Assembly: GCA_946411525.1 (NCBI GenBank)
Contig: CAMKEI010000008.1
Coordinates: forward strand, 1 to 55,410
DNA: 55,410 nucleotides
Direction: 5' to 3'
DNA from: an uncultured Clostridia bacterium
GTDB lineage: Bacteria; Bacillota; Clostridia; Christensenellales; Aristaeellaceae
Shown here piece after piece: positions 1 through 55,410 of this stretch. The notes under the pieces are model-generated. The model saw only the letters and a program-made list of their open reading frames with translations. It did no database searches and was not told the DNA's origin. The translations under genes and the position numbers were made by a program. The first letter of the stretch is position 1, and every line of letters begins with the position of its first letter.

Positions 1-36
1 CGGAAGCCGGGCATGATGCCCGGCTTCCGTTGTATT
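1..36. terminator. Intrinsic terminator-like hairpin
   Basis: A perfect 14-nt inverted repeat (CGGAAGCCGGGCAT and its complement, 1-29) with almost no loop is followed by a short T-rich stretch (TTGTATTT). It probably ends a gene to the left of the window. Confidence 0.6.
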
Positions 37-121
37 TCAATGCCATTCGTCTTACTGACCTGCCGTAAAGGCGTTGTCTGATACCGGAGACCTTTGTAAA
101 TAAGGTCCGGGGATTTTGATA

Positions 122-344
122 TTATTCAAACTCGATGGTTGCAACAGGCTTTTCGCTGATGTCCCACAGGACACGGTTCACGCCGGGAACGGTCCGGATG
201 ATCCGGTCGCGCATCCGGCAGAGCACGGGGAAGGGGATCTCCGGGATGGTGGCAGTGACGGCGTCCACGGTGTTGACTGCGCGGATGATCACGGCCCAGC
301 CCATGTACCGCTCGCCCTTGCCGTCCACATAGCGGATGCCGGTG
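122..344 (-). pseudogene. guaA: Displaced guaA 3' end (copy 1)
   Basis: On the minus strand this encodes the last 74 residues of a GMP synthase, ending in ATIEFE and a TAA stop at 122-124. It matches the C-terminus of the intact guaA at 50891-51877 up to a sharp break at 344, after which similarity stops. The frame is intact and most differences from the intact gene look synonymous, so the fragment derives from a functional guaA. Its first 47 nt from the stop are identical to guaA copy 2 (21983-22137) but not to the intact gene. It has no start codon or ribosome site and cannot be a functional enzyme. The likeliest origin is a guaA end displaced by island insertion. Confidence 0.85.
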
Positions 345-1357
345 AAGAACTGCTCAGAATTATAGCCGGCGACGATTACGGGATTTATGAGAAGGCTGCC
401 GCCGTCGGGAACCTGGACAGGGATCACGCCGACACAGATACACTCAGGACAATTGCCCTGAATGCCGAGGGAGGCGGGTTCGGCGTTCACGCTGAGCATG
501 GACTGGCTGCCGTGGAAAAGCTGGAAGACCAGGAAGCATTGCTGGACATCGCGACAGAAGCCAGGGACGGACTTGTAGCGATTTATGCAGCCAAAAAACT
601 GAAAGACCGGGATAAGATCCTCGAATTCCTCATGAAAACGGACGACAGCTATAACTTCAAAACCGTCCTGCCGAAGATTGAACTCACCGGGGAGGAAAAA
701 AAGGCGCTGTCGGACGGGGCCAAGCTTCGCAGCGATCCCGTGATGAAGGAGCTGTTCAGCGAGGATCAGCTGTATGAGAAATGCCTTGAGGAAAAAGATC
801 AGGAGCTTGCCAGGACGCTGTGGAAAAACATCTGGGAAAAAGACAAGCTTGAAACGCTGAAGGAGATCCTGGGGACGTCACCGGAAGCGGAGGCCGTGAG
901 CATGCGGCTCAAAACGATCCGGCATATGGAAAACCTGAAGCAGATGGGATACCCGGCAGAGATCAATGAAAGAACAATCAGGTATAACGGAACGCTCGAA
1001 AAAGAGATCAGCCTTCTGGGAACGGTCAAGCATACCGTGCAAAAACAGGGGATGACGATCGGATTTGACGATGTGTATGAAAAGGCGGGCGACGATCTGA
1101 GCAAAGCGGTCGCCAGCAAAACACGCCTGGTGCTGACCTATTTCCTGGGCGGACCGTTCCTGGGCGGCCTCATGATCCTGGGCCCGGACCACTGGCTGTC
1201 GGAGAACGCGAAGGACGCCATCTGGATGGTGATAGCCACGCTCCAGCTGTCGGACAGCGAGAACGTGATGAAACGGGTGTCCGCCGATATGAGCGAAGAG
1301 GAGGCAGCAACGGTGATCCGGGATATCCTCCGGACCTGGTGGCATACCGTGGCGTAA
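345..1357 (+). pseudogene. 5'-truncated helical (HEAT-like) repeat protein gene
   Basis: The open frame continues upstream, but residues before 345 are antisense to the guaA fragment, so the native 5' end has been lost at the junction. About 337 codons remain. The first part has repeats of the type AAVxxL-D-xxLxxIAxxA (for example KLEDQEALLDIATEA and KKLKDRDKIL), as in degenerate HEAT-like repeats of clostridial proteins. The middle is charged and helical. The C-terminal third has a hydrophobic stretch near LVLTYFLGGPFLGGLMIL. No catalytic motif is recognised. A shorter protein could start from an internal ATG near 631 (MKTDDSY), but no good ribosome site is seen. Function unknown. Confidence 0.5.
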
Positions 1358-1428
1358 TAACAGAACGGACGGAACGAAACCGGGTGAACAGGCCGGGAGC
1401 GGCCGCGTGGTGACAAAAGGACAGATAA

Positions 1429-1462
1429 TGCGGAACGGGAAATCCCGTTCCGCATTTATACT
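1429..1462. terminator. Bidirectional intrinsic terminator
   Basis: An inverted repeat, ATGCGGAACGGG / CCCGTTCCGCAT with a 4-nt loop, is followed by a T-rich stretch on the plus strand and preceded by A-rich sequence. It lies between the truncated plus-strand gene ending at 1357 and the minus-strand permease ending at 1529, and can serve both. Confidence 0.75.
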
Positions 1463-1528
1463 TTTTACTATATGTATCAGGAGAAGAACCGGACAAAGCC
1501 CGCTCTGAAGAGAGAAAACCAGCGGATA

Positions 1529-2545
1529 TTACTGCTCCTTCTTGGTGGCGTAAGCAGCGACCAGCGCCAATGCCAGCACCGCGCCTTTGACAGCGGGAAG
1601 TACATAGAAGGGAACGGCACAGATGGTCAGACCGTTTTCCAGCGTGGAGACAAGCAATGCCCCGATCATTGTACCCAGGGCGTTTGGCTTTTCCGCACCG
1701 CCGACTGTACGACCGACGAACACCGCTGCCAGGGACTGCATCAGGTAGTTATCGCAGCACATTACCTGTGCGGAACTACCGCGGGAGGAGACAAGAATAC
1801 CGCCAATGGCGATGAACACCGCCGTGATCATACCGGCCAGGTAGCGGTAGCCCTTGACGTTGATACCGGAGAGTTTCGCGGCCTGTTTGTTGCCGCCCAT
1901 GGCGTAGATGAAGCGGCCGTGCTTGGTATGCTCCAGGAAGATGTATGCCACCAGCACGCAGGCAAGCATGATGATGATCAGCCAGGGCTCCTTGCCGATG
2001 GCCAGGAAGTCTTCCCCCAGCTTGATCCGGAGGGGATCCGCGCCGGCGGGGGTGCGCATGCCGGTGGAAACGGCGCCGCCGCCGATGTACCACTGGCCCA
2101 GGCCCTGATGAACGAACATGAGGGCGCAGGTGGCCAGCATGTCCGGAATCTTGCAGACCAGGATCAGGAACATGGTCAGCTGGTACATGATGATCGTGAC
2201 CAGAATGGAGATCAGGATACAGGCGCCCAGCGGCAGCCCGTACCAGAGGTACATACTGACAAACACATATGCGGAGCAGCTGGCCAGCGTACAGGCGGAC
2301 ATGTCAAAACCGTCCGGCGCCATGGTGACCGTGGCGGCAATACCGAACACGGTGGTGATGGACATAGCCCGGAGAATATTGATCATGTTGTTCGTGGACA
2401 TGAACCGGTTGCCCTTGATCAGGGTAAAGGCAATCACACTGGCGACCAGCGTGATGACGGCTGCCCAGTCGATCAGGACTTTACCGAGGCTTTTTTTCTG
2501 CCTCGGCATCGCAGCCATGTTTGGTTTCAGGGTTGTTTGCGTCAT
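1529..2545 (-). CDS. Ribose-type sugar ABC transporter permease (RbsC family)
   Basis: This 338-residue, strongly hydrophobic protein has about 8-10 membrane segments and is of usual length for the RbsC/BPD_transp_2 family. Family-like segments include DGFDMSACTLAS near residue 75 and AAVFVGRTVGGAEKP near residue 265. The start at 2545 is chosen because GGAGGG lies a few bases upstream; the frame stays open upstream of it. It is the last gene of a minus-strand operon (binding protein, ATPase, permease), 16 bp after the ATPase gene. There is only one permease gene, so it would homodimerise. It diverges from the BMC operon and is the obvious importer for its sugar. The substrate (ribose-like, perhaps 5-deoxy or 5-methylthio) is inferred from context. 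Confidence 0.88.
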   Translation of the reverse strand: MTQTTLKPNMAAMPRQKKSLGKVLIDWAAVITLVASVIAFTLIKGNRFMSTNNMINILRAMSITTVFGIAATVTMAPDGFDMSACTLASCSAYVFVSMYLWYGLPLGACILISILVTIIMYQLTMFLILVCKIPDMLATCALMFVHQGLGQWYIGGGAVSTGMRTPAGADPLRIKLGEDFLAIGKEPWLIIIMLACVLVAYIFLEHTKHGRFIYAMGGNKQAAKLSGINVKGYRYLAGMITAVFIAIGGILVSSRGSSAQVMCCDNYLMQSLAAVFVGRTVGGAEKPNALGTMIGALLVSTLENGLTICAVPFYVLPAVKGAVLALALVAAYATKKEQ

Positions 2546-2561
2546 GTTCGTCCCTCCTGTT

Positions 2562-4079
2562 TCACGCGTAGCGGGCACGGTTGCCCACGGCGTAGTGCAT
2601 GATCTCGTCTTCCGAAGTCTGCGATGTGACAAGCTCCGCCATCACCTGGCCGTCAAAGAGAACGTAGATCCGGTCGGTGATGGAAAGCAGCTCGGAGTTT
2701 TCGCAGGAAGCGTATATGACGCTGTTCCCGCGCTTCGCGATATCACAGATCAGGTGGAAGATATCCTGCTTTGCTCCGACGTCAACGCCCTTGGTGGGCT
2801 CATCGAAAATATACAGGTCGCAGTCGGCGGCCATCCATTTGGCAACGGCCACTTTCTGCTGGTTGCCGCCGGACAGGTTTTTGACAAACTGCTTTACGGA
2901 AGGCGTGGAGATGCCGAGCTTCTTCACATAGTCCTCCGCGCACTGGTCGATTTTCCGCTTGTTGATGAAGGAAGCGGTGCAGAAGTTGTCCAGGGAAGCG
3001 GCTGAGATATTGAAACTGACTGTTTCGCCGACAAGAACGCCTTCCTTGCGGCGCTCCTCCGGCACCAGGGCGATCCGGTTCTTCAGAGCCTGGGACGGGT
3101 TTTTCACCGTCAGCTCCCTGCCGCCCATGATGACCTTGCCGCCGGTCTTTTCATAGGCGCCGAAGATGGTTTTGCACAGCTCCGACTTACCGGCGCCGAC
3201 CAGGCCCGCGATGCCGACGATTTCGCCCTTGCGTGCGTAGATGGACACGTCGTTGACGCGTCCGTCCGCGCCGGAGAGGTTCTGCACCTCGAAGGCGACG
3301 TCGCCGATCTCGGCGATCTCCTTGGGGAAGTTCTCCTCGAAGGAGCGGCCCAGCATCTTTTCCACGATCTCCCGGGTGGTGGTCTGCGGTGTGATCTCCG
3401 TCGTTCCGACAACCTGCCCGTTCCGCATGACGGTGTAACGCTCGCAGATCCGGATGATCTCGTTGATCCGGTGGGAGATAAAGATGATGGCGACGTTCTC
3501 GGTCGCCTGCAGATGCTTCACCAGGCGAAAGAGCTCTTCGGTCTCAGTGTCGGACAGGGGAGCGGTCGGCTCGTCCAGGATCAGGAAATTGCACTCGTTG
3601 ACGATGGCCCGGGCAATCAGGACCATCTGTTTCTGGGCCAGGGAAAGATCCTGGACCAGCTTATGAACGTCAACCTCGATGTTCAGCCGCTGAAGCACTT
3701 CCGCGGCACGCTTATAGAGGCTGCGCCATTTCATCATGAAATTTCCGTGCATGACGGTATCGTTCAGCATTACGTTTTCCGCCACGGACAGAGTGGGAAC
3801 CAGCGCCATATCAACTTCCTGATACACGATCTGGATTCCCAGCTTTTTCGCGGCGAGGGTGGAACGAAGCTCCACAACCTCGTCGTTCAGGTAAACCTCC
3901 CCGGTATAATCCGGATTGGCACCGGCCAGCACCTTCATCAGGGTGGACTTTCCGGCGCCGTTTGCCCCGACCAGGGCATGGATCTCACCGGTGGTGACTT
4001 CGAAATTGACATCGGTCAGCGCTTTGACACCCGGAAACTCGATGGAGACATTCCGGGTTCCGAGCTTGATCTTTTCCAT
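2562..4079 (-). CDS. Sugar ABC transporter ATP-binding protein (RbsA/MglA type, two ATPase domains)
   Basis: This 505-residue tandem ATPase has the usual length for RbsA-type proteins. The N-terminal domain carries Walker A GANGAGKST (about residue 38) and Walker B FLILDEPTAPL. The C-terminal domain has a Walker-A-like GLVGAGKSELC (about residue 295), the ABC signature LSGGNQQKV and FDEPTKGVDVGAK. The first domain's signature (LSLAQKQM) is degenerate, as is common in this subfamily. It energises sugar import with the permease at 1529 and the binding protein at 4220. A stem-loop separates it from the binding-protein gene and may set the expression ratio. Confidence 0.93.
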   Translation of the reverse strand: MEKIKLGTRNVSIEFPGVKALTDVNFEVTTGEIHALVGANGAGKSTLMKVLAGANPDYTGEVYLNDEVVELRSTLAAKKLGIQIVYQEVDMALVPTLSVAENVMLNDTVMHGNFMMKWRSLYKRAAEVLQRLNIEVDVHKLVQDLSLAQKQMVLIARAIVNECNFLILDEPTAPLSDTETEELFRLVKHLQATENVAIIFISHRINEIIRICERYTVMRNGQVVGTTEITPQTTTREIVEKMLGRSFEENFPKEIAEIGDVAFEVQNLSGADGRVNDVSIYARKGEIVGIAGLVGAGKSELCKTIFGAYEKTGGKVIMGGRELTVKNPSQALKNRIALVPEERRKEGVLVGETVSFNISAASLDNFCTASFINKRKIDQCAEDYVKKLGISTPSVKQFVKNLSGGNQQKVAVAKWMAADCDLYIFDEPTKGVDVGAKQDIFHLICDIAKRGNSVIYASCENSELLSITDRIYVLFDGQVMAELVTSQTSEDEIMHYAVGNRARYA

Positions 4080-4147
4080 GGATTTCCCTCTTCTCTGCGC
4101 TCCGGAGAACCGGAGCGGAATCAGCGGTTGGCCAAGCCTGAAGAAAA

Positions 4148-4178
4148 GGAGGGCCGGAGCAAGGACTCCGACCCTCCT
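4148..4178 (-). terminator. Intercistronic stem-loop between binding-protein and ATPase genes
   Basis: An inverted repeat of 13 nt (AGGAGGGTCGGAG on the minus strand, one G-T wobble) with a short loop lies between the binding-protein stop and the ATPase start. It has no strong T-tract, so it is more likely a partial terminator or 3'-end stabiliser that keeps the upstream message abundant. Confidence 0.5.
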
Positions 4179-4219
4179 GGCAAGAGATTGCTCTCTGAAT
4201 GATAAGTACCGGTCAGGAA

Positions 4220-5326
4220 TTACTTGTGGATCAGATCGGCGGGCATCCAGTCGGCCACGCTCAGGTAGCCCAGGTTGCCGTAGGTCTCGCCGGCGATCTC
4301 GCCCAGGTTCTCCACGGTGGAGGTGTCCTTCAGAGATGTCGCCATGATGGCGGTACCGGGAACTTCAACCACGTCCACGCCGTACTGCTGGCTGGCGGGA
4401 TCATAGATCTTGTCATATTCGCCGGCCATTTCCAGAAGCAGGAGGCGCATGGCGATCTCGCCGTTCATGGTCCAGTCGGTGGTGCCGGCAGCCATCCAGA
4501 TTTCCGGATGATTCTGCATGTTGGTCACGTCGACCTGGTCGATGTCAACGGAAGCCATCGGCAGCGCGTTGTCGCCGCTGAAGTTGGGATCCTCGGTGAT
4601 GGCGTTGTACACGCCCTGGCCGTACAGATCGTAGTATACGACGACGCCGTCCACATCCTCACGGTTGATGGACTGCAGATAGGCAGCCATCACGGAGTTG
4701 GCGGAATCAAGGGTATCCTGCAGGGGCTGCACTTCGCCGACGGTCTTGATCTTGCCGGCGGATTCATACTCCTGCCAGCCGACTTCACGGCGATCGAAGG
4801 GGCTGTTGTAGTTCGGGCCGCGCCAGACCTTGATCAGGCGGACCCCTTCGCCGAACTTCTCGATCATGGCGTCGAGCAGAACGGTGACCAGGGACTTGTC
4901 CTGCTGGAACAGCTGGGTGACGCCGGGCAGCTTCTGGTATTCACCATCGGTATAGAACTGGGTGTCGAAGCAGACGATCTTCATGTCCGGATACTGCTCG
5001 GTGATGCCCTTCAGGAAGGTGTAGGAGCCGTCCTGGTTGCCGTGGCTGACGAGCAGGCCGTCATAGCCGGCAGCGGCACAGGTGGAGATGGTATCCTGCC
5101 ATTTGTTGAAGTCGCCGCCGCAGAAGTGCACGTCGCACTGTACGCCCAGCGCGGCACACAGATCCGTGCAGGAATTCGCCCACATCTGGAAGATGGTGGC
5201 AGAGGGCAGCAGCATGATGTATGCGACCTTCTTGCCGGCGACGGGGTTTTCGGCCTCGGCAGTCGCGACTGACATCATGGACAGAGCCAGTGCGAGAACC
5301 AGGACCAACGCGATAATCTTTTTCAT
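4220..5326 (-). CDS. Sugar ABC transporter substrate-binding protein (periplasmic-binding-protein family)
   Basis: This 368-residue protein has a clear signal peptide (MKKIIALVLVLALALSMM, then A-E-A near residue 25). There is no lipobox cysteine, so no obvious lipid anchor is visible. The mature part follows the RbsB/peripla_BP_4 pattern: GKKVAYIMLL near the start, AAAGYDGLLVS around residue 88 and DVDGVVVYYD around residue 225. It is the first gene of the transporter operon, behind a good minus-strand promoter. The ligand cannot be read from the sequence. The adjacent MtnK/MtnA operon suggests a ribose analogue. Confidence 0.88.
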   Translation of the reverse strand: MKKIIALVLVLALALSMMSVATAEAENPVAGKKVAYIMLLPSATIFQMWANSCTDLCAALGVQCDVHFCGGDFNKWQDTISTCAAAGYDGLLVSHGNQDGSYTFLKGITEQYPDMKIVCFDTQFYTDGEYQKLPGVTQLFQQDKSLVTVLLDAMIEKFGEGVRLIKVWRGPNYNSPFDRREVGWQEYESAGKIKTVGEVQPLQDTLDSANSVMAAYLQSINREDVDGVVVYYDLYGQGVYNAITEDPNFSGDNALPMASVDIDQVDVTNMQNHPEIWMAAGTTDWTMNGEIAMRLLLLEMAGEYDKIYDPASQQYGVDVVEVPGTAIMATSLKDTSTVENLGEIAGETYGNLGYLSVADWMPADLIHK

Positions 5327-5350
5327 GGTACAACCTCCTATTTTTATCCC

Positions 5351-5365
5351 GCGGGATACTCCCGC
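5351..5365 (-). promoter_or_regulatory. 5'-UTR stem-loop upstream of the binding-protein gene
   Basis: GCGGGA/TCCCGC with a 3-nt loop lies in the leader between the minus-strand promoter and the ribosome site of the binding-protein gene. It could stabilise the mRNA or modulate access to the ribosome site. No known riboswitch is recognised. Confidence 0.35.
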
Positions 5366-5382
5366 ATTTTTTTGTTAAGCAG

Positions 5383-5411
5383 AGTATAACGCATGTCAAG
5401 TTCTATGTCAA
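5383..5411 (-). promoter_or_regulatory. Sigma-A promoter for the sugar ABC transporter operon
   Basis: On the minus strand, TTGACA (complement of 5406-5411) is separated by 17 nt from TATACT (complement of 5383-5388). It reads toward the binding-protein gene starting at 5326. Confidence 0.7.
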
Positions 5412-5536
5412 GCAAAGTTTCAGAAAAAGAATTAGTATTGTTTTCAACGGACGAACAGGCCTGATGTTTATTAAAATGGATAAAACAGGACAAAAATGAC
5501 AAGATAATTACAAAAACACGACGAATTTGCGTGATT

Positions 5537-5547
5537 GTTTACTAAAC
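5537..5547. promoter_or_regulatory. Possible operator palindrome GTTTACTAAAC
   Basis: An 11-bp perfect palindrome lies in the divergent promoter region, 28 bp upstream of the -35 box of the BMC operon, in an AT-rich stretch with related half-sites near 5467 and 5595. It could be the site of the LacI-family regulator encoded at 17117. This is a weak inference from position only. Confidence 0.25.
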
Positions 5548-5574
5548 TACAGTTAAAATATCCGCTTTTGTCTA

Positions 5575-5603
5575 TTGACAGTTCAGTTCGTTTTGTTTAC
5601 AAT
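5575..5603 (+). promoter_or_regulatory. Sigma-A promoter of the BMC operon
   Basis: TTGACA (5575-5580), a 17-bp spacer and TACAAT (5598-5603) form a near-consensus promoter about 60 bp before the aldolase start. It diverges from the transporter promoter, so a regulator bound between them could control both. Confidence 0.75.
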
Positions 5604-5670
5604 GCAAATGAATAACTATGCTCCAAAGCGGAATACTGTCCTTTTTACAGGATATGAAAGAGGGATGCAG

Positions 5671-6558
5671 ATGAGCGAACTGAAGCGGTTTCCGACGGAT
5701 GCCGAGGCCAAAAAACTGATTGTGGAGATCGGACGGCGCATGTATATGAAGAATTTTGTGGCGGCCAACGACGGGAATATCTCCTGCAAGGTGGACGAGG
5801 ATACGATCTGGACCACGCCCACCGGCGTCTCCAAAGGCTTCATGTCCGAGGACGAAATGGTCAAGATGCGGCTGGACGGAACCGTCATCAGCCAGGGGGA
5901 CAAAAGGCCGTCCAGCGAGGCGAAGATGCACCTGCGCATATATAATGAAAGAAAGGACGTCATGGCGGTCTGCCACGCGCATCCGCCGATTTCCACTTCT
6001 TTCGCGATCGCAGGCATGAGCCTGGACAGGGCCATCTATCCGGAGGCGCTGGTCAACCTGGGCACGGTTCCCTGCGTTCATTATGAGGCGCCGGGTTCCC
6101 AGGGAATACCGGATTCCATCGCGCCGTACGTCCGGGATTACAACGCGCTGCTGCTGGCCAACCACGGCGCGGTGGCCTGGGGCTCCTCACTGATGGAGGC
6201 CTGGTACCGGCTGGAGGCGACCGAGCATTACGCGATGGTGATCATGTACACCGGCAACATCATCGGCAAGGCCAACGTGCTGAGCTGCGACCAGGTGGGC
6301 GAGCTGATCCGCCTGCGGGAGAAGATGGGCATCACCACCGGCGGCGTACCGGCCTGCGCGGCAAAGCCCACCAACACGCAGGACGTGGTGCTGGGACAGA
6401 GCGTCAGCGCCGGGGAAACGCCCGGACTCAAGACCTACGGGCAGGGCGGAAGCGCCTCTCCGTGCGGCTGCGCCGGCGGATCCGACTCCGTGAGCGAGGC
6501 GGAACTGAAACAGATCACCGAGGCCGTGATCGCCAGGCTGAGCGGAAAAAGGCAGTAA
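5671..6558 (+). CDS. Class II aldolase (fuculose-phosphate aldolase family) with C-terminal encapsulation helix
   Basis: This Zn-dependent aldolase of the FucA/RhaD family would cleave a ketose-1-phosphate to DHAP plus an aldehyde. The expected metal and catalytic residues are visible: SSEAKMHLR with the catalytic Glu, HAHPP with two His near residue 98, and ANHGAVAWG with the third His. The start at 5671 is set by AGAGGG six bases upstream. The family is usually about 215 residues. This protein has 295, the excess being a Gly/Ser/Cys-rich linker followed by a terminal amphipathic helix (SEAELKQITEAVIARLSG). That arrangement is typical of BMC cargo-targeting peptides. With MtnK and MtnA downstream, the likely substrate is 5-deoxyribulose-1-P or 5-methylthioribulose-1-P rather than fuculose-1-P, because no FucI or FucK is present. 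Confidence 0.9.
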   Translation: MSELKRFPTDAEAKKLIVEIGRRMYMKNFVAANDGNISCKVDEDTIWTTPTGVSKGFMSEDEMVKMRLDGTVISQGDKRPSSEAKMHLRIYNERKDVMAVCHAHPPISTSFAIAGMSLDRAIYPEALVNLGTVPCVHYEAPGSQGIPDSIAPYVRDYNALLLANHGAVAWGSSLMEAWYRLEATEHYAMVIMYTGNIIGKANVLSCDQVGELIRLREKMGITTGGVPACAAKPTNTQDVVLGQSVSAGETPGLKTYGQGGSASPCGCAGGSDSVSEAELKQITEAVIARLSGKRQ

Positions 6559-6656
6559 ACCACCATTTACAGGATTATCAATTATGAATTCAAGATATGA
6601 AGATTCTTCAGCAGTATTTGACCTGAACCGTGGACTGAATTGAAGGAGAGCGTTCC

Positions 6657-7988
6657 GTGAAAGCGATTGTTATCGGCGGAGTGGCGGCGGGCATGTCGGC
6701 CGCGTCCAAGCTGCGCAGAATGATGCCTGACGCCGGAATCACCGTCTATGAAAAGGGCGGCTTCCTGTCCTACGGCGCCTGCGGGCTGCCGTACTATGTG
6801 GGCGACTTCAATACGGAGCCGGGGAAGCTGATCGCCCGGACGCAGGAGCAGTACCGGGAGATGAAGATCGACTGCCGGCTGCACCATGAGGTGCTCCGGG
6901 TAGATCCGGCGGCGAAGAAGGTGCTGGTCAGGGACCTGACAGGCGGGCGGGAGTTTGAGGACTCCTACGACAGGCTGATGATCGCTGTGGGCTGCAACAG
7001 CGTGATTCCGAGGTTTCCGGGGGCGGACCTTCCCGCGGTGTTCTGCCTGCGGAGCATGGAGGACGGCCTGCTGCTGCGGGAGATCGCGCATCTGGACGGT
7101 GTCCGGCATGTGGCGGTGATCGGCGGCGGCTATATCGGCGTGGAAATGGCCGAGGCGCTGGTGCATCTCGGAAAGCAGGTCACGCTGATCGAGGCGGGCG
7201 ACCGGATCATGAATACGTTTGAGCCGGAATTCTCGGAGCTGGCCGCCCAGGAGCTGGAGCGGAACGGCGTGCGGGTCATGATCCGGAGCGCGGTGACGGG
7301 AATTGAGGAAAAGGGAAACTCCCGCACGGTGAAGACCGGGGCGGGCGACGTTTCCTGCGATATCGTGCTGATGGCGGTAGGCGTCAGGCCGGCGACAGGC
7401 TTCCTGAAGGATACGGGAATCCGCATGGCGCGCAACGGCGCGCTGATCGTGGACAGGGAAATGCGGACCTCCCTGGAGGACGTGTGGGCGGCCGGCGACT
7501 GCGCGACGGTGTACCACCGGCTGATGGAGGAGGACGCGTTCATCGCCCTGGGAACGGTCGCGAACAAATGCGGCCGGATTGCGGGCGAGAACATGGCGGG
7601 AAAGCATACAAAGTTTGCAGGCGCCCTGGGCACCGCGGCGATCAAGGTGTTTGAAATGGAATTCGGCCGGACAGGCATGACGGAACGCGACGCGCAGCGC
7701 CTGGGATGCGACTACAAGACCAAGCTGGTGACGGCGCCGGATCATCCGGCCTATTATCCGGATCCGGAGAAGCTGGTCATCAAGCTGATTTACGAGGCCC
7801 GGACGAGGAAACTGCTAGGCGCGAACGTCTGCGGAAAGCGGAACGCGGTGATGCGGACGGATATGTTCGCCGTCGCGATCCACAACGGAATGACCACGGA
7901 GCAACTGGGCATGGTGGACCTGGCCTACGCGCCGCCCTTCGCCTCCGTGTGGGACGCGGTGCACATTGCGGCGAACGCGGCGAAATGA
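6657..7988 (+). CDS. CoA-disulfide reductase / NADH oxidase-like flavoprotein
   Basis: This 443-residue FAD/NAD(P)-dependent disulfide-oxidoreductase family protein starts at GTG (6657) behind AAGGAG. It shows the FAD dinucleotide fold VIGGVAAGMSAA, the redox-active cysteine in SYGACGLPYYVG (about residue 42, as in CoA-disulfide reductases and NADH oxidases), the NAD-binding GGGYIGVEMAE (about residue 160) and VWAAGDCA (about residue 280). The C-terminus ends as in the family, with no targeting extension. In this operon it could keep CoA reduced or reoxidise NADH. The choice between CoA-disulfide, polysulfide and O2 as oxidant cannot be made from sequence. It is an unusual partner for a BMC. 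Confidence 0.85.
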   Translation: MKAIVIGGVAAGMSAASKLRRMMPDAGITVYEKGGFLSYGACGLPYYVGDFNTEPGKLIARTQEQYREMKIDCRLHHEVLRVDPAAKKVLVRDLTGGREFEDSYDRLMIAVGCNSVIPRFPGADLPAVFCLRSMEDGLLLREIAHLDGVRHVAVIGGGYIGVEMAEALVHLGKQVTLIEAGDRIMNTFEPEFSELAAQELERNGVRVMIRSAVTGIEEKGNSRTVKTGAGDVSCDIVLMAVGVRPATGFLKDTGIRMARNGALIVDREMRTSLEDVWAAGDCATVYHRLMEEDAFIALGTVANKCGRIAGENMAGKHTKFAGALGTAAIKVFEMEFGRTGMTERDAQRLGCDYKTKLVTAPDHPAYYPDPEKLVIKLIYEARTRKLLGANVCGKRNAVMRTDMFAVAIHNGMTTEQLGMVDLAYAPPFASVWDAVHIAANAAK

Positions 7989-8011
7989 CGGAAAGGAAGG
8001 CGGGAATCGCG

Positions 8012-8812
8012 ATGGACAAGCTGTGCTCAATCCGGGAGGCCATCGGTTCTGTTCCGGACGGCGCGATGATCGCGCTGGGCGGAAACACGCTGAACCGCGC
8101 ACCGATGGAAGCGGTCCTTGAGATCGTACGGCAGGGAAAGAAACACCTGCGGCTGATCAAGACGGCCGGCGGGCTGGACGTCGACCTGCTGAGCCTGGGG
8201 GAATGCCTGGACAGCGTGGACGCCGGGTTCATCAGCATGGAAACGGAATACGGCCTGGCGCAGCATTACCGCCGGGCGGTGCAGTCCGGCAGCGTCAGGG
8301 CGAACGAGCACGCGTGCTATACGGTGATCTCCGCCCTGCGGGCAGGCGCTTACGGGATTCCGTTCATGCCGGTGCGCGGGCTGCAGATATCCGACCTGCG
8401 CAAAGTCAACGACTACTTCGCGGACGTGAAGGATCCCTTCGGAGGGGAAACGCTGGCGGCGGTCAAAGCGCTGCGGCCGGACGTCGCCGTGATCCACGTC
8501 CAGCAGGCGGACGCCCGCGGGAACGCGGTGATTGACGGACCGAAGTACGACGACATCCTGATGAGCCGGGCGGCGAAGCGGGTGATCCTGACGGCGGAGA
8601 CGATCGTCGGGGATGGTTTTTTCAGCCGGAACGAGGTCAAGGCGGATATTCCGCATTTCATGGTTTCCCATGTGGTGAGGGCGCGCCTGGGCGCCTTCCC
8701 GGGCAGCTGCTTCGGCGCCTACGGCCCGGACGACCGGACGATCCGGAAATACGCGGAACTGGAGAACGCCGACGGCCTGCGGGCGATGATCGGAGAGGGG
8801 GGAGGCGTATGA
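8012..8812 (+). CDS. CoA-transferase-like subunit A (GctA/IpdA type)
   Basis: This 266-residue protein of the two-subunit CoA-transferase superfamily has DGAMIALGG near residue 15, TEYGLAQHYRRAV, RAGAYGIPFMPVRGL (about residue 110) and HVQQADARGN, all typical of glutaconate-CoA-transferase alpha-like chains. The ATG at 8012 has AAGG about 11 bp upstream. An alternative ATG at 7985 overlaps the previous stop and would add nine residues. Its stop overlaps the start of subunit B by 4 bp, so the two are translationally coupled. It may be a transferase moving CoA between acids, or a CoA-thioester hydrolase or lyase like the related steroid-ring enzymes. The substrate is unknown. Confidence 0.82.
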   Translation: MDKLCSIREAIGSVPDGAMIALGGNTLNRAPMEAVLEIVRQGKKHLRLIKTAGGLDVDLLSLGECLDSVDAGFISMETEYGLAQHYRRAVQSGSVRANEHACYTVISALRAGAYGIPFMPVRGLQISDLRKVNDYFADVKDPFGGETLAAVKALRPDVAVIHVQQADARGNAVIDGPKYDDILMSRAAKRVILTAETIVGDGFFSRNEVKADIPHFMVSHVVRARLGAFPGSCFGAYGPDDRTIRKYAELENADGLRAMIGEGGGV

Positions 8813-9525
8813 TTCGTCCCTGCGATATGATGACGGTCTCGCTGGCCAGGCTGATCCGGGACGGGGAGACGGTGTTCCACGGGGTTTCCTCCCATATGCC
8901 GATGATCGCGGTGCTGCTGGCAAAAAAGCTGCATGCCCCGAACGCCGTTCACCTGAACATTCCCGGCGGCGTGGACCCGGCGGAACCCGAGCTGCAGTCC
9001 TGGACGAGCGCGGGCGGGGAACTGTGGCAAACGGCCTGCGCAGCGCTGCCGCTGCAGGAGGTTTTCGACCTGAGCATGCGGGGCGGGCTGGACGTGGCTT
9101 TCCTCAGCGGGGTGCAGTTTGACCAGCACGGCCGGGTGAACGCTTCGGTGATCGGGGACTACCACAGGCCCAAGGTCAGGCTGCCGGGCGGCGCCGGAAG
9201 CGCGGTGCTGATCCCGACGGCGAAGCGTGCGATCCTGTGGCGGACGAAGCATGACAAGCGGACGTTCACGGAAAAGCTTGACTTTGTGACCGCCCAGGGG
9301 CATGTGAGCGATATCGTGACGCCGCTGTGCTGCTTCACGATGCATGAGGGTGAGCTGATCCTGAAGAGCATCCATCCCTATTCCTCCCTGGAGGAGGTGG
9401 CGGCGAACACCGGGTTCCCGATCCGCTATTTCTCCGCGGATTTCACCCCGGAGCCGACGGCGGAGGAGATGCGGGCACTGCGGGAAATCGATCCGCGCGA
9501 TCTGCGGAACCTCGAGTTCCGGTAA
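8809..9525 (+). CDS. CoA-transferase-like subunit B (GctB/IpdB type)
   Basis: This 238-residue partner of the subunit encoded just upstream begins in an ATGA overlap. Family features are SSHMPMIAVLLAKKLHAP near residue 30 and DVAFLSGVQFDQHGRVNAS near residue 100, the latter like the FxxxxQ-D-xGNxN segment of beta chains. At the position where classical transferases carry the catalytic Glu in an ExG motif, this protein reads HLNIPGGVDPAE. I see no Glu there, which hints at a non-transferase activity. That is a by-eye assignment and needs an alignment. Confidence 0.8.
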   Translation: MIRPCDMMTVSLARLIRDGETVFHGVSSHMPMIAVLLAKKLHAPNAVHLNIPGGVDPAEPELQSWTSAGGELWQTACAALPLQEVFDLSMRGGLDVAFLSGVQFDQHGRVNASVIGDYHRPKVRLPGGAGSAVLIPTAKRAILWRTKHDKRTFTEKLDFVTAQGHVSDIVTPLCCFTMHEGELILKSIHPYSSLEEVAANTGFPIRYFSADFTPEPTAEEMRALREIDPRDLRNLEFR

Positions 9526-9597
9526 GCAGGTTTCCATGGCCGGCCGCGCGGTGGGCCTGATGATACAGAACATTCAATCATGAAGGGAGTTTTGACG

Positions 9598-10809
9598 ATG
9601 TCCAAGTACGATACCTATTTTCTGATGAAGGAGAACGAGGTTCCCGATTATGTGAAGACGAAGTATCCGGACTTTTTCGATCCGGAAGCGAAGCTTGAGG
9701 TTAAGGAGATCGGTGACGGCAACCTGAACTATGTATTCCGCGTCGTGGATCCCGCGTCCGGAAAGAGCATCATCGTCAAGCAGGCCGGCGAAGCGCTGCG
9801 TATCTCCGCTGAAATGCACGTATCCACCGACCGGAATCGGATCGAAAGCGAGATCCTGATCCTGCAGGACAAGTACGCACCCGGCCTGGTGCCGAAGATC
9901 TACGGATACGATACCACGATGTGCGCCTGCACGATGGAGGACCTGTCCGACCACGCGCTGATGCGTTACGCGCTGATGCGGCATGAGACCTTCCCGCGCT
10001 TCGCTGAGGACATCTCCACCTTCATGGTCAACACGCTGCTGATGACCACGGACGTGGTGATGGAGCACAAGGAGAAGAAGGCCCTGGTCAAGAGCTTCAT
10101 CAATCCCGAGCTGTGCGAGATCACCGAGGACCTGGTGCTGATGGAGCCTTACAACGACATCAACCACCGGAACAACGTGTTCCCGCCGGTCGCGGACTTC
10201 GTGAAGAAGGAACTGTACGAGGACGACGCGCTGAAGCTGGAAGTGGCGAAGCTGAAGTTCGACTTTATGAACAACGCCCAGGCGCTGCTCCACGGCGACC
10301 TGCATACCGGCTCTATCTTTGTGAAGCAGGATTCCACCCGCGTGTTCGATCCGGAATTCGCCTTCTTCGGCCCTATCGGATACGACACGGGCAACGTGAT
10401 CGCTAACCTGATCTTTGCCTGGGACAACGGCAGGGCCGCAGGCGCGGACGAATTCTGCGACTGGTGCCTGCAGACGATCCGCGAGGTGATCGACCTGTTC
10501 CGGGTGAAGTTCATGGAATGCTTTGAGAAGAACGCCACAGAACCCATGGCAAAAGTGCCCGGCTTCGCGGAATGGTACCTGGACACGGTGATCCGGGATA
10601 CCGCGTCCTACTGCGGCACCGAGCTGCACCGCCGGACCGTCGGTATGGCCAACGTGAAGGACGTGACCACGATCGCCGACCCGGAGAAGCGGGCGCACGC
10701 CGAGAAGGTCAACATTCTCAGCGGCAAGGACTTCATCATGAACGCGGCCAGCTTCCGCACCGGCGATGATTTTGTGGCCGCCGTGCTGCGGGCGGATGAG
10801 AAAGCCTGA
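9598..10809 (+). CDS. mtnK: S-methyl-5-thioribose kinase (or 5-deoxyribose kinase)
   Basis: This 403-residue protein is clearly MtnK, of the aminoglycoside-phosphotransferase fold. Visible motifs are IGDGNLNYVFRV (nucleotide loop, about residue 38), LLHGDLHTGSIFV (catalytic loop, about residue 230) and DPEFAFFGPIGYD (metal-binding Asp). The ATG at 9598 is preceded by AAGGGAG; an upstream ATG at 9580 lacks a ribosome site. It phosphorylates C1 of 5-methylthioribose. Homologues also act on 5-deoxyribose in the DHAP shunt. It sits 21 bp before mtnA, inside the BMC operon. It has no obvious targeting peptide, so the step may occur in the cytosol. Confidence 0.93.
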   Translation: MSKYDTYFLMKENEVPDYVKTKYPDFFDPEAKLEVKEIGDGNLNYVFRVVDPASGKSIIVKQAGEALRISAEMHVSTDRNRIESEILILQDKYAPGLVPKIYGYDTTMCACTMEDLSDHALMRYALMRHETFPRFAEDISTFMVNTLLMTTDVVMEHKEKKALVKSFINPELCEITEDLVLMEPYNDINHRNNVFPPVADFVKKELYEDDALKLEVAKLKFDFMNNAQALLHGDLHTGSIFVKQDSTRVFDPEFAFFGPIGYDTGNVIANLIFAWDNGRAAGADEFCDWCLQTIREVIDLFRVKFMECFEKNATEPMAKVPGFAEWYLDTVIRDTASYCGTELHRRTVGMANVKDVTTIADPEKRAHAEKVNILSGKDFIMNAASFRTGDDFVAAVLRADEKA

Positions 10810-10830
10810 AATCGGCAGGAGGGAAAAACC

Positions 10831-11925
10831 ATGAGTGAAAAGAGCATCATGACCTATGAAACCGTGGAGCTGAACGAGGAGGAAGGCGCGCTGGTCATCC
10901 TGGACCAGACGAAGCTGCCCGGCGAAGTGAAGATTCTGCACCTGACGGACCAGAAGGATATCTGGCAGGCGATCTACCTGCTGCAGGTCCGCGGCGCGCC
11001 GGCGATCGGCGTGGCGGCCGCCTTCGGCGTATACCTGGCCGCAAAGGATATCAGGACGGATGACTATGACGAATTTGCCGCCAGATTCCACGAAGCCAAG
11101 GAATACCTGAACTCCTCCCGGCCTACGGCGGTGAACCTTTCCTGGGCCCTGAACCGGATGGAGAAGGTTGTGACCGACAACCGGGACAAACCCGTGGCGG
11201 AGATCAGGGAACTGCTGCGGAAGGAGAGCATCGAGATCAAGGCGGAAGACGTATGGATGTGCCGGATGATCGGCGAGTACGGGCTGACGCTGATCAAGGA
11301 CGGCGACGGTATCCTGACCCACTGCAACGCCGGGCAGCTGGCCACCTCCAAGTACGGTACCGCGCTGGCGCCGATCCATCTGGGACGGGAGCGGGGCATG
11401 AACTTCCGGGTATTCTGTGACGAAACCAGGCCGCTGCTCCAGGGCGCAAGGCTGTCCTCCTTCGAGCTGTACGCGGACGGCGTGGACACTACGGTGATCT
11501 GCGACAACATGGCCTCCCAGGTGATGAAAAACGGCTGGGTGAACGCGGTATTCGTCGGCTGCGACCGGGTGGCCGCCAACGGCGACGCCTGCAACAAGAT
11601 CGGCACCTCCGGCGTGGCGATCCTGGCCAAGTATTACGGGATTCCCTTCTACGTGCTGGGCCCGACCTCGACCATCGACATGAGCATCGAGAAGGGCGAG
11701 GATATCGTGATCGAGCAACGGCCGCAGGAGGAAGTGACCGAAATGTGGTACAAGCAGCGCATGGCGCCGCAGGGGGTCAAGGCATACAATCCAGCCTTTG
11801 ACTTCGCGGACCACGAGCTGATCGCCGGCATCGTAACAGAATACGGCATTGCGCGTCCGCCCTATACGGAAAGCCTGAAGGAGATTTTCCGGAAAAAGGC
11901 GGAGGCGCAGGCAGCCAAAAAGTAA
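10831..11925 (+). CDS. mtnA: S-methyl-5-thioribose-1-phosphate isomerase (eIF2B-like)
   Basis: This 364-residue aldose-1-phosphate to ketose-1-phosphate isomerase shows [13 protein letters not shown] (about residue 54), the catalytic Cys in [19 protein letters not shown] (about residue 165) and the catalytic Asp in [17 protein letters not shown] (about residue 245), all diagnostic for MtnA. GGAGG precedes the start. Its product, methylthioribulose-1-P or 5-deoxyribulose-1-P, is the expected substrate of the class II aldolase at 5671. Together they complete the DHAP-shunt chemistry. No MtnB, MtnC or MtnD homologue of the methionine salvage route is present in the window. Confidence 0.95.
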
Positions 11926-11946
11926 TTCCCTGAAAGAGGTTTGAGG

Positions 11947-12828
11947 ATGAGCGATCAGGAACTGCGCGGAAGGATCCAGCGGCTGGTGCTGACGGAAATG
12001 GCCCGGCTCGGCCATGCCTATGCCCCGGTTATGTCATCCAACCGGCACTGCCACCTGAGCCGCGAGGATACCGACCGGCTCTTCGGACCGGGCTACCAGC
12101 TGACGAAGCTGCGGGACCTGGTGCAGCCGGGGCAGTACGCGTGCAACGAAAAGGTGACGCTGGAAACGCCGAAAGGCGCCGTATCCCTGCGGGTGGTGGG
12201 GCCGATCCGGAAAGAGACCCAGGTGGAGCTGAGCCTGACGGACAGCGCGAAGCTCGGGCTGAAGCCGCCGGTGCGCATGTCCGGGCAGCTGGAAAACTCG
12301 CCGGGCTGCATCCTGAAGCAGGGAGACAGGAGCATACAGATTTCCCGGGGCGTGATCGTGGCTGCGCGGCATATCCATATGTCCGCGGAGGAAGCGGCGG
12401 CTTACCGCGTGAGGAACGGAGACCTGGTCTCCCTCCGGGTGGAAGGCGTCCGGGCAGTGACGCTGGAGAACGTGATCGTCCGTTGCGGCGAGGGGCACGT
12501 ACTGGAGGTCCATATCGACAAGGACGAAGCCAACGCCTGCGGCCTGGAGGACGGCACGCTCTGCCGGGTGATCGTGCCCGGAGAGGTGCCGCGGGCACCG
12601 GTACCGGGCCCGGCGCCGGCCGCGCCCCGGCCGGCGTATGAACCCGCGAGGCCGACGATGCTGGACCTGACCGGGGAGAAGGCGAGGCTGATCACCGAGG
12701 AGGACGTGGTCCGCGCAAGCGGGAACGGCTACAAGGTGATCCGGTACGGAAAGGACGCGATCGTGACGCCGCTTGCCAGGGACGCCGCCTCGGAGAAACG
12801 GGTGGAACTGGCCAGGGCGGTTGAATAA
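11947..12828 (+). CDS. pduL: PduL-type phosphotransacylase with EutQ-like C-terminal extension
   Basis: This 293-residue acyl-CoA to acyl-phosphate transacylase characteristic of metabolosomes has two PduL half-domains. The Zn-binding motifs are SSNRHCHLS (about residue 29) and AARHIHMS (about residue 140). The first 20 residues form an amphipathic helix (SDQELRGRIQRLVLTEMARL), a likely encapsulation peptide. PduL is usually about 210 residues. Here a Pro/Ala-rich linker (about 218-235) leads to a further ~55 residues containing LITEEDVVRAS and ITPLARD-like VTPLARDAAS, which resembles the N-terminus of EutQ. The start at 11947 uses AGAGG seven bases upstream. Confidence 0.92.
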   Translation: MSDQELRGRIQRLVLTEMARLGHAYAPVMSSNRHCHLSREDTDRLFGPGYQLTKLRDLVQPGQYACNEKVTLETPKGAVSLRVVGPIRKETQVELSLTDSAKLGLKPPVRMSGQLENSPGCILKQGDRSIQISRGVIVAARHIHMSAEEAAAYRVRNGDLVSLRVEGVRAVTLENVIVRCGEGHVLEVHIDKDEANACGLEDGTLCRVIVPGEVPRAPVPGPAPAAPRPAYEPARPTMLDLTGEKARLITEEDVVRASGNGYKVIRYGKDAIVTPLARDAASEKRVELARAVE

Positions 12829-12849
12829 GACGCAGAGAGGGTTGGAAAC

Positions 12850-14289
12850 ATGGCACTGACAAAGGAAGAACTGCAGCGGCTGACCGATCAGATCATCCGC
12901 AGCCTGGAGGGAAAGGTGGACGTTTCCCATCTGGGAGGGGTTCCTGCCGCCGCGGGACCGGCCGGAGGGACGGGACGCTGGCTGTGCGACACCGCCGAGG
13001 AGGCGGTCGCCAACGCGAAGGCCGCGCAGGCGCAGCTGATGGAAATGACGCTGGACCAGCGGGCGGAGCTGATCGCCGCCATGCGGAAAGCGGGCATTGA
13101 GAACGCAGAGCCGCTGGCGCGGCTGGCCCATGAGGAGACCGGGTACGGCCGGGTGGAGGACAAGGTCCAGAAGAACCTGCTGGTATCCCGGAAGACGCCC
13201 GGGCTGGAGGACCTGACGACCCGCTGCGAAACGGGCAGCAAAGGCATGATGATGATCGAGCAGGCGCCCTTCGGCGTGATCGGATCCATCACCCCCTCCA
13301 CCAACCCGACCTCGACGATCATCAACAACTCCATCAGCATGATCGCGGCCGGAAACGCGGTGGTGTTCAATCCCCACCCCGCGGCGAAACGCGCTTCCCA
13401 GGAAGCCATGCGGGTGATGACGGAAGCGATTGTTTCCGCGGGCGGACCGGCTACGCTGATCACCACTGTCCGCGAGCCTACGCTGGAATCCGGCCAGGCG
13501 ATCATGACGCATCCCGACATACCGCTGCTCTCCGTCACAGGCGGGGAAGCGGTGGTGAAGGTAGCCATGAAGACCGGGAAGAAATGCATTGCCGCCGGTC
13601 CCGGCAATCCGCCGGTCATCGTGGACGAAACGGCGGAGATTCCGGAGGCCGCGCGCAAGATTGTGGCAGGCGCCAGCTTTGACAACAACGTGCTGTGCAT
13701 CGCCGAGAAGGAAGTTTTCGTTGTGGACAGCGTGGCAGACGAGCTGCTGCGGGAGATGGAAAAGAACAACTGCGTCCGGATCTCCGGCGGGGATATCGAC
13801 CGGGTGCTCCGGACCACGCTGATCCCGAAGGACGGAAAGCACGTGATCAACCGGAAGTACGTCGGAAGGAACGCGGGCGTGATCCTGCGGGATGCCGGGG
13901 TTTCCTTCAGCGGAGATCCGCGGCTGGCGATCGCGGAAGTGGACCGGAACCATCCCTTCGTAATGACGGAGATGCTGATGCCGGTGCTGGCCGTGGTGCG
14001 GGTCCGGAATATCGACGAGGCGATCGCCGAGGCGTACCGTGCCGAGCAGGGCTGCAAGCATTCGGCGATGATCTATTCCACGAACGTCCACAACATGTCC
14101 AACGCCGCCCGGAAGATGAACACGACCATCTTCGTAAAGAACGCCCCGAGTTTCTCGGGCCTGGGCTTCGACGGCGAAGGCTATACCACGATGACCATCG
14201 CGACGCCCACAGGCGAGGGTGTCACCAGCGCAAGATCCTTCACCCGGCTCAGGCGCTGCGTACTGTACGGTGATTTCCGCATCTGCTGA
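12850..14289 (+). CDS. Acylating (CoA) aldehyde dehydrogenase of BMC (PduP/EutE family)
   Basis: This 479-residue protein oxidises an aldehyde to acyl-CoA with NAD+ and CoA, the core reaction of aldehyde-processing metabolosomes. The N-terminus carries an amphipathic helix (ALTKEELQRLTDQIIRSLEG) then a Gly/Ala-rich linker, the classic encapsulation peptide. Motifs are FGVIGSITPSTNPTST (about residue 140), GPGNPPVIVD (about residue 253) and the catalytic Cys in FDNNVLCIAEKE (about residue 285). It lies between pduL and the shell genes, as in pdu and eut operons. The expected substrate is acetaldehyde or methylthioacetaldehyde made by the aldolase at 5671. Confidence 0.95.
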   Translation: MALTKEELQRLTDQIIRSLEGKVDVSHLGGVPAAAGPAGGTGRWLCDTAEEAVANAKAAQAQLMEMTLDQRAELIAAMRKAGIENAEPLARLAHEETGYGRVEDKVQKNLLVSRKTPGLEDLTTRCETGSKGMMMIEQAPFGVIGSITPSTNPTSTIINNSISMIAAGNAVVFNPHPAAKRASQEAMRVMTEAIVSAGGPATLITTVREPTLESGQAIMTHPDIPLLSVTGGEAVVKVAMKTGKKCIAAGPGNPPVIVDETAEIPEAARKIVAGASFDNNVLCIAEKEVFVVDSVADELLREMEKNNCVRISGGDIDRVLRTTLIPKDGKHVINRKYVGRNAGVILRDAGVSFSGDPRLAIAEVDRNHPFVMTEMLMPVLAVVRVRNIDEAIAEAYRAEQGCKHSAMIYSTNVHNMSNAARKMNTTIFVKNAPSFSGLGFDGEGYTTMTIATPTGEGVTSARSFTRLRRCVLYGDFRIC

Positions 14290-14349
14290 TGCGGCGATAC
14301 ATAAAGCGATAAAAAGAAAAGAACAGGAGACTGAAAGGAGCAGAACAAC

Positions 14350-14646
14350 ATGGCACAGGAAGCATTGGGACTGATTGAGACCAGAGGACTGGTCGGATCC
14401 ATCGAGGCGGCGGACGCCATGGTGAAGGCGGCCAACGTGCATCTCGTGGGAAAGGAACATGTGGGCGGCGGACTGGTGACCGTCATGGTCCGCGGCGACG
14501 TGGGCGCGGTGAAATCCGCTGTGGAAGCGGGCGGCGCGGCGGCCAAGCGGGTCGGCGAGCTGATCAGCGTGCATGTGATCCCGCGGCCCCATGAGGAAGT
14601 GGAAGGCATTCTGCCGAAGGCGCCCGCGGCGGGAAAGGGAAAGTAA
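14350..14646 (+). CDS. BMC-H shell hexamer protein 1 (PduA/EutM-like)
   Basis: A 98-residue single BMC domain. [20 protein letters not shown] is the typical start, and [17 protein letters not shown] contains the pore loop HVGGG in place of the KIGSG seen in PduA. It forms the facets of the shell. A short Ala/Gly/Lys tail (APAAGKGK) distinguishes it from the next gene. AAGGAG precedes the start. Confidence 0.96.
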
Positions 14647-14682
14647 TCTGATCCGGAAGGTTAATGAAAGGAGATTGTAACA

Positions 14683-14958
14683 ATGGAACTTCAGGCTTTG
14701 GGAATGGTGGAAACAAAGGGACTCGTCGGCTCGATCGAGGCGGCGGACGCCATGGTGAAGGCGGCCAACGTTCACCTGGTCGGCAAGGAGCATGTGGGCG
14801 GCGGCCTGGTGACCGTGATGGTCCGGGGCGACGTCGGCGCCGTGAAGGCGGCGGTGGAAGCGGGCGGCGCGGCAGCCAAGCGGGTCGGCGAGCTGGTCAG
14901 CGTGCATGTGATTCCGCGTCCCCATGAAGAGGTTGAGGGAATCCTGCCCCAGATGTGA
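14683..14958 (+). CDS. BMC-H shell hexamer protein 2 (PduA/EutM-like)
   Basis: A 91-residue paralogue of the preceding shell protein, about 90% identical over the shared domain and with the same HVGGG pore loop. It lacks the basic tail. The pair looks like a recent tandem duplication, since nucleotide identity is also high. It is preceded by AAAGGAG. Confidence 0.96.
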
Positions 14959-15007
14959 CCGGGCAGTATTCTGGACAACGCGAAGGACCTGATGAGGAGG
15001 AACGGAA

Positions 15008-15433
15008 ATGCTGAAAGGAATATCCCCGCTCCTTACACCGGAGCTGCTCAAAATTCTGGCGGAAATGGGCCACGGCGATGAGCTGGTGATCGGCGACTGC
15101 AATTTTCCCGCGCAGTCCATGGGAAAGCGCTGCGTCCGCTGCGACGGCAAGGGCGGTGCTGAACTGCTGGACGCGATCCTGCAGCTGCTCCCGCTGGACC
15201 AGTATGTGCCGGCGCCTGTCACCGTGATGGATCCCGAAGGCGGGCTGGACTACGATCCCCCGATCTGGGCGGAGCTGGACAGGATCTGCCAGAAACACCA
15301 GCCCGGCGTCAAATTTGAGAAAATCGGCCGGTTCGCATTCTACGACCGGGCGAAGAACGCCTACGCCACCATCGCGACGGGCGAAAACGCGCTGTATGCC
15401 TGCTTCATTATCAAGAAGGGATGCCTGACCTGA
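15008..15433 (+). CDS. RbsD/FucU family sugar mutarotase
   Basis: A 141-residue protein starting MLKGISPLLTPELLKILAEM followed by GHGDELVIGDCNFPA, the hallmark N-terminus of FucU-like mutarotases, where the His and Asp of GHGDE are functional. These proteins speed anomer and pyranose-furanose exchange of ribose or fucose. In this operon the role would be to present the right anomer of the incoming pentose to the kinase. It has GAGGAGG upstream and lies 13 bp before dhaK. Confidence 0.88.
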   Translation: MLKGISPLLTPELLKILAEMGHGDELVIGDCNFPAQSMGKRCVRCDGKGGAELLDAILQLLPLDQYVPAPVTVMDPEGGLDYDPPIWAELDRICQKHQPGVKFEKIGRFAFYDRAKNAYATIATGENALYACFIIKKGCLT

Positions 15434-15445
15434 GGAGGAGCAACC

Positions 15446-16462
15446 ATGAAGAAAATCATCAATACGCCGGAACGCTTTATTCCCGAAATGCTGGAAGGCA
15501 TCTATGCCGCGCATCCGGATGACCTCACCTTCGCGGAAGGAGACCTGCACTGCCTGGTTACGAAACAAAAGCAGGCGGGAAAGGTCGGCATCGCCACCGG
15601 CGGCGGCTCGGGCCACCTGCCCCTGTTCCTGGGCTATGTGGGAAAGGGCATGCTGGACGGCTGTTCGATCGGCGACGTATTCCAGTCGCCGAGCGCGGAG
15701 CAGATGCTGGCCGTGACGAAGGAGATCGACCAGGGAGCGGGCGTGCTGTACATTTACGGCAACTATAACGGGGATATCTTCAACTTCGATATGGCCGCGG
15801 AAATGGCGGACATGGAGGAGGATATCCGGGTGGAGAGCGTCGTCGCGGGCGAGGATGTGGCTTCCGCCGGACCGACGGCGGAAGGAGAACCGAATAAACG
15901 CAGGGGTGTGGCGGGCATCTTCTTCGTGTACAAGTGCGCCGGCGCCGCGGCAGCCGCGGGCAAAAGCCTGGACGAGGTGAAGGCTGTCGCGGAGAAGACC
16001 TGCGCGAACGTCAGGACCATGGGCGTGGCGCTGACCTCCTGCACGGTGCCGAGGGTCGGCCATCCCAGCTTCGAAATCGGGGATGACGAAATGGAGATCG
16101 GCATGGGCATCCACGGGGAGCCCGGTATCCGCCGGGGCAAGCTTGTACCCGCGGACGAGATCGTGGACGAGATGATGGAGCCCATCCTGAAGGATATCCC
16201 TTACCGTGCGGGCGACGAGGTGGCCGTGCTGATCAACGGATTGGGCGCCACGCCGCTGGAGGAGCAGTATGTGATGTTCCGCCGGGTCAAGCAGATCCTG
16301 GACGAAAAAGGGATCAGCGTCTGGCATACCTATGTGGGTGAATACGCCACTTCCATGGAGATGGCCGGCGCATCCGTTTCGCTGCTGCGCCTGGACGACG
16401 AGCTGAAGGGCTGGCTTGCGGCGCCTGCCGACACACCGTTCTTCAAACAGTTTCAGCTGTAA
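15446..16462 (+). CDS. DhaK-like dihydroxyacetone (or ketotriose/tetrose) kinase subunit
   Basis: This 338-residue DAK1-domain protein of usual DhaK length has ATGGGSGHLPLFLGYVGKG near residue 50. The usual GHEP is GHLP here, as in DhaK-like paralogues. GMGIHGEPGIRR carries the His that binds the substrate carbonyl covalently (about residue 215). It is paired with the DhaL-like gene 9 bp downstream. A DhaM phosphoryl donor subunit is absent from the window, so either ATP or a distant PTS protein would supply phosphate. It may recycle DHA or act on another short ketose. The exact substrate is unknown. Confidence 0.85.
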   Translation: MKKIINTPERFIPEMLEGIYAAHPDDLTFAEGDLHCLVTKQKQAGKVGIATGGGSGHLPLFLGYVGKGMLDGCSIGDVFQSPSAEQMLAVTKEIDQGAGVLYIYGNYNGDIFNFDMAAEMADMEEDIRVESVVAGEDVASAGPTAEGEPNKRRGVAGIFFVYKCAGAAAAAGKSLDEVKAVAEKTCANVRTMGVALTSCTVPRVGHPSFEIGDDEMEIGMGIHGEPGIRRGKLVPADEIVDEMMEPILKDIPYRAGDEVAVLINGLGATPLEEQYVMFRRVKQILDEKGISVWHTYVGEYATSMEMAGASVSLLRLDDELKGWLAAPADTPFFKQFQL

Positions 16463-16471
16463 GGAGGCCGT

Positions 16472-17062
16472 ATGAACGCGGATAAACTGAGAGGGCTGCT
16501 TTCCGCCTGGGCGGCGCTGATGACGGAAAAGCGGGACTGGCTGATCGAGCTGGACAGCGTGGTGGGCGACAGCGACCTGGGGCTCACCATGAGCGACGGA
16601 TTTACCGCCGCCTCCGAAGCGGCGGCCGCCAGCGACCTGACGGACGTGGGCAAACTGTCCTACCAGGCCGGCAAGGCGATGGCGACAGCGGTTCCCTCCA
16701 CCATGGGAACGCTGATGGCCAGCGGCCTGATGAATGCCGGCAAGGTCCTGAAGGGCATGGAAGACGCGGCGGACACGGACTTTTTCCAGGCGTACCTGGA
16801 AGGGGTGCAGAACCGGGGAAAGGCGCAGATCGGTGAGAAAACCTTCCTGGACGGGCTTCAGCCTGCCGTGGAAGCGCTGAAGCAGGGAAAGACACCGCAG
16901 GAAACCGTGGAGATTGCCTGGGACGCGTTCCAGCATACAAAGGGCATGATTGCGAAGCACGGGAGAATGGCGATCAGGGGCGAAGCTTCCAGGGACCTGC
17001 TGGATCCAGGCGCTGCGGTGGCAGCCCTGATGATGCAGGGATATGCCGGAATACCGGCCTGA
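16472..17062 (+). CDS. DhaL-like nucleotide-binding kinase subunit
   Basis: This 196-residue DAK2-domain protein contains the Mg-ADP-binding Asp cluster in LDSVVGDSDLGLTM (about residue 33) and the conserved VPSTMGTLMASGL (about residue 78). It pairs with the DhaK-like protein. The Asp motif is conserved, so nucleotide binding is likely intact. The domain is of usual length. Confidence 0.85.
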   Translation: MNADKLRGLLSAWAALMTEKRDWLIELDSVVGDSDLGLTMSDGFTAASEAAAASDLTDVGKLSYQAGKAMATAVPSTMGTLMASGLMNAGKVLKGMEDAADTDFFQAYLEGVQNRGKAQIGEKTFLDGLQPAVEALKQGKTPQETVEIAWDAFQHTKGMIAKHGRMAIRGEASRDLLDPGAAVAALMMQGYAGIPA

Positions 17063-17116
17063 CGAGGAATAAGCGCCGGATCTGCCCCGCGGCAGGCCGG
17101 CCGGGGAGTGACAGGA

Positions 17117-18130
17117 ATGACCATTCGGGAAATTGCTGCACAGGCGGGGGTTTCCCCGGCTGCGGTATCCCTTGTGATTAACAATAAAAAAGGGGTCAGT
17201 GAAGAGACCCGGAAGCGGATTCTCGCCGTGATGGAAGAGAGCGGGTATTCCCCAGCCGTCCGGAAAAAAGGCGAGAAGCCGCTGAAGATCGTCGTGCTGA
17301 AATACAGGGTCCACGGCATCGCATTTGAGGAAAACCAGGGATTTATCGCATCCATTGTGGACCGGATCGAAAGTGAGTGCCGGCATCACGGATACGACCT
17401 GATGATGTACAGCTGCGAGCCGGCGACCGCCGCGGCAACCATCCGCGACATGATGAACACACCGCCGGACGGCGTGATCCTGATCGCGACGGAGCTGCCG
17501 GAAGAAGATATCCCGCTGCTGGACATGATTGACGTGCCGCTGGTGGCGCTGGACCAGAACCTGTATCATCCCAATGCCGACTGCGTTGTGATGGACAATG
17601 TGAACCTGATGGCCAGCCTGGTGAAATACCTGGTGGACCACGGGCACCGGGAGATCGGCTATTTCAAGTTTTCCCAAGCGGTGCGGAACTGCGACGAGCG
17701 GTACCAGGGATATCTGGCCGCGCTGGAACGGCTTGGCCTGGAGGCGCCGGAACCGGTTATCTTGAAGCCGACGGTGGACGGCGCGTTTGAGGACCTGGCA
17801 GCAATGATACGCAGCGGGGCTTATATTCCCCATGGCGCGGTGGTGTGCGACAATGACACGATCGCCATCGGCGCGATCAAGGCTATCCGGGAAGCGGGCT
17901 ACTCCATTCCGGAGGATATCTCCATCATCGGCTTTGACGATATCCCGTTCAGCGCGACCACGATGCCCGCCCTGACCACGATGCGGATCTCCAGGTCTGC
18001 GATGGGGGAAATGGCGGTCAATATCCTCCGCAGGCGCATGAAGCATCCGGACTATCCGTGCATGAAGCTGCTGCTGGGCGGAAAGCTGATCATCCGGAAC
18101 TCGACCCGGATACCGGAGGGAAAGCCATGA
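17117..18130 (+). CDS. LacI-family transcriptional regulator of the BMC locus
   Basis: This 337-residue regulator starts with the helix-turn-helix MTIREIAAQAGVSPAAVSLV, then the hinge and a periplasmic-binding-type effector domain (DGVILIATELP, VALDQN, IIGFDDIPFS). The ATG at 17117 has GGGGAG nine bases upstream; a GTG at 17108 is too close to it. Being inside the operon suggests autoregulation. The effector is presumably the imported sugar or its phosphate. The stop overlaps the first BMC-P start by 4 bp. Confidence 0.93.
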   Translation: MTIREIAAQAGVSPAAVSLVINNKKGVSEETRKRILAVMEESGYSPAVRKKGEKPLKIVVLKYRVHGIAFEENQGFIASIVDRIESECRHHGYDLMMYSCEPATAAATIRDMMNTPPDGVILIATELPEEDIPLLDMIDVPLVALDQNLYHPNADCVVMDNVNLMASLVKYLVDHGHREIGYFKFSQAVRNCDERYQGYLAALERLGLEAPEPVILKPTVDGAFEDLAAMIRSGAYIPHGAVVCDNDTIAIGAIKAIREAGYSIPEDISIIGFDDIPFSATTMPALTTMRISRSAMGEMAVNILRRRMKHPDYPCMKLLLGGKLIIRNSTRIPEGKP

Positions 18131-18450
18131 TTGTGGGACGCGTGACAGGAAATGTGGTCAGCTCCAACAAGGTTGAGAAGCTGCGGAACACCAAGATGCT
18201 GATCGTGCAGATTGTCGATATCGCCACGATGGAAATGAAGGACGACTATCTGATTATGATCGACGACGTTGGCGCGGGGGTCGGGGACCTCGTATTCGGC
18301 GCCTACGGCAGCTCATCCCGCCAGTCCGACACTTCGAAGCAGTACGCGTCGGACTATACGATCTACGGAATCATCGATTCCATCGACCAGTACGGAAAGC
18401 GTACTTACGACAAGGCAGAGGAGGAAGACGCGTGCAGCTGGCAAAAGTGA
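18127..18450 (+). CDS. BMC-P shell vertex protein 1 (EutN/CcmL family)
   Basis: A 107-residue pentamer protein. MIVGRVTGNVVSSNKVEKL is the typical start, DDVGAGVGDLVFGAYGSSSR the conserved core and IYGIIDSID the final strand. It overlaps the LacI stop by 4 bp, and its own 3' end overlaps the next gene by 19 bp, so the string of vertex genes is tightly coupled. It closes shell vertices. Confidence 0.93.
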   Translation: MIVGRVTGNVVSSNKVEKLRNTKMLIVQIVDIATMEMKDDYLIMIDDVGAGVGDLVFGAYGSSSRQSDTSKQYASDYTIYGIIDSIDQYGKRTYDKAEEEDACSWQK

Positions 18451-18731
18451 TCGGGAGCGTGATCTCCACCCGGAAATGCGACCGGCTTGAGGGTATGAAG
18501 CTCCTGGTCGCGGTTCCGATCGATATGGACACGTTCAAAGAGAAGGGATCCCCCTTTGTCACGGTGGATACGGTCGGCGCCGGGGAAGGGGAGATCGTGA
18601 TGTGGTGCGGCGGCTCCAGCTCCCGCGCGACGGAAATGACGACGAACAAGCCGGTGGACGCGACGATCATCGGCATTGTGGACAACGTGGACATTCTGGG
18701 CAAGCGGGTGTTCACCAAAGGAGAAGCATGA
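18432..18731 (+). CDS. BMC-P shell vertex protein 2 (EutN/CcmL family)
   Basis: A 99-residue EutN/CcmL protein starting at GTG within the end of the previous gene. VIGSVISTRKCDRLEGMKLL, DTVGAGEGEIVMWCGGSSSR and IIGIVDNVDI are family segments. The GSSSR pore-side loop is kept. Confidence 0.92.
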   Translation: MQLAKVIGSVISTRKCDRLEGMKLLVAVPIDMDTFKEKGSPFVTVDTVGAGEGEIVMWCGGSSSRATEMTTNKPVDATIIGIVDNVDILGKRVFTKGEA

Positions 18732-19018
18732 AACTGTCGAAAGTGACGGGTACGGTGGTATCCACGATCAAATACGGCCGTTATGAAGGACATAAGCTGC
18801 TGAAGGTGCGCCATCTGAGCCTGGACGGCAGGACCGTCGGGGAGGAACTGGTAGCGATCGACATGGCCGACTCGGGGATCGGGGATATTGTGCTGACAAA
18901 CAATGACGGCGGCGCGGCGAAAATGATCACGGGGGACAGGGAGATCATCGCCGGCCTGACCATCTGCGGGGTCGTGGATTCCTATACCTGGCAGGGCCGT
19001 ACGGTTCAGTGCCACTGA
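18728..19018 (+). CDS. BMC-P shell vertex protein 3 (EutN/CcmL family, divergent)
   Basis: A 96-residue EutN/CcmL protein in an ATGA overlap with the previous gene. VTGTVVSTIKYGRYEGHKLL and GLTICGVVDSYTW match the family, but the central glycine-rich segment is altered (ADSGIGDIVLTNNDGGAAKM), so its pore loop differs from vertex proteins 1 and 2. Confidence 0.88.
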   Translation: MKLSKVTGTVVSTIKYGRYEGHKLLKVRHLSLDGRTVGEELVAIDMADSGIGDIVLTNNDGGAAKMITGDREIIAGLTICGVVDSYTWQGRTVQCH

Positions 19019-19031
19019 AGGAGGCGGAAGA

Positions 19032-19307
19032 ATGAATATCGGCCGGGTGGAGGGCAGCGTCGTCTGTTCCGTGAAAACGCCCACGCTGACCGGCGTGAAG
19101 CTGCTGGTTGTTCGCCTGCTGGCAAACGGCGAACCAAAAGGCCTGGTGATCGCGTCTGACGGGACGCACCAGGCAGGAATCGGCGATACGGTTTATCTGA
19201 TCGGCAGAATGGAAGCGGCCATGATGACCGATCTGCAGAAACTGCCCCCCTGCGACCTGTGCATCGCCGGCATCATCGATCCGGAAACACTGGTGCAGGA
19301 GGGCTGA
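19032..19307 (+). CDS. BMC-P shell vertex protein 4 (EutN/CcmL family, divergent)
   Basis: A 91-residue fourth EutN/CcmL homologue. RVEGSVVCSVKTPTLTGVKL and DLCIAGIIDPETL are the family start and end. The core loop (HQAGIGDTVYLIGRMEAAMM) lacks the GSSSR motif. GGAGGCGG precedes the start. It is the last gene of the operon, 12 bp from the stop of the convergent PfkB kinase. Confidence 0.85.
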   Translation: MNIGRVEGSVVCSVKTPTLTGVKLLVVRLLANGEPKGLVIASDGTHQAGIGDTVYLIGRMEAAMMTDLQKLPPCDLCIAGIIDPETLVQEG

Positions 19308-19319
19308 GAAGAGACGGGG

Positions 19320-20201
19320 TTATTCCGCCAGGCTGACTTCCTCCGCGGTGGGAATGGAATCTGCGGCGCCCTTGCGGCTGACTGCGATGGAGGACGCGAA
19401 GGCGGCGCGGCGGAGCGCATCGGGAATTGGCATGCCGCTGCTGATGCCGGCAAGGAAAAAACCGGTGAAGGTATCGCCCGCGGCAGTGGTGTCCACGGCC
19501 TGCACTTCAAAGGCAGGCTGGAAGAACCGGTGTCCGCGGTCCATGGCCCAGGCGCCGTTCGCGCCCAGCGTCAGCACGACGCTGCCGTTGGGGAATTTCT
19601 TCGCCAGGACATCCAGAATCCTTCCGGGATCGGTTTCTCCGGTCAGGGCCTCGCCTTCGATCTCGTTGAGCAGGAACCAGCTGACGGTTTCCAGCGGATA
19701 GGAGAGCATCTCCCGGCTGACGGGGGAGGGATTGAAGATAATGGCCAGTCCCTTTTCCGCAGCCTTGCGCATCATCAGGGGGGTGTTGAACAGCTCATTC
19801 TGCATGAGCACGGCGTCCCCCGGGGCAAAGTCCGCGAGCACGCGGTCGATATCCGCTTCCGACGGGCGCATATTTTCCCCGCTGAAGACGATGATGCAGT
19901 TCTGCCCTTTACGGTCCACCTGGATGACGGTGTGGGCACTGGCGCCCGGCGCCCGGCGGATGTGGGTGATATCCACCTTCGCGGCGCGCAGCGCATCCAG
20001 AAGGATATCCCCGTCCTCACCGACCACGCCCGCGTGGAAGATTTCCGCACCGGCTTTGGCCAAGGCGATGGACTGGTTCAGCCCCTTCCCGCCGCAGAAC
20101 AGGTTCTGGTCCGCGGCCAGGAGGGTTTCTCCGGGCTGGACGATATGGTCCACCTGATAGACATGATCAAGATTGATTGAGCCGTAATTAACGATTTTCA
20201 T
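19320..20201 (-). CDS. PfkB-family sugar kinase (ribokinase-like)
   Basis: A 293-residue ribokinase-type protein with GGKGLNQSIALAKAGA (about residue 37) and the catalytic DTTAAGDTFTGFFLAG (about residue 233), where the Asp of AAGD is the base. The start at 20201 has AGGAAAG upstream. It runs opposite to the BMC operon with its own promoter. Its substrate could be ribose or another pentose delivered by the neighbouring transporter. The similarity is to ribokinases rather than to the KDG kinase at 28757. Confidence 0.87.
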   Translation of the reverse strand: MKIVNYGSINLDHVYQVDHIVQPGETLLAADQNLFCGGKGLNQSIALAKAGAEIFHAGVVGEDGDILLDALRAAKVDITHIRRAPGASAHTVIQVDRKGQNCIIVFSGENMRPSEADIDRVLADFAPGDAVLMQNELFNTPLMMRKAAEKGLAIIFNPSPVSREMLSYPLETVSWFLLNEIEGEALTGETDPGRILDVLAKKFPNGSVVLTLGANGAWAMDRGHRFFQPAFEVQAVDTTAAGDTFTGFFLAGISSGMPIPDALRRAAFASSIAVSRKGAADSIPTAEEVSLAE

Positions 20202-20231
20202 GGAGCTTTCCTCCGCTGTTTTTCTGCCTGT

Positions 20232-20260
20232 ATCGTACCAGAAAAACGGCTGAAAGTCAA
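20232..20260 (-). promoter_or_regulatory. Promoter of the PfkB kinase gene
   Basis: On the minus strand, TTGACT (complement of 20255-20260), a 17-nt spacer and TACGAT (complement of 20232-20237) stand about 30 bp before the kinase start. Confidence 0.55.
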
Positions 20261-20292
20261 TGAAAGCAAGGCGTACGGAAGGAGATAAGCAG

Positions 20293-21444
20293 ATGCTGTC
20301 CCGGATCAACTCAGTGAAAACCAGCTTCTTCGGAAAAGGCGCCGTGTCCCTGCTGATACCGGAGCTGAAGAAGATGGGTATCCGCCGCGTGCTGATCGTG
20401 ACGGATCCGTTTCTGTACAAATCCGGTGCGGCGGAATATGTGGGAAAGGCCCTGGCGGAGGCAGGCGCCGCCTACGCGGTGTATCACCATGTTCAGCCGA
20501 ACCCGACGGTGGAGATTGTCAATGACTGCATCACCGCGGTGAAAACGCTGCAGATCGACCTGCTGGTAGCCGTGGGCGGCGGAAGCGCGATTGATACCGC
20601 GAAGGCGGCCAGCATCGTGGCGGCCAACGGCGGACGCGTGGAGGACTATGAGGGCGTCGGCAAGTCGTCGAAGCCCGGTATTCCAATCGTCGCGGTGAAC
20701 ACGACTGCCGGTACAGGCAGCGAATGCACGTCCTTCTATATCGTGACCGATCCGGTCCGCCACAGCAAGATGGCCATGGTGGATCCGAACTGCATGGTCA
20801 CAATCGCCGTGAACGACATTGAGCTGATGATGTCCATGCCCCCGAAGCTGACGGCTTCCACGGGGCTGGACGCGCTGACGCACGCCATTGAGGCGCTGCT
20901 GGCCAGAGGTGCCAATCCGATGACGGACCGTGACGCGCTGTGGGCGATGGAAACTGTCTGGCGGTATCTTCCCCGGGCGGTGCGGGACGGCCGGGACGAG
21001 GAAGCGAGAACACAGATGGCTTACGCGGAATACGCAGCGGGTATGGCGTTTTCCAATGCCGGACTGGGCATGGTGCATGCCATGGCGCACGCGCTGGGCG
21101 GCCACAGCAATCTGCCACACGGGGTCTGCAACGCGGTGCTGCTGCCCTATGTGACTGAGTTCAACGCAGAGCACAGCACGGAAGCGAGAGAAAGAATACC
21201 GGAAATCTCGAAGGCGCTGTCGCTGCCGGACGAACGTCCTTATACGCTGGTCCGGGCGCTTCGTACAACCGCGATGGAGCTGGGTATTCCGCGGACACTC
21301 AAAGATATGGGAGGTGTGTCACCGGAGGACTTCGGCTCTCTTGCCGACCTGGCGCTGAAGGACGCCTGTATGGCGGACAACCTGTATACGCCGACGCGTG
21401 AAGAAGTCATCAAAGTCTATGAAAACGCATGGAGCGGGATTTGA
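20293..21444 (+). CDS. Iron-containing alcohol dehydrogenase
   Basis: This 383-residue group III ADH has AVGGGSAIDTAKAAS (NAD-binding, about residue 92) and TTAGTGSECTSF. The Fe-ligand segments are GLDALTHAIEALL, MVHAMAHALGGH and LPHGVCNAVLLP. The start at 20293 follows AAGGAGAT. It would reduce part of the aldehyde to an alcohol and so regenerate NAD+ for the acylating dehydrogenase, as PduQ and FucO do. No targeting helix is evident. A strong terminator follows. Confidence 0.93.
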   Translation: MLSRINSVKTSFFGKGAVSLLIPELKKMGIRRVLIVTDPFLYKSGAAEYVGKALAEAGAAYAVYHHVQPNPTVEIVNDCITAVKTLQIDLLVAVGGGSAIDTAKAASIVAANGGRVEDYEGVGKSSKPGIPIVAVNTTAGTGSECTSFYIVTDPVRHSKMAMVDPNCMVTIAVNDIELMMSMPPKLTASTGLDALTHAIEALLARGANPMTDRDALWAMETVWRYLPRAVRDGRDEEARTQMAYAEYAAGMAFSNAGLGMVHAMAHALGGHSNLPHGVCNAVLLPYVTEFNAEHSTEARERIPEISKALSLPDERPYTLVRALRTTAMELGIPRTLKDMGGVSPEDFGSLADLALKDACMADNLYTPTREEVIKVYENAWSGI

Positions 21445-21542
21445 GAATCATTCCGTCACAGGATTGAAACAGATATCAAGGAATGCCAGCCCGGCTTTAC
21501 CTGAATCAGCCATTGCTCCGGCTTTTCTGTTATCCGGAGAAG

Positions 21543-21579
21543 AAAAATGCAGTCATGAACGATGGGTGACTGCATTTTT
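21543..21579. terminator. Intrinsic terminator after alcohol dehydrogenase
   Basis: A perfect 13-bp inverted repeat, AAAAATGCAGTCA / TGACTGCATTTTT, with an 11-nt loop and a T-run in the descending arm. It is symmetric and can act in both directions. Confidence 0.85.
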
Positions 21580-21825
21580 CATTTAAATCAGGACAGGGTG
21601 AAGTTTTTGTGTCCGTTCCGGTTCTGCACCCCGGGAGCCTCAGAGGGATTTGTGATCCCATCTATCCCGTTTCAGAATCCGTGAAAAACTGCCTCCGGGT
21701 AAAAAATGGCCAGTGCTTCTGCAGCACAGAAACAAACCGGAAGAAAACCGCCCGGTTCCCCACGGAGACCACATGTTTATCATATTCTTCTGCTTCTCCG
21801 GTCATTTGCCATAAATGAAATGAAC

Positions 21826-21860
21826 AAAGCGCCTGTCCTCTTCCCGAAAACAGGCACTTT
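21826..21860. terminator. Weak terminator-like stem-loop
   Basis: AAAGcGCCTGT pairs with ACAGGCaCTTT (one mismatch) around a 13-nt loop. It lacks a long T-tract and lies in gene-free sequence. Confidence 0.35.
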
Positions 21861-21982
21861 GCTGACAGCCTGAAACGCAGTTGATTCCACCACTTTCCCA
21901 GAGACGGCATGATCTTCTGTCCGCCACAGATGCGGCGAAACGCATGGCACCCTCTACAGGCTGTTTTTACCGGGCCGGCCGG

Positions 21983-22137
21983 TTATTCAAACTCGATGGT
22001 TGCAACAGGCTTTTCGCTGATGTCCCACAAGACACGGTTCACACCGGGAACGGTCTGAATAATCCGGTCTCGCATGCGGAAGAGCACGGGGAAGGGGATT
22101 TCCGGGATGGTAGTGGTTACAGCGTCAACAGTGTTGA
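21983..22137 (-). pseudogene. guaA: Displaced guaA 3' end (copy 2)
   Basis: On the minus strand this encodes about 51 residues, the very C-terminus of GMP synthase ending ATIEFE and TAA (21983-21985), with the frame intact. Similarity to intact guaA stops exactly at 22137, where a rhaA fragment begins on the other strand. It shares its first 47 nt with copy 1 but is shorter (155 versus 223 bp), so the two breakpoints within guaA differ. It has no start or ribosome site and is a non-functional remnant marking an island boundary. Confidence 0.85.
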
Positions 22138-22628
22138 TGGATAACGGTCACTATCACCCGACTGAAGTTGTTTCCGATAAGATCCCGGCACTGCTGACGT
22201 TCTTCCCGGAGATCGCACTGCATGTGACATGGCCGATTCGCTGGGACAGCGATCATGTGGTACTGTTTGACGACGAGACCAGGGAAATCGCCCGGGAGAT
22301 TGTCCGCTGCGGTGGGCTGAACGGCCGGGTGAATATAGCGCTGGATTATTTTGACGCCAGCATCAACCGGATCTCCGCCTGGGTGGCAGGATACCGGAAT
22401 CTGCAGAAGGCGCTGCTGTTCGCACTGCTGCAACCCAATGAAGAAATGAAGACGCTGCAGGATAAAGGCGCATTCAGCAAGCTGATGGTCATGCAGGAAG
22501 AAATGAAGACCATGCCCTTCGGCGAAATCTGGGATGAATATTGCCGCCGGTGCAGCAAACCCGCAGACCGCGAATGGTTTCCGGCTGTTGAGGAATATGA
22601 AAGAAAAGTGCTGGTGAACAGAGAATGA
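22137..22628 (+). pseudogene. rhaA: L-rhamnose isomerase, C-terminal fragment
   Basis: The 163 residues from DNGHYHPTEVVSDKI to the end match the C-terminal part of RhaA: HVTWPIRWDSDHVV, ALDYFDASINRISAWVAG, and MPFGEIWDEYC. RhaA is about 420 residues, so some 60% including part of the active site is missing. The break is exactly at the guaA copy 2 junction. The 3' end is intact and overlaps rhaD by 4 bp, so it was the first part of a rhaA-rhaD operon. With no ribosome site at the ATG it is unlikely to be made, and the fragment could not be an active isomerase. Confidence 0.9.
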
Positions 22629-23437
22629 AGGATATTCTGACAGCTGACTTTATGGTGGAAATGATCCGTACAGTGAGCAATATGTATGACCACGGGTGGG
22701 ACGAGCGCAATGGCGGAAACGTCAGCCTGATGCTGGATGAAAAGGAAACGTCGGATTACCTGCAGAGGCAGACTGTGCTGCGGACAATTCCGACGGGATT
22801 TGCCGCTCCGGAGCTGGAAGGGAAGACGTTCCTGGTCACCGGCACGGGCAAATACTTCAAAAACGTGAAGTATGCCCCGGAGGTCAACCTGGGCATTGTC
22901 CGGCTGAAGGACGGGGGAAAACAGGCAGAGTTGCTGTGGGGATTCACGGACGGCGGCCAGTTTACCAGTGAGTTTCCCGCTCACATGATGAGCCACGCTG
23001 CCCGACTGAAAGCGGATCCGGAAAACCGCGTGGTTATGCACTGCCATCCGGAAAATCTGCTGGCTATGACCTATGTGCATGACCTGGACGAGAGACAGTT
23101 TACACGGACCCTGTGGCAGATGTGTACCGAGTGCATCGTGGTGTTCCCGGACGGAGTGAACGTACTGCCCTGGATGCTGTGCGGTACCAACGAAATAGGT
23201 GAGGCTACGGCGGAAAAGATGAAGACAGCCCGGCTGGTAATCTGGAGCCAGCACGGAGTCTATGGTGCCGGAAAAAACCTGGATGAAACATTCGGTCTGA
23301 TCGAGACAGCGGAAAAGGCTGCAGAGATCTTCATGAAGATTGCACACCTTCCCCGCGTCAACACGATTACGGACGAACAGATGCATCTGCTGGAAAAACG
23401 GTTCGGTGTTCAGGCACGGGAGGGCTGGCTGGACTGA
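22625..23437 (+). CDS. rhaD: L-rhamnulose-1-phosphate aldolase
   Basis: This 270-residue class II aldolase cleaves rhamnulose-1-P to DHAP and L-lactaldehyde. RhaD features are DERNGGNVSLML near residue 25, the Zn ligands in HCHPENLLAMTYVH (about residue 138) and WSQHGVYGAGKNLDETFGL (third His). Length is normal for RhaD, with no extension, so this enzyme does not look BMC-targeted, unlike the aldolase at 5671. It starts in an ATGA overlap with truncated rhaA. Its promoter was probably lost with the rhaA 5' end, so expression now depends on read-through. No rhaB is in the window. Confidence 0.93.
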   Translation: MKDILTADFMVEMIRTVSNMYDHGWDERNGGNVSLMLDEKETSDYLQRQTVLRTIPTGFAAPELEGKTFLVTGTGKYFKNVKYAPEVNLGIVRLKDGGKQAELLWGFTDGGQFTSEFPAHMMSHAARLKADPENRVVMHCHPENLLAMTYVHDLDERQFTRTLWQMCTECIVVFPDGVNVLPWMLCGTNEIGEATAEKMKTARLVIWSQHGVYGAGKNLDETFGLIETAEKAAEIFMKIAHLPRVNTITDEQMHLLEKRFGVQAREGWLD

Positions 23438-23466
23438 GCGGGCAGAAAAGAGAGGAGAGATTTTTT

Positions 23467-23817
23467 GTGATCCGCAGAAAAGGGGAATGCAGGACAGAAT
23501 ACCGGGAGAAAATGCGCGACGGGGAAGGTACAGTCATTGTCACCTCACTGATTGCCGGTCCGGAGGAACTCAACGGGAAGGGACGACTTTTCAGCCGGAT
23601 GACGCTGAATCCGGGCTGCAGCATCGGTTATCATGTGCACGAGCAGGAAGCGGAACTGTTTTATATCCTTGCCGGTACCGGCGTTTATTCAGATGACGGG
23701 ACTGAAACGGATGTCCGGGCAGGAGATGTGGCGATTTGTGAAACGGGCCACGGGCACAGCATTGCCAACACAGGGGAAGACACGCTGGAATTTGTCGCCG
23801 TTATCGTTTATGCCTGA
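23467..23817 (+). CDS. Small cupin-domain protein
   Basis: A 116-residue single cupin barrel starting at GTG behind GAGGAGA. The metal-binding motif YHVHEQEAELFYIL (about residue 56) and GHGHSIANTG give the usual His/Glu cluster. Members of this family are sugar isomerases, oxygenases or binding proteins. Its place after rhaD suggests a role in rhamnose or uronate metabolism, but no specific activity can be assigned. Confidence 0.8.
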   Translation: MIRRKGECRTEYREKMRDGEGTVIVTSLIAGPEELNGKGRLFSRMTLNPGCSIGYHVHEQEAELFYILAGTGVYSDDGTETDVRAGDVAICETGHGHSIANTGEDTLEFVAVIVYA

Positions 23818-24051
23818 TCCGGAGCCAGCCCGGAGAAATCCGGCCGGAATGCCTGGCCTGTGAACCGGGGATGGCATGATCGCGGAAAACAGCGGATCCG
23901 GTTGCAGGTATAACAGAGAAGAAGCAGATGAAAATCAAACTCCGTAACGGGCAGGTGCAGAACCGATTCTTTCATTGACCCGCCGGAAACTGCTGTGATA
24001 AGATGCAGACAGAGAGGAAATACCGATACGCTGTAAAAGAAGGGAAAAAAG

Positions 24052-24849
24052 ATGAATAAGATTTATTGCTGCTATCCGGGCGGAAAACACAAAGCCCTGA
24101 CGATGAGCTATGATGACGGACGGACACAGGACCGGAGGCTGATCAGCATCTTCAATGAATACGGGATCCGGGGGACGTTTCACCTTAACAGCGGCAGGCT
24201 TCAGGAGGAAAACCGGATCCATCCGGACGAGATCCCGGAACTGTATAAAGGGCATGAAATCGCCTGTCATACGGTGACGCACCCGACTATCGCCCGCTGC
24301 CCGCTGCCGGAAACAGCCGCGGAGGTACTGGAGGACCGGATGGCGCTGGAACGGATTGCCGGCACACCGGTCCGGGGTATGAGTTATCCGAACGGATCCT
24401 ATTCCGACGAGATTGTTCGCCTGCTACCGGGACTCGGTATCCGCTATTCCCGGATAACCGGCAATTCCGACGGCTTCCTGCTCCCGGCGGATCCGTACCG
24501 GTGGATGGCCACCTGCCACCATAATCATGACCTGATGGAACTGGGCGATCAGTTCCTTGGCTTCTTCAAGAAGCAGTACCTGTACCTGATGTACGTCTGG
24601 GGACACAGCTATGAGTTCGATAACATGAACAACTGGGACCTGATTGAATCGTTCTGCAGGAAAATGGGCGGAAGAGACGACATCTGGTATTGCACCAACA
24701 TCGAACTGATGGATTGCCTGGATGCATTCCACCGTCTGCAGTTCGCGGCGGACAACAGCTTTGTGTACAACCCGAACGCGGAGGACTGCTGGATTGCAGT
24801 AAATGACGAGCCGCTGTGCGTTCCGGGCGGTCAGACTGTCCTCCTGTGA
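24052..24849 (+). CDS. Polysaccharide deacetylase (NodB-fold, CE4-like)
   Basis: A 265-residue protein with the NodB motifs: MSYDDGRTQD (catalytic Asp pair, about residue 20), the HTVTHPTIARC His pair (about residue 74) and SYPNGSYSDEIV. No signal peptide or membrane anchor is seen, so it probably acts inside the cell, perhaps removing acetyl groups from imported pectin oligosaccharides. That role is inferred from the neighbourhood. AAGGGAAAAAAG precedes the start. Confidence 0.82.
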   Translation: MNKIYCCYPGGKHKALTMSYDDGRTQDRRLISIFNEYGIRGTFHLNSGRLQEENRIHPDEIPELYKGHEIACHTVTHPTIARCPLPETAAEVLEDRMALERIAGTPVRGMSYPNGSYSDEIVRLLPGLGIRYSRITGNSDGFLLPADPYRWMATCHHNHDLMELGDQFLGFFKKQYLYLMYVWGHSYEFDNMNNWDLIESFCRKMGGRDDIWYCTNIELMDCLDAFHRLQFAADNSFVYNPNAEDCWIAVNDEPLCVPGGQTVLL

Positions 24850-24938
24850 CAGCCTGGCAGAGAACCTCTCCGAATCAGGAGAAAGGATATCCGTTTTGTC
24901 CATAAGATGTACGGACCTGGCGGTCTCCTTGATTTTAC

Positions 24939-24973
24939 TTGCATTGAAGGCCTTTTTCCATTTGCATTAAAGG
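24939..24973. promoter_or_regulatory. Tandem direct repeat TTGCATTRAAGG upstream of uxaB
   Basis: TTGCATTGAAGG (24939-24950) and TTGCATTAAAGG (24962-24973) are spaced 23 bp start to start, about two helical turns, just upstream of the uxaB promoter. This spacing fits an activator with tandem half-sites, for example an AraC-type protein such as the one encoded at 46455. The link is inference. Confidence 0.4.
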
Positions 24974-24993
24974 TTTTTGCCGTTTTTGGAAAT

Positions 24994-25023
24994 CTTGACG
25001 CGGATGGGTAATCCGGTGTAAAT
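24994..25023 (+). promoter_or_regulatory. Probable promoter of the uxa operon
   Basis: TTGACG is followed about 18 bp later by TAAATT, some 40 bp before the uxaB start and directly downstream of the tandem repeats. The -10 box is imperfect, which fits an activated promoter. Confidence 0.45.
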
Positions 25024-25057
25024 TCAATATATAAAATCCATATTGGAGGGTACGCGG

Positions 25058-26548
25058 ATGGAACAGCTGAACTACGAAGTACTGAAAAAGACAGGTTATG
25101 AAGGCTACATCCTGGAAAAGGCGCCTGAAAAGGTGATGCAGTTTGGCGAAGGAAACTTTCTGCGCGCCTTTGTGGACGATTTCATCGACATTGCGAACGA
25201 AAAAGCAGGATTCAACGGAAAGGTCGTGCTGGTGCAGCCGATCGCCCAGGGGCTGACTGACCTGATCAACAAACAGGAGGGCCTGTACACTCTTTATCTG
25301 CGCGGCAGCGAAAAAGGGATAAAGGTGGACGACAAACGGGTGATTTCCGCTGTGAGCCGGTGCATCAACCCCTACGACGACTGGGACAAAGTACTGGAAC
25401 TGGCCCGCAGCGAGGACCTGGAAATCATTGTGTCCAACACCACAGAGGCGGGGATTGTTCATGATACGGAGAGCGCTTTTGATCAGAATCCACCGGTCAG
25501 TTTCCCTGCGAAACTGACCAGGGTGCTGTATGAGCGCTTCGGCGCAGGCCGGAAGGGGATCGTCATGCTCAGCTGCGAGCTGATCGACAACAATGGCAGG
25601 GAACTGTTGAAATGCGTAAACCAGTATATCGACGACTGGAAGCTGAGTGATGATTTTCGCCGCTGGGTGAACGAAGAGAACATCTTCTGCTCCACGCTGG
25701 TGGACAGGATCGTCCCCGGACGGATCCGTGATCCGAAAGAGGTCGAGACGCTGGCAGCGGCCAACGGTTATGAGGATCCGCTGACGGATGTAGGTGAAGT
25801 TTTTGGTATCTGGGTCATCGAGGGACCGGACGGACTGGAGGACCGGCTGCCGTTTAAAAAGGCAGGGACGCCTGTTATCGTGGTTCCGGATGTGACACCG
25901 TACAAAAAACGGAAGGTCCGCATCCTGAACGGCGCGCATACCGGATTTGTGCTGGGCGCTTATCTGGCCGGGTATGATATCGTGCGGGACTGTATGCATG
26001 ACGATATCGTGCTGGGATATATGAATAAAATGCTGTACGATGAAGTGATTCCGACACTTCCGCTGGACAAAAAGGACCTGGAAGAGTTCGCACGGGCGGT
26101 GCAGGACCGGTTCAACAATCCCTTTGTCAACCATGAGCTGATGAGCATCAGCCTTAATTCCACCAGCAAATGGCGGGCAAGGAATATGCCCACCTTCCTG
26201 GATTATACAAAGGAGAAGGGAGAACTGCCGCCCTGCCTGACCACGAGTTTTGCGGCCTATATCGCTTTCTATTCCTGCAGCGTGAAGGAACTGAATGAAA
26301 AAGGGCTGGTCTGCTGCAGGCAGAAGGGCAACGAGTACACTGTGAGCGACGACCGTCCGGTACTGGAATTCTATTACGCGCATCGGAACGACAGCGAGGA
26401 GGACCTGGTTCACGCCGTAATGACCAATACAGAAATGTGGGGACAGGACCTGACGAAGGTACCTGGTTTTGAAGAAGCTGTCGTACGGATCCTGAAGCAG
26501 ATCCGTACGGAAGGCACGCTGGCAGCCTATAAAGCCTACCTGGCGTGA
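25058..26548 (+). CDS. uxaB: Tagaturonate reductase (altronate oxidoreductase)
   Basis: A 496-residue member of the mannitol-dehydrogenase/UxaB family. It reduces D-tagaturonate to D-altronate with NADH, the second step of galacturonate breakdown. MQFGEGNFLRAFVDDFID (about residue 27) is the UxaB cofactor start, and IVSNTTEAGI, KRKVRILNGAHT and HELMSISLNSTSKW are family segments. GGAGGG seven bases upstream fixes the start at 25058. It heads the uxaB-uxaA-eda-kdgK-uxaC run. Confidence 0.95.
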   Translation: MEQLNYEVLKKTGYEGYILEKAPEKVMQFGEGNFLRAFVDDFIDIANEKAGFNGKVVLVQPIAQGLTDLINKQEGLYTLYLRGSEKGIKVDDKRVISAVSRCINPYDDWDKVLELARSEDLEIIVSNTTEAGIVHDTESAFDQNPPVSFPAKLTRVLYERFGAGRKGIVMLSCELIDNNGRELLKCVNQYIDDWKLSDDFRRWVNEENIFCSTLVDRIVPGRIRDPKEVETLAAANGYEDPLTDVGEVFGIWVIEGPDGLEDRLPFKKAGTPVIVVPDVTPYKKRKVRILNGAHTGFVLGAYLAGYDIVRDCMHDDIVLGYMNKMLYDEVIPTLPLDKKDLEEFARAVQDRFNNPFVNHELMSISLNSTSKWRARNMPTFLDYTKEKGELPPCLTTSFAAYIAFYSCSVKELNEKGLVCCRQKGNEYTVSDDRPVLEFYYAHRNDSEEDLVHAVMTNTEMWGQDLTKVPGFEEAVVRILKQIRTEGTLAAYKAYLA

Positions 26549-26560
26549 CGGAGGAAGAGC

Positions 26561-28042
26561 ATGAACGAAATGGTGCGCATCACTTCCCGGGATATGGTAG
26601 CGGTGGCGCTGAAAAACCTGAAAGCCGGGGAAACCGTCTCATGGGGAGCCGGCGAAGTCACACTCAAGGACGACCTGCCGATGGGCCATAAAGCGGCACT
26701 GCGGGAAATCCGAAAGGGAGAGGCTGTCATCAAATACGGCTATCCGATCGGGGAAGCCACAGAAGACATTTCTGCCGGGGCACACGTGCATACCCATAAT
26801 CTTCATACATTGCTGTCCGGGGAAAAGAAATATGAATGGCATCCGTCTGTTCCACAGCAGGAAAAACAGCAGCCGGCATTTTTCCAGGGATTTGCCCGTA
26901 AGGACAGAAGACCCGGAATCCGGAATGAGCTGTGGATCCTGCCGACGGTGGGCTGTGTGAACGGTATCGCGAAAGCGCTTGCAAGCCGGGCAGGACATCT
27001 GGCCGGCGAGCCGGTGGAAGGCGTATATGCTTTTGCCCATCCCTACGGATGCAGTCAGATGGGGGAAGATCAGGAGAATACCCGAAAAATACTTGCCGAC
27101 CTGGCGAAGCACCCGAATGCAGGCGGCGTATTGCTTCTGGGCCTGGGATGCGAGAACAGCGGCATCGGACAGATCAAGCCCTATCTCGGGGAATACGACG
27201 AGAGCCGCCTGCGCTTTCTTGTCTGCCAGGACTGCGAGGACGAACTGGAAGAGGGGACCAGGCTGCTGGAAGAACTTGCGGCCAATATGCAGGGAGACCG
27301 CCGGACGGCATGTCCCGCGGATCAACTGGTTGTGGGTATGAAATGTGGCGGATCGGATGGCTTGTCCGGCATTACAGCCAACCCGACGATTGGAGTGTTC
27401 AGTGACCGGATGACAGCGATGGGCGGAACGACGATCCTGACGGAAGTACCTGAAATGTTCGGCGCTGAAACCATCCTGATGAACCGCTGTGAAAGCGAAG
27501 CACTGTTCAACAGAACCGTGCGCCTGATCAATGACTTCAAGGCGTATTTTGAGAGCTATCACATGCCGGTGTACGAAAACCCGTCACCCGGCAATAAAGC
27601 CGGCGGCATCTCCACCCTGGAGGACAAGGCGCTTGGCTGTACCCAAAAGAGCGGAAGCTCTGCGGTGAAAGGTGTTCTGGCCTACGGCGAGCCTGTCAGC
27701 ACAGCAGGATTGAATCTGCTTTCCGCTCCCGGAAACGATCTGGTGGCTGCCACCGCCGAGGCTGCGGCCGGTGCCCAGATGGTGCTGTTTTCCACCGGCA
27801 GGGGAACTCCGTTCAGCTGTCCGGTGCCTACGGTCAAGATTGCCAGCAACAGCCCCCTGGCACAGAAAAAGAAGGAATGGATTGATTTTAACGCGGGGAG
27901 ACTGCTGGAAGGCAAAACGCTGGACGAACTGGGTGACGAACTGATGGAACTGGTGCTTCGGGTCGCTTCGGGCAGCCTGACAAAAGGTGAGAAAAACGGA
28001 TGCCGGGATCTGGCGATTTTCAAGCAAGGCGTGACGCTTTAA
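26561..28042 (+). CDS. uxaA: Altronate dehydratase
   Basis: A 493-residue UxaA dehydrates D-altronate to 2-keto-3-deoxygluconate. It has an N-terminal SAF domain (about 1-95; GAHVHTHNLHTLL) followed by the UxaA domain with NELWILPTVGCVN, AHPYGCSQMG, LGLGCENSG, MKCGGSDGLSGITANP and FSTGRGTPFS. The cysteines in these motifs bind the iron centre. It lies 12 bp after uxaB. Confidence 0.95.
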   Translation: MNEMVRITSRDMVAVALKNLKAGETVSWGAGEVTLKDDLPMGHKAALREIRKGEAVIKYGYPIGEATEDISAGAHVHTHNLHTLLSGEKKYEWHPSVPQQEKQQPAFFQGFARKDRRPGIRNELWILPTVGCVNGIAKALASRAGHLAGEPVEGVYAFAHPYGCSQMGEDQENTRKILADLAKHPNAGGVLLLGLGCENSGIGQIKPYLGEYDESRLRFLVCQDCEDELEEGTRLLEELAANMQGDRRTACPADQLVVGMKCGGSDGLSGITANPTIGVFSDRMTAMGGTTILTEVPEMFGAETILMNRCESEALFNRTVRLINDFKAYFESYHMPVYENPSPGNKAGGISTLEDKALGCTQKSGSSAVKGVLAYGEPVSTAGLNLLSAPGNDLVAATAEAAAGAQMVLFSTGRGTPFSCPVPTVKIASNSPLAQKKKEWIDFNAGRLLEGKTLDELGDELMELVLRVASGSLTKGEKNGCRDLAIFKQGVTL

Positions 28043-28112
28043 TCCGAAAGGGCTGACACCAGACAGATATACAGACAGAAATACGCGAGACGGAAAGAAA
28101 GGGGACAAAACA

Positions 28113-28751
28113 ATGACAGAGATGATGAAACAACTGCAGAAAACCGGGATCGTGCCGGTGGTGGTGCTGGAAAACGCGGATGACGCGCTGCCCCTGGCGG
28201 AGCGCCTGATGGCCGGCGGCCTGCCCTGCGCGGAAATTACATTCCGTACCGCAGCTGCGGAAGAGTCCATCCGCAGAATGGCAAAAGCGTTTCCGAAGAT
28301 GATTATCGGCGCGGGCACTGTGCTGACAACCGAGCAAGCTGACCGGGCAATTGACGCCGGCGCCACATTCATTGTCAGCCCCGGTTTCAACCCAAAGGTC
28401 ACGGAGCATGTGCTGAAAAAAGGCGTTCCGATGACTCCGGGCGTATGTACGCCTACGGAAATTGAGGCAGCGCTGCAGTTTAACCTGGATGTGCTGAAGT
28501 TCTTCCCGGCGGAACCGGCGGGCGGCCTGAAGATGATCAAGTCGCTAGCAGCACCATACGTGGGACTGAACTTCATGCCTACCGGCGGCATCAACGCGGC
28601 GAACGTGAAGGAGTACCTGGCTTATGACCGGATCGTTGCCTGCGGCGGAAGCTGGATGGTCAGCGGAAAACTGGTGAAGGAAGGCCAGTTCGATGAAATC
28701 GAGAAGCTGGTGCGGGAAGCCGCAGAAATTGTAAAAGAAATCAGGGGGTAA
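28113..28751 (+). CDS. eda: KDPG / KHG aldolase
   Basis: A 212-residue TIM-barrel aldolase that cleaves 2-keto-3-deoxy-6-phosphogluconate to pyruvate and glyceraldehyde-3-P. It shows the GIVPVVVLENADDA start, AEITFRT with the catalytic Glu, GAGTVLTTEQ, FIVSPGFNP, and LKFFPAEPAGG with the Schiff-base Lys. It lies between uxaA and kdgK; the next gene starts 5 bp after its stop. Confidence 0.95.
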   Translation: MTEMMKQLQKTGIVPVVVLENADDALPLAERLMAGGLPCAEITFRTAAAEESIRRMAKAFPKMIIGAGTVLTTEQADRAIDAGATFIVSPGFNPKVTEHVLKKGVPMTPGVCTPTEIEAALQFNLDVLKFFPAEPAGGLKMIKSLAAPYVGLNFMPTGGINAANVKEYLAYDRIVACGGSWMVSGKLVKEGQFDEIEKLVREAAEIVKEIRG

Positions 28752-28756
28752 GAAAA

Positions 28757-29854
28757 ATGAACCTTAATCTGAAATCCGCTGAAGAATGCCGCTATGACGC
28801 TGTATCCCTGGGTGAGATTATGCTGCGCCTGGATCCCGGCGAGGGGCGGATCCGGACTGCAAGGGAGTTTAAAGCGTGGGAAGGCGGCGGTGAATACAAC
28901 GTGGTCCGCGGCCTGCACAAGTGCTTCGGTCTGCGGACCGGCGTACTGACAGCGTTCGCGGACAACGAAGTCGGAAAACTGCTGAAGGACCTGATTGAAC
29001 AGGGAGGCGTGGACACAAGCCTGATCTGCTGGAAGAAAACGGACGGGATCGGCCGGATCTGCCGGAACGGCCTGAATTTCACAGAGCGCGGATTCGGAAT
29101 CCGCGGTGCGGTGGGCTGCTCTGACCGTGCCAATACTGCCATCTCCAAGGCCACACCCGACGATTTCGATTTTGACTATATCTTCGGCAAACTCGGCGTC
29201 CGCTGGCTGCACACCGGCGGTATTTATGCGGCACTGTCTGAACAGAGCTGCGAAACCGTTATCGCCGCCTGCAAAACCGCAAAAAAATACGGAACGCTGG
29301 TTTCATACGATCTGAACTACCGCCCTTCCATGTGGTCTGCCATCGGCGGCCTGGAAAAAGCCCGTGAGGTAAACAGGGAAGTGGCGAAGTATGTGGACGT
29401 CATGATCGGAAATGAAGAGGATTTCACGGCCTGCCTGGGCCTCCAGGTCGAGGGAAACGATGAAAACCTGAAAGAACTGAACCTGGACGGTTACTATAAA
29501 ATGATCGCGGAAGCCGCAAAGCAATACCCCAATTTCAAAGCGATTGCCACCACGCTGCGCACGGTGAAAACCGCGACGGTGAACGACTGGAAAGCTATCT
29601 GCTGGGCGGACGGGAAAGTCCATATGTCAAAGGTATATGACAACCTGGAAATCCTGGACCGCGTAGGCGGCGGGGATTCCTTCGCCTCAGGGCTGGTTTA
29701 CGGCCTGATGACGACCGGCGATCCCGAACTGGCCGTGAATTACGGCGCTGCCCACGGCGCACTGGCCATGACCACTCCCGGCGATACCAGCATGGCCAGC
29801 AAGGAAGAAGTGGAATCCATCATGAAGAACGGAAGCGCCCGGGTAAAGCGGTAA
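28757..29854 (+). CDS. kdgK: 2-keto-3-deoxygluconate kinase (PfkB family)
   Basis: A 365-residue PfkB kinase. SLGEIMLRLDPGEGRIRTA is typical of KDG kinases, GGGEYNVVRGL replaces the usual GGxxxNxA, and VGGGDSFASGLVYGL carries the catalytic Asp. It phosphorylates KDG to KDPG for the aldolase directly upstream. Slightly longer than ribokinases, as usual for this clostridial type. Confidence 0.92.
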   Translation: MNLNLKSAEECRYDAVSLGEIMLRLDPGEGRIRTAREFKAWEGGGEYNVVRGLHKCFGLRTGVLTAFADNEVGKLLKDLIEQGGVDTSLICWKKTDGIGRICRNGLNFTERGFGIRGAVGCSDRANTAISKATPDDFDFDYIFGKLGVRWLHTGGIYAALSEQSCETVIAACKTAKKYGTLVSYDLNYRPSMWSAIGGLEKAREVNREVAKYVDVMIGNEEDFTACLGLQVEGNDENLKELNLDGYYKMIAEAAKQYPNFKAIATTLRTVKTATVNDWKAICWADGKVHMSKVYDNLEILDRVGGGDSFASGLVYGLMTTGDPELAVNYGAAHGALAMTTPGDTSMASKEEVESIMKNGSARVKR

Positions 29855-29897
29855 TTTAATTCTCATATTTCACAAGATTCCATGAAGGAGGATTGCG

Positions 29898-31313
29898 ATG
29901 AAACCCTTTCTTGACAAGGATTTTCTGCTGAATACGGAAGCAGCGAAAAAGATTTATCACGAGGCGGCTGAGAGTCAGCCGATCATCGATTACCACTGCC
30001 ACCTGAGCCCCCGGGAAATCTTTGAGGATATCCGGTATGAGAACATCACGCAGGTCTGGCTTGGCGGGGACCATTACAAGTGGAGGCTGATGCGCTCCGC
30101 AGGGGTGCCGGAAAAGTACATTACCGGCGACGCCTCTGACTGGGAAAAGTTTGAAAAATATGCAGAGGTGCTTGGGAAAGCCATCGGCAACCCGCTGTAT
30201 CACTGGAGCCACCTGGAACTGCGCCGCTTTTTTGGCTACGAGGGTATTCTGAACAAGCAAACAGCGAAGGAGGTCTGGGAAACTGCCAATGCAAAACTGC
30301 AAAGCGAGGGCTACTCCTCCCGCGGGCTGATCATGATGAGCAATGTGGACACGATCTGCACGACGGATGACCCGGCAGACACGCTGGAGTGGCATGAAAA
30401 GCTGGCGGCGGACATGACCTTCCCGGTAACCGTGCTCCCGGCCTGGCGCCCGGACAAGGCGATGAACCTGGAAAAGACAGACTGGCTGGATTATATTGCC
30501 GGGCTGGAAACAACCGCCGGCATGAAAATCGCGAGCTTTGCAGAGCTGAAAAACGCACTGCACAAGCGGCTCGATTACTTCGCGGTCCACGGCTGCAAGC
30601 TGAGTGATCACGCCCTGAATTACGTCATGTATGCCCCCGCAGAAGAAGCGGAAATTGAAAAGATCTTCCGGAAACGAGTGAACGGAGAACTGCCCTCCGC
30701 TGAAGAAGAGGCTGAATTCAAGTATGCCTTTATGACCGCGATGGCAGCCGAATATAAGGAAAGAGACTGGGTCATGCAGCTGCATTACGGGTGCCGCAGA
30801 GACAACAACCCCGTGATGTTCAGAACGATGGGACCTGATACCGGCTTTGACTGCGTGGACAATTACGCACCCAGTTCTCAGACAGCGGCTTTCCTCGGAG
30901 TGCTGGAAGAGACAGGCAGGCTTCCGAAAACGATCCTGTACAGCCTGAACACCAATGACAATGCTGCGATCGATACTATTCTGGGCTGCTTTCAGAACGA
31001 CACAGCGGTCGGCAGGATTCAGCACGGATCAGCCTGGTGGTTTAACGATCATTTTGACGGAATGAGCGAGCAGCTGAAAAGCCTTGCTTCCCTGGGCTAC
31101 CTGGCCGGATTTGTGGGTATGCTGACAGACAGCAGGAGCTTCCTGAGCTATCCGCGGCATGAATACTTCCGCCGCATCCTGTGCCGGATTTTCGGCGAAT
31201 GGGTGGAGGAAGGATTCTATCCGGAGGATTATGACACGCTGAAGGAAATCGCAGCGGACATCAGCTATCGCAATGCCAAACGTTACTTTGCCTTTGAGGA
31301 GAAAAAAATCTGA
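29898..31313 (+). CDS. uxaC: Uronate isomerase (glucuronate/galacturonate isomerase)
   Basis: A 471-residue UxaC with IIDYHCHLSPREIFED (metal-binding HxH, about residue 30), VWLGGDHYKWRLMR, NVDTICTTDDP, QLHYGCRRDNN and GSAWWFNDH. It converts galacturonate to tagaturonate and glucuronate to fructuronate, the entry step of the pathway. AAGGAGG precedes it. An intrinsic terminator follows. Confidence 0.96.
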   Translation: MKPFLDKDFLLNTEAAKKIYHEAAESQPIIDYHCHLSPREIFEDIRYENITQVWLGGDHYKWRLMRSAGVPEKYITGDASDWEKFEKYAEVLGKAIGNPLYHWSHLELRRFFGYEGILNKQTAKEVWETANAKLQSEGYSSRGLIMMSNVDTICTTDDPADTLEWHEKLAADMTFPVTVLPAWRPDKAMNLEKTDWLDYIAGLETTAGMKIASFAELKNALHKRLDYFAVHGCKLSDHALNYVMYAPAEEAEIEKIFRKRVNGELPSAEEEAEFKYAFMTAMAAEYKERDWVMQLHYGCRRDNNPVMFRTMGPDTGFDCVDNYAPSSQTAAFLGVLEETGRLPKTILYSLNTNDNAAIDTILGCFQNDTAVGRIQHGSAWWFNDHFDGMSEQLKSLASLGYLAGFVGMLTDSRSFLSYPRHEYFRRILCRIFGEWVEEGFYPEDYDTLKEIAADISYRNAKRYFAFEEKKI

Positions 31314-31323
31314 TCGGAAACGA

Positions 31324-31351
31324 AGGCGCCGGAGGTTTCCGGCGCCTTTTT
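31324..31351 (+). terminator. Intrinsic terminator after uxaC
   Basis: AGGCGCCGGA / TCCGGCGCCT with a 4-nt loop and five T's. It ends the uxa operon just 18 bp before the next gene, so that gene depends on read-through or a weak local promoter. Confidence 0.85.
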
Positions 31352-31368
31352 GCATCGGGAGGGCAGGA

Positions 31369-32199
31369 ATGAACATCGGGATCAGACTGCATGATACACG
31401 GCCAGGTACGCTGCGGGAGAGACTGGCATCTGCCAAGGAACAGGGGTTCAGCTGCGTCCAGCTGGCGATGGGAAAAGCCGTGCCGGGGTTCCGGATGGAT
31501 GATGCGCCGGAACTTCTGACCGGGGAGCTTGCAGCCGAAGTGAAGGAGGAACTGGTCCGGGCAGGGATGGAATGCGCCGTGCTCGGCTGCTACCTGAAAC
31601 TGGCGCAGAAAAGGGAAGAGGAAGCGCAGAGAATCCGGAAAATCTATCTGGCGCATCTGCGTTTTGCCACGGAGATCGGTGCGAGGTGTGTGGGAACGGA
31701 AACTCCTGCGGCTGCCGGACCGGAGGGCGAATCATGCCATACGGAAGCGGATTACCAGCTGTTCCTGGAAAGGGTTCGGCCTGTGTCCAGCGCGGCGGAG
31801 GAACTGGGGGTGACGCTGGCCATCGAACCGGTGTGCAGCCATATTATCCATGACGCCTCCATGGCAGAACGGATGCTGGAAGACCTGAGAAGCGACCGGG
31901 TACAAATCATCCTGGACGCGGTGAACCTGATTGACTCAGTCCATACGGATGAAGCGGAAGAGCTGATCAGCGACGCGGTCCAAAGGCTGGGGAACCGAGT
32001 GTGCGTACTGCATATGAAGGACTATGTTCCGCAACCGGATCTGCCGAGACCCAAACCGGTTCCCTGCGGGTTCGGCAGGATGAAGTACAGGGATCTGCTG
32101 AACCTGGCGCGGAAAAGACACCTGCCGATGACGCTGGAGAACACGACGCCGGAAAACGCGGAACAAACGCGTATATGGCTGGAAAAGTATACAGGATAA
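31369..32199 (+). CDS. TIM-barrel sugar isomerase/epimerase-like protein (AP-endonuclease-2 family)
   Basis: A 276-residue protein of the xylose-isomerase-like TIM-barrel superfamily. GARCVGTET (about residue 105), VTLAIEPVCSH with a metal-binding Glu (about residue 148), IILDAVNLID (Asp), VCVLHMKDY (His) and LPMTLENT (Glu) make a complete metal site. GGGAGGG lies six bases before the ATG. It may isomerise or epimerise a sugar or sugar acid in pectin breakdown. No specific substrate can be read. Confidence 0.8.
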   Translation: MNIGIRLHDTRPGTLRERLASAKEQGFSCVQLAMGKAVPGFRMDDAPELLTGELAAEVKEELVRAGMECAVLGCYLKLAQKREEEAQRIRKIYLAHLRFATEIGARCVGTETPAAAGPEGESCHTEADYQLFLERVRPVSSAAEELGVTLAIEPVCSHIIHDASMAERMLEDLRSDRVQIILDAVNLIDSVHTDEAEELISDAVQRLGNRVCVLHMKDYVPQPDLPRPKPVPCGFGRMKYRDLLNLARKRHLPMTLENTTPENAEQTRIWLEKYTG

Positions 32200-32383
32200 A
32201 CATGGACAAAACGGATATGATACAGCCGGATACGGAGAGCTTTGCCTGAAAGCCTTGAAACTGCTGAGGCAGTTCCTATATACTGTTAACGACGGCGAGA
32301 CAAATACGGAAAGTATATTTTCTATCCTGTAAAATCCGGCAAAGTTGTCCGAACAACCGAGTAAAGGCCACAGGGAGGAAAAC

Positions 32384-33943
32384 ATGAAGACTCTGTGCGT
32401 AACATCCCGCAGCTGCAGCGTGCTGCTGGACCCGGAGGGCATGTATGAAGCCCGGGAAAAGCGTGAACTGTTTCTGAACGGCGAGCGGCTGGGCGAGGAA
32501 TACCGATCAATATGGTCCCTGTTCGGCCTGGAGCCGGATACGGAATACATTATTGAAAGCCTGACAGAGCGGGGAGAAAGGGAAACCCTGACAGTCCATA
32601 CAAAACGGGAAACATGCACGCTGGATGTGCGAAATTTCGGCGCGAAGGGCGACGGAGAGACTGAGGACACCGCCATGCTCCAGGCAGCGATCCTCTGCTG
32701 CCCGGAGAACGGCAGGGTTTTGGTTCCTCCGGGAGATTACGTGACAGGCCCGCTTTTTCTGAAAAGCCACATGACGCTGGAAATTGCGGATGGCGCCGCC
32801 CTGAGGCTGCTGACCGACCGGCTTCGTTTTCCGATCCTGCCGGGAGACACGCCTGCGGACAACCAGGATGGAGAAATCCTGCTTGGAATGTTTGAAGGGT
32901 GCGCCACAGACGGATTTGCCGGTGCACTGAACGGAATTGATCTGACGGATACAGCCATCATCGGCGAGGGCGTGATTGACGGCCGGGCACAGGAAAGCGA
33001 CTGGTGGATCAGACCGAAGGAGGTCCGGATCGCCAGCAGGGGGAATCTGCTGTATACCCAGCGCTGCAAGGGGATGCTGATCCAGGGCCTGACATTTATG
33101 AACAGCCCGAGCTGGAATCTTCATCCTTCCTACAGCGAGGACCTGGACTTCATTGATATCAGAATCCATGCGCCCTGGGACAGCCCGAATACGGACGGAT
33201 TTGACCCGGAAAGCTGCCGGAACGTCCGCTTGTTGGGCACGGAGATTTCCGTCGGAGACGACTGTATAGCCATCAAGAGCGGAAAGATCGGACTGGGCCG
33301 GAAATACAAGCGCCCCTGCGAAACTATCGAGATCGGCTGGTGCGCGCTGCTGGACGGACATGGGGGCGTGACCATCGGCAGCGAGATGGCGGGCGGTGTG
33401 AAAAAAGTGCATGCGCATCACTGCTATATGAAGGGAAACGATCGGGCACTGCGGGTCAAAACACGGCGGGATCGGGGTAAAGACGGCGTGATTGACGAAA
33501 TCCGGTTTGAGAATATCCGGATGGACGGGGTCAAGATGCCGCTGGTGGTCAACAGCTTCTATTTCTGCGACGTGGACGGAAAATCAGATCGGGTGCAGAG
33601 CCGAGAGAAACAGCCGGTCGATGAGACCACACCGGAGATCGGTACAGTATGCTTTGAACGGGTCCAGGCTACCGGATGCAAAGCCTGCGCGGCCTATGTG
33701 ACGGGTCTGCCGGAGAAACCGATGAAGCATCTGATCCTGCGGAACTGCCGGTTCGATTTCGATCCGGACGCGGTTCCGATGGTCCCGGCAATGGCACTGC
33801 ACGTCGAGGAATGCTGCAGGCGGGGGATCATTGCAAAATATGTGGAAAGGCTGACACTCGAGGACGTGGCACTGGAAGGATGCGAGGGCGAACTACTGGA
33901 AACGGCCGAGGTCGGGGAAGTGGAAACCCGGGCGGAAGAATAA
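32384..33943 (+). CDS. Glycoside hydrolase family 28 (polygalacturonase-like), cytoplasmic
   Basis: A 519-residue protein. An N-terminal beta domain (about 1-80) precedes the right-handed beta-helix, which begins NFGAKGDGETEDTAMLQAAI. The catalytic region shows SPNTDGFDPESC (first Asp), VGDDCIAIKSG (Asp pair), and GHGGVTIGSE with the conserved His, all GH28 hallmarks. There is no signal peptide, so it likely cuts imported oligogalacturonides or rhamnogalacturonides, perhaps as an exo-enzyme. GGGAGG before the ATG at 32384 fixes the start. Confidence 0.92.
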   Translation: MKTLCVTSRSCSVLLDPEGMYEAREKRELFLNGERLGEEYRSIWSLFGLEPDTEYIIESLTERGERETLTVHTKRETCTLDVRNFGAKGDGETEDTAMLQAAILCCPENGRVLVPPGDYVTGPLFLKSHMTLEIADGAALRLLTDRLRFPILPGDTPADNQDGEILLGMFEGCATDGFAGALNGIDLTDTAIIGEGVIDGRAQESDWWIRPKEVRIASRGNLLYTQRCKGMLIQGLTFMNSPSWNLHPSYSEDLDFIDIRIHAPWDSPNTDGFDPESCRNVRLLGTEISVGDDCIAIKSGKIGLGRKYKRPCETIEIGWCALLDGHGGVTIGSEMAGGVKKVHAHHCYMKGNDRALRVKTRRDRGKDGVIDEIRFENIRMDGVKMPLVVNSFYFCDVDGKSDRVQSREKQPVDETTPEIGTVCFERVQATGCKACAAYVTGLPEKPMKHLILRNCRFDFDPDAVPMVPAMALHVEECCRRGIIAKYVERLTLEDVALEGCEGELLETAEVGEVETRAEE

Positions 33944-33961
33944 AGAGGGGGAAGAGGGAAA

Positions 33962-34804
33962 ATGGATATCCGTTACAGCTGCAACCAGAAGGATTTTAAG
34001 CGTTACACCACGGAGGAGATCCGGAAGGAATTTCTGATCGAAACGCTGTTTCAGGCGGACGAGGTGACTGCGGTTTACAGCCATGTGGACCGGATGGTGA
34101 CCCTGGGCATCATGCCGGTGAAAGAGAGGGTTTCCATCGACAAGGGGATCGATATCAGGCACAACTTCGGTACGGAATACTTCCTGGAACGCAGGGAGTG
34201 CGGTATGTTCAACGTAGGCGGCGCCGGGAAGGTGACTGCCGACGGGAATGTATATGAACTGGGCTACAAGGACTGCCTGTACCTGACCCGCGGGGCGAAG
34301 GAAGTGTACTTTGAGAGTGACGATGCGGCAAATCCCGCAAAGTTCTACATTGTATCCGCACCGGCACACTGCAGTTATGAGAACAGACTGATCAGAATCG
34401 CGGATGCGGCCAAAAAACCATGCGGAGACGCTGCTACCAGCAACAAACGGGTGATTAACCAGTTTATCCATCCCTCGGTGCTGAAAACCTGCCAGCTGAG
34501 CATGGGCATGACGGTGCTGGAGAGCGGCAGTGTCTGGAACACGATGCCGGCTCATACGCATGAGCGAAGGATGGAAGTATATTTCTACTTTGAAGTGCCG
34601 AAGGACAACGTCGTGTTCCACATGATGGGCGAGGGACAGGAGACCCGGCATATTGTGATGCAGAATGAGCAGGCGGTTATTTCGCCCTCCTGGTCCATTC
34701 ATGCCGGGGCAGGAACCAGCAATTACACATTCATCTGGGCGATGGGCGGAGAAAACCAGGCATTTGACGATATGGACAACATTGCAACGACAGACCTGAG
34801 ATAA
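33962..34804 (+). CDS. kduI: 5-dehydro-4-deoxy-D-glucuronate isomerase
   Basis: A 280-residue KduI with two cupin halves. VDRMVTLGIMPVKERVSID near residue 43 is characteristic, and PAHTHERRMEVYFYFEVP (about residue 196) holds the zinc ligands. It isomerises the unsaturated uronate released by GH105 or GH88 enzymes to 2,5-diketo-3-deoxygluconate. It is immediately followed by kduD. Confidence 0.96.
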   Translation: MDIRYSCNQKDFKRYTTEEIRKEFLIETLFQADEVTAVYSHVDRMVTLGIMPVKERVSIDKGIDIRHNFGTEYFLERRECGMFNVGGAGKVTADGNVYELGYKDCLYLTRGAKEVYFESDDAANPAKFYIVSAPAHCSYENRLIRIADAAKKPCGDAATSNKRVINQFIHPSVLKTCQLSMGMTVLESGSVWNTMPAHTHERRMEVYFYFEVPKDNVVFHMMGEGQETRHIVMQNEQAVISPSWSIHAGAGTSNYTFIWAMGGENQAFDDMDNIATTDLR

Positions 34805-34817
34805 GGAGGACAAAAAA

Positions 34818-35615
34818 ATGGACATGAACGCTTTCAGCCTGAAAGGAAAGACAGCCTGGATCACGGGGGCAAGCTACGGAATCGGGTTCGCGATCGCAGA
34901 AGCCTTCGCGGCAGCCGGTGCGAAGATCGTTTTCAACGACATCAACCAGGAACTGGTGGACAAAGGCCTGAAGGCCTATGCAGAAAAGGGGATCGACGCG
35001 AGCGGCTATGTCTGTGACGTGACGAACGAGGACGCGGTGCAGGCGCTGGTGAAGCAGATCGAAGCAGAGGTCGGAGTGATCGATATCCTGGTGAACAACG
35101 CAGGGATTATCCGTCGGATTCCGATGACCGAGATGAGTGCCGCGGAATTCAGGAAGGTGATTGACGTGGACCTGAACGCACCATTTATCTGCGCCAAGGC
35201 GGTAATCCCGTCCATGATTGAAAAAGGACACGGAAAGATCATCAACATCTGCAGCATGATGAGCGAGCTGGGACGGGAAACCGTGTCCGCCTACGCGGCT
35301 GCCAAGGGCGGACTGAAGATGCTGACGAAAAACATCTGCTCCGAATACGGCGAACACAATATCCAGTGCAACGGGATCGGACCGGGATATATTGCCACAC
35401 CCCAGACTGCGCCGCTGCGGGAAAAGCAGCCGGACGGCAGCCGTCATCCCTTTGACCAGTTTATTATTGCCAAGACACCGGCGGCCCGCTGGGGAACGCC
35501 GGAAGACCTGCAGGGGCCGGCAGTGTTCCTGGCTTCCGATGCCAGTAACTTCGTAAACGGCCATATTCTCTATGTAGACGGCGGTATCCTGGCTTATATC
35601 GGAAAACAGCCATAA
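34818..35615 (+). CDS. kduD: 2-dehydro-3-deoxy-D-gluconate 5-dehydrogenase (SDR)
   Basis: A 265-residue short-chain dehydrogenase with TGASYGIGFAIAEAFAAAGA (NAD fold), NNAGIIRRIPMTEM, the catalytic ICSMMSELGR...SAYAAAKGG (Ser, Tyr, Lys) and GGILAYIGKQP at the end, typical of KduD. It reduces 2,5-diketo-3-deoxygluconate to KDG, which feeds kdgK and eda upstream. The start has AAGGAGG. Confidence 0.94.
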   Translation: MDMNAFSLKGKTAWITGASYGIGFAIAEAFAAAGAKIVFNDINQELVDKGLKAYAEKGIDASGYVCDVTNEDAVQALVKQIEAEVGVIDILVNNAGIIRRIPMTEMSAAEFRKVIDVDLNAPFICAKAVIPSMIEKGHGKIINICSMMSELGRETVSAYAAAKGGLKMLTKNICSEYGEHNIQCNGIGPGYIATPQTAPLREKQPDGSRHPFDQFIIAKTPAARWGTPEDLQGPAVFLASDASNFVNGHILYVDGGILAYIGKQP

Positions 35616-35658
35616 GAGAAATATCCGAAATATCCATATTATGTCTGATTTCTGGTAT

Positions 35659-35687
35659 TTACGAAATGAGACAAATTCATGTATAAT
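35659..35687 (+). promoter_or_regulatory. Promoter of the pectin-oligosaccharide ABC importer operon
   Basis: TTACGA, a 17-bp spacer and a perfect TATAAT (35682-35687) stand ahead of the binding-protein gene at 35751. A palindromic operator starts about 12 bp downstream. Confidence 0.6.
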
Positions 35688-35698
35688 TATGGCAGTAA

Positions 35699-35716
35699 TT
35701 GAACCAGATGGTTCAA
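35699..35716. promoter_or_regulatory. Operator palindrome TTGAACCA-GA-TGGTTCAA
   Basis: A perfect 18-bp inverted repeat lies at the expected transcription start of the importer operon, a position suited to repression. The size and symmetry suit a LacI- or GntR-type repressor. No such regulator is encoded nearby in the pectin block. Confidence 0.5.
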
Positions 35717-35750
35717 ATTAAAGCAAAATAAAGAAAAGGAGAAAACAGCC

Positions 35751-37238
35751 ATGAAAAAACTGACAGCCCTGATACTTGCTCTTGCCCTGTGCATGAGCAT
35801 GGTTGTCCTTTCCGCCTCCGCGGAAGAACCATTCAAGATCGTGATGATGGTCGACACCACCGTAGTGGACCAGAACAACGGCCGCGACGCCTTTGAGGCC
35901 CGCTGGGAAGAACTCCATCCCGGATTTGATCTGGAAATCATCCAGCCGGACCACAGTGCCTACTATGACGTAATGCAGCAGCGTCTGGCTTCTCCGGACT
36001 GGCCTGATGTGCTGATCCTTTCCTCCACGTACTATGCTGACTACGCTGCCAACGGTGTGCTGTGGGACATGACCGACGCGTGGGAAAACAGCAAGACGAA
36101 GAACAGCGGCCGCTTCTTCGGCGACTCCGTCATCGAAGGCCTGAAGATCGACGGAAAACTCTACGGCTTTGCTCCCTACCGCGGCAACGGCTGTGTGACC
36201 TATGTGAAGAAAGCCTGGATGGATGACTGCGGAATTACCGAAGCGCCCACCACCTATGACGCTTACATCAGCATGCTGAAAGCCTTCACTGAGAAGAAGG
36301 GCACCTATGCTGTATCCGCTGCCGGTTTTGTCGGTAACGAAGCTCCTTTTGTCAACTACCTGCCTGAGTTCTATCAGGACGCCTATCCCTTCTTCATCCA
36401 GCAGGAAGACGGCACATGGGTAGACGGCTTCACCCAGGAAAACATGAAGGCTGCCCTGCAGCGGATCCAGGACGCCGTGAAGGACGGCCTGATTGACCAG
36501 GAGACCCTGACCAACAAAACTTCCGATGCCCGCAACAAGTTCTATGATGACAAGTTCGGCGTGTTCACTTACTGGGCGGGCACCTGGGCCACCAACCTGA
36601 AGACGAACCTGGAAGCGAAAGGCCTGAGCGGCGAACTGGTCGCCCTGAAACCCCTGGAAGGCCTGCCGGCTTATTATGACCGTGTGCCGCCGGTCTGGGC
36701 CATCACATCCAAAGCAAAGGATCCCCAGAAGGTCTTTGACGCATTCATTGACACGATGCTGGACGGAGGAGACTGCCAGATGCTGTGGACTTATGGTGTG
36801 GAAGGCGTGCACTGGTCCAAGAGCGCCGGTACCGTTCTGCAGGGCACCGAGAAGGAAGCGACTTTCGAAGACGGCCAGTTCCACATGCTGGAGAATCTGG
36901 AAACACATGACGTACTCTATACCAAGAACCACATCGATCCCATGCTGAGCCTGGCATCCTTCGCGGAAGGATACTATGATCCCAGAGAAGACAGCGTGAA
37001 GCCGGAAGCGAAGGCGGCGGCCGAGCTGTTCAACGATAACAGCCGCCTGGCATCCATCGTTCCTGCGACGGAGGAAATGAGCTCCATGAACGGTGAACTG
37101 ACCACCCTGAAGGGAGAAATCATCGCTGATATCGCTCTGGGCAAGAAGACCGTGGAAGAGGGCTATGCATACTTCGAGAGTGAAGGCGGACTGGAGATTT
37201 CCAACACCATTGTTGAAAGCCTGAACGCCATGAATTGA
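35751..37238 (+). CDS. Extracellular solute-binding protein (family 1, LplA-like)
   Basis: A 495-residue binding protein with a signal peptide (MKKLTALILALALCMSMV, cleavage near A-S-A-E). There is no clear lipobox, the Cys being within the hydrophobic core. DWPDVLILSSTYYADYAANG, KIDGKLYGFAPYRGNG and VYAV-type segments match large clostridial oligosaccharide-binding proteins. It heads the importer operon with two permeases and, as usual for this class, no ATPase gene, so a shared MsmX-type ATPase encoded elsewhere is expected. The ligand is probably unsaturated rhamnogalacturonan or oligogalacturonide. Confidence 0.9.
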   Translation: MKKLTALILALALCMSMVVLSASAEEPFKIVMMVDTTVVDQNNGRDAFEARWEELHPGFDLEIIQPDHSAYYDVMQQRLASPDWPDVLILSSTYYADYAANGVLWDMTDAWENSKTKNSGRFFGDSVIEGLKIDGKLYGFAPYRGNGCVTYVKKAWMDDCGITEAPTTYDAYISMLKAFTEKKGTYAVSAAGFVGNEAPFVNYLPEFYQDAYPFFIQQEDGTWVDGFTQENMKAALQRIQDAVKDGLIDQETLTNKTSDARNKFYDDKFGVFTYWAGTWATNLKTNLEAKGLSGELVALKPLEGLPAYYDRVPPVWAITSKAKDPQKVFDAFIDTMLDGGDCQMLWTYGVEGVHWSKSAGTVLQGTEKEATFEDGQFHMLENLETHDVLYTKNHIDPMLSLASFAEGYYDPREDSVKPEAKAAAELFNDNSRLASIVPATEEMSSMNGELTTLKGEIIADIALGKKTVEEGYAYFESEGGLEISNTIVESLNAMN

Positions 37239-37324
37239 CGAATCATCCATAACCTGCAACGGGAGCGGCGGGAACACCGTCGCCCCCGCTTCTCATTGAG
37301 TGACGAAAGAAAGGTGTGCTCCCT

Positions 37325-38275
37325 ATGGCCTCTGTCACCTCCAACGGTACGATACAGGTAAAGAAAAAACCACTGGGACAGCGCATGAAAAAGTACTGGG
37401 GATTCTATCTGATGTTTATCCCTGTGCTGCTGTTTGTGGCTGTTTTCCATTATGCCCCGATGTTTGGGATCAGGTATGCTTTTTATTCCTGGAAGATCGT
37501 AGGTGACCCCAAGTGGGTCGGACTGGCCAACTTTGAAAAGCTGTTCAAGCAGAGCCAGTTCTCCATCTCCTTCACGAACACTATCATATTCTCTGTTGTC
37601 AAGTTGCTGCTGAACACCGGACTCGCGGTGGTCATTTCCCTGCTGCTGAATGAAATGGTTTCACTGAAGTTCAAAAAGCTGAGCCAGACGGTTATCTACC
37701 TGCCGCACTTTATGAGCTGGGTTGTGACTGCTTCGGTGTTCAGTCTGCTCCTGTCCCCATCCGGCAGCGGACTGATCAATCAGTTGCTGATCCGGGCAGG
37801 GATTATTAAAGAAGGAATCTACTTTCTTGCCGACAAGGGCTGGTGGAGGGTCTGGTACTATATCATCAACGTCTGGCGTGAGACGGGCTGGCAGACGATC
37901 ATCTTTATGGCGACGCTGACAGGTATCGATCCCGGTATCTATGAAGCCGCTTCCATTGATGGTGCCGGCCGCTGGAAAAAAATGCGCTATGTGACCATGC
38001 CGGCACTGGCCAACACTATTATTACCGTGCTGATCCTGAACCTGGCCAAAATCATGAATCTGTTCGAGAGCGTGTTCGTGCTTCAGAACGACAGCGTGAA
38101 GCGGGCAACCAACGTGCTGCAGACCTATGTGTACTACCAGACGTTCAATTCCGGCGCTTCCGCTGATTACGGCTATACTACGGCGATCGGGCTGTTCCGC
38201 TCCCTGGTGGGACTGGCGTTGATGCTGATCTGTAATTACGCATCCAAGAGAGTCCGCGGACGCGGCATTGTGTGA
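37325..38275 (+). CDS. Oligosaccharide ABC transporter permease 1 (LplB/YtcP type)
   Basis: A 316-residue permease with six predicted membrane spans. The EAA loop is EAASIDGAGRWKKMRYVTMP (about residue 215), which docks the ATPase. The start at 37325 has AAAGG ten bases upstream. It forms the channel with the second permease. The intergenic region before it has a G+C-rich imperfect stem-loop that may reduce its expression relative to the binding protein. Confidence 0.93.
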   Translation: MASVTSNGTIQVKKKPLGQRMKKYWGFYLMFIPVLLFVAVFHYAPMFGIRYAFYSWKIVGDPKWVGLANFEKLFKQSQFSISFTNTIIFSVVKLLLNTGLAVVISLLLNEMVSLKFKKLSQTVIYLPHFMSWVVTASVFSLLLSPSGSGLINQLLIRAGIIKEGIYFLADKGWWRVWYYIINVWRETGWQTIIFMATLTGIDPGIYEAASIDGAGRWKKMRYVTMPALANTIITVLILNLAKIMNLFESVFVLQNDSVKRATNVLQTYVYYQTFNSGASADYGYTTAIGLFRSLVGLALMLICNYASKRVRGRGIV

Positions 38276-38293
38276 GAAGAGGGGGTGTGAAAA

Positions 38294-39202
38294 ATGGCAA
38301 AGCAAAATGCGGTATTCACGACTCCCGCCGGTGTCCGTGTGGAAGCACCGCCCCATATGCGCAAGCCCAAGTCACAACTGACCGCCTTCAACTTTGTGAA
38401 CGGATTTGTCTTTATCCTTGTCTGCCTGATTATCATTGTTCCGCTTTGGAAGGTCCTGATTGACTCTGTGGACCTGACAGCCGGATACGGCCTTCGGCTG
38501 CTGCCGGGCAAGTTCGGCCTTGCCGGGTATGAATCCGTCTTTACGAACAAGAGCCTGCTGAGACCGCTTTGGGTCAGTATTTACACCACGGTCGGGGGAA
38601 CTTTCCTGGGTCTGCTGCTGTCCACGATGGGCGCTTATGTGCTGATCCAGTGGGATATGCCCTTCCGGACAACTTTCGCGAATATCCTTCTGTTCACGAT
38701 GATCTTCTCCGGTGGTATGATCCCCAGCTATCTGGTGATGCGAGGCATCGGCCTGACGGACAATCCGCTGGGACCGATCCTGCTGCCGGCAATCAACGTG
38801 TACAACCTGGTGCTGATGCGGAACTTCTTTGAAGGGATCCCGAAGAGCCTGTTTGAGAGTGCAGACCTGGACGGATGCACCCCGATGGGGGCTTTCTTCC
38901 GGATCGCGCTGCCCCTGTCCAAGGCGGCACTGGCTTCGATAGGCCTAATGTTCGCTGTAGCCTACTGGAACGACTACACCAATTTCAAGCTGTATATTAC
39001 AGACCGGAACCTGTACAATTTCCAGATGAAACTGCGGGATATGATGCAGTCATCCGACCTGCCGGAAGCTATCGGCGGAGCTACGGAAAACACGATCCGG
39101 AACGCCTGCATCATCACAGCGATCCTGCCGTTCATGATTCTTTACCCATTCCTACAGAAGTACTTTGTCAAGGGTATCAATATCGGCGCGGTGAAGGAGT
39201 GA
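38294..39202 (+). CDS. Oligosaccharide ABC transporter permease 2 (LplC/YtcP type)
   Basis: A 302-residue partner permease. The EAA-like loop is ESADLDGCTPMGAFFRIALP (about residue 193), and the C-terminus YPFLQKYFVKGINIGAVKE is diagnostic for the LplC/YtcP group. It lies 18 bp after permease 1. An intrinsic terminator follows. Confidence 0.94.
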   Translation: MAKQNAVFTTPAGVRVEAPPHMRKPKSQLTAFNFVNGFVFILVCLIIIVPLWKVLIDSVDLTAGYGLRLLPGKFGLAGYESVFTNKSLLRPLWVSIYTTVGGTFLGLLLSTMGAYVLIQWDMPFRTTFANILLFTMIFSGGMIPSYLVMRGIGLTDNPLGPILLPAINVYNLVLMRNFFEGIPKSLFESADLDGCTPMGAFFRIALPLSKAALASIGLMFAVAYWNDYTNFKLYITDRNLYNFQMKLRDMMQSSDLPEAIGGATENTIRNACIITAILPFMILYPFLQKYFVKGINIGAVKE

Positions 39203-39221
39203 TCCGGATACCGGCCATCCT

Positions 39222-39256
39222 GTTTCCTGCGCGGATTCCGCGCAGGAAACCTTTTT
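39222..39256 (+). terminator. Intrinsic terminator abutting the next gene's ribosome site
   Basis: GTTTCCTGCGCGG / CCGCGCAGGAAAC, a perfect 13-bp stem with a 3-nt loop, is followed by five T's. The T-tract runs directly into GGGAGG, the ribosome site of the MATE-GH105 gene, so the same sequence ends the importer operon and leads the next gene. Confidence 0.85.
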
Positions 39257-39266
39257 GGGAGGTACT

Positions 39267-41783
39267 TTGAAACGGATAAGTGAAGACGTCCGGAAACAGG
39301 TCCTGGAGGGGAGCCTGATCCGGGCAATGCTGGTCATCGCGGTGCCGGTGGTCATCAACAGCATGATCCAGACGTGCTACAACCTGACGGATACCTACTG
39401 GCTGGGCAGGGTTGGAACGGACGCGTTGGCAGCGATCAATCTGGTTACGCCGGTACAGAATATCGTCATCAATTTCGGCAGCGGTATCAGTGTGGCAGGC
39501 TCTGTGCTGATCAGTCAGTACCTGGGCGCTGGTAAAAAAGAAGAAGCGAACCGGATGGCAAACCAGGTTTTTTCCTGCGCTTTGCTGTTTTCCTGCGTAT
39601 GCGCCGGTCTGATCTGCCTGATTACACCGGTGCTGGTTCGCTGGCTTGGTGCTGACGGCGGGGTGCTGGATGCCGGGATCAGCTATCTGCGGCTTGTGAT
39701 CCTGGATATGCCGTGTCTTTTTACAGTGAATGTTTTTCAGGCTGTCAGCCAGAGCCGCGGAAACACGGTACGGCCGATGCTGGTCAACCTCCTGGGCGTA
39801 CTGATCAATATGGCGCTGGACCCGTTGCTGATGGCTGTTCTGAACATGGGAGCCGCAGGCGCCGCACTGGCGACTGTCGGGGCGAAGGCTGCCGCCGCTT
39901 CCGTGGCGCTGGCAGCGCTGGTGAGCCGGAAAGGAGAGCTTCACCTGAAAGGCGGAGAACTCCGGCCGCAAAAAGAATACCTGCACCAGATCGTGCATAT
40001 CGGCCTGCCAACGGCAATGGGCTCCAGCATGATGCAGGTCGGTTTCCTGCTGATGAGCCGCACTGTCCTGACCTATGGAAGCCAGGCGATGGCTGCCTAT
40101 GGAATCGGTAACAAAATCAACGGCCTGATTTCCATGCCGTCCAACGCCATGGGATCCGCGACGGCAACCATCACAGCGCTTAATATCGGTGCGGGGAAAC
40201 CGGATCGGGCGCAGCAGGGATGCCGGCTCTCGATACTGTGCAGTGTGGCATTTCTGTTTGCCTGCGGCCTGTTAATCAGCCGGCCGGCGGTTTCACGAGG
40301 ACTGGTGAGCATCTTTTCCTCCGATGAAGAAGTGATAGCTCTGGCGGCAGATTTTCTTGCCCTTATGGCTTTCTGGGCATGGAGCAACGGTTTTTACAAC
40401 AGTCTGACGGGGCTGTTCCAGGGAACGGGGCATACGGAGGTGACGATGGTCAGCGACGCTTCCAGACTGTGGATATACCGGTTTGCGACTCTGTGGTTCT
40501 GTGAACGGGTGCTGCACCTGGGTGTGCGGAGCGTGTGGCTGAGCGTAGTGATCAGTAACGGGATCGCCGCACTGGTACTGTATATACTATACCGCCGGGG
40601 TATCTGGCGCAGAAACCGGGTCGGATCCGGAAAAACGGGAACGAACAGGAGGGCAGGCAGGATGGACCGAATTGAGGCATATATTCTCAGACTGGTGGAG
40701 AAAAGCACGCCGGAGAAAACGGCATGGAATATGGAAAAAATCCGGGAAGGAAAACCGGCGACATGGAATTATATCGACGGATGCATGCTGACCGCCCTGC
40801 TTTCCCTGACGGAGATTACGAGGGACAACCGCTATGCCGCGTTTGCCGAGCAGGTGACGGACCATTTTGTCCGGGAGGACGGGAGCATCCTGACGTTTGA
40901 TGAGGAAAAGCGTCAGCTGGACGATATCAACGAAGGGCGTGTGCTGTTTCCTGTGTATCGTATGACCGGAAAGGAAAAATACCGGAAAGCAGCGGTAATG
41001 CTGCACCGGGCACTGTCCACACAGCCGCGTACCGTGGAAGGATCTTTCTGGCATAAAAAAATATACCCGGACCAGGTCTGGCTGGACGGGGTATATATGG
41101 CGCAGCCGTTTGAAGCTTTGTACCAGGAAACTTTCGGAAACGGTGACGTGTCGGATATCCTGAAACAGGTCCGGACCGTTCAGGAAAAGATGCGGGATCC
41201 AGGAACCGGACTGTATTATCACGGTTACGACGCGAGCCGGAAGGCTTTCTGGGCGGACCCGGAGACCGGGCTGAGCCGGTGCGTCTGGCTGCGGGCACTG
41301 GGATGGTTCTTTATGGCGCTGGCAGACGTGAGCGAGATCCTGCCGGATGGCGCGGAACGTGACGAAATCGCAGGAATCTTCCGCAGCCTGGCGGAAAGCG
41401 TTGCCCGCTATGCAGATCCGGAGACGGGTCTGTACTGGCAGGTGGTGGACCAGGGCAGCCGGGAAGGCAACTACCTGGAATCCAGCGGCAGTTCCATGAT
41501 GGCCTGCGGTATGCTGAAAGGCGCAAGACTGGGAATCCTGGAAGAACGGTTTGCGGCACTGGGGCGGAAAACATTCGGAACCCTGACGGACCGCCTGATC
41601 TGGAAGGACGGGGAGCCGGAACTGGGCGGCATCTGCCTGGTCGCAGGCCTGGGCCCTGAAAACAACCGGCGCCGGGACGGCAGTTTTGAATACTATGTCT
41701 CGGAACCGGTGGTATCAAACGACGCAAAGGGCGTGGCACCCTTTGTGCTGTGCTACACAGAAATGCTCCGGGCAGGCAGCTGA
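39267..41783 (+). CDS. MATE-family transporter fused to GH105/GH88 unsaturated glucuronyl hydrolase
   Basis: One continuous 838-codon frame. Residues about 1-450 are a complete MATE transporter with 12 hydrophobic segments (TDTYWLGRVGTDALAAIN, VSQSRGNTVRPMLVN, LTGLFQGTGHTEV). A basic linker (RNRVGSGKTGTNRRAGR) leads at 40662 to a complete GH105 enzyme of about 373 residues (AWNMEKIREGKPATWNYIDG, FWHKKIYPDQVWLDGVYMAQ, PETGLSRCVWLRALGWFFMA, YLESSGSSMMACGM). GH105 releases 4-deoxy-hexenuronate from unsaturated pectin disaccharides for KduI. The start is TTG at 39267 behind GGGAGG. A second strong ribosome site (AGGAGGG, 40647-40653) sits eight bases before the in-frame ATG at 40662. The hydrolase can therefore be made alone or as a membrane-tethered fusion. 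Confidence 0.85.
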   Translation: MKRISEDVRKQVLEGSLIRAMLVIAVPVVINSMIQTCYNLTDTYWLGRVGTDALAAINLVTPVQNIVINFGSGISVAGSVLISQYLGAGKKEEANRMANQVFSCALLFSCVCAGLICLITPVLVRWLGADGGVLDAGISYLRLVILDMPCLFTVNVFQAVSQSRGNTVRPMLVNLLGVLINMALDPLLMAVLNMGAAGAALATVGAKAAAASVALAALVSRKGELHLKGGELRPQKEYLHQIVHIGLPTAMGSSMMQVGFLLMSRTVLTYGSQAMAAYGIGNKINGLISMPSNAMGSATATITALNIGAGKPDRAQQGCRLSILCSVAFLFACGLLISRPAVSRGLVSIFSSDEEVIALAADFLALMAFWAWSNGFYNSLTGLFQGTGHTEVTMVSDASRLWIYRFATLWFCERVLHLGVRSVWLSVVISNGIAALVLYILYRRGIWRRNRVGSGKTGTNRRAGRMDRIEAYILRLVEKSTPEKTAWNMEKIREGKPATWNYIDGCMLTALLSLTEITRDNRYAAFAEQVTDHFVREDGSILTFDEEKRQLDDINEGRVLFPVYRMTGKEKYRKAAVMLHRALSTQPRTVEGSFWHKKIYPDQVWLDGVYMAQPFEALYQETFGNGDVSDILKQVRTVQEKMRDPGTGLYYHGYDASRKAFWADPETGLSRCVWLRALGWFFMALADVSEILPDGAERDEIAGIFRSLAESVARYADPETGLYWQVVDQGSREGNYLESSGSSMMACGMLKGARLGILEERFAALGRKTFGTLTDRLIWKDGEPELGGICLVAGLGPENNRRRDGSFEYYVSEPVVSNDAKGVAPFVLCYTEMLRAGS
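40647..40664 (+). promoter_or_regulatory. Internal ribosome binding site and start for a stand-alone GH105
   Basis: AGGAGGG and an ATG eight bases later lie in frame inside the MATE-GH105 fusion, exactly at the domain boundary. Residues from here on (MDRIEAYILRLVEKSTPEKT) form a normal GH105 N-terminus. Confidence 0.7.
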
Positions 41784-41789
41784 GCGGTG

Positions 41790-43214
41790 TTACCGGTATT
41801 CCGTGATCCGGACGGAATGAACGTCGGCGTATCCTTCGGGACCGGTGCAGAAGAATCCCGGACGGGCGCCGGTCCAACCTCCCGGGGCCATGGGGAAGGC
41901 TTCGCCAAGCGGAGAGAGCCCCCGGTCATCCGACCCGAACAAAAAGGACACATATCCATCGCGGATCTGAAGGCGGAGCAGCAGCTCCGCTTTTTCAAAC
42001 GGGCGGGACAGGATTTCCTGCTCCGGTTCTTCAGTACCTCCCCGGACAAGCCTGACCCTGCGGCCTTTAAGCACAACAAAGGTGTAAGCTGATCCCATCA
42101 CACCGGCACCGGCACCGGCCAGTTCCAGCTGCGGAACACTGAACCGGACATCCATGTCGAAATTCCGGCAGGGCATCAGTCGGGAGAGAAAATGTCCGGC
42201 CTCGGAGAGACGGTCCGCCGGAACAGCATGGAGCCGTAAGCCGGGACGCAGCAAAGTATACCAGGAAGGATCCGGATTGGCCTGCCACTGCCAGACGGGG
42301 CCGATCTCCTGCTCAAAGGTATCAGCGCACGGGATGGAAAGGGGACAGTCCGGGAGCCCTGTGTCTCCTTCGGGAACGGGCGTTCCACGGTCGCCCATGA
42401 CAGGCCATTCTCCGGACCAGTCCACCGGCTGCAGATGAGGGACCCGACCGTAAGCCCCCACATCCTGGAAATGAATGAACCAGTCTTTTCCTTGCCCGTC
42501 GTTGATCCACGCACCCTGATGAGGACCGTTGACCGGAGAGGATCCCTGCTCCAGCACCACTTTGCGCTCATAGGGACCGAAGAGGCTGCCGGACCGCAGG
42601 GCGAGCTGATAACCGTGGCGGACACCGCCGGCAGGGCAGAGAATCCAGTATGAGCCGTTCCGGCGATAGAGCTTGGGTCCTTCCACCGTGACGTCTCCGT
42701 GCTCTGCTCCGTCGTAAACCCTGCGTCCCTTATCCAGAACCGACATCCCGTCATCCGACAGGCGGTGAATATACAGAACGTTGTTGATTCCGACCCTGCT
42801 GGCGGCAAAACCATGGATCAGCCAGACTCCGTCCTCCCCGAACAGAGGACAGGGGTCAATCCATCCGGTGACTGCTTTAACCAGCCGGCACTGCCAGGGA
42901 CCGGCCGGGTTTTCAGACGTCCAGGCATACAGCCCTTCGTCCGGCATGCAGGCATAGATATAAAAAAGCCCCCGGTGCCAGCGGATGCTGGGAGCCCAGA
43001 TCCCGCAGCCGTGGGCCGGATGGTCATACCGCGGGTGCGGCAGTCTGTCTGCGGCGTGCCCGATGATTTCCCAATGCACCAGGTCTCTGGAATGCAGCAC
43101 AGGCAGGCCGGGCACACAGGTGAAGGAGGACGCGGTCATATAAAAGTCTTCCCCGACGCGGATAACGTCCGGGTCAGAAAGATCCATATACAGAACGGGA
43201 TTCCGGTACCGCAT
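41790..43214 (-). CDS. Glycoside hydrolase family 43 (arabinosidase/xylosidase-like)
   Basis: A 474-residue two-domain protein: a five-bladed propeller (about 1-290) and a C-terminal beta-sandwich (about 295-474) as in XynB-type GH43. The three acidic sites are visible as LSDPDVIRVGEDFYMTASSF (catalytic base Asp), TGWIDPCPLF (pKa-tuning Asp) and TVEGPKLYRRNG (acid Glu). No signal peptide. It likely trims arabinose or xylose from imported pectin side chains. It is the last gene of a four-gene minus-strand run, convergent with the MATE-GH105 gene 7 bp away. Confidence 0.93.
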   Translation of the reverse strand: MRYRNPVLYMDLSDPDVIRVGEDFYMTASSFTCVPGLPVLHSRDLVHWEIIGHAADRLPHPRYDHPAHGCGIWAPSIRWHRGLFYIYACMPDEGLYAWTSENPAGPWQCRLVKAVTGWIDPCPLFGEDGVWLIHGFAASRVGINNVLYIHRLSDDGMSVLDKGRRVYDGAEHGDVTVEGPKLYRRNGSYWILCPAGGVRHGYQLALRSGSLFGPYERKVVLEQGSSPVNGPHQGAWINDGQGKDWFIHFQDVGAYGRVPHLQPVDWSGEWPVMGDRGTPVPEGDTGLPDCPLSIPCADTFEQEIGPVWQWQANPDPSWYTLLRPGLRLHAVPADRLSEAGHFLSRLMPCRNFDMDVRFSVPQLELAGAGAGVMGSAYTFVVLKGRRVRLVRGGTEEPEQEILSRPFEKAELLLRLQIRDGYVSFLFGSDDRGLSPLGEAFPMAPGGWTGARPGFFCTGPEGYADVHSVRITEYR

Positions 43215-43229
43215 GGAGTTTACCTCCCA

Positions 43230-45056
43230 TTATCGTTTTGTTTCGGTTTCGTGAAAACATACCTTTCCGCAGCCGACGGCGACCAGACCGTACATGGCGC
43301 CGGTAAAGCGCTTGGGGGAGGGAAGCCCTTCATCGCAAAGGTATTCCGTCCGCAAGTCCGCGACAGGCTCTCCGTGCAGGAAAAAATGCCGGTTCAACCC
43401 GTCTCCCAGGACGGAGAGGACGGCATCCGCCGTATCCATGGATGCCAGAACCCGTACAGTCCGGCGGTTCCCGATCTGCTCGGACAGGACCAGCGAACAG
43501 CCTGCCTTTTCTTTTCTCAGGCCGAAAAGATAAAAACTGTTTTCGTCATAGTATCCCGCCAGTGCTCCGATATCCCCTTCAGAAGCGGAAAGCAATTCCA
43601 CCCGGAAAGACTGGAACAGCGCAGGTTCAGCCTGCCGGCGGAGCAGCAGGCTGCACGGCTCGCCAACAGCAGGATCCGGCCCGCAGCTCAGGCAGATTCC
43701 GTTTCCGGACAGCCGTGTGAAACGTGACGGATCATTCCGGGGAGACATCCACGCTTCGGCCGGATCCGGATCCTCCCCGCAGCCCGGAAAGGGCAGAGCC
43801 TGCAGGCAGCTTGGCCCTTTCAGACGGTTTACCATCGGCCAGCCATCCGCTGTCCATGTGAGCGGATCCAGGGCGGTTTCCCGTCCCAGCAGGGTCATTC
43901 CCTCTACCGGGCGGCTGCACAGATAAGGCATATACCACCGGCCATCTGGAAGCTGTACCGGCTTCCCGTGACCGGAACGACGAATCGGAGACAGCGGATT
44001 CTTCGTGCTCAGGATGGGATTGAAAGGGCAGCTTTCATAAGGCCCGAGGAGATTGTGGCTTCTCAGCACGGTCTCCATATGCCCTTCTCCTGTGCCGCCC
44101 TCGGCCAGGAAGAGATAATACCAGCCGTCCTTCCGGATCAGGTGCGGGCCTTCCGGCTTGACGCGGGCGGATCCGAAGGAAATCATCCGCGGTCCGGACA
44201 ACAGGCTGCCGTTGTCGCTGATTTCAGCAATCATCGCACCGGGGTTGAGCAGGATATACCGCTTCCCGTCCACGTCGGTGAACAGGGAGGGATCAATTCC
44301 GTCCAGGGGCAGGAATTTCGGCGGATCCCACGGTCCCCGGGGATCGGCGGCGGAAGTAATCATCTGCAGCCGGTAAGGCTTTGAGTTTCTTCTCAGCGTA
44401 GCTACGATCCAGAACCTGCCCCGGAAGAAGGAAATATCCGGCGCCCAGTAACCGAATCCGCCGGGCAACCCGTACAGCCCGGAAGCCTCCAGATCGCTGA
44501 CGGCATGGCTGATCTGTTTCCAGTTTACCAGATCCCGGGAATGATAGACCGGCAAGCCGGGAAAGAAAACAAAGGATGAATTGACCAGATAATAATCCTC
44601 CTCCACCCGGAGAACGGAGGGATCCGGATGGCAGCCTCGCAGGACCGGATTGCGGAAGCCTTGCTCCGGTACAAATCCAAGCGCGGAGGACAGCAGCCGG
44701 AAAGCCTCCTGCTTTTCTGCGCGCTGAGCAAGATCCAGAGGAGTGACCCCGTTGATATCCCCGGCCAACGGATCCAGCCCCAACACCTCCATGGCGAAGC
44801 GGACAGTGTCTGCGTCCCCGGAAGCGGCGGCAGCGTGCAGCAGGGTTCTGCCCTGAGCATCCGGCTCCATGGAATAGAGGTGATGGCATTCAAAAAGAAA
44901 GCGCAGCATGGTACCCTGCCCCGCTTCCGCGGCAGAACGGACCAGAAGCGCTTTTTCCCCGGCAGTAATCGTGTCAAAATCGCCGTTTTCCGCCATTTTC
45001 CCGATGGCGACACAGTTTCCCGCACAGATTGCTGTCAGGGCCTGTGCAAGGTTCAT
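43230..45056 (-). CDS. Ankyrin-repeat / GH43 fusion protein
   Basis: A 608-residue protein. Residues 1-130 contain ankyrin-type repeats (DAQGRTLLHAAAASGDADTV, DINGVTPLDLAQRAEKQEAF). Residues 135-440 form a GH43 propeller with RGCHPDPSVLRVEEDYYLVN (base Asp), DGIDPSLFTDVDGK (Asp) and KPEGPHLIRKDG (acid Glu). About 440-608 is a C-terminal beta-sandwich. There is no signal peptide. Its GH43 part differs from the next gene, so the two are complementary rather than recent duplicates. The start overlaps the serine hydrolase stop by 4 bp. Ankyrin modules usually bind protein, so this may tether the enzyme to a partner. Confidence 0.9.
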   Translation of the reverse strand: MNLAQALTAICAGNCVAIGKMAENGDFDTITAGEKALLVRSAAEAGQGTMLRFLFECHHLYSMEPDAQGRTLLHAAAASGDADTVRFAMEVLGLDPLAGDINGVTPLDLAQRAEKQEAFRLLSSALGFVPEQGFRNPVLRGCHPDPSVLRVEEDYYLVNSSFVFFPGLPVYHSRDLVNWKQISHAVSDLEASGLYGLPGGFGYWAPDISFFRGRFWIVATLRRNSKPYRLQMITSAADPRGPWDPPKFLPLDGIDPSLFTDVDGKRYILLNPGAMIAEISDNGSLLSGPRMISFGSARVKPEGPHLIRKDGWYYLFLAEGGTGEGHMETVLRSHNLLGPYESCPFNPILSTKNPLSPIRRSGHGKPVQLPDGRWYMPYLCSRPVEGMTLLGRETALDPLTWTADGWPMVNRLKGPSCLQALPFPGCGEDPDPAEAWMSPRNDPSRFTRLSGNGICLSCGPDPAVGEPCSLLLRRQAEPALFQSFRVELLSASEGDIGALAGYYDENSFYLFGLRKEKAGCSLVLSEQIGNRRTVRVLASMDTADAVLSVLGDGLNRHFFLHGEPVADLRTEYLCDEGLPSPKRFTGAMYGLVAVGCGKVCFHETETKR

Positions 45057-46435
45057 CTGTACGGAACTCCTTTCTGAAGGGTACCGGAAGCAATTCCGTC
45101 ATAACCGGCTGTCAACGGATCAGAGGAACATCTGCTCCGAACAGTGACAAAGCCGTCCCGCAGGCTGAGCAGCATATCAAAGCCGCAGGGGGCGTTCCCG
45201 ACAGCATGGCAGCGCAGGCGCAGGTTTCCCGTATCCACCCAGGCGGCGGAAACCGTGGCGGGCACTTCCGGAGCGCCGGGCCAGGAAGTTTCCAGCGTTT
45301 TTCCCCGCGCGAAAGAAAGGACAGCGGAACCGGAGTTCCGGACCAGCACCAGTTCACGGCGGGTCAACGAAAGCGATTTCAGACCGAGAGGATTCGGCTC
45401 GCAAAAGATATAACAGCCTTCCCCGGAAGGACTCACAGCTTCATCGTCTGCCAATCCGGCAGCAGGCAGATCCAGTTCCAACGGCAGGCCGGCTTCGTCC
45501 TCCGGAATCCTGCCGTCCTCCGGCAGATAAGGCCAGACCTCCTCAAAAAAGGCATCATAGATTCGCTGTACGCCCACAGGATCCAGGCGCGTATCGGCAA
45601 TGGTGGAAAGGACCGCCTGCCGATCCGGACAGAGGACAGACAGCTGTCCGCCCATTCCGTAGAGTGCCCATCCCGCCCGTGTGCGCCAGCACTGCCAGCC
45701 ATAGCCGTACCGTTCCTCTTCGTTTTCCTGGAGTGATGTGCCGATCTGCTTTTTTCCCATCTCCCGCACATACCAGCCGGGAACAAGGCCGTCCCCACCG
45801 CGCAGGAGGCATTCCGAAACCCGATGCATGTCCCGGAGACTCATGCAAAGGCCGGTACCTCCCTGGCAGCAACCGGAAGGATCCCGGAGCCACTGGCGCG
45901 GATCCAGGCAGCCCAGCGGACGGAACAGGCGGTTTTCCAGAAAACTGATCACTTCCTGCCCGCTGATGCGCTTCACGAGCGCCGCGAGGACCTGGGAACA
46001 GCCGGTATCATAGGCAAAAACCATGCCGGGCTCATGGTCCGGGGTTCCGGTGAAAAAGGAAAGCGCCCAGTTTTCATCGACGCCTTCCCGGTAAGCGGTG
46101 CGGCGGTAGCATGTCGCCATGCGAAGCATGTCCCTGATCGTAAGCCGAAGCAGGAACGGAGACGGTTTTTCCGGAAGCCAGTCCAGGAAAAAGCCGGCCA
46201 CAGGCTGGTCCAGGGAGAGCAACCCATCCTCCGCCAGCATGCCGACGGCGATCCCTGTAAAGGTTTTACTCACGGAATAAAGACGGTGCGGAAGGCCTTC
46301 CCGAAAGGGAAACCAATATGCTTTCGCAATCTCCCGGCCGGAAACGGAAAGCAGGAAACCGTGCATATTCACATCTTCCCGCTGAAGACGTTCTGTAAAC
46401 CGGAGAATGCAGCGTGCAAGGCAGGAGGATTCCAT
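45053..46435 (-). CDS. Serine hydrolase of the class C beta-lactamase / esterase family
   Basis: A 460-residue protein whose first 300 residues follow the beta-lactamase/PBP4* fold: RLYSVSKTFTGIAVGMLAED (SxxK nucleophile and base, about residue 55) and FAYDTGCSQVLAALV (the Tyr of the YxN-like motif, about residue 140). The C-terminal ~130 residues form a separate beta-rich part. No signal peptide. In this locus it is more likely a carbohydrate esterase (acetyl or feruloyl) than an antibiotic resistance enzyme. It is coupled to the ankyrin-GH43 gene. Confidence 0.82.
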   Translation of the reverse strand: MESSCLARCILRFTERLQREDVNMHGFLLSVSGREIAKAYWFPFREGLPHRLYSVSKTFTGIAVGMLAEDGLLSLDQPVAGFFLDWLPEKPSPFLLRLTIRDMLRMATCYRRTAYREGVDENWALSFFTGTPDHEPGMVFAYDTGCSQVLAALVKRISGQEVISFLENRLFRPLGCLDPRQWLRDPSGCCQGGTGLCMSLRDMHRVSECLLRGGDGLVPGWYVREMGKKQIGTSLQENEEERYGYGWQCWRTRAGWALYGMGGQLSVLCPDRQAVLSTIADTRLDPVGVQRIYDAFFEEVWPYLPEDGRIPEDEAGLPLELDLPAAGLADDEAVSPSGEGCYIFCEPNPLGLKSLSLTRRELVLVRNSGSAVLSFARGKTLETSWPGAPEVPATVSAAWVDTGNLRLRCHAVGNAPCGFDMLLSLRDGFVTVRSRCSSDPLTAGYDGIASGTLQKGVPYR

Positions 46436-46454
46436 GTCAGGTTTCTCCTTTCGG

Positions 46455-47249
46455 TCAGTCCAGCCGGACCTTCATCCGGTCGCTGTCCTGTTCCGGTACG
46501 GTACCGCTTATCCGGGATTCCAGATAATACCGGGGAGCGGTGCCATACCTTTTCTTAAACATCTTGGAAAAATAAAGCGGGTCATGAAAACCGCACAGCG
46601 GCGCAATATCCGCAATGGTACGGGCTCCGGCATTGGCGTCGCTGACGAGAAGTTCAGCCGCCATTTTCAGCCGTTTGTCCACCAGGTACCGGTGCGGTGT
46701 GACTCCCAGTTCCTTCTGGAAAAGCTTACGCAGATAATCGTAGCTGAAGGGCAGAGAATGCAGATAATCATCCAGCTCAAAGGTGCTGTCGGCATAGTTG
46801 GCGATGATGGTGTTTTCAATCTGTGCAACGATGGGCGTGAGAGTGCGGCCCGTCTGATAAGCTACCAGGTAACAGCTGATCAGATCTCCGTAGACGGAGA
46901 TCAGCGAAGAGGTTTCCTTCCGGTCGGAGTAAAAGTGGAAAAAGGCGGCGTTGAATGCGTCCAGCAGAAAGTGATTGGAATCATCCGGGATCACCAACGG
47001 AGAAGAAAAGGAAAGGGCTGGTGAAACCATATTGATATGGATGTTCTGGAACCCGTCCGCGCTGGCGTTGGAATGGGGAGTCATGGGCGGAATGACAACC
47101 ACATCCCCTTCGCGATAGTCCAGACTCCGGTCGTCGAAGAGAAAGGTGCCGGAGCCATAGGTGCAGTAGACAAACTCCCAGCTTTCATGGGCGTGCCGGG
47201 AAACGGTATAGATGACGGTATGCTTGCCGACATAGGTAATATCGTTCAT
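46455..47249 (-). CDS. AraC-family transcriptional regulator
   Basis: A 264-residue regulator. The N-terminal cupin-like sensor (SRHAHESWEFVYCTYGSGTF; EGDVVVIPPMTPHS) precedes two helix-turn-helix motifs at the C-terminus (SYDYLRKLFQKELGVTPHRY; TIADIAPLCGFHDPLYFSKM). The start at 47249 is chosen for AGAGG upstream; the open frame extends further but lacks a ribosome site. It is the first gene of the serine hydrolase/GH43 operon and diverges from the pectinesterase gene, so it likely activates both. Confidence 0.92.
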   Translation of the reverse strand: MNDITYVGKHTVIYTVSRHAHESWEFVYCTYGSGTFLFDDRSLDYREGDVVVIPPMTPHSNASADGFQNIHINMVSPALSFSSPLVIPDDSNHFLLDAFNAAFFHFYSDRKETSSLISVYGDLISCYLVAYQTGRTLTPIVAQIENTIIANYADSTFELDDYLHSLPFSYDYLRKLFQKELGVTPHRYLVDKRLKMAAELLVSDANAGARTIADIAPLCGFHDPLYFSKMFKKRYGTAPRYYLESRISGTVPEQDSDRMKVRLD

Positions 47250-47384
47250 ACAGGCCTCTTCTTCAGTTCGTAATGGCGTATCATCCGGAAAGAGTATAAT
47301 ACGGACGCTTTTCTGGTGAAGATTGTAACATGACCGCCGGGGAAAAAACAAGCGATAATTAGTATGCATACACACAGACAAATA

Positions 47385-47414
47385 TTGACGGGGATTGCGG
47401 GAGTCTGATAAAAT
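47385..47414 (+). promoter_or_regulatory. Probable promoter of the pectinesterase gene
   Basis: TTGACG (47385-47390), an 18-bp spacer and TAAAAT (47409-47414) stand about 50 bp before the start codon, in the divergent region shared with the AraC gene. Confidence 0.55.
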
Positions 47415-47466
47415 GACGGACAGAGCGGAGCAGTCCGTAATGAGCCGGAAAGTGAGCTGAAAAAAT

Positions 47467-48471
47467 ATGCTTATCGTATCAAAAGACGGAAGGGGAGATT
47501 ACACCGGCATTCAGGACGCGGTGGACGCGCTCCCGGAAAGCGGGGGACAGATTCTGGTCCGCGCGGGGGAATACCGGGAGAAAATAGTGGTTCATAAAGA
47601 TAACGTTCTGCTGGCGGGCGATGACAGGAACCGAACGGTGATTGCCTGGAACGGATGCGCCAAGGACCTTTACGCGGACGGAACAGAGAAGGGCACATTC
47701 CTTTCACCGACACTGACGACTACCGGGCACAGTGTAACGGTAGAAAACCTGACGATCCGCAACGACGCGGGCGACGGCCGGATCGTCGGTCAGGCGGTGG
47801 CGGTTCATGCCGCCGGAGACCGGGGAATATGGCGGAACTGTATCCTTGCCGCGCACCAGGACACGCTGTTTTGCGGACCGGTCCGCCTTCCCAACGTAAA
47901 GGAGGCACTCGGATGCCGGACCGGCAGCGCGGAACAGGTTTTCCGGGTGGAAGACGGGCATCTGTCCCGCAGCCGCCAGTATTTTGAACACTGTATGATC
48001 CGCGGGGACGTGGATTTTATTTTCGGCCCGTACCGGTGCTGGTTCGAAGAATGTACCCTGTTCATGAACAGGCGCGGAGGCTGGTATACAGCGGCAAACA
48101 CCCATGAAGCGCAGCCGTTTGGCTTTGTGTTCCACCGGTGCGTTCTGACCGGGGAATGCGAGCCGGGAGCAGGTTTTCTGGGAAGACCATGGAGAAAGCA
48201 CGCCGCGACTATATTCCTCGAATGCGACATGGACGAGCATGTGGCTCCCGAAGGATTCAGCGACTGGGACAGCGAACGCGTGGTCACAGCCCGCTGCGGA
48301 GAGTGGCGGACCACCGGTGCGCGGGCGGATCAACGGAACCGGCACCCTGCCCAGAAACGCCTGAAAGACAGCGAGGCGGAAGAGATTACAATCGAAAGGG
48401 TGCTCGGCGGAACGGACGGATGGACTCCTGACCGGCAGATGCCGGCGATGGAACAGAAAGATCCGGTATAA
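47467..48471 (+). CDS. Pectinesterase (pectin methylesterase, CE8), cytoplasmic
   Basis: A 334-residue right-handed beta-helix protein starting with the CE8 signature VSKDGRGDYTGIQDAVDALP. The catalytic region shows GQAVAVHAAGD (Gln), CILAAHQDTLF (Gln and Asp), GDVDFIFG (second Asp) and GFLGRPW (Arg and Trp). There is no signal peptide, so it would demethylate imported methylated oligogalacturonides before GH28 or GH105 attack. Confidence 0.95.
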   Translation: MLIVSKDGRGDYTGIQDAVDALPESGGQILVRAGEYREKIVVHKDNVLLAGDDRNRTVIAWNGCAKDLYADGTEKGTFLSPTLTTTGHSVTVENLTIRNDAGDGRIVGQAVAVHAAGDRGIWRNCILAAHQDTLFCGPVRLPNVKEALGCRTGSAEQVFRVEDGHLSRSRQYFEHCMIRGDVDFIFGPYRCWFEECTLFMNRRGGWYTAANTHEAQPFGFVFHRCVLTGECEPGAGFLGRPWRKHAATIFLECDMDEHVAPEGFSDWDSERVVTARCGEWRTTGARADQRNRHPAQKRLKDSEAEEITIERVLGGTDGWTPDRQMPAMEQKDPV

Positions 48472-48698
48472 CGGTTTGTTCTCTGAAAGAAGACGGCGGA
48501 GAAAAACCGTGTTCAGTCGATCATAATGCTGTCAAAAAAGAAGGAACCCCACAGCATCAAATCCTTTGGCAGCGGGGCGCTTTATCATGGCGTTTGCGGA
48601 TCACAGCCCGGGATGGTGGCGCGTTCCGCGCAAAAGAGAGTGCAGCAAAGCGCAGGCAATTCCCCGCCGCGAACGGATCAGGAGTCCCGCAATGGGCT

Positions 48699-49999
48699 TC
48701 AGCCTTCTTTCCGCCTCAGACAGACGGCCAGCGCTATGACGACGACAGCCAGGACAATTAGCGCAGCCAGAAAGATATCCGCACTGGGCAGGAAGGAAAA
48801 GGTACCGTCGCTGTTGGCAATAGTCGGAGCGTCCCGGAGCACCCAGGCACCGATCTGCGGGCCGATGATCCCCGGGATCAGAACCTGAGAAAGGATCCGC
48901 AGCCCCTGGAACCGGCCGGCCATATGTTCCGGCGTATGGTTGCGCAGCTGGGCACCATATGCTGCCATGCCGCTCAGATAACCGGACATCATCAGGAGAG
49001 ATCCGATAAACACCGGGATTCTCATGGCTATTCCTTCCGCAGGGATCCTGGCCGGAACAAGATAAAGCAGGACAAAGCCCGCCATCAGCAGAAGCATAGC
49101 TGGCAGAACTGTTTTCCGGAACCCGAAGCGATCCACCAGGCGGCCGAAGAAGAAAGTTACTGCCGCTGCCAGGAGAATGGCAGGAGCCATAATCAATCCG
49201 CCATGTCCAGCGTCTGTTCATAATAGATGATCAGATAGGGCATGTAGATCTGGATCGAGGTATTGAAGATCATGAAGGCAGTCATGGAAAAATAAAGAAC
49301 AGCATTTTTCCGGACCACGCCGGGTCGGAATCCGTACAGAATGGTGGACAGATAGCCGAGGCTGTCGGGATTCCGGACCGGTGTTTCCTCTACAAGAAAG
49401 AGCCCCAGTACGCCGACCAGCAGGACCAGGCTGCCGATGACGCAGTAGATCACAGTCCAGCTGGAGGCCAGGTCCAGGTCAAAGCCCATGAACCCGCCGA
49501 ACACGACCAGAATCGAAATCAGAGGCATCATGGAATTGATCCCTTCGGCAGCGCCTCGGTTGCCGGAATCCGTGGAGTCGGTCAGCCAGGCGTTGTAGGC
49601 TGCGTCGTTGGCAGTGGAACCGAAAAAGGTCATCACGCAGTCCATGATGATCACCAGCAAAATACCAACAGACGCCGCGCTGCTGACCGCACCGAACAGG
49701 GAGGAGATCAAATCCGTCCGGATCAGGGCAAAGGAGATGATGGAAATTCCCCAGGCGATATATCCGGCGTACATGAAGATCTTCCGTTTTCCGATCCTGT
49801 CTGAAAGGGCGCCCATCAGAATAGCGGTCAGCGTAGCGGCCACCGCGCTGGCTGTGACCATCAGAGCGATATCCGAAGCGGAAGCTCGGAACATTTTATA
49901 AATAAAGACATTGAAATACATATTCTCCATGACCCAGGCAATCTGGCCGGTCAGGGAGAATATGATCAAGACAGTCCAGAATTTACGGCTTTTCCGCAT
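48699..49999 (-). pseudogene. MFS (GPH-like) transporter split by a frameshift
   Basis: Two overlapping minus-strand frames encode the two halves of one 12-span transporter. Frame one (49999 to 49193, 268 residues) begins MRKSRKFWTVLIIFSLTGQI and ends ...LDMAD with TGA. Frame two (49196 to 48699, 165 residues) begins at a TTG overlapping that stop and continues IMAPAILLAAAVTFFFGRLV with the remaining spans. Adding one base near 49195 would join them seamlessly, so a single-base deletion is likely. Alternatives are a programmed frameshift or a sequencing error. Intact, it would move sugars or sugar-acid oligomers. GAGGGA precedes the start. Confidence 0.75.
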
Positions 50000-50011
50000 A
50001 AAAATCCCTCA

Positions 50012-50252
50012 CATTGCTGCTCTTCAGAAAACGAAAGACAATCTCATTGCCTCTGATAATCAGTTACGCCTGGCGGATGACAAGGCTGAAGACCTTAGCA
50101 TTAAGAAGTTGACCTGCGGAGCACCTTCGGTAGCGGCAAAACTGGCATCAATTAAGGCCGCTGTACCGGGGGCGAAAACTGTGGCTCCTGGGGATACAGT
50201 GAACGCCGGGGATTCTGCAACGCCAGAATCTGATGATGACAAGAGTGCATAA
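50012..50252 (+). pseudogene. C-terminal remnant of an unknown gene
   Basis: About 80 codons, from IAALQKTKDNLIASDNQLRL to an acidic end (ATPESDDDKSA), read like the tail of a real protein. It has no start or ribosome site, and its upstream part is replaced by the leader of the MFS gene. A stem-loop follows. The lower G+C content and tail composition suggest a plasmid or phage-type gene, but I do not recognise it. Confidence 0.4.
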
Positions 50253-50267
50253 ATGATGGGTATGTTG

Positions 50268-50301
50268 GCTCTCCGGATCGTATGGTTGCGGTCCGGAGAG
50301 C
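50268..50301. terminator. Terminator-like stem-loop after the remnant
   Basis: GCTCTCCGGA / TCCGGAGAGC is a perfect 10-bp stem with a 14-nt loop, followed by TATATTTATG. It probably ended the truncated upstream gene. Confidence 0.6.
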
Positions 50302-50349
50302 TATATTTATGTAAAAAACGTAGTATAATACAACTTGAGAGGTGAGCTT

Positions 50350-50664
50350 GCATTTCTGATTTCAATCATGAAGTGCATGTGGCATTGCTAAAGAAGACGC
50401 GGGTAGCTGGGAAAGAAGTATAATCCAGGATGCTACGGCAAATTTGTCCTTGCTATGTTCAGATGGCCTGTGAAGGGGGACAGTTGAATACTGTATTAAA
50501 ACCGGATTGGAATATGTCGGGGAACTAATGACGAAAGAAGACATAACGCACATGTGAATGCCGTCACTTCTGTACCTTTGTTAAACCGCTTTGCTGTTCG
50601 ACAGGGTCTGGCTCAAATGTTTTCAGGGGATACTTTTGGGTGCCATAAAGCTATGCTGAAATAG
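50350..50664 (+). pseudogene. Decayed, multiply frameshifted coding remnant
   Basis: Short stretches in shifting plus-strand frames read like parts of one protein (SDFNHEVHVALLKKTRVAGK, then IIQDATANLSLLCSDGL, then GTVEYCIKTGLEYVGELM, then NAVTSVPLLNRFAVRQGLAQ up to a TAG), each broken by a stop or a frame change. The region is richer in A+T than its surroundings. No family is recognised. It lies where an integrase would normally sit next to guaA, but no integrase motif is visible. Confidence 0.35.
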
Positions 50665-50761
50665 CGGACTGGCTGTTCCGAAATCTATGAAAAAGGAAGA
50701 TTGTTTTTAGGTAGATGATACAGGAAAATGCCAAAGCTCTCCTTAGAAATGTAGAAAAAAT

Positions 50762-50793
50762 GAAAATGCAGCCTGAAAAAAGGCTGCATTTTC
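50762..50793 (-). terminator. Intrinsic terminator of guaA
   Basis: GAAAATGCAGCCT / AGGCTGCATTTTC with a six-base A-loop. On the minus strand it is followed by CATTTTTTC, a good T-tract, about 100 bp after the guaA stop. Confidence 0.8.
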
Positions 50794-50890
50794 TACATTT
50801 TCATAGGGGCAGAAAAAAGATTTTTGCACCCAATTTGTGCCCCATTAACCCCTGGAAGCCTTATGTAGACTCGCTTTTTTGGGCATCAGA

Positions 50891-51877
50891 CTACTCGAAC
50901 TCGATGGTGGCGACGGGCTTTTCGGAGATATCCCAGAGGACGCGGTTTACGCCGGGTACAGTCTGAATGATCCGGTCGCGCATGGCGCAAAGCACGGGGA
51001 AAGGGATCTCCGGGATGGTGGCGGTGACGGCGTCCACAGTGTTGACCGCGCGGATGATCACAGCCCAGCCCATATAGCGCTCGCCTTTACCGTCCACATA
51101 GCGGATGCCGGTGGACTGGAAGGGCGGAATCACGCAGAAATACTGCCACGGGATCTCCGGCAGCCTGCCGATCTCTTCACGGACGATGGCGTCGGCTTCG
51201 CGGAGGGCTTCCAGGCGGTCACGGGTGATGGCGCCTACACAGCGGACGCCCAGGCCGGGACCGGGGAAGGGCTGACGGTAGACCATGCCGTCCGGCAGGC
51301 CCAGGGCTTTGCCGACCACACGAACTTCGTCCTTGTACAGGAGCTTGACGGGCTCGACCAGTTCGAACTGCAAGTCGTCCGGCAGGCCGCCAACGTTGTG
51401 GTGAGCCTTGACGCCAACGCTCTCAGTGATGTCGGGATAGATGGTACCCTGGGCCAGGAAGGCGATGCCGTCCTGCTTGCGGGCTTCTTCTTCAAAGACG
51501 CGGATAAACTCGGCACCGATGATCTTGCGCTTCTGTTCCGGATCATCTACGCCGGCCAGTTTGTCCAGGAAGCGGTCGACCGCGTCCACATAGACCAGGT
51601 TGGCTTTCATCTGATTCCGGAAAACTTCGATGACCTGTTCCGGTTCGCCCTTGCGCAGGAGACCGTGGTTGACATGAACCGCGACCAGCTGCCGGCCGAT
51701 CGCCTTGATCAGCAGGGCGGCGACAACGGAACTGTCCACGCCGCCGGACAGGGCGAGCAGAACTTTTTTATCCCCGACCTGCTCACGGATCGCTTTCACC
51801 TGTTCCTCGATAAAGGCGTTGGCGAGTTCCGGGGTCGCAATGCGCTGCATGCTTTCGGGCCGTTTGTTGCTATCCAT
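50891..51877 (-). CDS. guaA: GMP synthase, ATP-pyrophosphatase subunit only
   Basis: This 328-residue protein has the PP-loop ALSGGVDSSVVAALL (about residue 43), GTIYPDITES, KAHHNVGGLP and the C-terminal dimerisation domain ending ATIEFE. It amidates XMP to GMP. Most bacterial GuaA proteins are about 510 residues with an N-terminal glutamine amidotransferase domain. That domain is absent, and the start (ATG with AGGATAA upstream and a good promoter behind) looks genuine. It resembles the two-subunit archaeal-type arrangement, so a separate glutaminase or free ammonia is needed; none is in the window. Its 3' end is the parent of the fragments at 122 and 21983. Confidence 0.95.
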   Translation of the reverse strand: MDSNKRPESMQRIATPELANAFIEEQVKAIREQVGDKKVLLALSGGVDSSVVAALLIKAIGRQLVAVHVNHGLLRKGEPEQVIEVFRNQMKANLVYVDAVDRFLDKLAGVDDPEQKRKIIGAEFIRVFEEEARKQDGIAFLAQGTIYPDITESVGVKAHHNVGGLPDDLQFELVEPVKLLYKDEVRVVGKALGLPDGMVYRQPFPGPGLGVRCVGAITRDRLEALREADAIVREEIGRLPEIPWQYFCVIPPFQSTGIRYVDGKGERYMGWAVIIRAVNTVDAVTATIPEIPFPVLCAMRDRIIQTVPGVNRVLWDISEKPVATIEFE

Positions 51878-51929
51878 CTTTTATCCTCCAATCGATCCGC
51901 AGAAATACAATGAGATAAATACAAGGAAA

Positions 51930-51958
51930 AGAATAGAAAAAGACAGGGCCAGTGTCAA
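51930..51958 (-). promoter_or_regulatory. Promoter of guaA
   Basis: On the minus strand, TTGACA (complement of 51953-51958), a 17-nt spacer and TATTCT (complement of 51930-51935) stand about 50 bp before the guaA start. Confidence 0.65.
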
Positions 51959-52087
51959 TCTGAAAAGATGACAAAAAGATAAAAGCTTTTTTTCAGAATA
52001 GCGAATTTTTCACCGCCCGGGAAACACCGGCCGGTTTCAGGAAAAATGAGGATCCGGCGGAGAAAAGACGGACAGAAAAGAAAGAGA

Positions 52088-52116
52088 TTGACAAGCGGCG
52101 GCCCGGCGTATAAAAT
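52088..52116 (+). promoter_or_regulatory. Promoter of the mannan/mannose operon
   Basis: TTGACA (52088-52093), a 17-bp spacer and TAAAAT (52111-52116). The operator palindrome begins 12 bp downstream, covering the probable transcription start. Confidence 0.7.
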
Positions 52117-52128
52117 AAGCTCGTCAAA

Positions 52129-52161
52129 AGGTTAACATGTTAACTTAACAAAAATGTTAAC
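52129..52161. promoter_or_regulatory. Operator GTTAACATGTTAAC plus extra half-site
   Basis: A perfect 14-bp palindrome (52131-52144) lies in a nearly symmetric 18-bp context, followed by a further GTTAAC at 52156-52161. The same palindrome occurs at 54306-54323, so one repressor probably controls both units. LacI-type is the likeliest class. Confidence 0.65.
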
Positions 52162-52190
52162 AGACACAGAACCGCCCGGGAAAGGACCAG

Positions 52191-53159
52191 GTGAAAAAGG
52201 ACATGAAGATCAGAGGATTTACCTACGGATATGACGGAAAGCGCGGGGATTACCTGACACCGGAAGCGGCCCTGTCCATTGACCGGCTGGCTGCTCTCGG
52301 CGGGGACTGGGCGGCCCTGGCATTCACGGTCTGCCAGGAAACATATCATTCCACGCAGATCCGGCCGGATTACCGGTTCACGGTGACGGACCGGGATGTG
52401 GCGACAGCGGTGAGCCGCCTGCACGGCGACGGGCTGAAAGTCTGCATGAAGCCGATCGTGAACTGCCTGGACGGAGTCTGGCGCGCAAACATTGATTTCC
52501 CGGAACGGGAATGGGGCGAGGGCGACTACTGGCAGGAATGGTTTTCATCCTACAAGGCCTTCCTCTGCCACTATGCGGAGATCGCGGAGGAGACCGGCTG
52601 CGAGATGTTCTGCGTCGGGTGTGAGATGCTCGGTACCGAGAAGCAAGAAGCGCTCTGGCGGCAGACCATCGCCGCGGTCCGGGAGATCTACCACGGGCCG
52701 CTGGTCTACAATACCAACCACGGCAAGGAAAAGAACGTCAGCTGGTGGGACGCGGTGGACTATATCGGTACATCCGCCTATTTCCGGGTGGCGGACAGAC
52801 CCGGCGCTTCCGCGGAAGAAATGAAGGAACAGTGGGACAGATACAAGGCGCAGCTGGCGGAGATTTCCCGGCTGAACGGCGGCAAGCAGATCATCTTCAT
52901 GGAGATCGGCTGCCGCAGCGCGCTCGGCTGCGCGATGATGCCCTATGACTTTTCCCACAGGGAATTCCCCTACAGTGAGGAGGAACAGGCGAATTTTTAT
53001 GAATCCTGCTTTCGGTCCGTGTGGGAGGAACCGTGGTTCGGCGGCATGTTCTGGTGGGACTGGTATACGAAGCTGCCGGAAACAAAACCGGAAACTGGCT
53101 TTTCCATCGTCGGAAAGCAGGCAGAGAAAGTCGTGAAAGCATGGTACGCGAAGAAATAA
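52191..53159 (+). CDS. Glycoside hydrolase family 113 (beta-mannanase-like)
   Basis: A 322-residue TIM-barrel enzyme. RGFTYGYDGKRGDYLTPEA is the GH113 start, the acid/base Glu lies in CVGCEMLGTE (about residue 150), and the nucleophile in IIFMEIGCRSALG (about residue 240). There is no signal peptide, so it would act on imported manno-oligosaccharides. GTG 52191 is preferred (AAAGGA upstream); ATG 52203 is an alternative but sits too close to its A+G stretch. manA follows. Confidence 0.9.
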   Translation: MKKDMKIRGFTYGYDGKRGDYLTPEAALSIDRLAALGGDWAALAFTVCQETYHSTQIRPDYRFTVTDRDVATAVSRLHGDGLKVCMKPIVNCLDGVWRANIDFPEREWGEGDYWQEWFSSYKAFLCHYAEIAEETGCEMFCVGCEMLGTEKQEALWRQTIAAVREIYHGPLVYNTNHGKEKNVSWWDAVDYIGTSAYFRVADRPGASAEEMKEQWDRYKAQLAEISRLNGGKQIIFMEIGCRSALGCAMMPYDFSHREFPYSEEEQANFYESCFRSVWEEPWFGGMFWWDWYTKLPETKPETGFSIVGKQAEKVVKAWYAKK

Positions 53160-53170
53160 CGGAGGAAAGC

Positions 53171-54133
53171 ATGACAAGCAACGTTGAAGTTTATCCGCTG
53201 ATCATGGAACCTTCCTTCCGGTACGGGCAGAGTACGCCCTGGGGCGGGCACGCGCTGAAAGAGAAATACGGCAAGCACGCGCCGGAAGAAATCACCGGGG
53301 AAAGCCTGGAGATCTCAACGCTGCCCGGCCATGAAAGCCGGGTGACAAACGGCGCGTACCGGGGGAAAAGCCTGCAGGAGGTTTTCACGGCCTGGGGCGA
53401 CTGGCTGACCGGAAAACGGGGAAAGACGTTCCCGCTGATGCTCAAGATCCTCGACGCGCATCAGTGCCTGTCCGTGCAGGTGCATCCGGACGACGCCTAT
53501 GCGATGAAGCACGAAGGAAAACTTGGAAAAAGCGAAGCCTGGTATATCCTGGACGCGGCGCCGGGGGCCCGGCTGGTCTACGGCATCGATACCCGCGGGG
53601 AAAAACTGGACGATATCGTGGAAGCCGGCCGGCTGGAGGAATGCCTTCACTGGGTGGAGGTTAAGCCCGGGGACGTGTTTTATATCCCCAGCGGTACAAT
53701 CCATGCCCTCGGTTCCGGAATCCAGTGTTATGAGATCCAGCAGTCCAGCGACGTGACCTACCGTTTCTGGGACTGGAACCGGGTCGGAAAAGACGGGAAG
53801 CCCCGCGAGCTGCATACCCGGCAGGCGGTTTCCGTATCAAAAGCGGAGCCGCTGTCCCGTATGCCGGAAACGGAAAAAACGGCTTGCGAAGGCGGGGAGA
53901 TCACGAGACTGGTCTGCGACCCGCATTTCCGGCTGGATGCTGTGGATGTGGACGGCACCTGGACGCTGCCGTCCGGCCGGATGCAGTTTCTGACACCAAC
54001 GGTACCCTGCACGCTGCAATGGGGAACCCACAGCCATGAACTGACGGCATACCGGAGTGTGCTGGTTCCGGCACGGATGGAGAACGTGAGCATTTCCGGT
54101 CATGGCCGGATCCTGGTATCAAGCACCCTGTAA
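53171..54133 (+). CDS. manA: Mannose-6-phosphate isomerase (type I, short form)
   Basis: A 320-residue cupin-type isomerase with the zinc ligands in SVQVHPDDAYA (about residue 100), KSEAWYILDA (Glu) and IPSGTIHALGSG (His), and the substrate-binding DVTYRFWDWNR. It converts mannose-6-P to fructose-6-P. The ATG at 53171 follows GGAGGAAAGC, 11 bp after the GH113 stop. Together they make a two-gene mannan unit. Confidence 0.94.
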   Translation: MTSNVEVYPLIMEPSFRYGQSTPWGGHALKEKYGKHAPEEITGESLEISTLPGHESRVTNGAYRGKSLQEVFTAWGDWLTGKRGKTFPLMLKILDAHQCLSVQVHPDDAYAMKHEGKLGKSEAWYILDAAPGARLVYGIDTRGEKLDDIVEAGRLEECLHWVEVKPGDVFYIPSGTIHALGSGIQCYEIQQSSDVTYRFWDWNRVGKDGKPRELHTRQAVSVSKAEPLSRMPETEKTACEGGEITRLVCDPHFRLDAVDVDGTWTLPSGRMQFLTPTVPCTLQWGTHSHELTAYRSVLVPARMENVSISGHGRILVSSTL

Positions 54134-54153
54134 AACAGAAAAGAACAAGAAAC

Positions 54154-54180
54154 AGCCCTGCGGAAGCGGGGCTTCTTTTT
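54154..54180 (+). terminator. Intrinsic terminator after manA
   Basis: AGCCCTGC / GCGGGGCT (one G-T pair) with a GGAA loop, then TTCTTTTT. It separates the mannan unit from the next promoter. Confidence 0.8.
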
Positions 54181-54184
54181 GTTT

Positions 54185-54202
54185 GTTAACTAATTTGTTA
54201 AC
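54185..54202. promoter_or_regulatory. Auxiliary GTTAAC half-sites
   Basis: Two GTTAAC hexamers spaced by six bases lie about 115 bp upstream of the main GTTAACATGTTAAC operator at 54306. They may be an auxiliary site for looping by the same repressor. Confidence 0.4.
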
Positions 54203-54265
54203 CTATAAAACAACAACAGATGCGCAGGAAAAGGAAAAAAAACTTCAAAAATTGCAAAAATGGGC

Positions 54266-54294
54266 TTGACAAGGCCGAAAGTGACAGCTAATAT
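54266..54294 (+). promoter_or_regulatory. Promoter of the second solute-binding protein gene
   Basis: TTGACA (54266-54271), a 17-bp spacer and TAATAT (54289-54294), with the operator palindrome starting 12 bp downstream, the same geometry as at 52088. Confidence 0.7.
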
Positions 54295-54305
54295 ATAAAC
54301 AACAG

Positions 54306-54323
54306 AGGTTAACATGTTAACCT
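54306..54323. promoter_or_regulatory. Operator palindrome AGGTTAACATGTTAACCT
   Basis: A perfect 18-bp palindrome just after the probable transcription start of the binding-protein gene. It shares the GTTAACATGTTAAC core with 52131-52144. Confidence 0.7.
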
Positions 54324-54344
54324 AACAAATAAGGAGGAGAACCC

Positions 54345-55410
54345 ATGAAGAAACTGATTTCCCTGATCCTGGCCCTGTGCCTGGTCCTCGGTATGGCTTC
54401 TTTTGCCGCCGCGGATGAAGAACTGCCCACCTTTGACCAGATCGTGCTGGGCGAGAACACCGACCTGACGGCGAAGATCCATTTCGCCTATCATCGCACG
54501 GATATCCCTGAAAAACTGGAAGGCTATGTGGCCGAGTTCCAAAAGATCTATCCCAATGTCGAGATCGAATATGAACTGATCACCGATTACGCCGAGAACG
54601 CCCTGATGCGGGTCGGTAATACGGACTGGACGATCATGGGCATTCCCACCGTCCAGAAAGACGAGCTGTCCAAGTATTTCGTACCGCTGGGCTCTCTTGA
54701 GACCCTGGGCGGAATGTACAATTTCATGAGCTCCTGGTCCTTTGAAGGCGTGTGCTACGGCATTCCCTCCACAGGCAATGCCAACGGCGTCCTGTATAAC
54801 AAGCGGATCTTCGCGGAAGCCGGCGTGACCGAGCTGCCCAAGACGCCCGATGAATTCATTGCCGCCCTGAAGGCTGTGAAGGAAAAGACCGACGCCATCC
54901 CGCTGTACACCAACTATGCCGCCGGCTGGACCATGGGCGCCTGGGACGCCTATATGGGCGTGGCTGCCACCGGCAAGGATACCTATATGAACCAGGAACT
55001 GCCCCATGCCAAGGATCCCTTCGCGGACCAGGGCAACGGCACCGGCCCCTACGCCGTGTACAAGATCCTGTATGACGCGGCTGCGGAAGGCCTGATCGAA
55101 GACGACTACACCACCACCGACTGGGAAGGCTGCAAGCCGATGCTGAACAACGGCCAGATCGCCGCGATGGTGCTGGGATCCTGGGCCTTCACCCAGATGC
55201 GCGACGCCGAGGGCGGCGAACATCCGGAAGACGTGGGCTACATGGCGTTCCCGATTACCATTGACGGAAAACAGTATGCTCCCGCCGGCGGCGACTACAA
55301 CTTCGCGATCAACGTCCAGGCTTCCTATGAAGAGAAACTAGCTTCCATGTACTATCTGAAGTGGCTGACCCATGAGAGCGGATTCGCCTACAGCGAAGGC
55401 GGCGTGCCGA
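54345..55410 (+). CDS. Extracellular solute-binding protein (family 1), 3' end beyond window
   Basis: A partial gene with 355 codons visible and still open at the window edge. It has a signal peptide (MKKLISLILALCLVLGMASF, cleavage near A-A-A-D) and family 1 segments (VAEFQKIYPNVEIEYELI, SWSFEGVCYGIPSTGNANGV, VLYNKRIFAEAGVTELPKTP, GQIAAMVLGSW). AAGGAGGAG precedes the ATG. By shared operator and proximity it is probably the binding protein of a manno-oligosaccharide importer whose permeases lie beyond the window. Confidence 0.9.
   Translation, partial: MKKLISLILALCLVLGMASFAAADEELPTFDQIVLGENTDLTAKIHFAYHRTDIPEKLEGYVAEFQKIYPNVEIEYELITDYAENALMRVGNTDWTIMGIPTVQKDELSKYFVPLGSLETLGGMYNFMSSWSFEGVCYGIPSTGNANGVLYNKRIFAEAGVTELPKTPDEFIAALKAVKEKTDAIPLYTNYAAGWTMGAWDAYMGVAATGKDTYMNQELPHAKDPFADQGNGTGPYAVYKILYDAAAEGLIEDDYTTTDWEGCKPMLNNGQIAAMVLGSWAFTQMRDAEGGEHPEDVGYMAFPITIDGKQYAPAGGDYNFAINVQASYEEKLASMYYLKWLTHESGFAYSEGGVP

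Follow-up and report, generated by a model that had tools for sequence, protein, structure and literature searches.

Introduction

The DHAP shunt and the metabolosome are each known. The shunt consists of DrdK-DrdI-DrdA in Bacillus thuringiensis and of MtnK-MtnA-Ald2 in E. coli and R. rubrum. The available portions of one report describe how DrdKIA convert 5-deoxyribose to DHAP and acetaldehyde, place such aldol equilibria at ~10^-4, and mention that drd clusters may include sugar transporters and that one has a fucose-mutarotase homologue (PMC6079011). According to extracts of a second report, MtnK, MtnA and Ald2 accept both 5-deoxyribose and 5-methylthioribose (MTR), the E. coli pathway preferring 5-deoxy compounds; E. 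coli with the shunt grows on 5-deoxyribose by respiration, not fermentation, and E. coli without it excretes both sugars (PMC10986504). The word "microcompartment" does not occur in PMC6079011, PMC12632272, PMC10986504 or PMC8102628.

Several described microcompartments resemble a shell fed by an aldolase. Loci of the fucose/rhamnose (PVM and PVM-like) type combine a class II aldolase as signature enzyme with an aldehyde dehydrogenase and a shell, and in gut Firmicutes PVM-like loci include this aldolase, as excerpts of PMC8156839 state. The SPU type, in which an aldolase yields acetaldehyde and a triose phosphate ahead of an aldehyde dehydrogenase, is defined in the accessible text of PMC8217296 by a DeoC-type aldolase (pfam01791) together with RpiB (pfam02502). 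The same text reports ACI only from Acidobacteria and describes it as having a pfam00596 aldolase whose C-terminus carries an encapsulation peptide, along with a hydroxyacid dehydrogenase and, on a satellite locus, an aldehyde dehydrogenase. We group ACI with MIC and MUF as loci whose signature enzyme is either a class II aldolase or not known; for the latter two, the available part of PMC4207490 assigns no pathway.

The union of the shunt with a metabolosome was found in none of the papers searched, though published locus catalogues may list such loci under other names. Here we analyse a window (the whole stretch of 55,410 nucleotides, from an uncultured Clostridia bacterium) and argue that it probably encodes such a union, a catabolic microcompartment that receives its aldehyde from the DHAP shunt.

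Results

Gene content of the locus

An ABC importer (1529-5326, minus strand) diverges from an operon (5665-21444, plus strand), as the original prediction stated. Profile searches confirm that the operon joins shell genes, PduL, an acylating aldehyde dehydrogenase and an alcohol dehydrogenase to MtnK, MtnA and a class II aldolase; all genes named earlier are present and open, and score above curated cut-offs where such cut-offs fit. The importer comprises a permease (BPD_transp_2; 1529..2632; PF02653, 88 bits), which has orthologues in BMC loci and probably starts downstream of the listed TTG, an ATPase (2562..4079; at most 482 bits to xylose/arabinose/ribose ABC ATPase models, under the equivalog cut-offs) and a substrate-binding protein (4220..5326), all on the minus strand.

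The signature enzyme, on the plus strand like all following genes unless stated, is the class II aldolase (5665..6558; PF00596 Aldolase_II, 166 bits). MtnK (9580..10809; TIGR01767 420 bits, cut-off 275) and the aldose-1-phosphate isomerase MtnA (10831..11925; TIGR00512 413 bits, cut-off 279) are 35% and 40% identical to their counterparts in the E. coli S88 DHAP shunt. The three enzyme families of the shunt are clustered here as they are there, and the operon adds to them a shell and a metabolosome core. The core consists of a PduL-type phosphotransacylase extended at both termini (11941..12828; PF06130 230 bits; NF011652 238 bits, cut-off 209), a CoA-acylating aldehyde dehydrogenase (12850..14289; NF011927 637 bits, cut-off 403; nearest solved structure 4c3s) and a FucO-like iron alcohol dehydrogenase (20293..21444, the start probably being the ATG at 20293; Fe-ADH 164 bits; TIGR02638 386 bits, cut-off 523). 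Shell genes encode two BMC-H proteins (14350..14646 and 14683..14958; PF00936, 103.7 and 102.9 bits), 86% identical in DNA over 254 nt in a self-comparison, and four EutN/CcmL vertex proteins (18127..18450, 18432..18731, 18728..19018 and 19032..19307; PF03319, 79, 100, 65 and 60 bits). Pentamer genes thereby outnumber hexamer genes, as in PVM loci (PMC4207490, available part). The expected mutarotase is found as a FucU/RbsD-type gene (15008..15433; PF05025 RbsD_FucU, 145 bits; 46% identical to E. coli FucU).

Further genes had not been listed before. A flavoprotein of the CoA-disulfide reductase/NADH oxidase family (6657..7988; NF007123 548 bits, cut-off 458) has as its nearest solved structures the NADH oxidase 6ruz and then 3cgb. 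It is followed by a CoA-transferase-like pair, an AibA/GctA-like subunit A (7985..8812, start codon at 7985 or 8012; PF01144 84 bits; 5mzw E 8e-43) and a subunit B (8809..9525) recognised by alignment to 5mzw and its variants. This alignment puts Ile at the position that we take to be AibB Cys56, and the LNI-GG stretch of subunit B is common to the 12 sequences aligned. The operon also holds DhaK, the dihydroxyacetone kinase substrate subunit (15446..16462; PF02733 411 bits; nearest solved structure 3ct4; GIHxEPG motif retained), and the nucleotide subunit DhaL (16472..17062; PF02734), the DhaM model TIGR02364 having no match in the window's genome. No obvious role suggests itself for DhaK/DhaL or for the CoA-transferase-like pair. 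A LacI-family regulator (17108..18130; PF00356, PF13377) and an accessory ribokinase-like PfkB kinase on the minus strand (19320..20255; TIGR02152 218 bits, cut-off 300) complete the set. Just downstream lie RhaD and a truncated RhaA (22074-23437), likewise new to the description; no rhamnose gene lies inside the operon.

A consensus scan alone marks promoter-like sites for the importer (TTGACA-17-TATACT, 5383..5411, minus strand) and for the operon (TTGACA-17-TACAAT, 5575..5603, plus strand), each matching 11/12 positions; the region holds 8 such sites against 4.7 in shuffles. Between them, the strand-neutral palindrome GTTTACTAAAC (5537..5547) recurs upstream of the aldolase in L024, L043 and L045, and as GTTTAGTAAAC in L034, among 26 loci searched, the window included. 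The palindrome may be a LacI-type operator.

Conservation of the arrangement

MtnK, MtnA, PduL, aldehyde dehydrogenase and shell genes cluster in genomes of the same family. Of 150 genomes of the family that were sampled, 19 have MtnK above the cut-off, and in 13 of these BMC-H is encoded on the same contig. The gene set is also found in other families, for example in Lacrimispora xylanisolvens DSM 3808, Anaerocolumna aminovalerica, Proteocatella sphenisci, Paenibacillus and Gracilibacillus, and a Treponema MAG carries MtnK, MtnA, PduL, aldehyde dehydrogenase and EutN at one locus. Contig sharing together with recurrence in genera of other families shows that the arrangement goes beyond chance. 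In a sample of the phylum, BMC-H lay near mtnK in none of the 19 other MtnK genomes. Two same-family genomes (G136, G075) have importer, MtnK, MtnA and aldolase without a shell, so the pathway can do without one. Relatives of the host bacterium come mostly from animal guts.

The window's own assembly (2.45 Mb, 85% complete) contains a single MtnK and, as PF00936 genes, only the two BMC-H found. It has an acetate kinase, and an MTA/SAH nucleosidase barely above its cut-off (75.6 vs 73.8). The original prediction would fall if the kinase and isomerase acted only in a separate methionine salvage route. No mtnB scores above the cut-off in this assembly, the best match (88.7 bits vs 137) being the aldolase itself; thus, such a route is not evident. 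An RnfC/PduS-like gene, absent from the window's locus, occurs in relatives.

The aldolase and the importer suggest a 5-deoxypentose as the probable substrate

The best solved match of the aldolase model is 6btg, the 5-deoxyribulose-1-phosphate aldolase DrdA with DHAP bound, and YgbL and FucA come close behind. By sequence the aldolase is 27-32% identical to Ald2, DrdA, FucA and YgbL, the score of YgbL (of a decarboxylase family) lying slightly above that of DrdA. On a tree it forms a clade separate from Ald2 and DrdA, on very long branches.

The best match of the binding protein is 5ulb, followed by the distantly related 5-methylthioribose-binding protein 4ry8, to which it is just 22% identical. 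Phmmer finds 5ulb at E 2.1e-16 and 4ry8 at E 1.3e-5, and Foldseek ranks 5ulb first and 4ry8 second to fourth. A profile of the family finds 5ulb at 2.3e-115 and 4ry8 at 6.6e-61, ribose-binding proteins reaching 1e-19 or worse, though this profile leans on the other binding-protein type, from other loci, which is closer to 4ry8 (25-33% identical).

With MTR as main substrate, the proposed organelle would turn 2-methylthioacetaldehyde into methylthioacetyl-CoA/-phosphate and methylthioethanol, sulfur perhaps being recovered elsewhere. Among the close matches of the binding protein, a 5-methylthioribose transporter protein alone has a title that names a pathway ligand; MtnK and MtnA carry the name of this sugar, and a CoA-disulfide/persulfide-reductase family gene stands in the operon. 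Nevertheless, MtnK, MtnA and Ald2 handle both sugars with a preference of the E. coli pathway for 5-deoxy compounds (PMC10986504, in extracts), a methylthio-releasing enzyme was not recognised among the annotated operon genes, and the aldolase fold is nearest DrdA. We regard MTR as the main substrate as rather unlikely.

Long aldolase tails accompany shell genes

Unlike the aldolases of known shunts, that of the window has a C-terminal tail. Its AF2 model shows a confident core to about residue 240, a weak linker (241-277) and a helix (278-294), and this modelled linker and helix resemble an encapsulation peptide, a putative likeness to ACI. A scan with the aldolase alone as bait gave 80 loci, 49 of them with full flanks. 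The tail is long in 41 loci and short in 39; shell genes are nearby in 29 of the long-tail loci and in none of the short-tail ones. Where a long-tail locus has no BMC-H in the examined flank, BMC-H occurs elsewhere in the genome in 9 of 11 searchable cases, in two of which (L045, L052) it apparently lies just beyond the flank; the figure for chosen short-tail loci is 3 of 14. On the aldolase tree the tail label changes 9 times, against a shuffled mean of 27. The hydrophobic moment is high (p <= 0.05) in 20/41 long tails and 0/39 short ends, that of the window being unremarkable (p = 0.75). In each of 13 same-family loci the aldehyde dehydrogenase has, at its N-terminus, an amphipathic helix resembling an encapsulation peptide (window hydrophobic moment p = 0.002). 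Comparison of N-termini by eye made no such peptide visible in the window's alcohol dehydrogenase. Encapsulation of cargo is suggested by sequence and model.

Alternatively, the shunt may be real with its aldolase outside, the shell serving aldehyde dehydrogenase and PduL only. The shell-less clusters of G136 and G075, the weak amphipathicity of the window's tail, and two long-tail genomes without BMC-H are in line with an unenclosed aldolase. Exceptions to the tail/shell link, in which a long tail is kept and BMC-H was not found, are L096, L093 (with EutN nearby) and the same-family genome G075. Against an unenclosed aldolase, the long tail is present at each of the 29 loci with shell genes, no short-tail locus has shell genes in its examined flank, and the model shows the tail as a linker followed by a helix; we consider this alternative improbable.

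Other substrates

MtnK/MtnA-like enzymes acting on ordinary ribose would give ribulose-1-phosphate, and the aldolase DHAP and glycolaldehyde. The ribose-type importer, the ribokinase-like and mutarotase genes, and a hit to the ribulose-1-phosphate aldolase model suit this idea, although that hit is 81 bits against a cut-off of 300, MtnK and MtnA exceed curated methylthioribose cut-offs, and the binding-protein profile, while leaning on its closer type, is nearer 4ry8 than ribose-binding proteins. Ribose as the substrate has little chance of being right.

A PVM-like organelle enclosing lactaldehyde from fucose or rhamnose, with MtnK and MtnA as bystanders, would account for the class II aldolase, the FucU-like mutarotase, the FucO-like dehydrogenase and the adjacent RhaD and truncated RhaA, and recalls the gut Firmicutes loci (PMC8156839, excerpts). 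However, 48 of the 49 full-flank loci have MtnA no more than 10 kb from the aldolase, and the downstream RhaD is a different, separate aldolase. In agreement with the reported absence of FucI/FucK, the operon genes scanned contain neither a fucose isomerase nor a fucose kinase family; in their stead the locus has MtnK/MtnA and an importer of another kind. We hold this organelle to be very unlikely. Neither a DeoC-type aldolase nor RpiB is among the operon genes scanned, in contrast to SPU.

In the alignment, Glu127 of the aldolase is invariant and Tyr125 varies; the position matching Glu127 is Glu in MtnB dehydratases and RhaD and Tyr in FucA. An MtnB-type dehydratase in a variant of methionine salvage, with the shell operon as an unrelated neighbour, would agree with this presumed MtnB-like placing and with 89 bits to the MtnB model, yet the score is under the cut-off of 137, a dehydratase yields no aldehyde for the aldehyde dehydrogenase, PduL and shell that require one, and aldolase tail and shell genes co-occur, making this hardly credible.

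Discussion

The original prediction of a microcompartment for 5-deoxyribose or 5-methylthioribose finds support in four largely independent lines of sequence evidence: the linkage of MtnA, the tail/shell link with the aldehyde dehydrogenase helix, the structural match to DrdA, and the relatedness of the importer to a 5-methylthioribose-binding protein. Gene content, conservation, the tail/shell link, fold and importer relatedness are shown here.

From these we infer a pathway, its substrates, activities, encapsulation and flux being predictions. The importer would take up a 5-deoxypentose, 5-deoxyribose and/or 5-methylthioribose, whose anomers FucU would equilibrate. MtnK would form the 1-phosphate and MtnA the ketose-1-phosphate, which the encapsulated aldolase would cleave to DHAP and acetaldehyde (or methylthioacetaldehyde). 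Inside the shell, the aldehyde dehydrogenase would convert the aldehyde to acyl-CoA, and PduL would recycle CoA and release acyl-phosphate for ATP. NAD could be regenerated by the alcohol dehydrogenase or, in relatives, by the RnfC/PduS-like protein. Since the aldol equilibrium strongly favours the ketose phosphate, we propose that immediate oxidation of the aldehyde would drive the cleavage and allow the sugar to be fermented.

On balance, we lean towards an unrecognised functional class of microcompartment for sugars arising from radical-SAM and polyamine chemistry, which would encapsulate its aldolase and pull cleavage by aldehyde oxidation, and which would extend across Bacillota, one Spirochaetota MAG and one Synergistota MAG also having related loci. 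In the boldest form of the proposal, DhaK/DhaL would be a second entry, phosphorylating free 5-deoxyketose at C1 and bypassing MtnK and MtnA. If the proposed class is real, fermenters could live on 5-deoxyribose and methylthioribose, and the organelle would consume 5-deoxy sugars that other cells discard.

Gene content of the locus

The original prediction placed a microcompartment (BMC) operon for 5-deoxyribose or 5-methylthioribose at 1529-21444, and annotation of this region showed its gene list to be correct. The importer (1529-5326) indeed diverges from the operon, its permease, ATPase and binding protein all being encoded on the minus strand. On the plus strand, the operon opens with a class II aldolase, a flavoprotein of the CoA-disulfide-reductase/NADH-oxidase family, CoA-transferase-like A and B subunits, MtnK and MtnA. 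PduL, a CoA-acylating aldehyde dehydrogenase (AldDH), two BMC-H proteins, a FucU-type mutarotase, DhaK, DhaL, a LacI regulator and four EutN/CcmL proteins follow, and an iron alcohol dehydrogenase, separated from the EutN/CcmL genes by a ribokinase-like gene on the opposite strand, ends the operon. The 5.3-5.7-kb gap holds two outward-facing promoter-like sites, each matching 11 of 12 consensus positions, and the palindrome GTTTACTAAAC. Among 26 loci searched, the window included, three relatives share this palindrome, also upstream of their aldolase gene, and a fourth has a variant differing at one base; it is a putative operator. Rfam and tRNA scans of the window gave no match and no tRNA.

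The closest solved structures to DhaK and DhaL are dihydroxyacetone kinases; DhaM was not found in the genome, which does encode acetate kinase. CoA-transferase-like B (8809-9525) has Ile at the place of AibB Cys56, and this Ile is kept in all 12 aligned sequences; the subunit may therefore not be a CoA transferase. Other genera encode, between AldDH and the shell genes, an RnfC-like protein that matches RnfC models and presumably resembles PduS.

Aldolase and binding protein

Asn38, Thr53, Ser83-Ser84-Glu85, His104, His106 and His167 of the aldolase are kept in 43 of 43 aligned sequences and align with FucA and with DrdA (5-deoxyribulose-1-phosphate aldolase), in which their counterparts have metal and phosphate roles. 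Glu127 is invariant across the clade. Among solved folds, 6btg (DrdA with DHAP; E 1.5e-17, 30% identity) is nearest; YgbL and FucA trail it closely, so that the substrate cannot be told from the fold by itself.

We examined the binding protein (4220-5326, minus strand) as an independent source. Phmmer identified two relatives of solved structure, 5ulb (E 2.1e-16) and 4ry8 (E 1.3e-5), and Foldseek on the protein's model ranked them first and second. The family profile scored 5ulb at 2.3e-115 and 4ry8 at 6.6e-61, the next best being 1.1e-19; this profile mixes two types of binding protein, the window type, 20-23% identical to 4ry8 (12 sequences), and another, with 25-33% identity (17 sequences), that occurs in Lacrimispora, Bacillaceae, Paenibacillus and other groups. 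The title of 4ry8 names it a 5-methylthioribose transporter binding protein, a hint of a 5-methylthioribose-type sugar; a literature search for this structure turned up no open-licence PMC paper. Judged from sequence, the substrate would be 5-deoxyribose or methylthioribose.

Occurrence in relatives

MtnK scored over the cut-off in 19 of 150 sampled family genomes. BMC-H is present in 14 of these, in 13 on the same contig, a few kilobases away and in a similar gene order. Among the five without BMC-H, G136 and G075 have an intact importer-MtnK-MtnA-aldolase cluster and no shell, G133 has a 4-kb contig that reaches only as far as PduL, and contig ends cut G035 and G021. Aldolases of the window clade (>400 bits) were found in 7 of 45 genomes of the genus, many of them incomplete, so the trait appears to be accessory. 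Across the phylum, 20 of 398 sampled genomes had MtnK over the cut-off; only one of the 19 others has BMC-H, over 1.5 Mb away from mtnK, indicating that most MtnK genes are unrelated to shells.

As a test independent of MtnK as starting point, we scanned public genomes with an aldolase-only alignment and annotated the best 80 of at least 553 confirmed relatives by tblastn. These loci (L-numbers) are independent neither of the family genomes nor of each other: L043, L046, L050, L051 and L052 are the family genomes G595, G583, G068, G027 and G014, while L065-L068 are nearly identical among themselves. Within these best 80, MtnA was present in the flanking DNA examined in 74, and in 48 of the 49 with full 10-kb flanks, L064 being the exception. 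Shell genes were nearby in 29 of the 80, and MtnK in 23 of those 29; it was not seen in L068, L071 and L089, which have less than 2.6 kb of upstream DNA, nor in L054, L064 and L093, which have full flanks. The shell-gene loci among these 80 come from Lacrimispora, Anaerocolumna, Proteocatella, Clostridium bovifaecis, Bacillus, Gracilibacillus, Salipaludibacillus, Calidifontibacillus, Paenibacillus and uncultured Clostridia. The locus of a Treponema MAG (L053) carries MtnK, MtnA, PduL, AldDH and EutN, and in a Synergistaceae MAG (L054) MtnA and EutN adjoin the aldolase and the genome has BMC-H.

Shell-less clusters were also seen. L113, L119 and, at about 3.2-13 kb, L097 and L122 encode a binding protein that shares 71-76% identity with that of the window, together with MtnK, MtnA, aldolase and FucU; DhaK, DhaL and PfkB come next in L097 and L122. 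The presence of DhaK/DhaL and FucU in such clusters seems to tie them to the sugar, not to the shell. L049 and most Lachnospiraceae loci of L098-L121 have MtnA and a short-tailed clade aldolase, usually adjacent, and tblastn matched no MtnK, importer or shell there (L049, L098, L101, L103 and L110 were inspected in detail). Exceptions are L100, L113 and L119, which have MtnK, L106, with MtnA 8 kb away, and L102, which is cut. These pairs are perhaps an intracellular salvage version.

Other readings were weighed against these data. Ribose was set aside as the binding-protein family is nearer 4ry8, the SPU type of BMC as its aldolase and isomerase families differ, and a plain PVM fucose/rhamnose locus as the aldolase tracks MtnA. 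Methionine salvage via MtnB was set aside as no MtnB model scored over the cut-off in the genome.

The aldolase tail and possible cargo targeting

The aldolase carries a C-terminal extension, or tail, resembling an encapsulation peptide. AlphaFold models the core of the window enzyme confidently up to about residue 240; a linker of weak confidence (241-277) and then a helix (278-294) follow, with pLDDT blocks of 94 and 75. In the best 80 of at least 553 relatives, the stretch after the conserved NHG motif is 53-84 residues long in 39 loci and 93-171 in the other 41, and the threshold of 93 was chosen after this gap was seen. All 29 shell-gene loci among them are long-tailed. Fisher tests gave p 1.6e-12 for all 80 and 2e-6 for the 49 full-flank loci, ignoring relatedness; a fairer measure is the aldolase-core tree, its bootstrap not fully settled, on which the tail label needs 9 changes versus a shuffled mean of 27. 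Shell-less, short-tailed Selenomonas enzymes nest within the window's long-tail clade, and the tail there looks to have been lost together with the shell.

We also searched whole genomes for 12 chosen from the 16 long-tail loci lacking BMC-H in the flank, of which 11 (all but L060) were covered, as well as for 14 chosen from the 39 with short tails. BMC-H was found in 9 of the 11, in L045 and L052 apparently just beyond the flank, and not in the genomes of L096 and L093; among the chosen short-tail loci it was present in 3 of 14 and absent in 11. In the family sample, G136 has a short tail, and G075 a long one despite no BMC-H being found. L070, L073, L077 and L081-L083 (Bacillaceae, Paenibacillaceae and kin) have a long-tail aldolase cluster with BMC-H only elsewhere in the genome, possibly a satellite arrangement.

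Hydrophobic moment reached p 0.05 in 20 of 41 long tails and in 0 of 39 short ends; the window's own tail does not reach it (p 0.75). The AldDH N-terminus reached it in 13 of 13 family loci. By eye, 2 of 11 alcohol dehydrogenases compared (L023, L025) have an N-terminal targeting-like helix, and that of the window does not.

Neighbouring segments

The guaA gene (GMP synthase C-terminal) lies at 50891-51877 on the minus strand. Two copies of its 3' end occur in the same orientation, at 123-344 (87% over 222 nt) and at 21983-22137 (82-90% over about 155 nt), and with guaA they flank both the BMC locus (345-21982) and the pectin/uronate segment that follows. guaA serves as an integration site, and the layout resembles a tandem insertion of two islands there. 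Pfam scans of 10 ORFs taken from both ends of the window (those at 21.4-22.0 kb lay outside this set) turned up no recombinase, and the repeats had no match in 35 stretches of relatives. Directly adjoining the second copy, 22074-23437 encodes an L-rhamnose isomerase that lacks its N-terminal part (profile 251-417) and a full rhamnulose-1-phosphate aldolase (TIGR02624, 408 bits). The pectin/uronate utilisation segment (25043-48471) includes GH28, pectinesterase, UxaC, the altronate dehydratase family, a mannitol-type dehydrogenase, and GH88, which shares a single open frame with MatE.

A possible encapsulated DHAP shunt

Two BMC locus catalogues describe PVM-like, SPU, ACI, MIC and MUF types, and their main texts do not contain 'methylthio' (PMC8217296, PMC4207490); mtnK/mtnA-type loci may sit in them as PVM-like or under another label. 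The main text of a gut survey has neither 'aldolase' nor 'dihydroxyacetone' (PMC6620236). Among open-licence PMC papers we found none linking a microcompartment with methylthioribose, mtnK, 5-deoxyribose or the DHAP shunt. One paper notes that a methylthioribose kinase gene adjoins the pdu cluster of A. woodii and calls the gene unrelated to BMC function (PMC7593272), and microcompartment, methylthioribose and aldolase all occur in a review of alpha-glucan enzymes (PMC11046441).

DrdKIA converts 5-deoxyribose to DHAP and acetaldehyde, and the equilibrium of DrdA-type cleavage, near 10^-4, favours the ketose phosphate (PMC6079011). E. coli that has the shunt can use 5-deoxyribose for respiratory but not for fermentative growth, and when it lacks the shunt it excretes both 5-deoxyribose and methylthioribose (PMC10986504). 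We infer that cleavage is encapsulated: a shell enclosing aldolase, AldDH and PduL would remove the aldehyde immediately and yield an acyl-phosphate for ATP, with NAD recycled by the alcohol dehydrogenase in this organism and by the RnfC-like protein in other genera.

Culturable relatives, such as Lacrimispora xylanisolvens DSM 3808 and Anaerocolumna aminovalerica DSM 1283, carry the locus, and the reading is therefore testable. If true, it would add a new substrate class for metabolosomes and a fermentative form of the DHAP shunt, in which enclosing the aldolase with AldDH and PduL could add ATP and help to balance NADH. It would also imply cross-feeding, neighbours consuming the methylthioribose and 5-deoxyribose that E. 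coli excretes.
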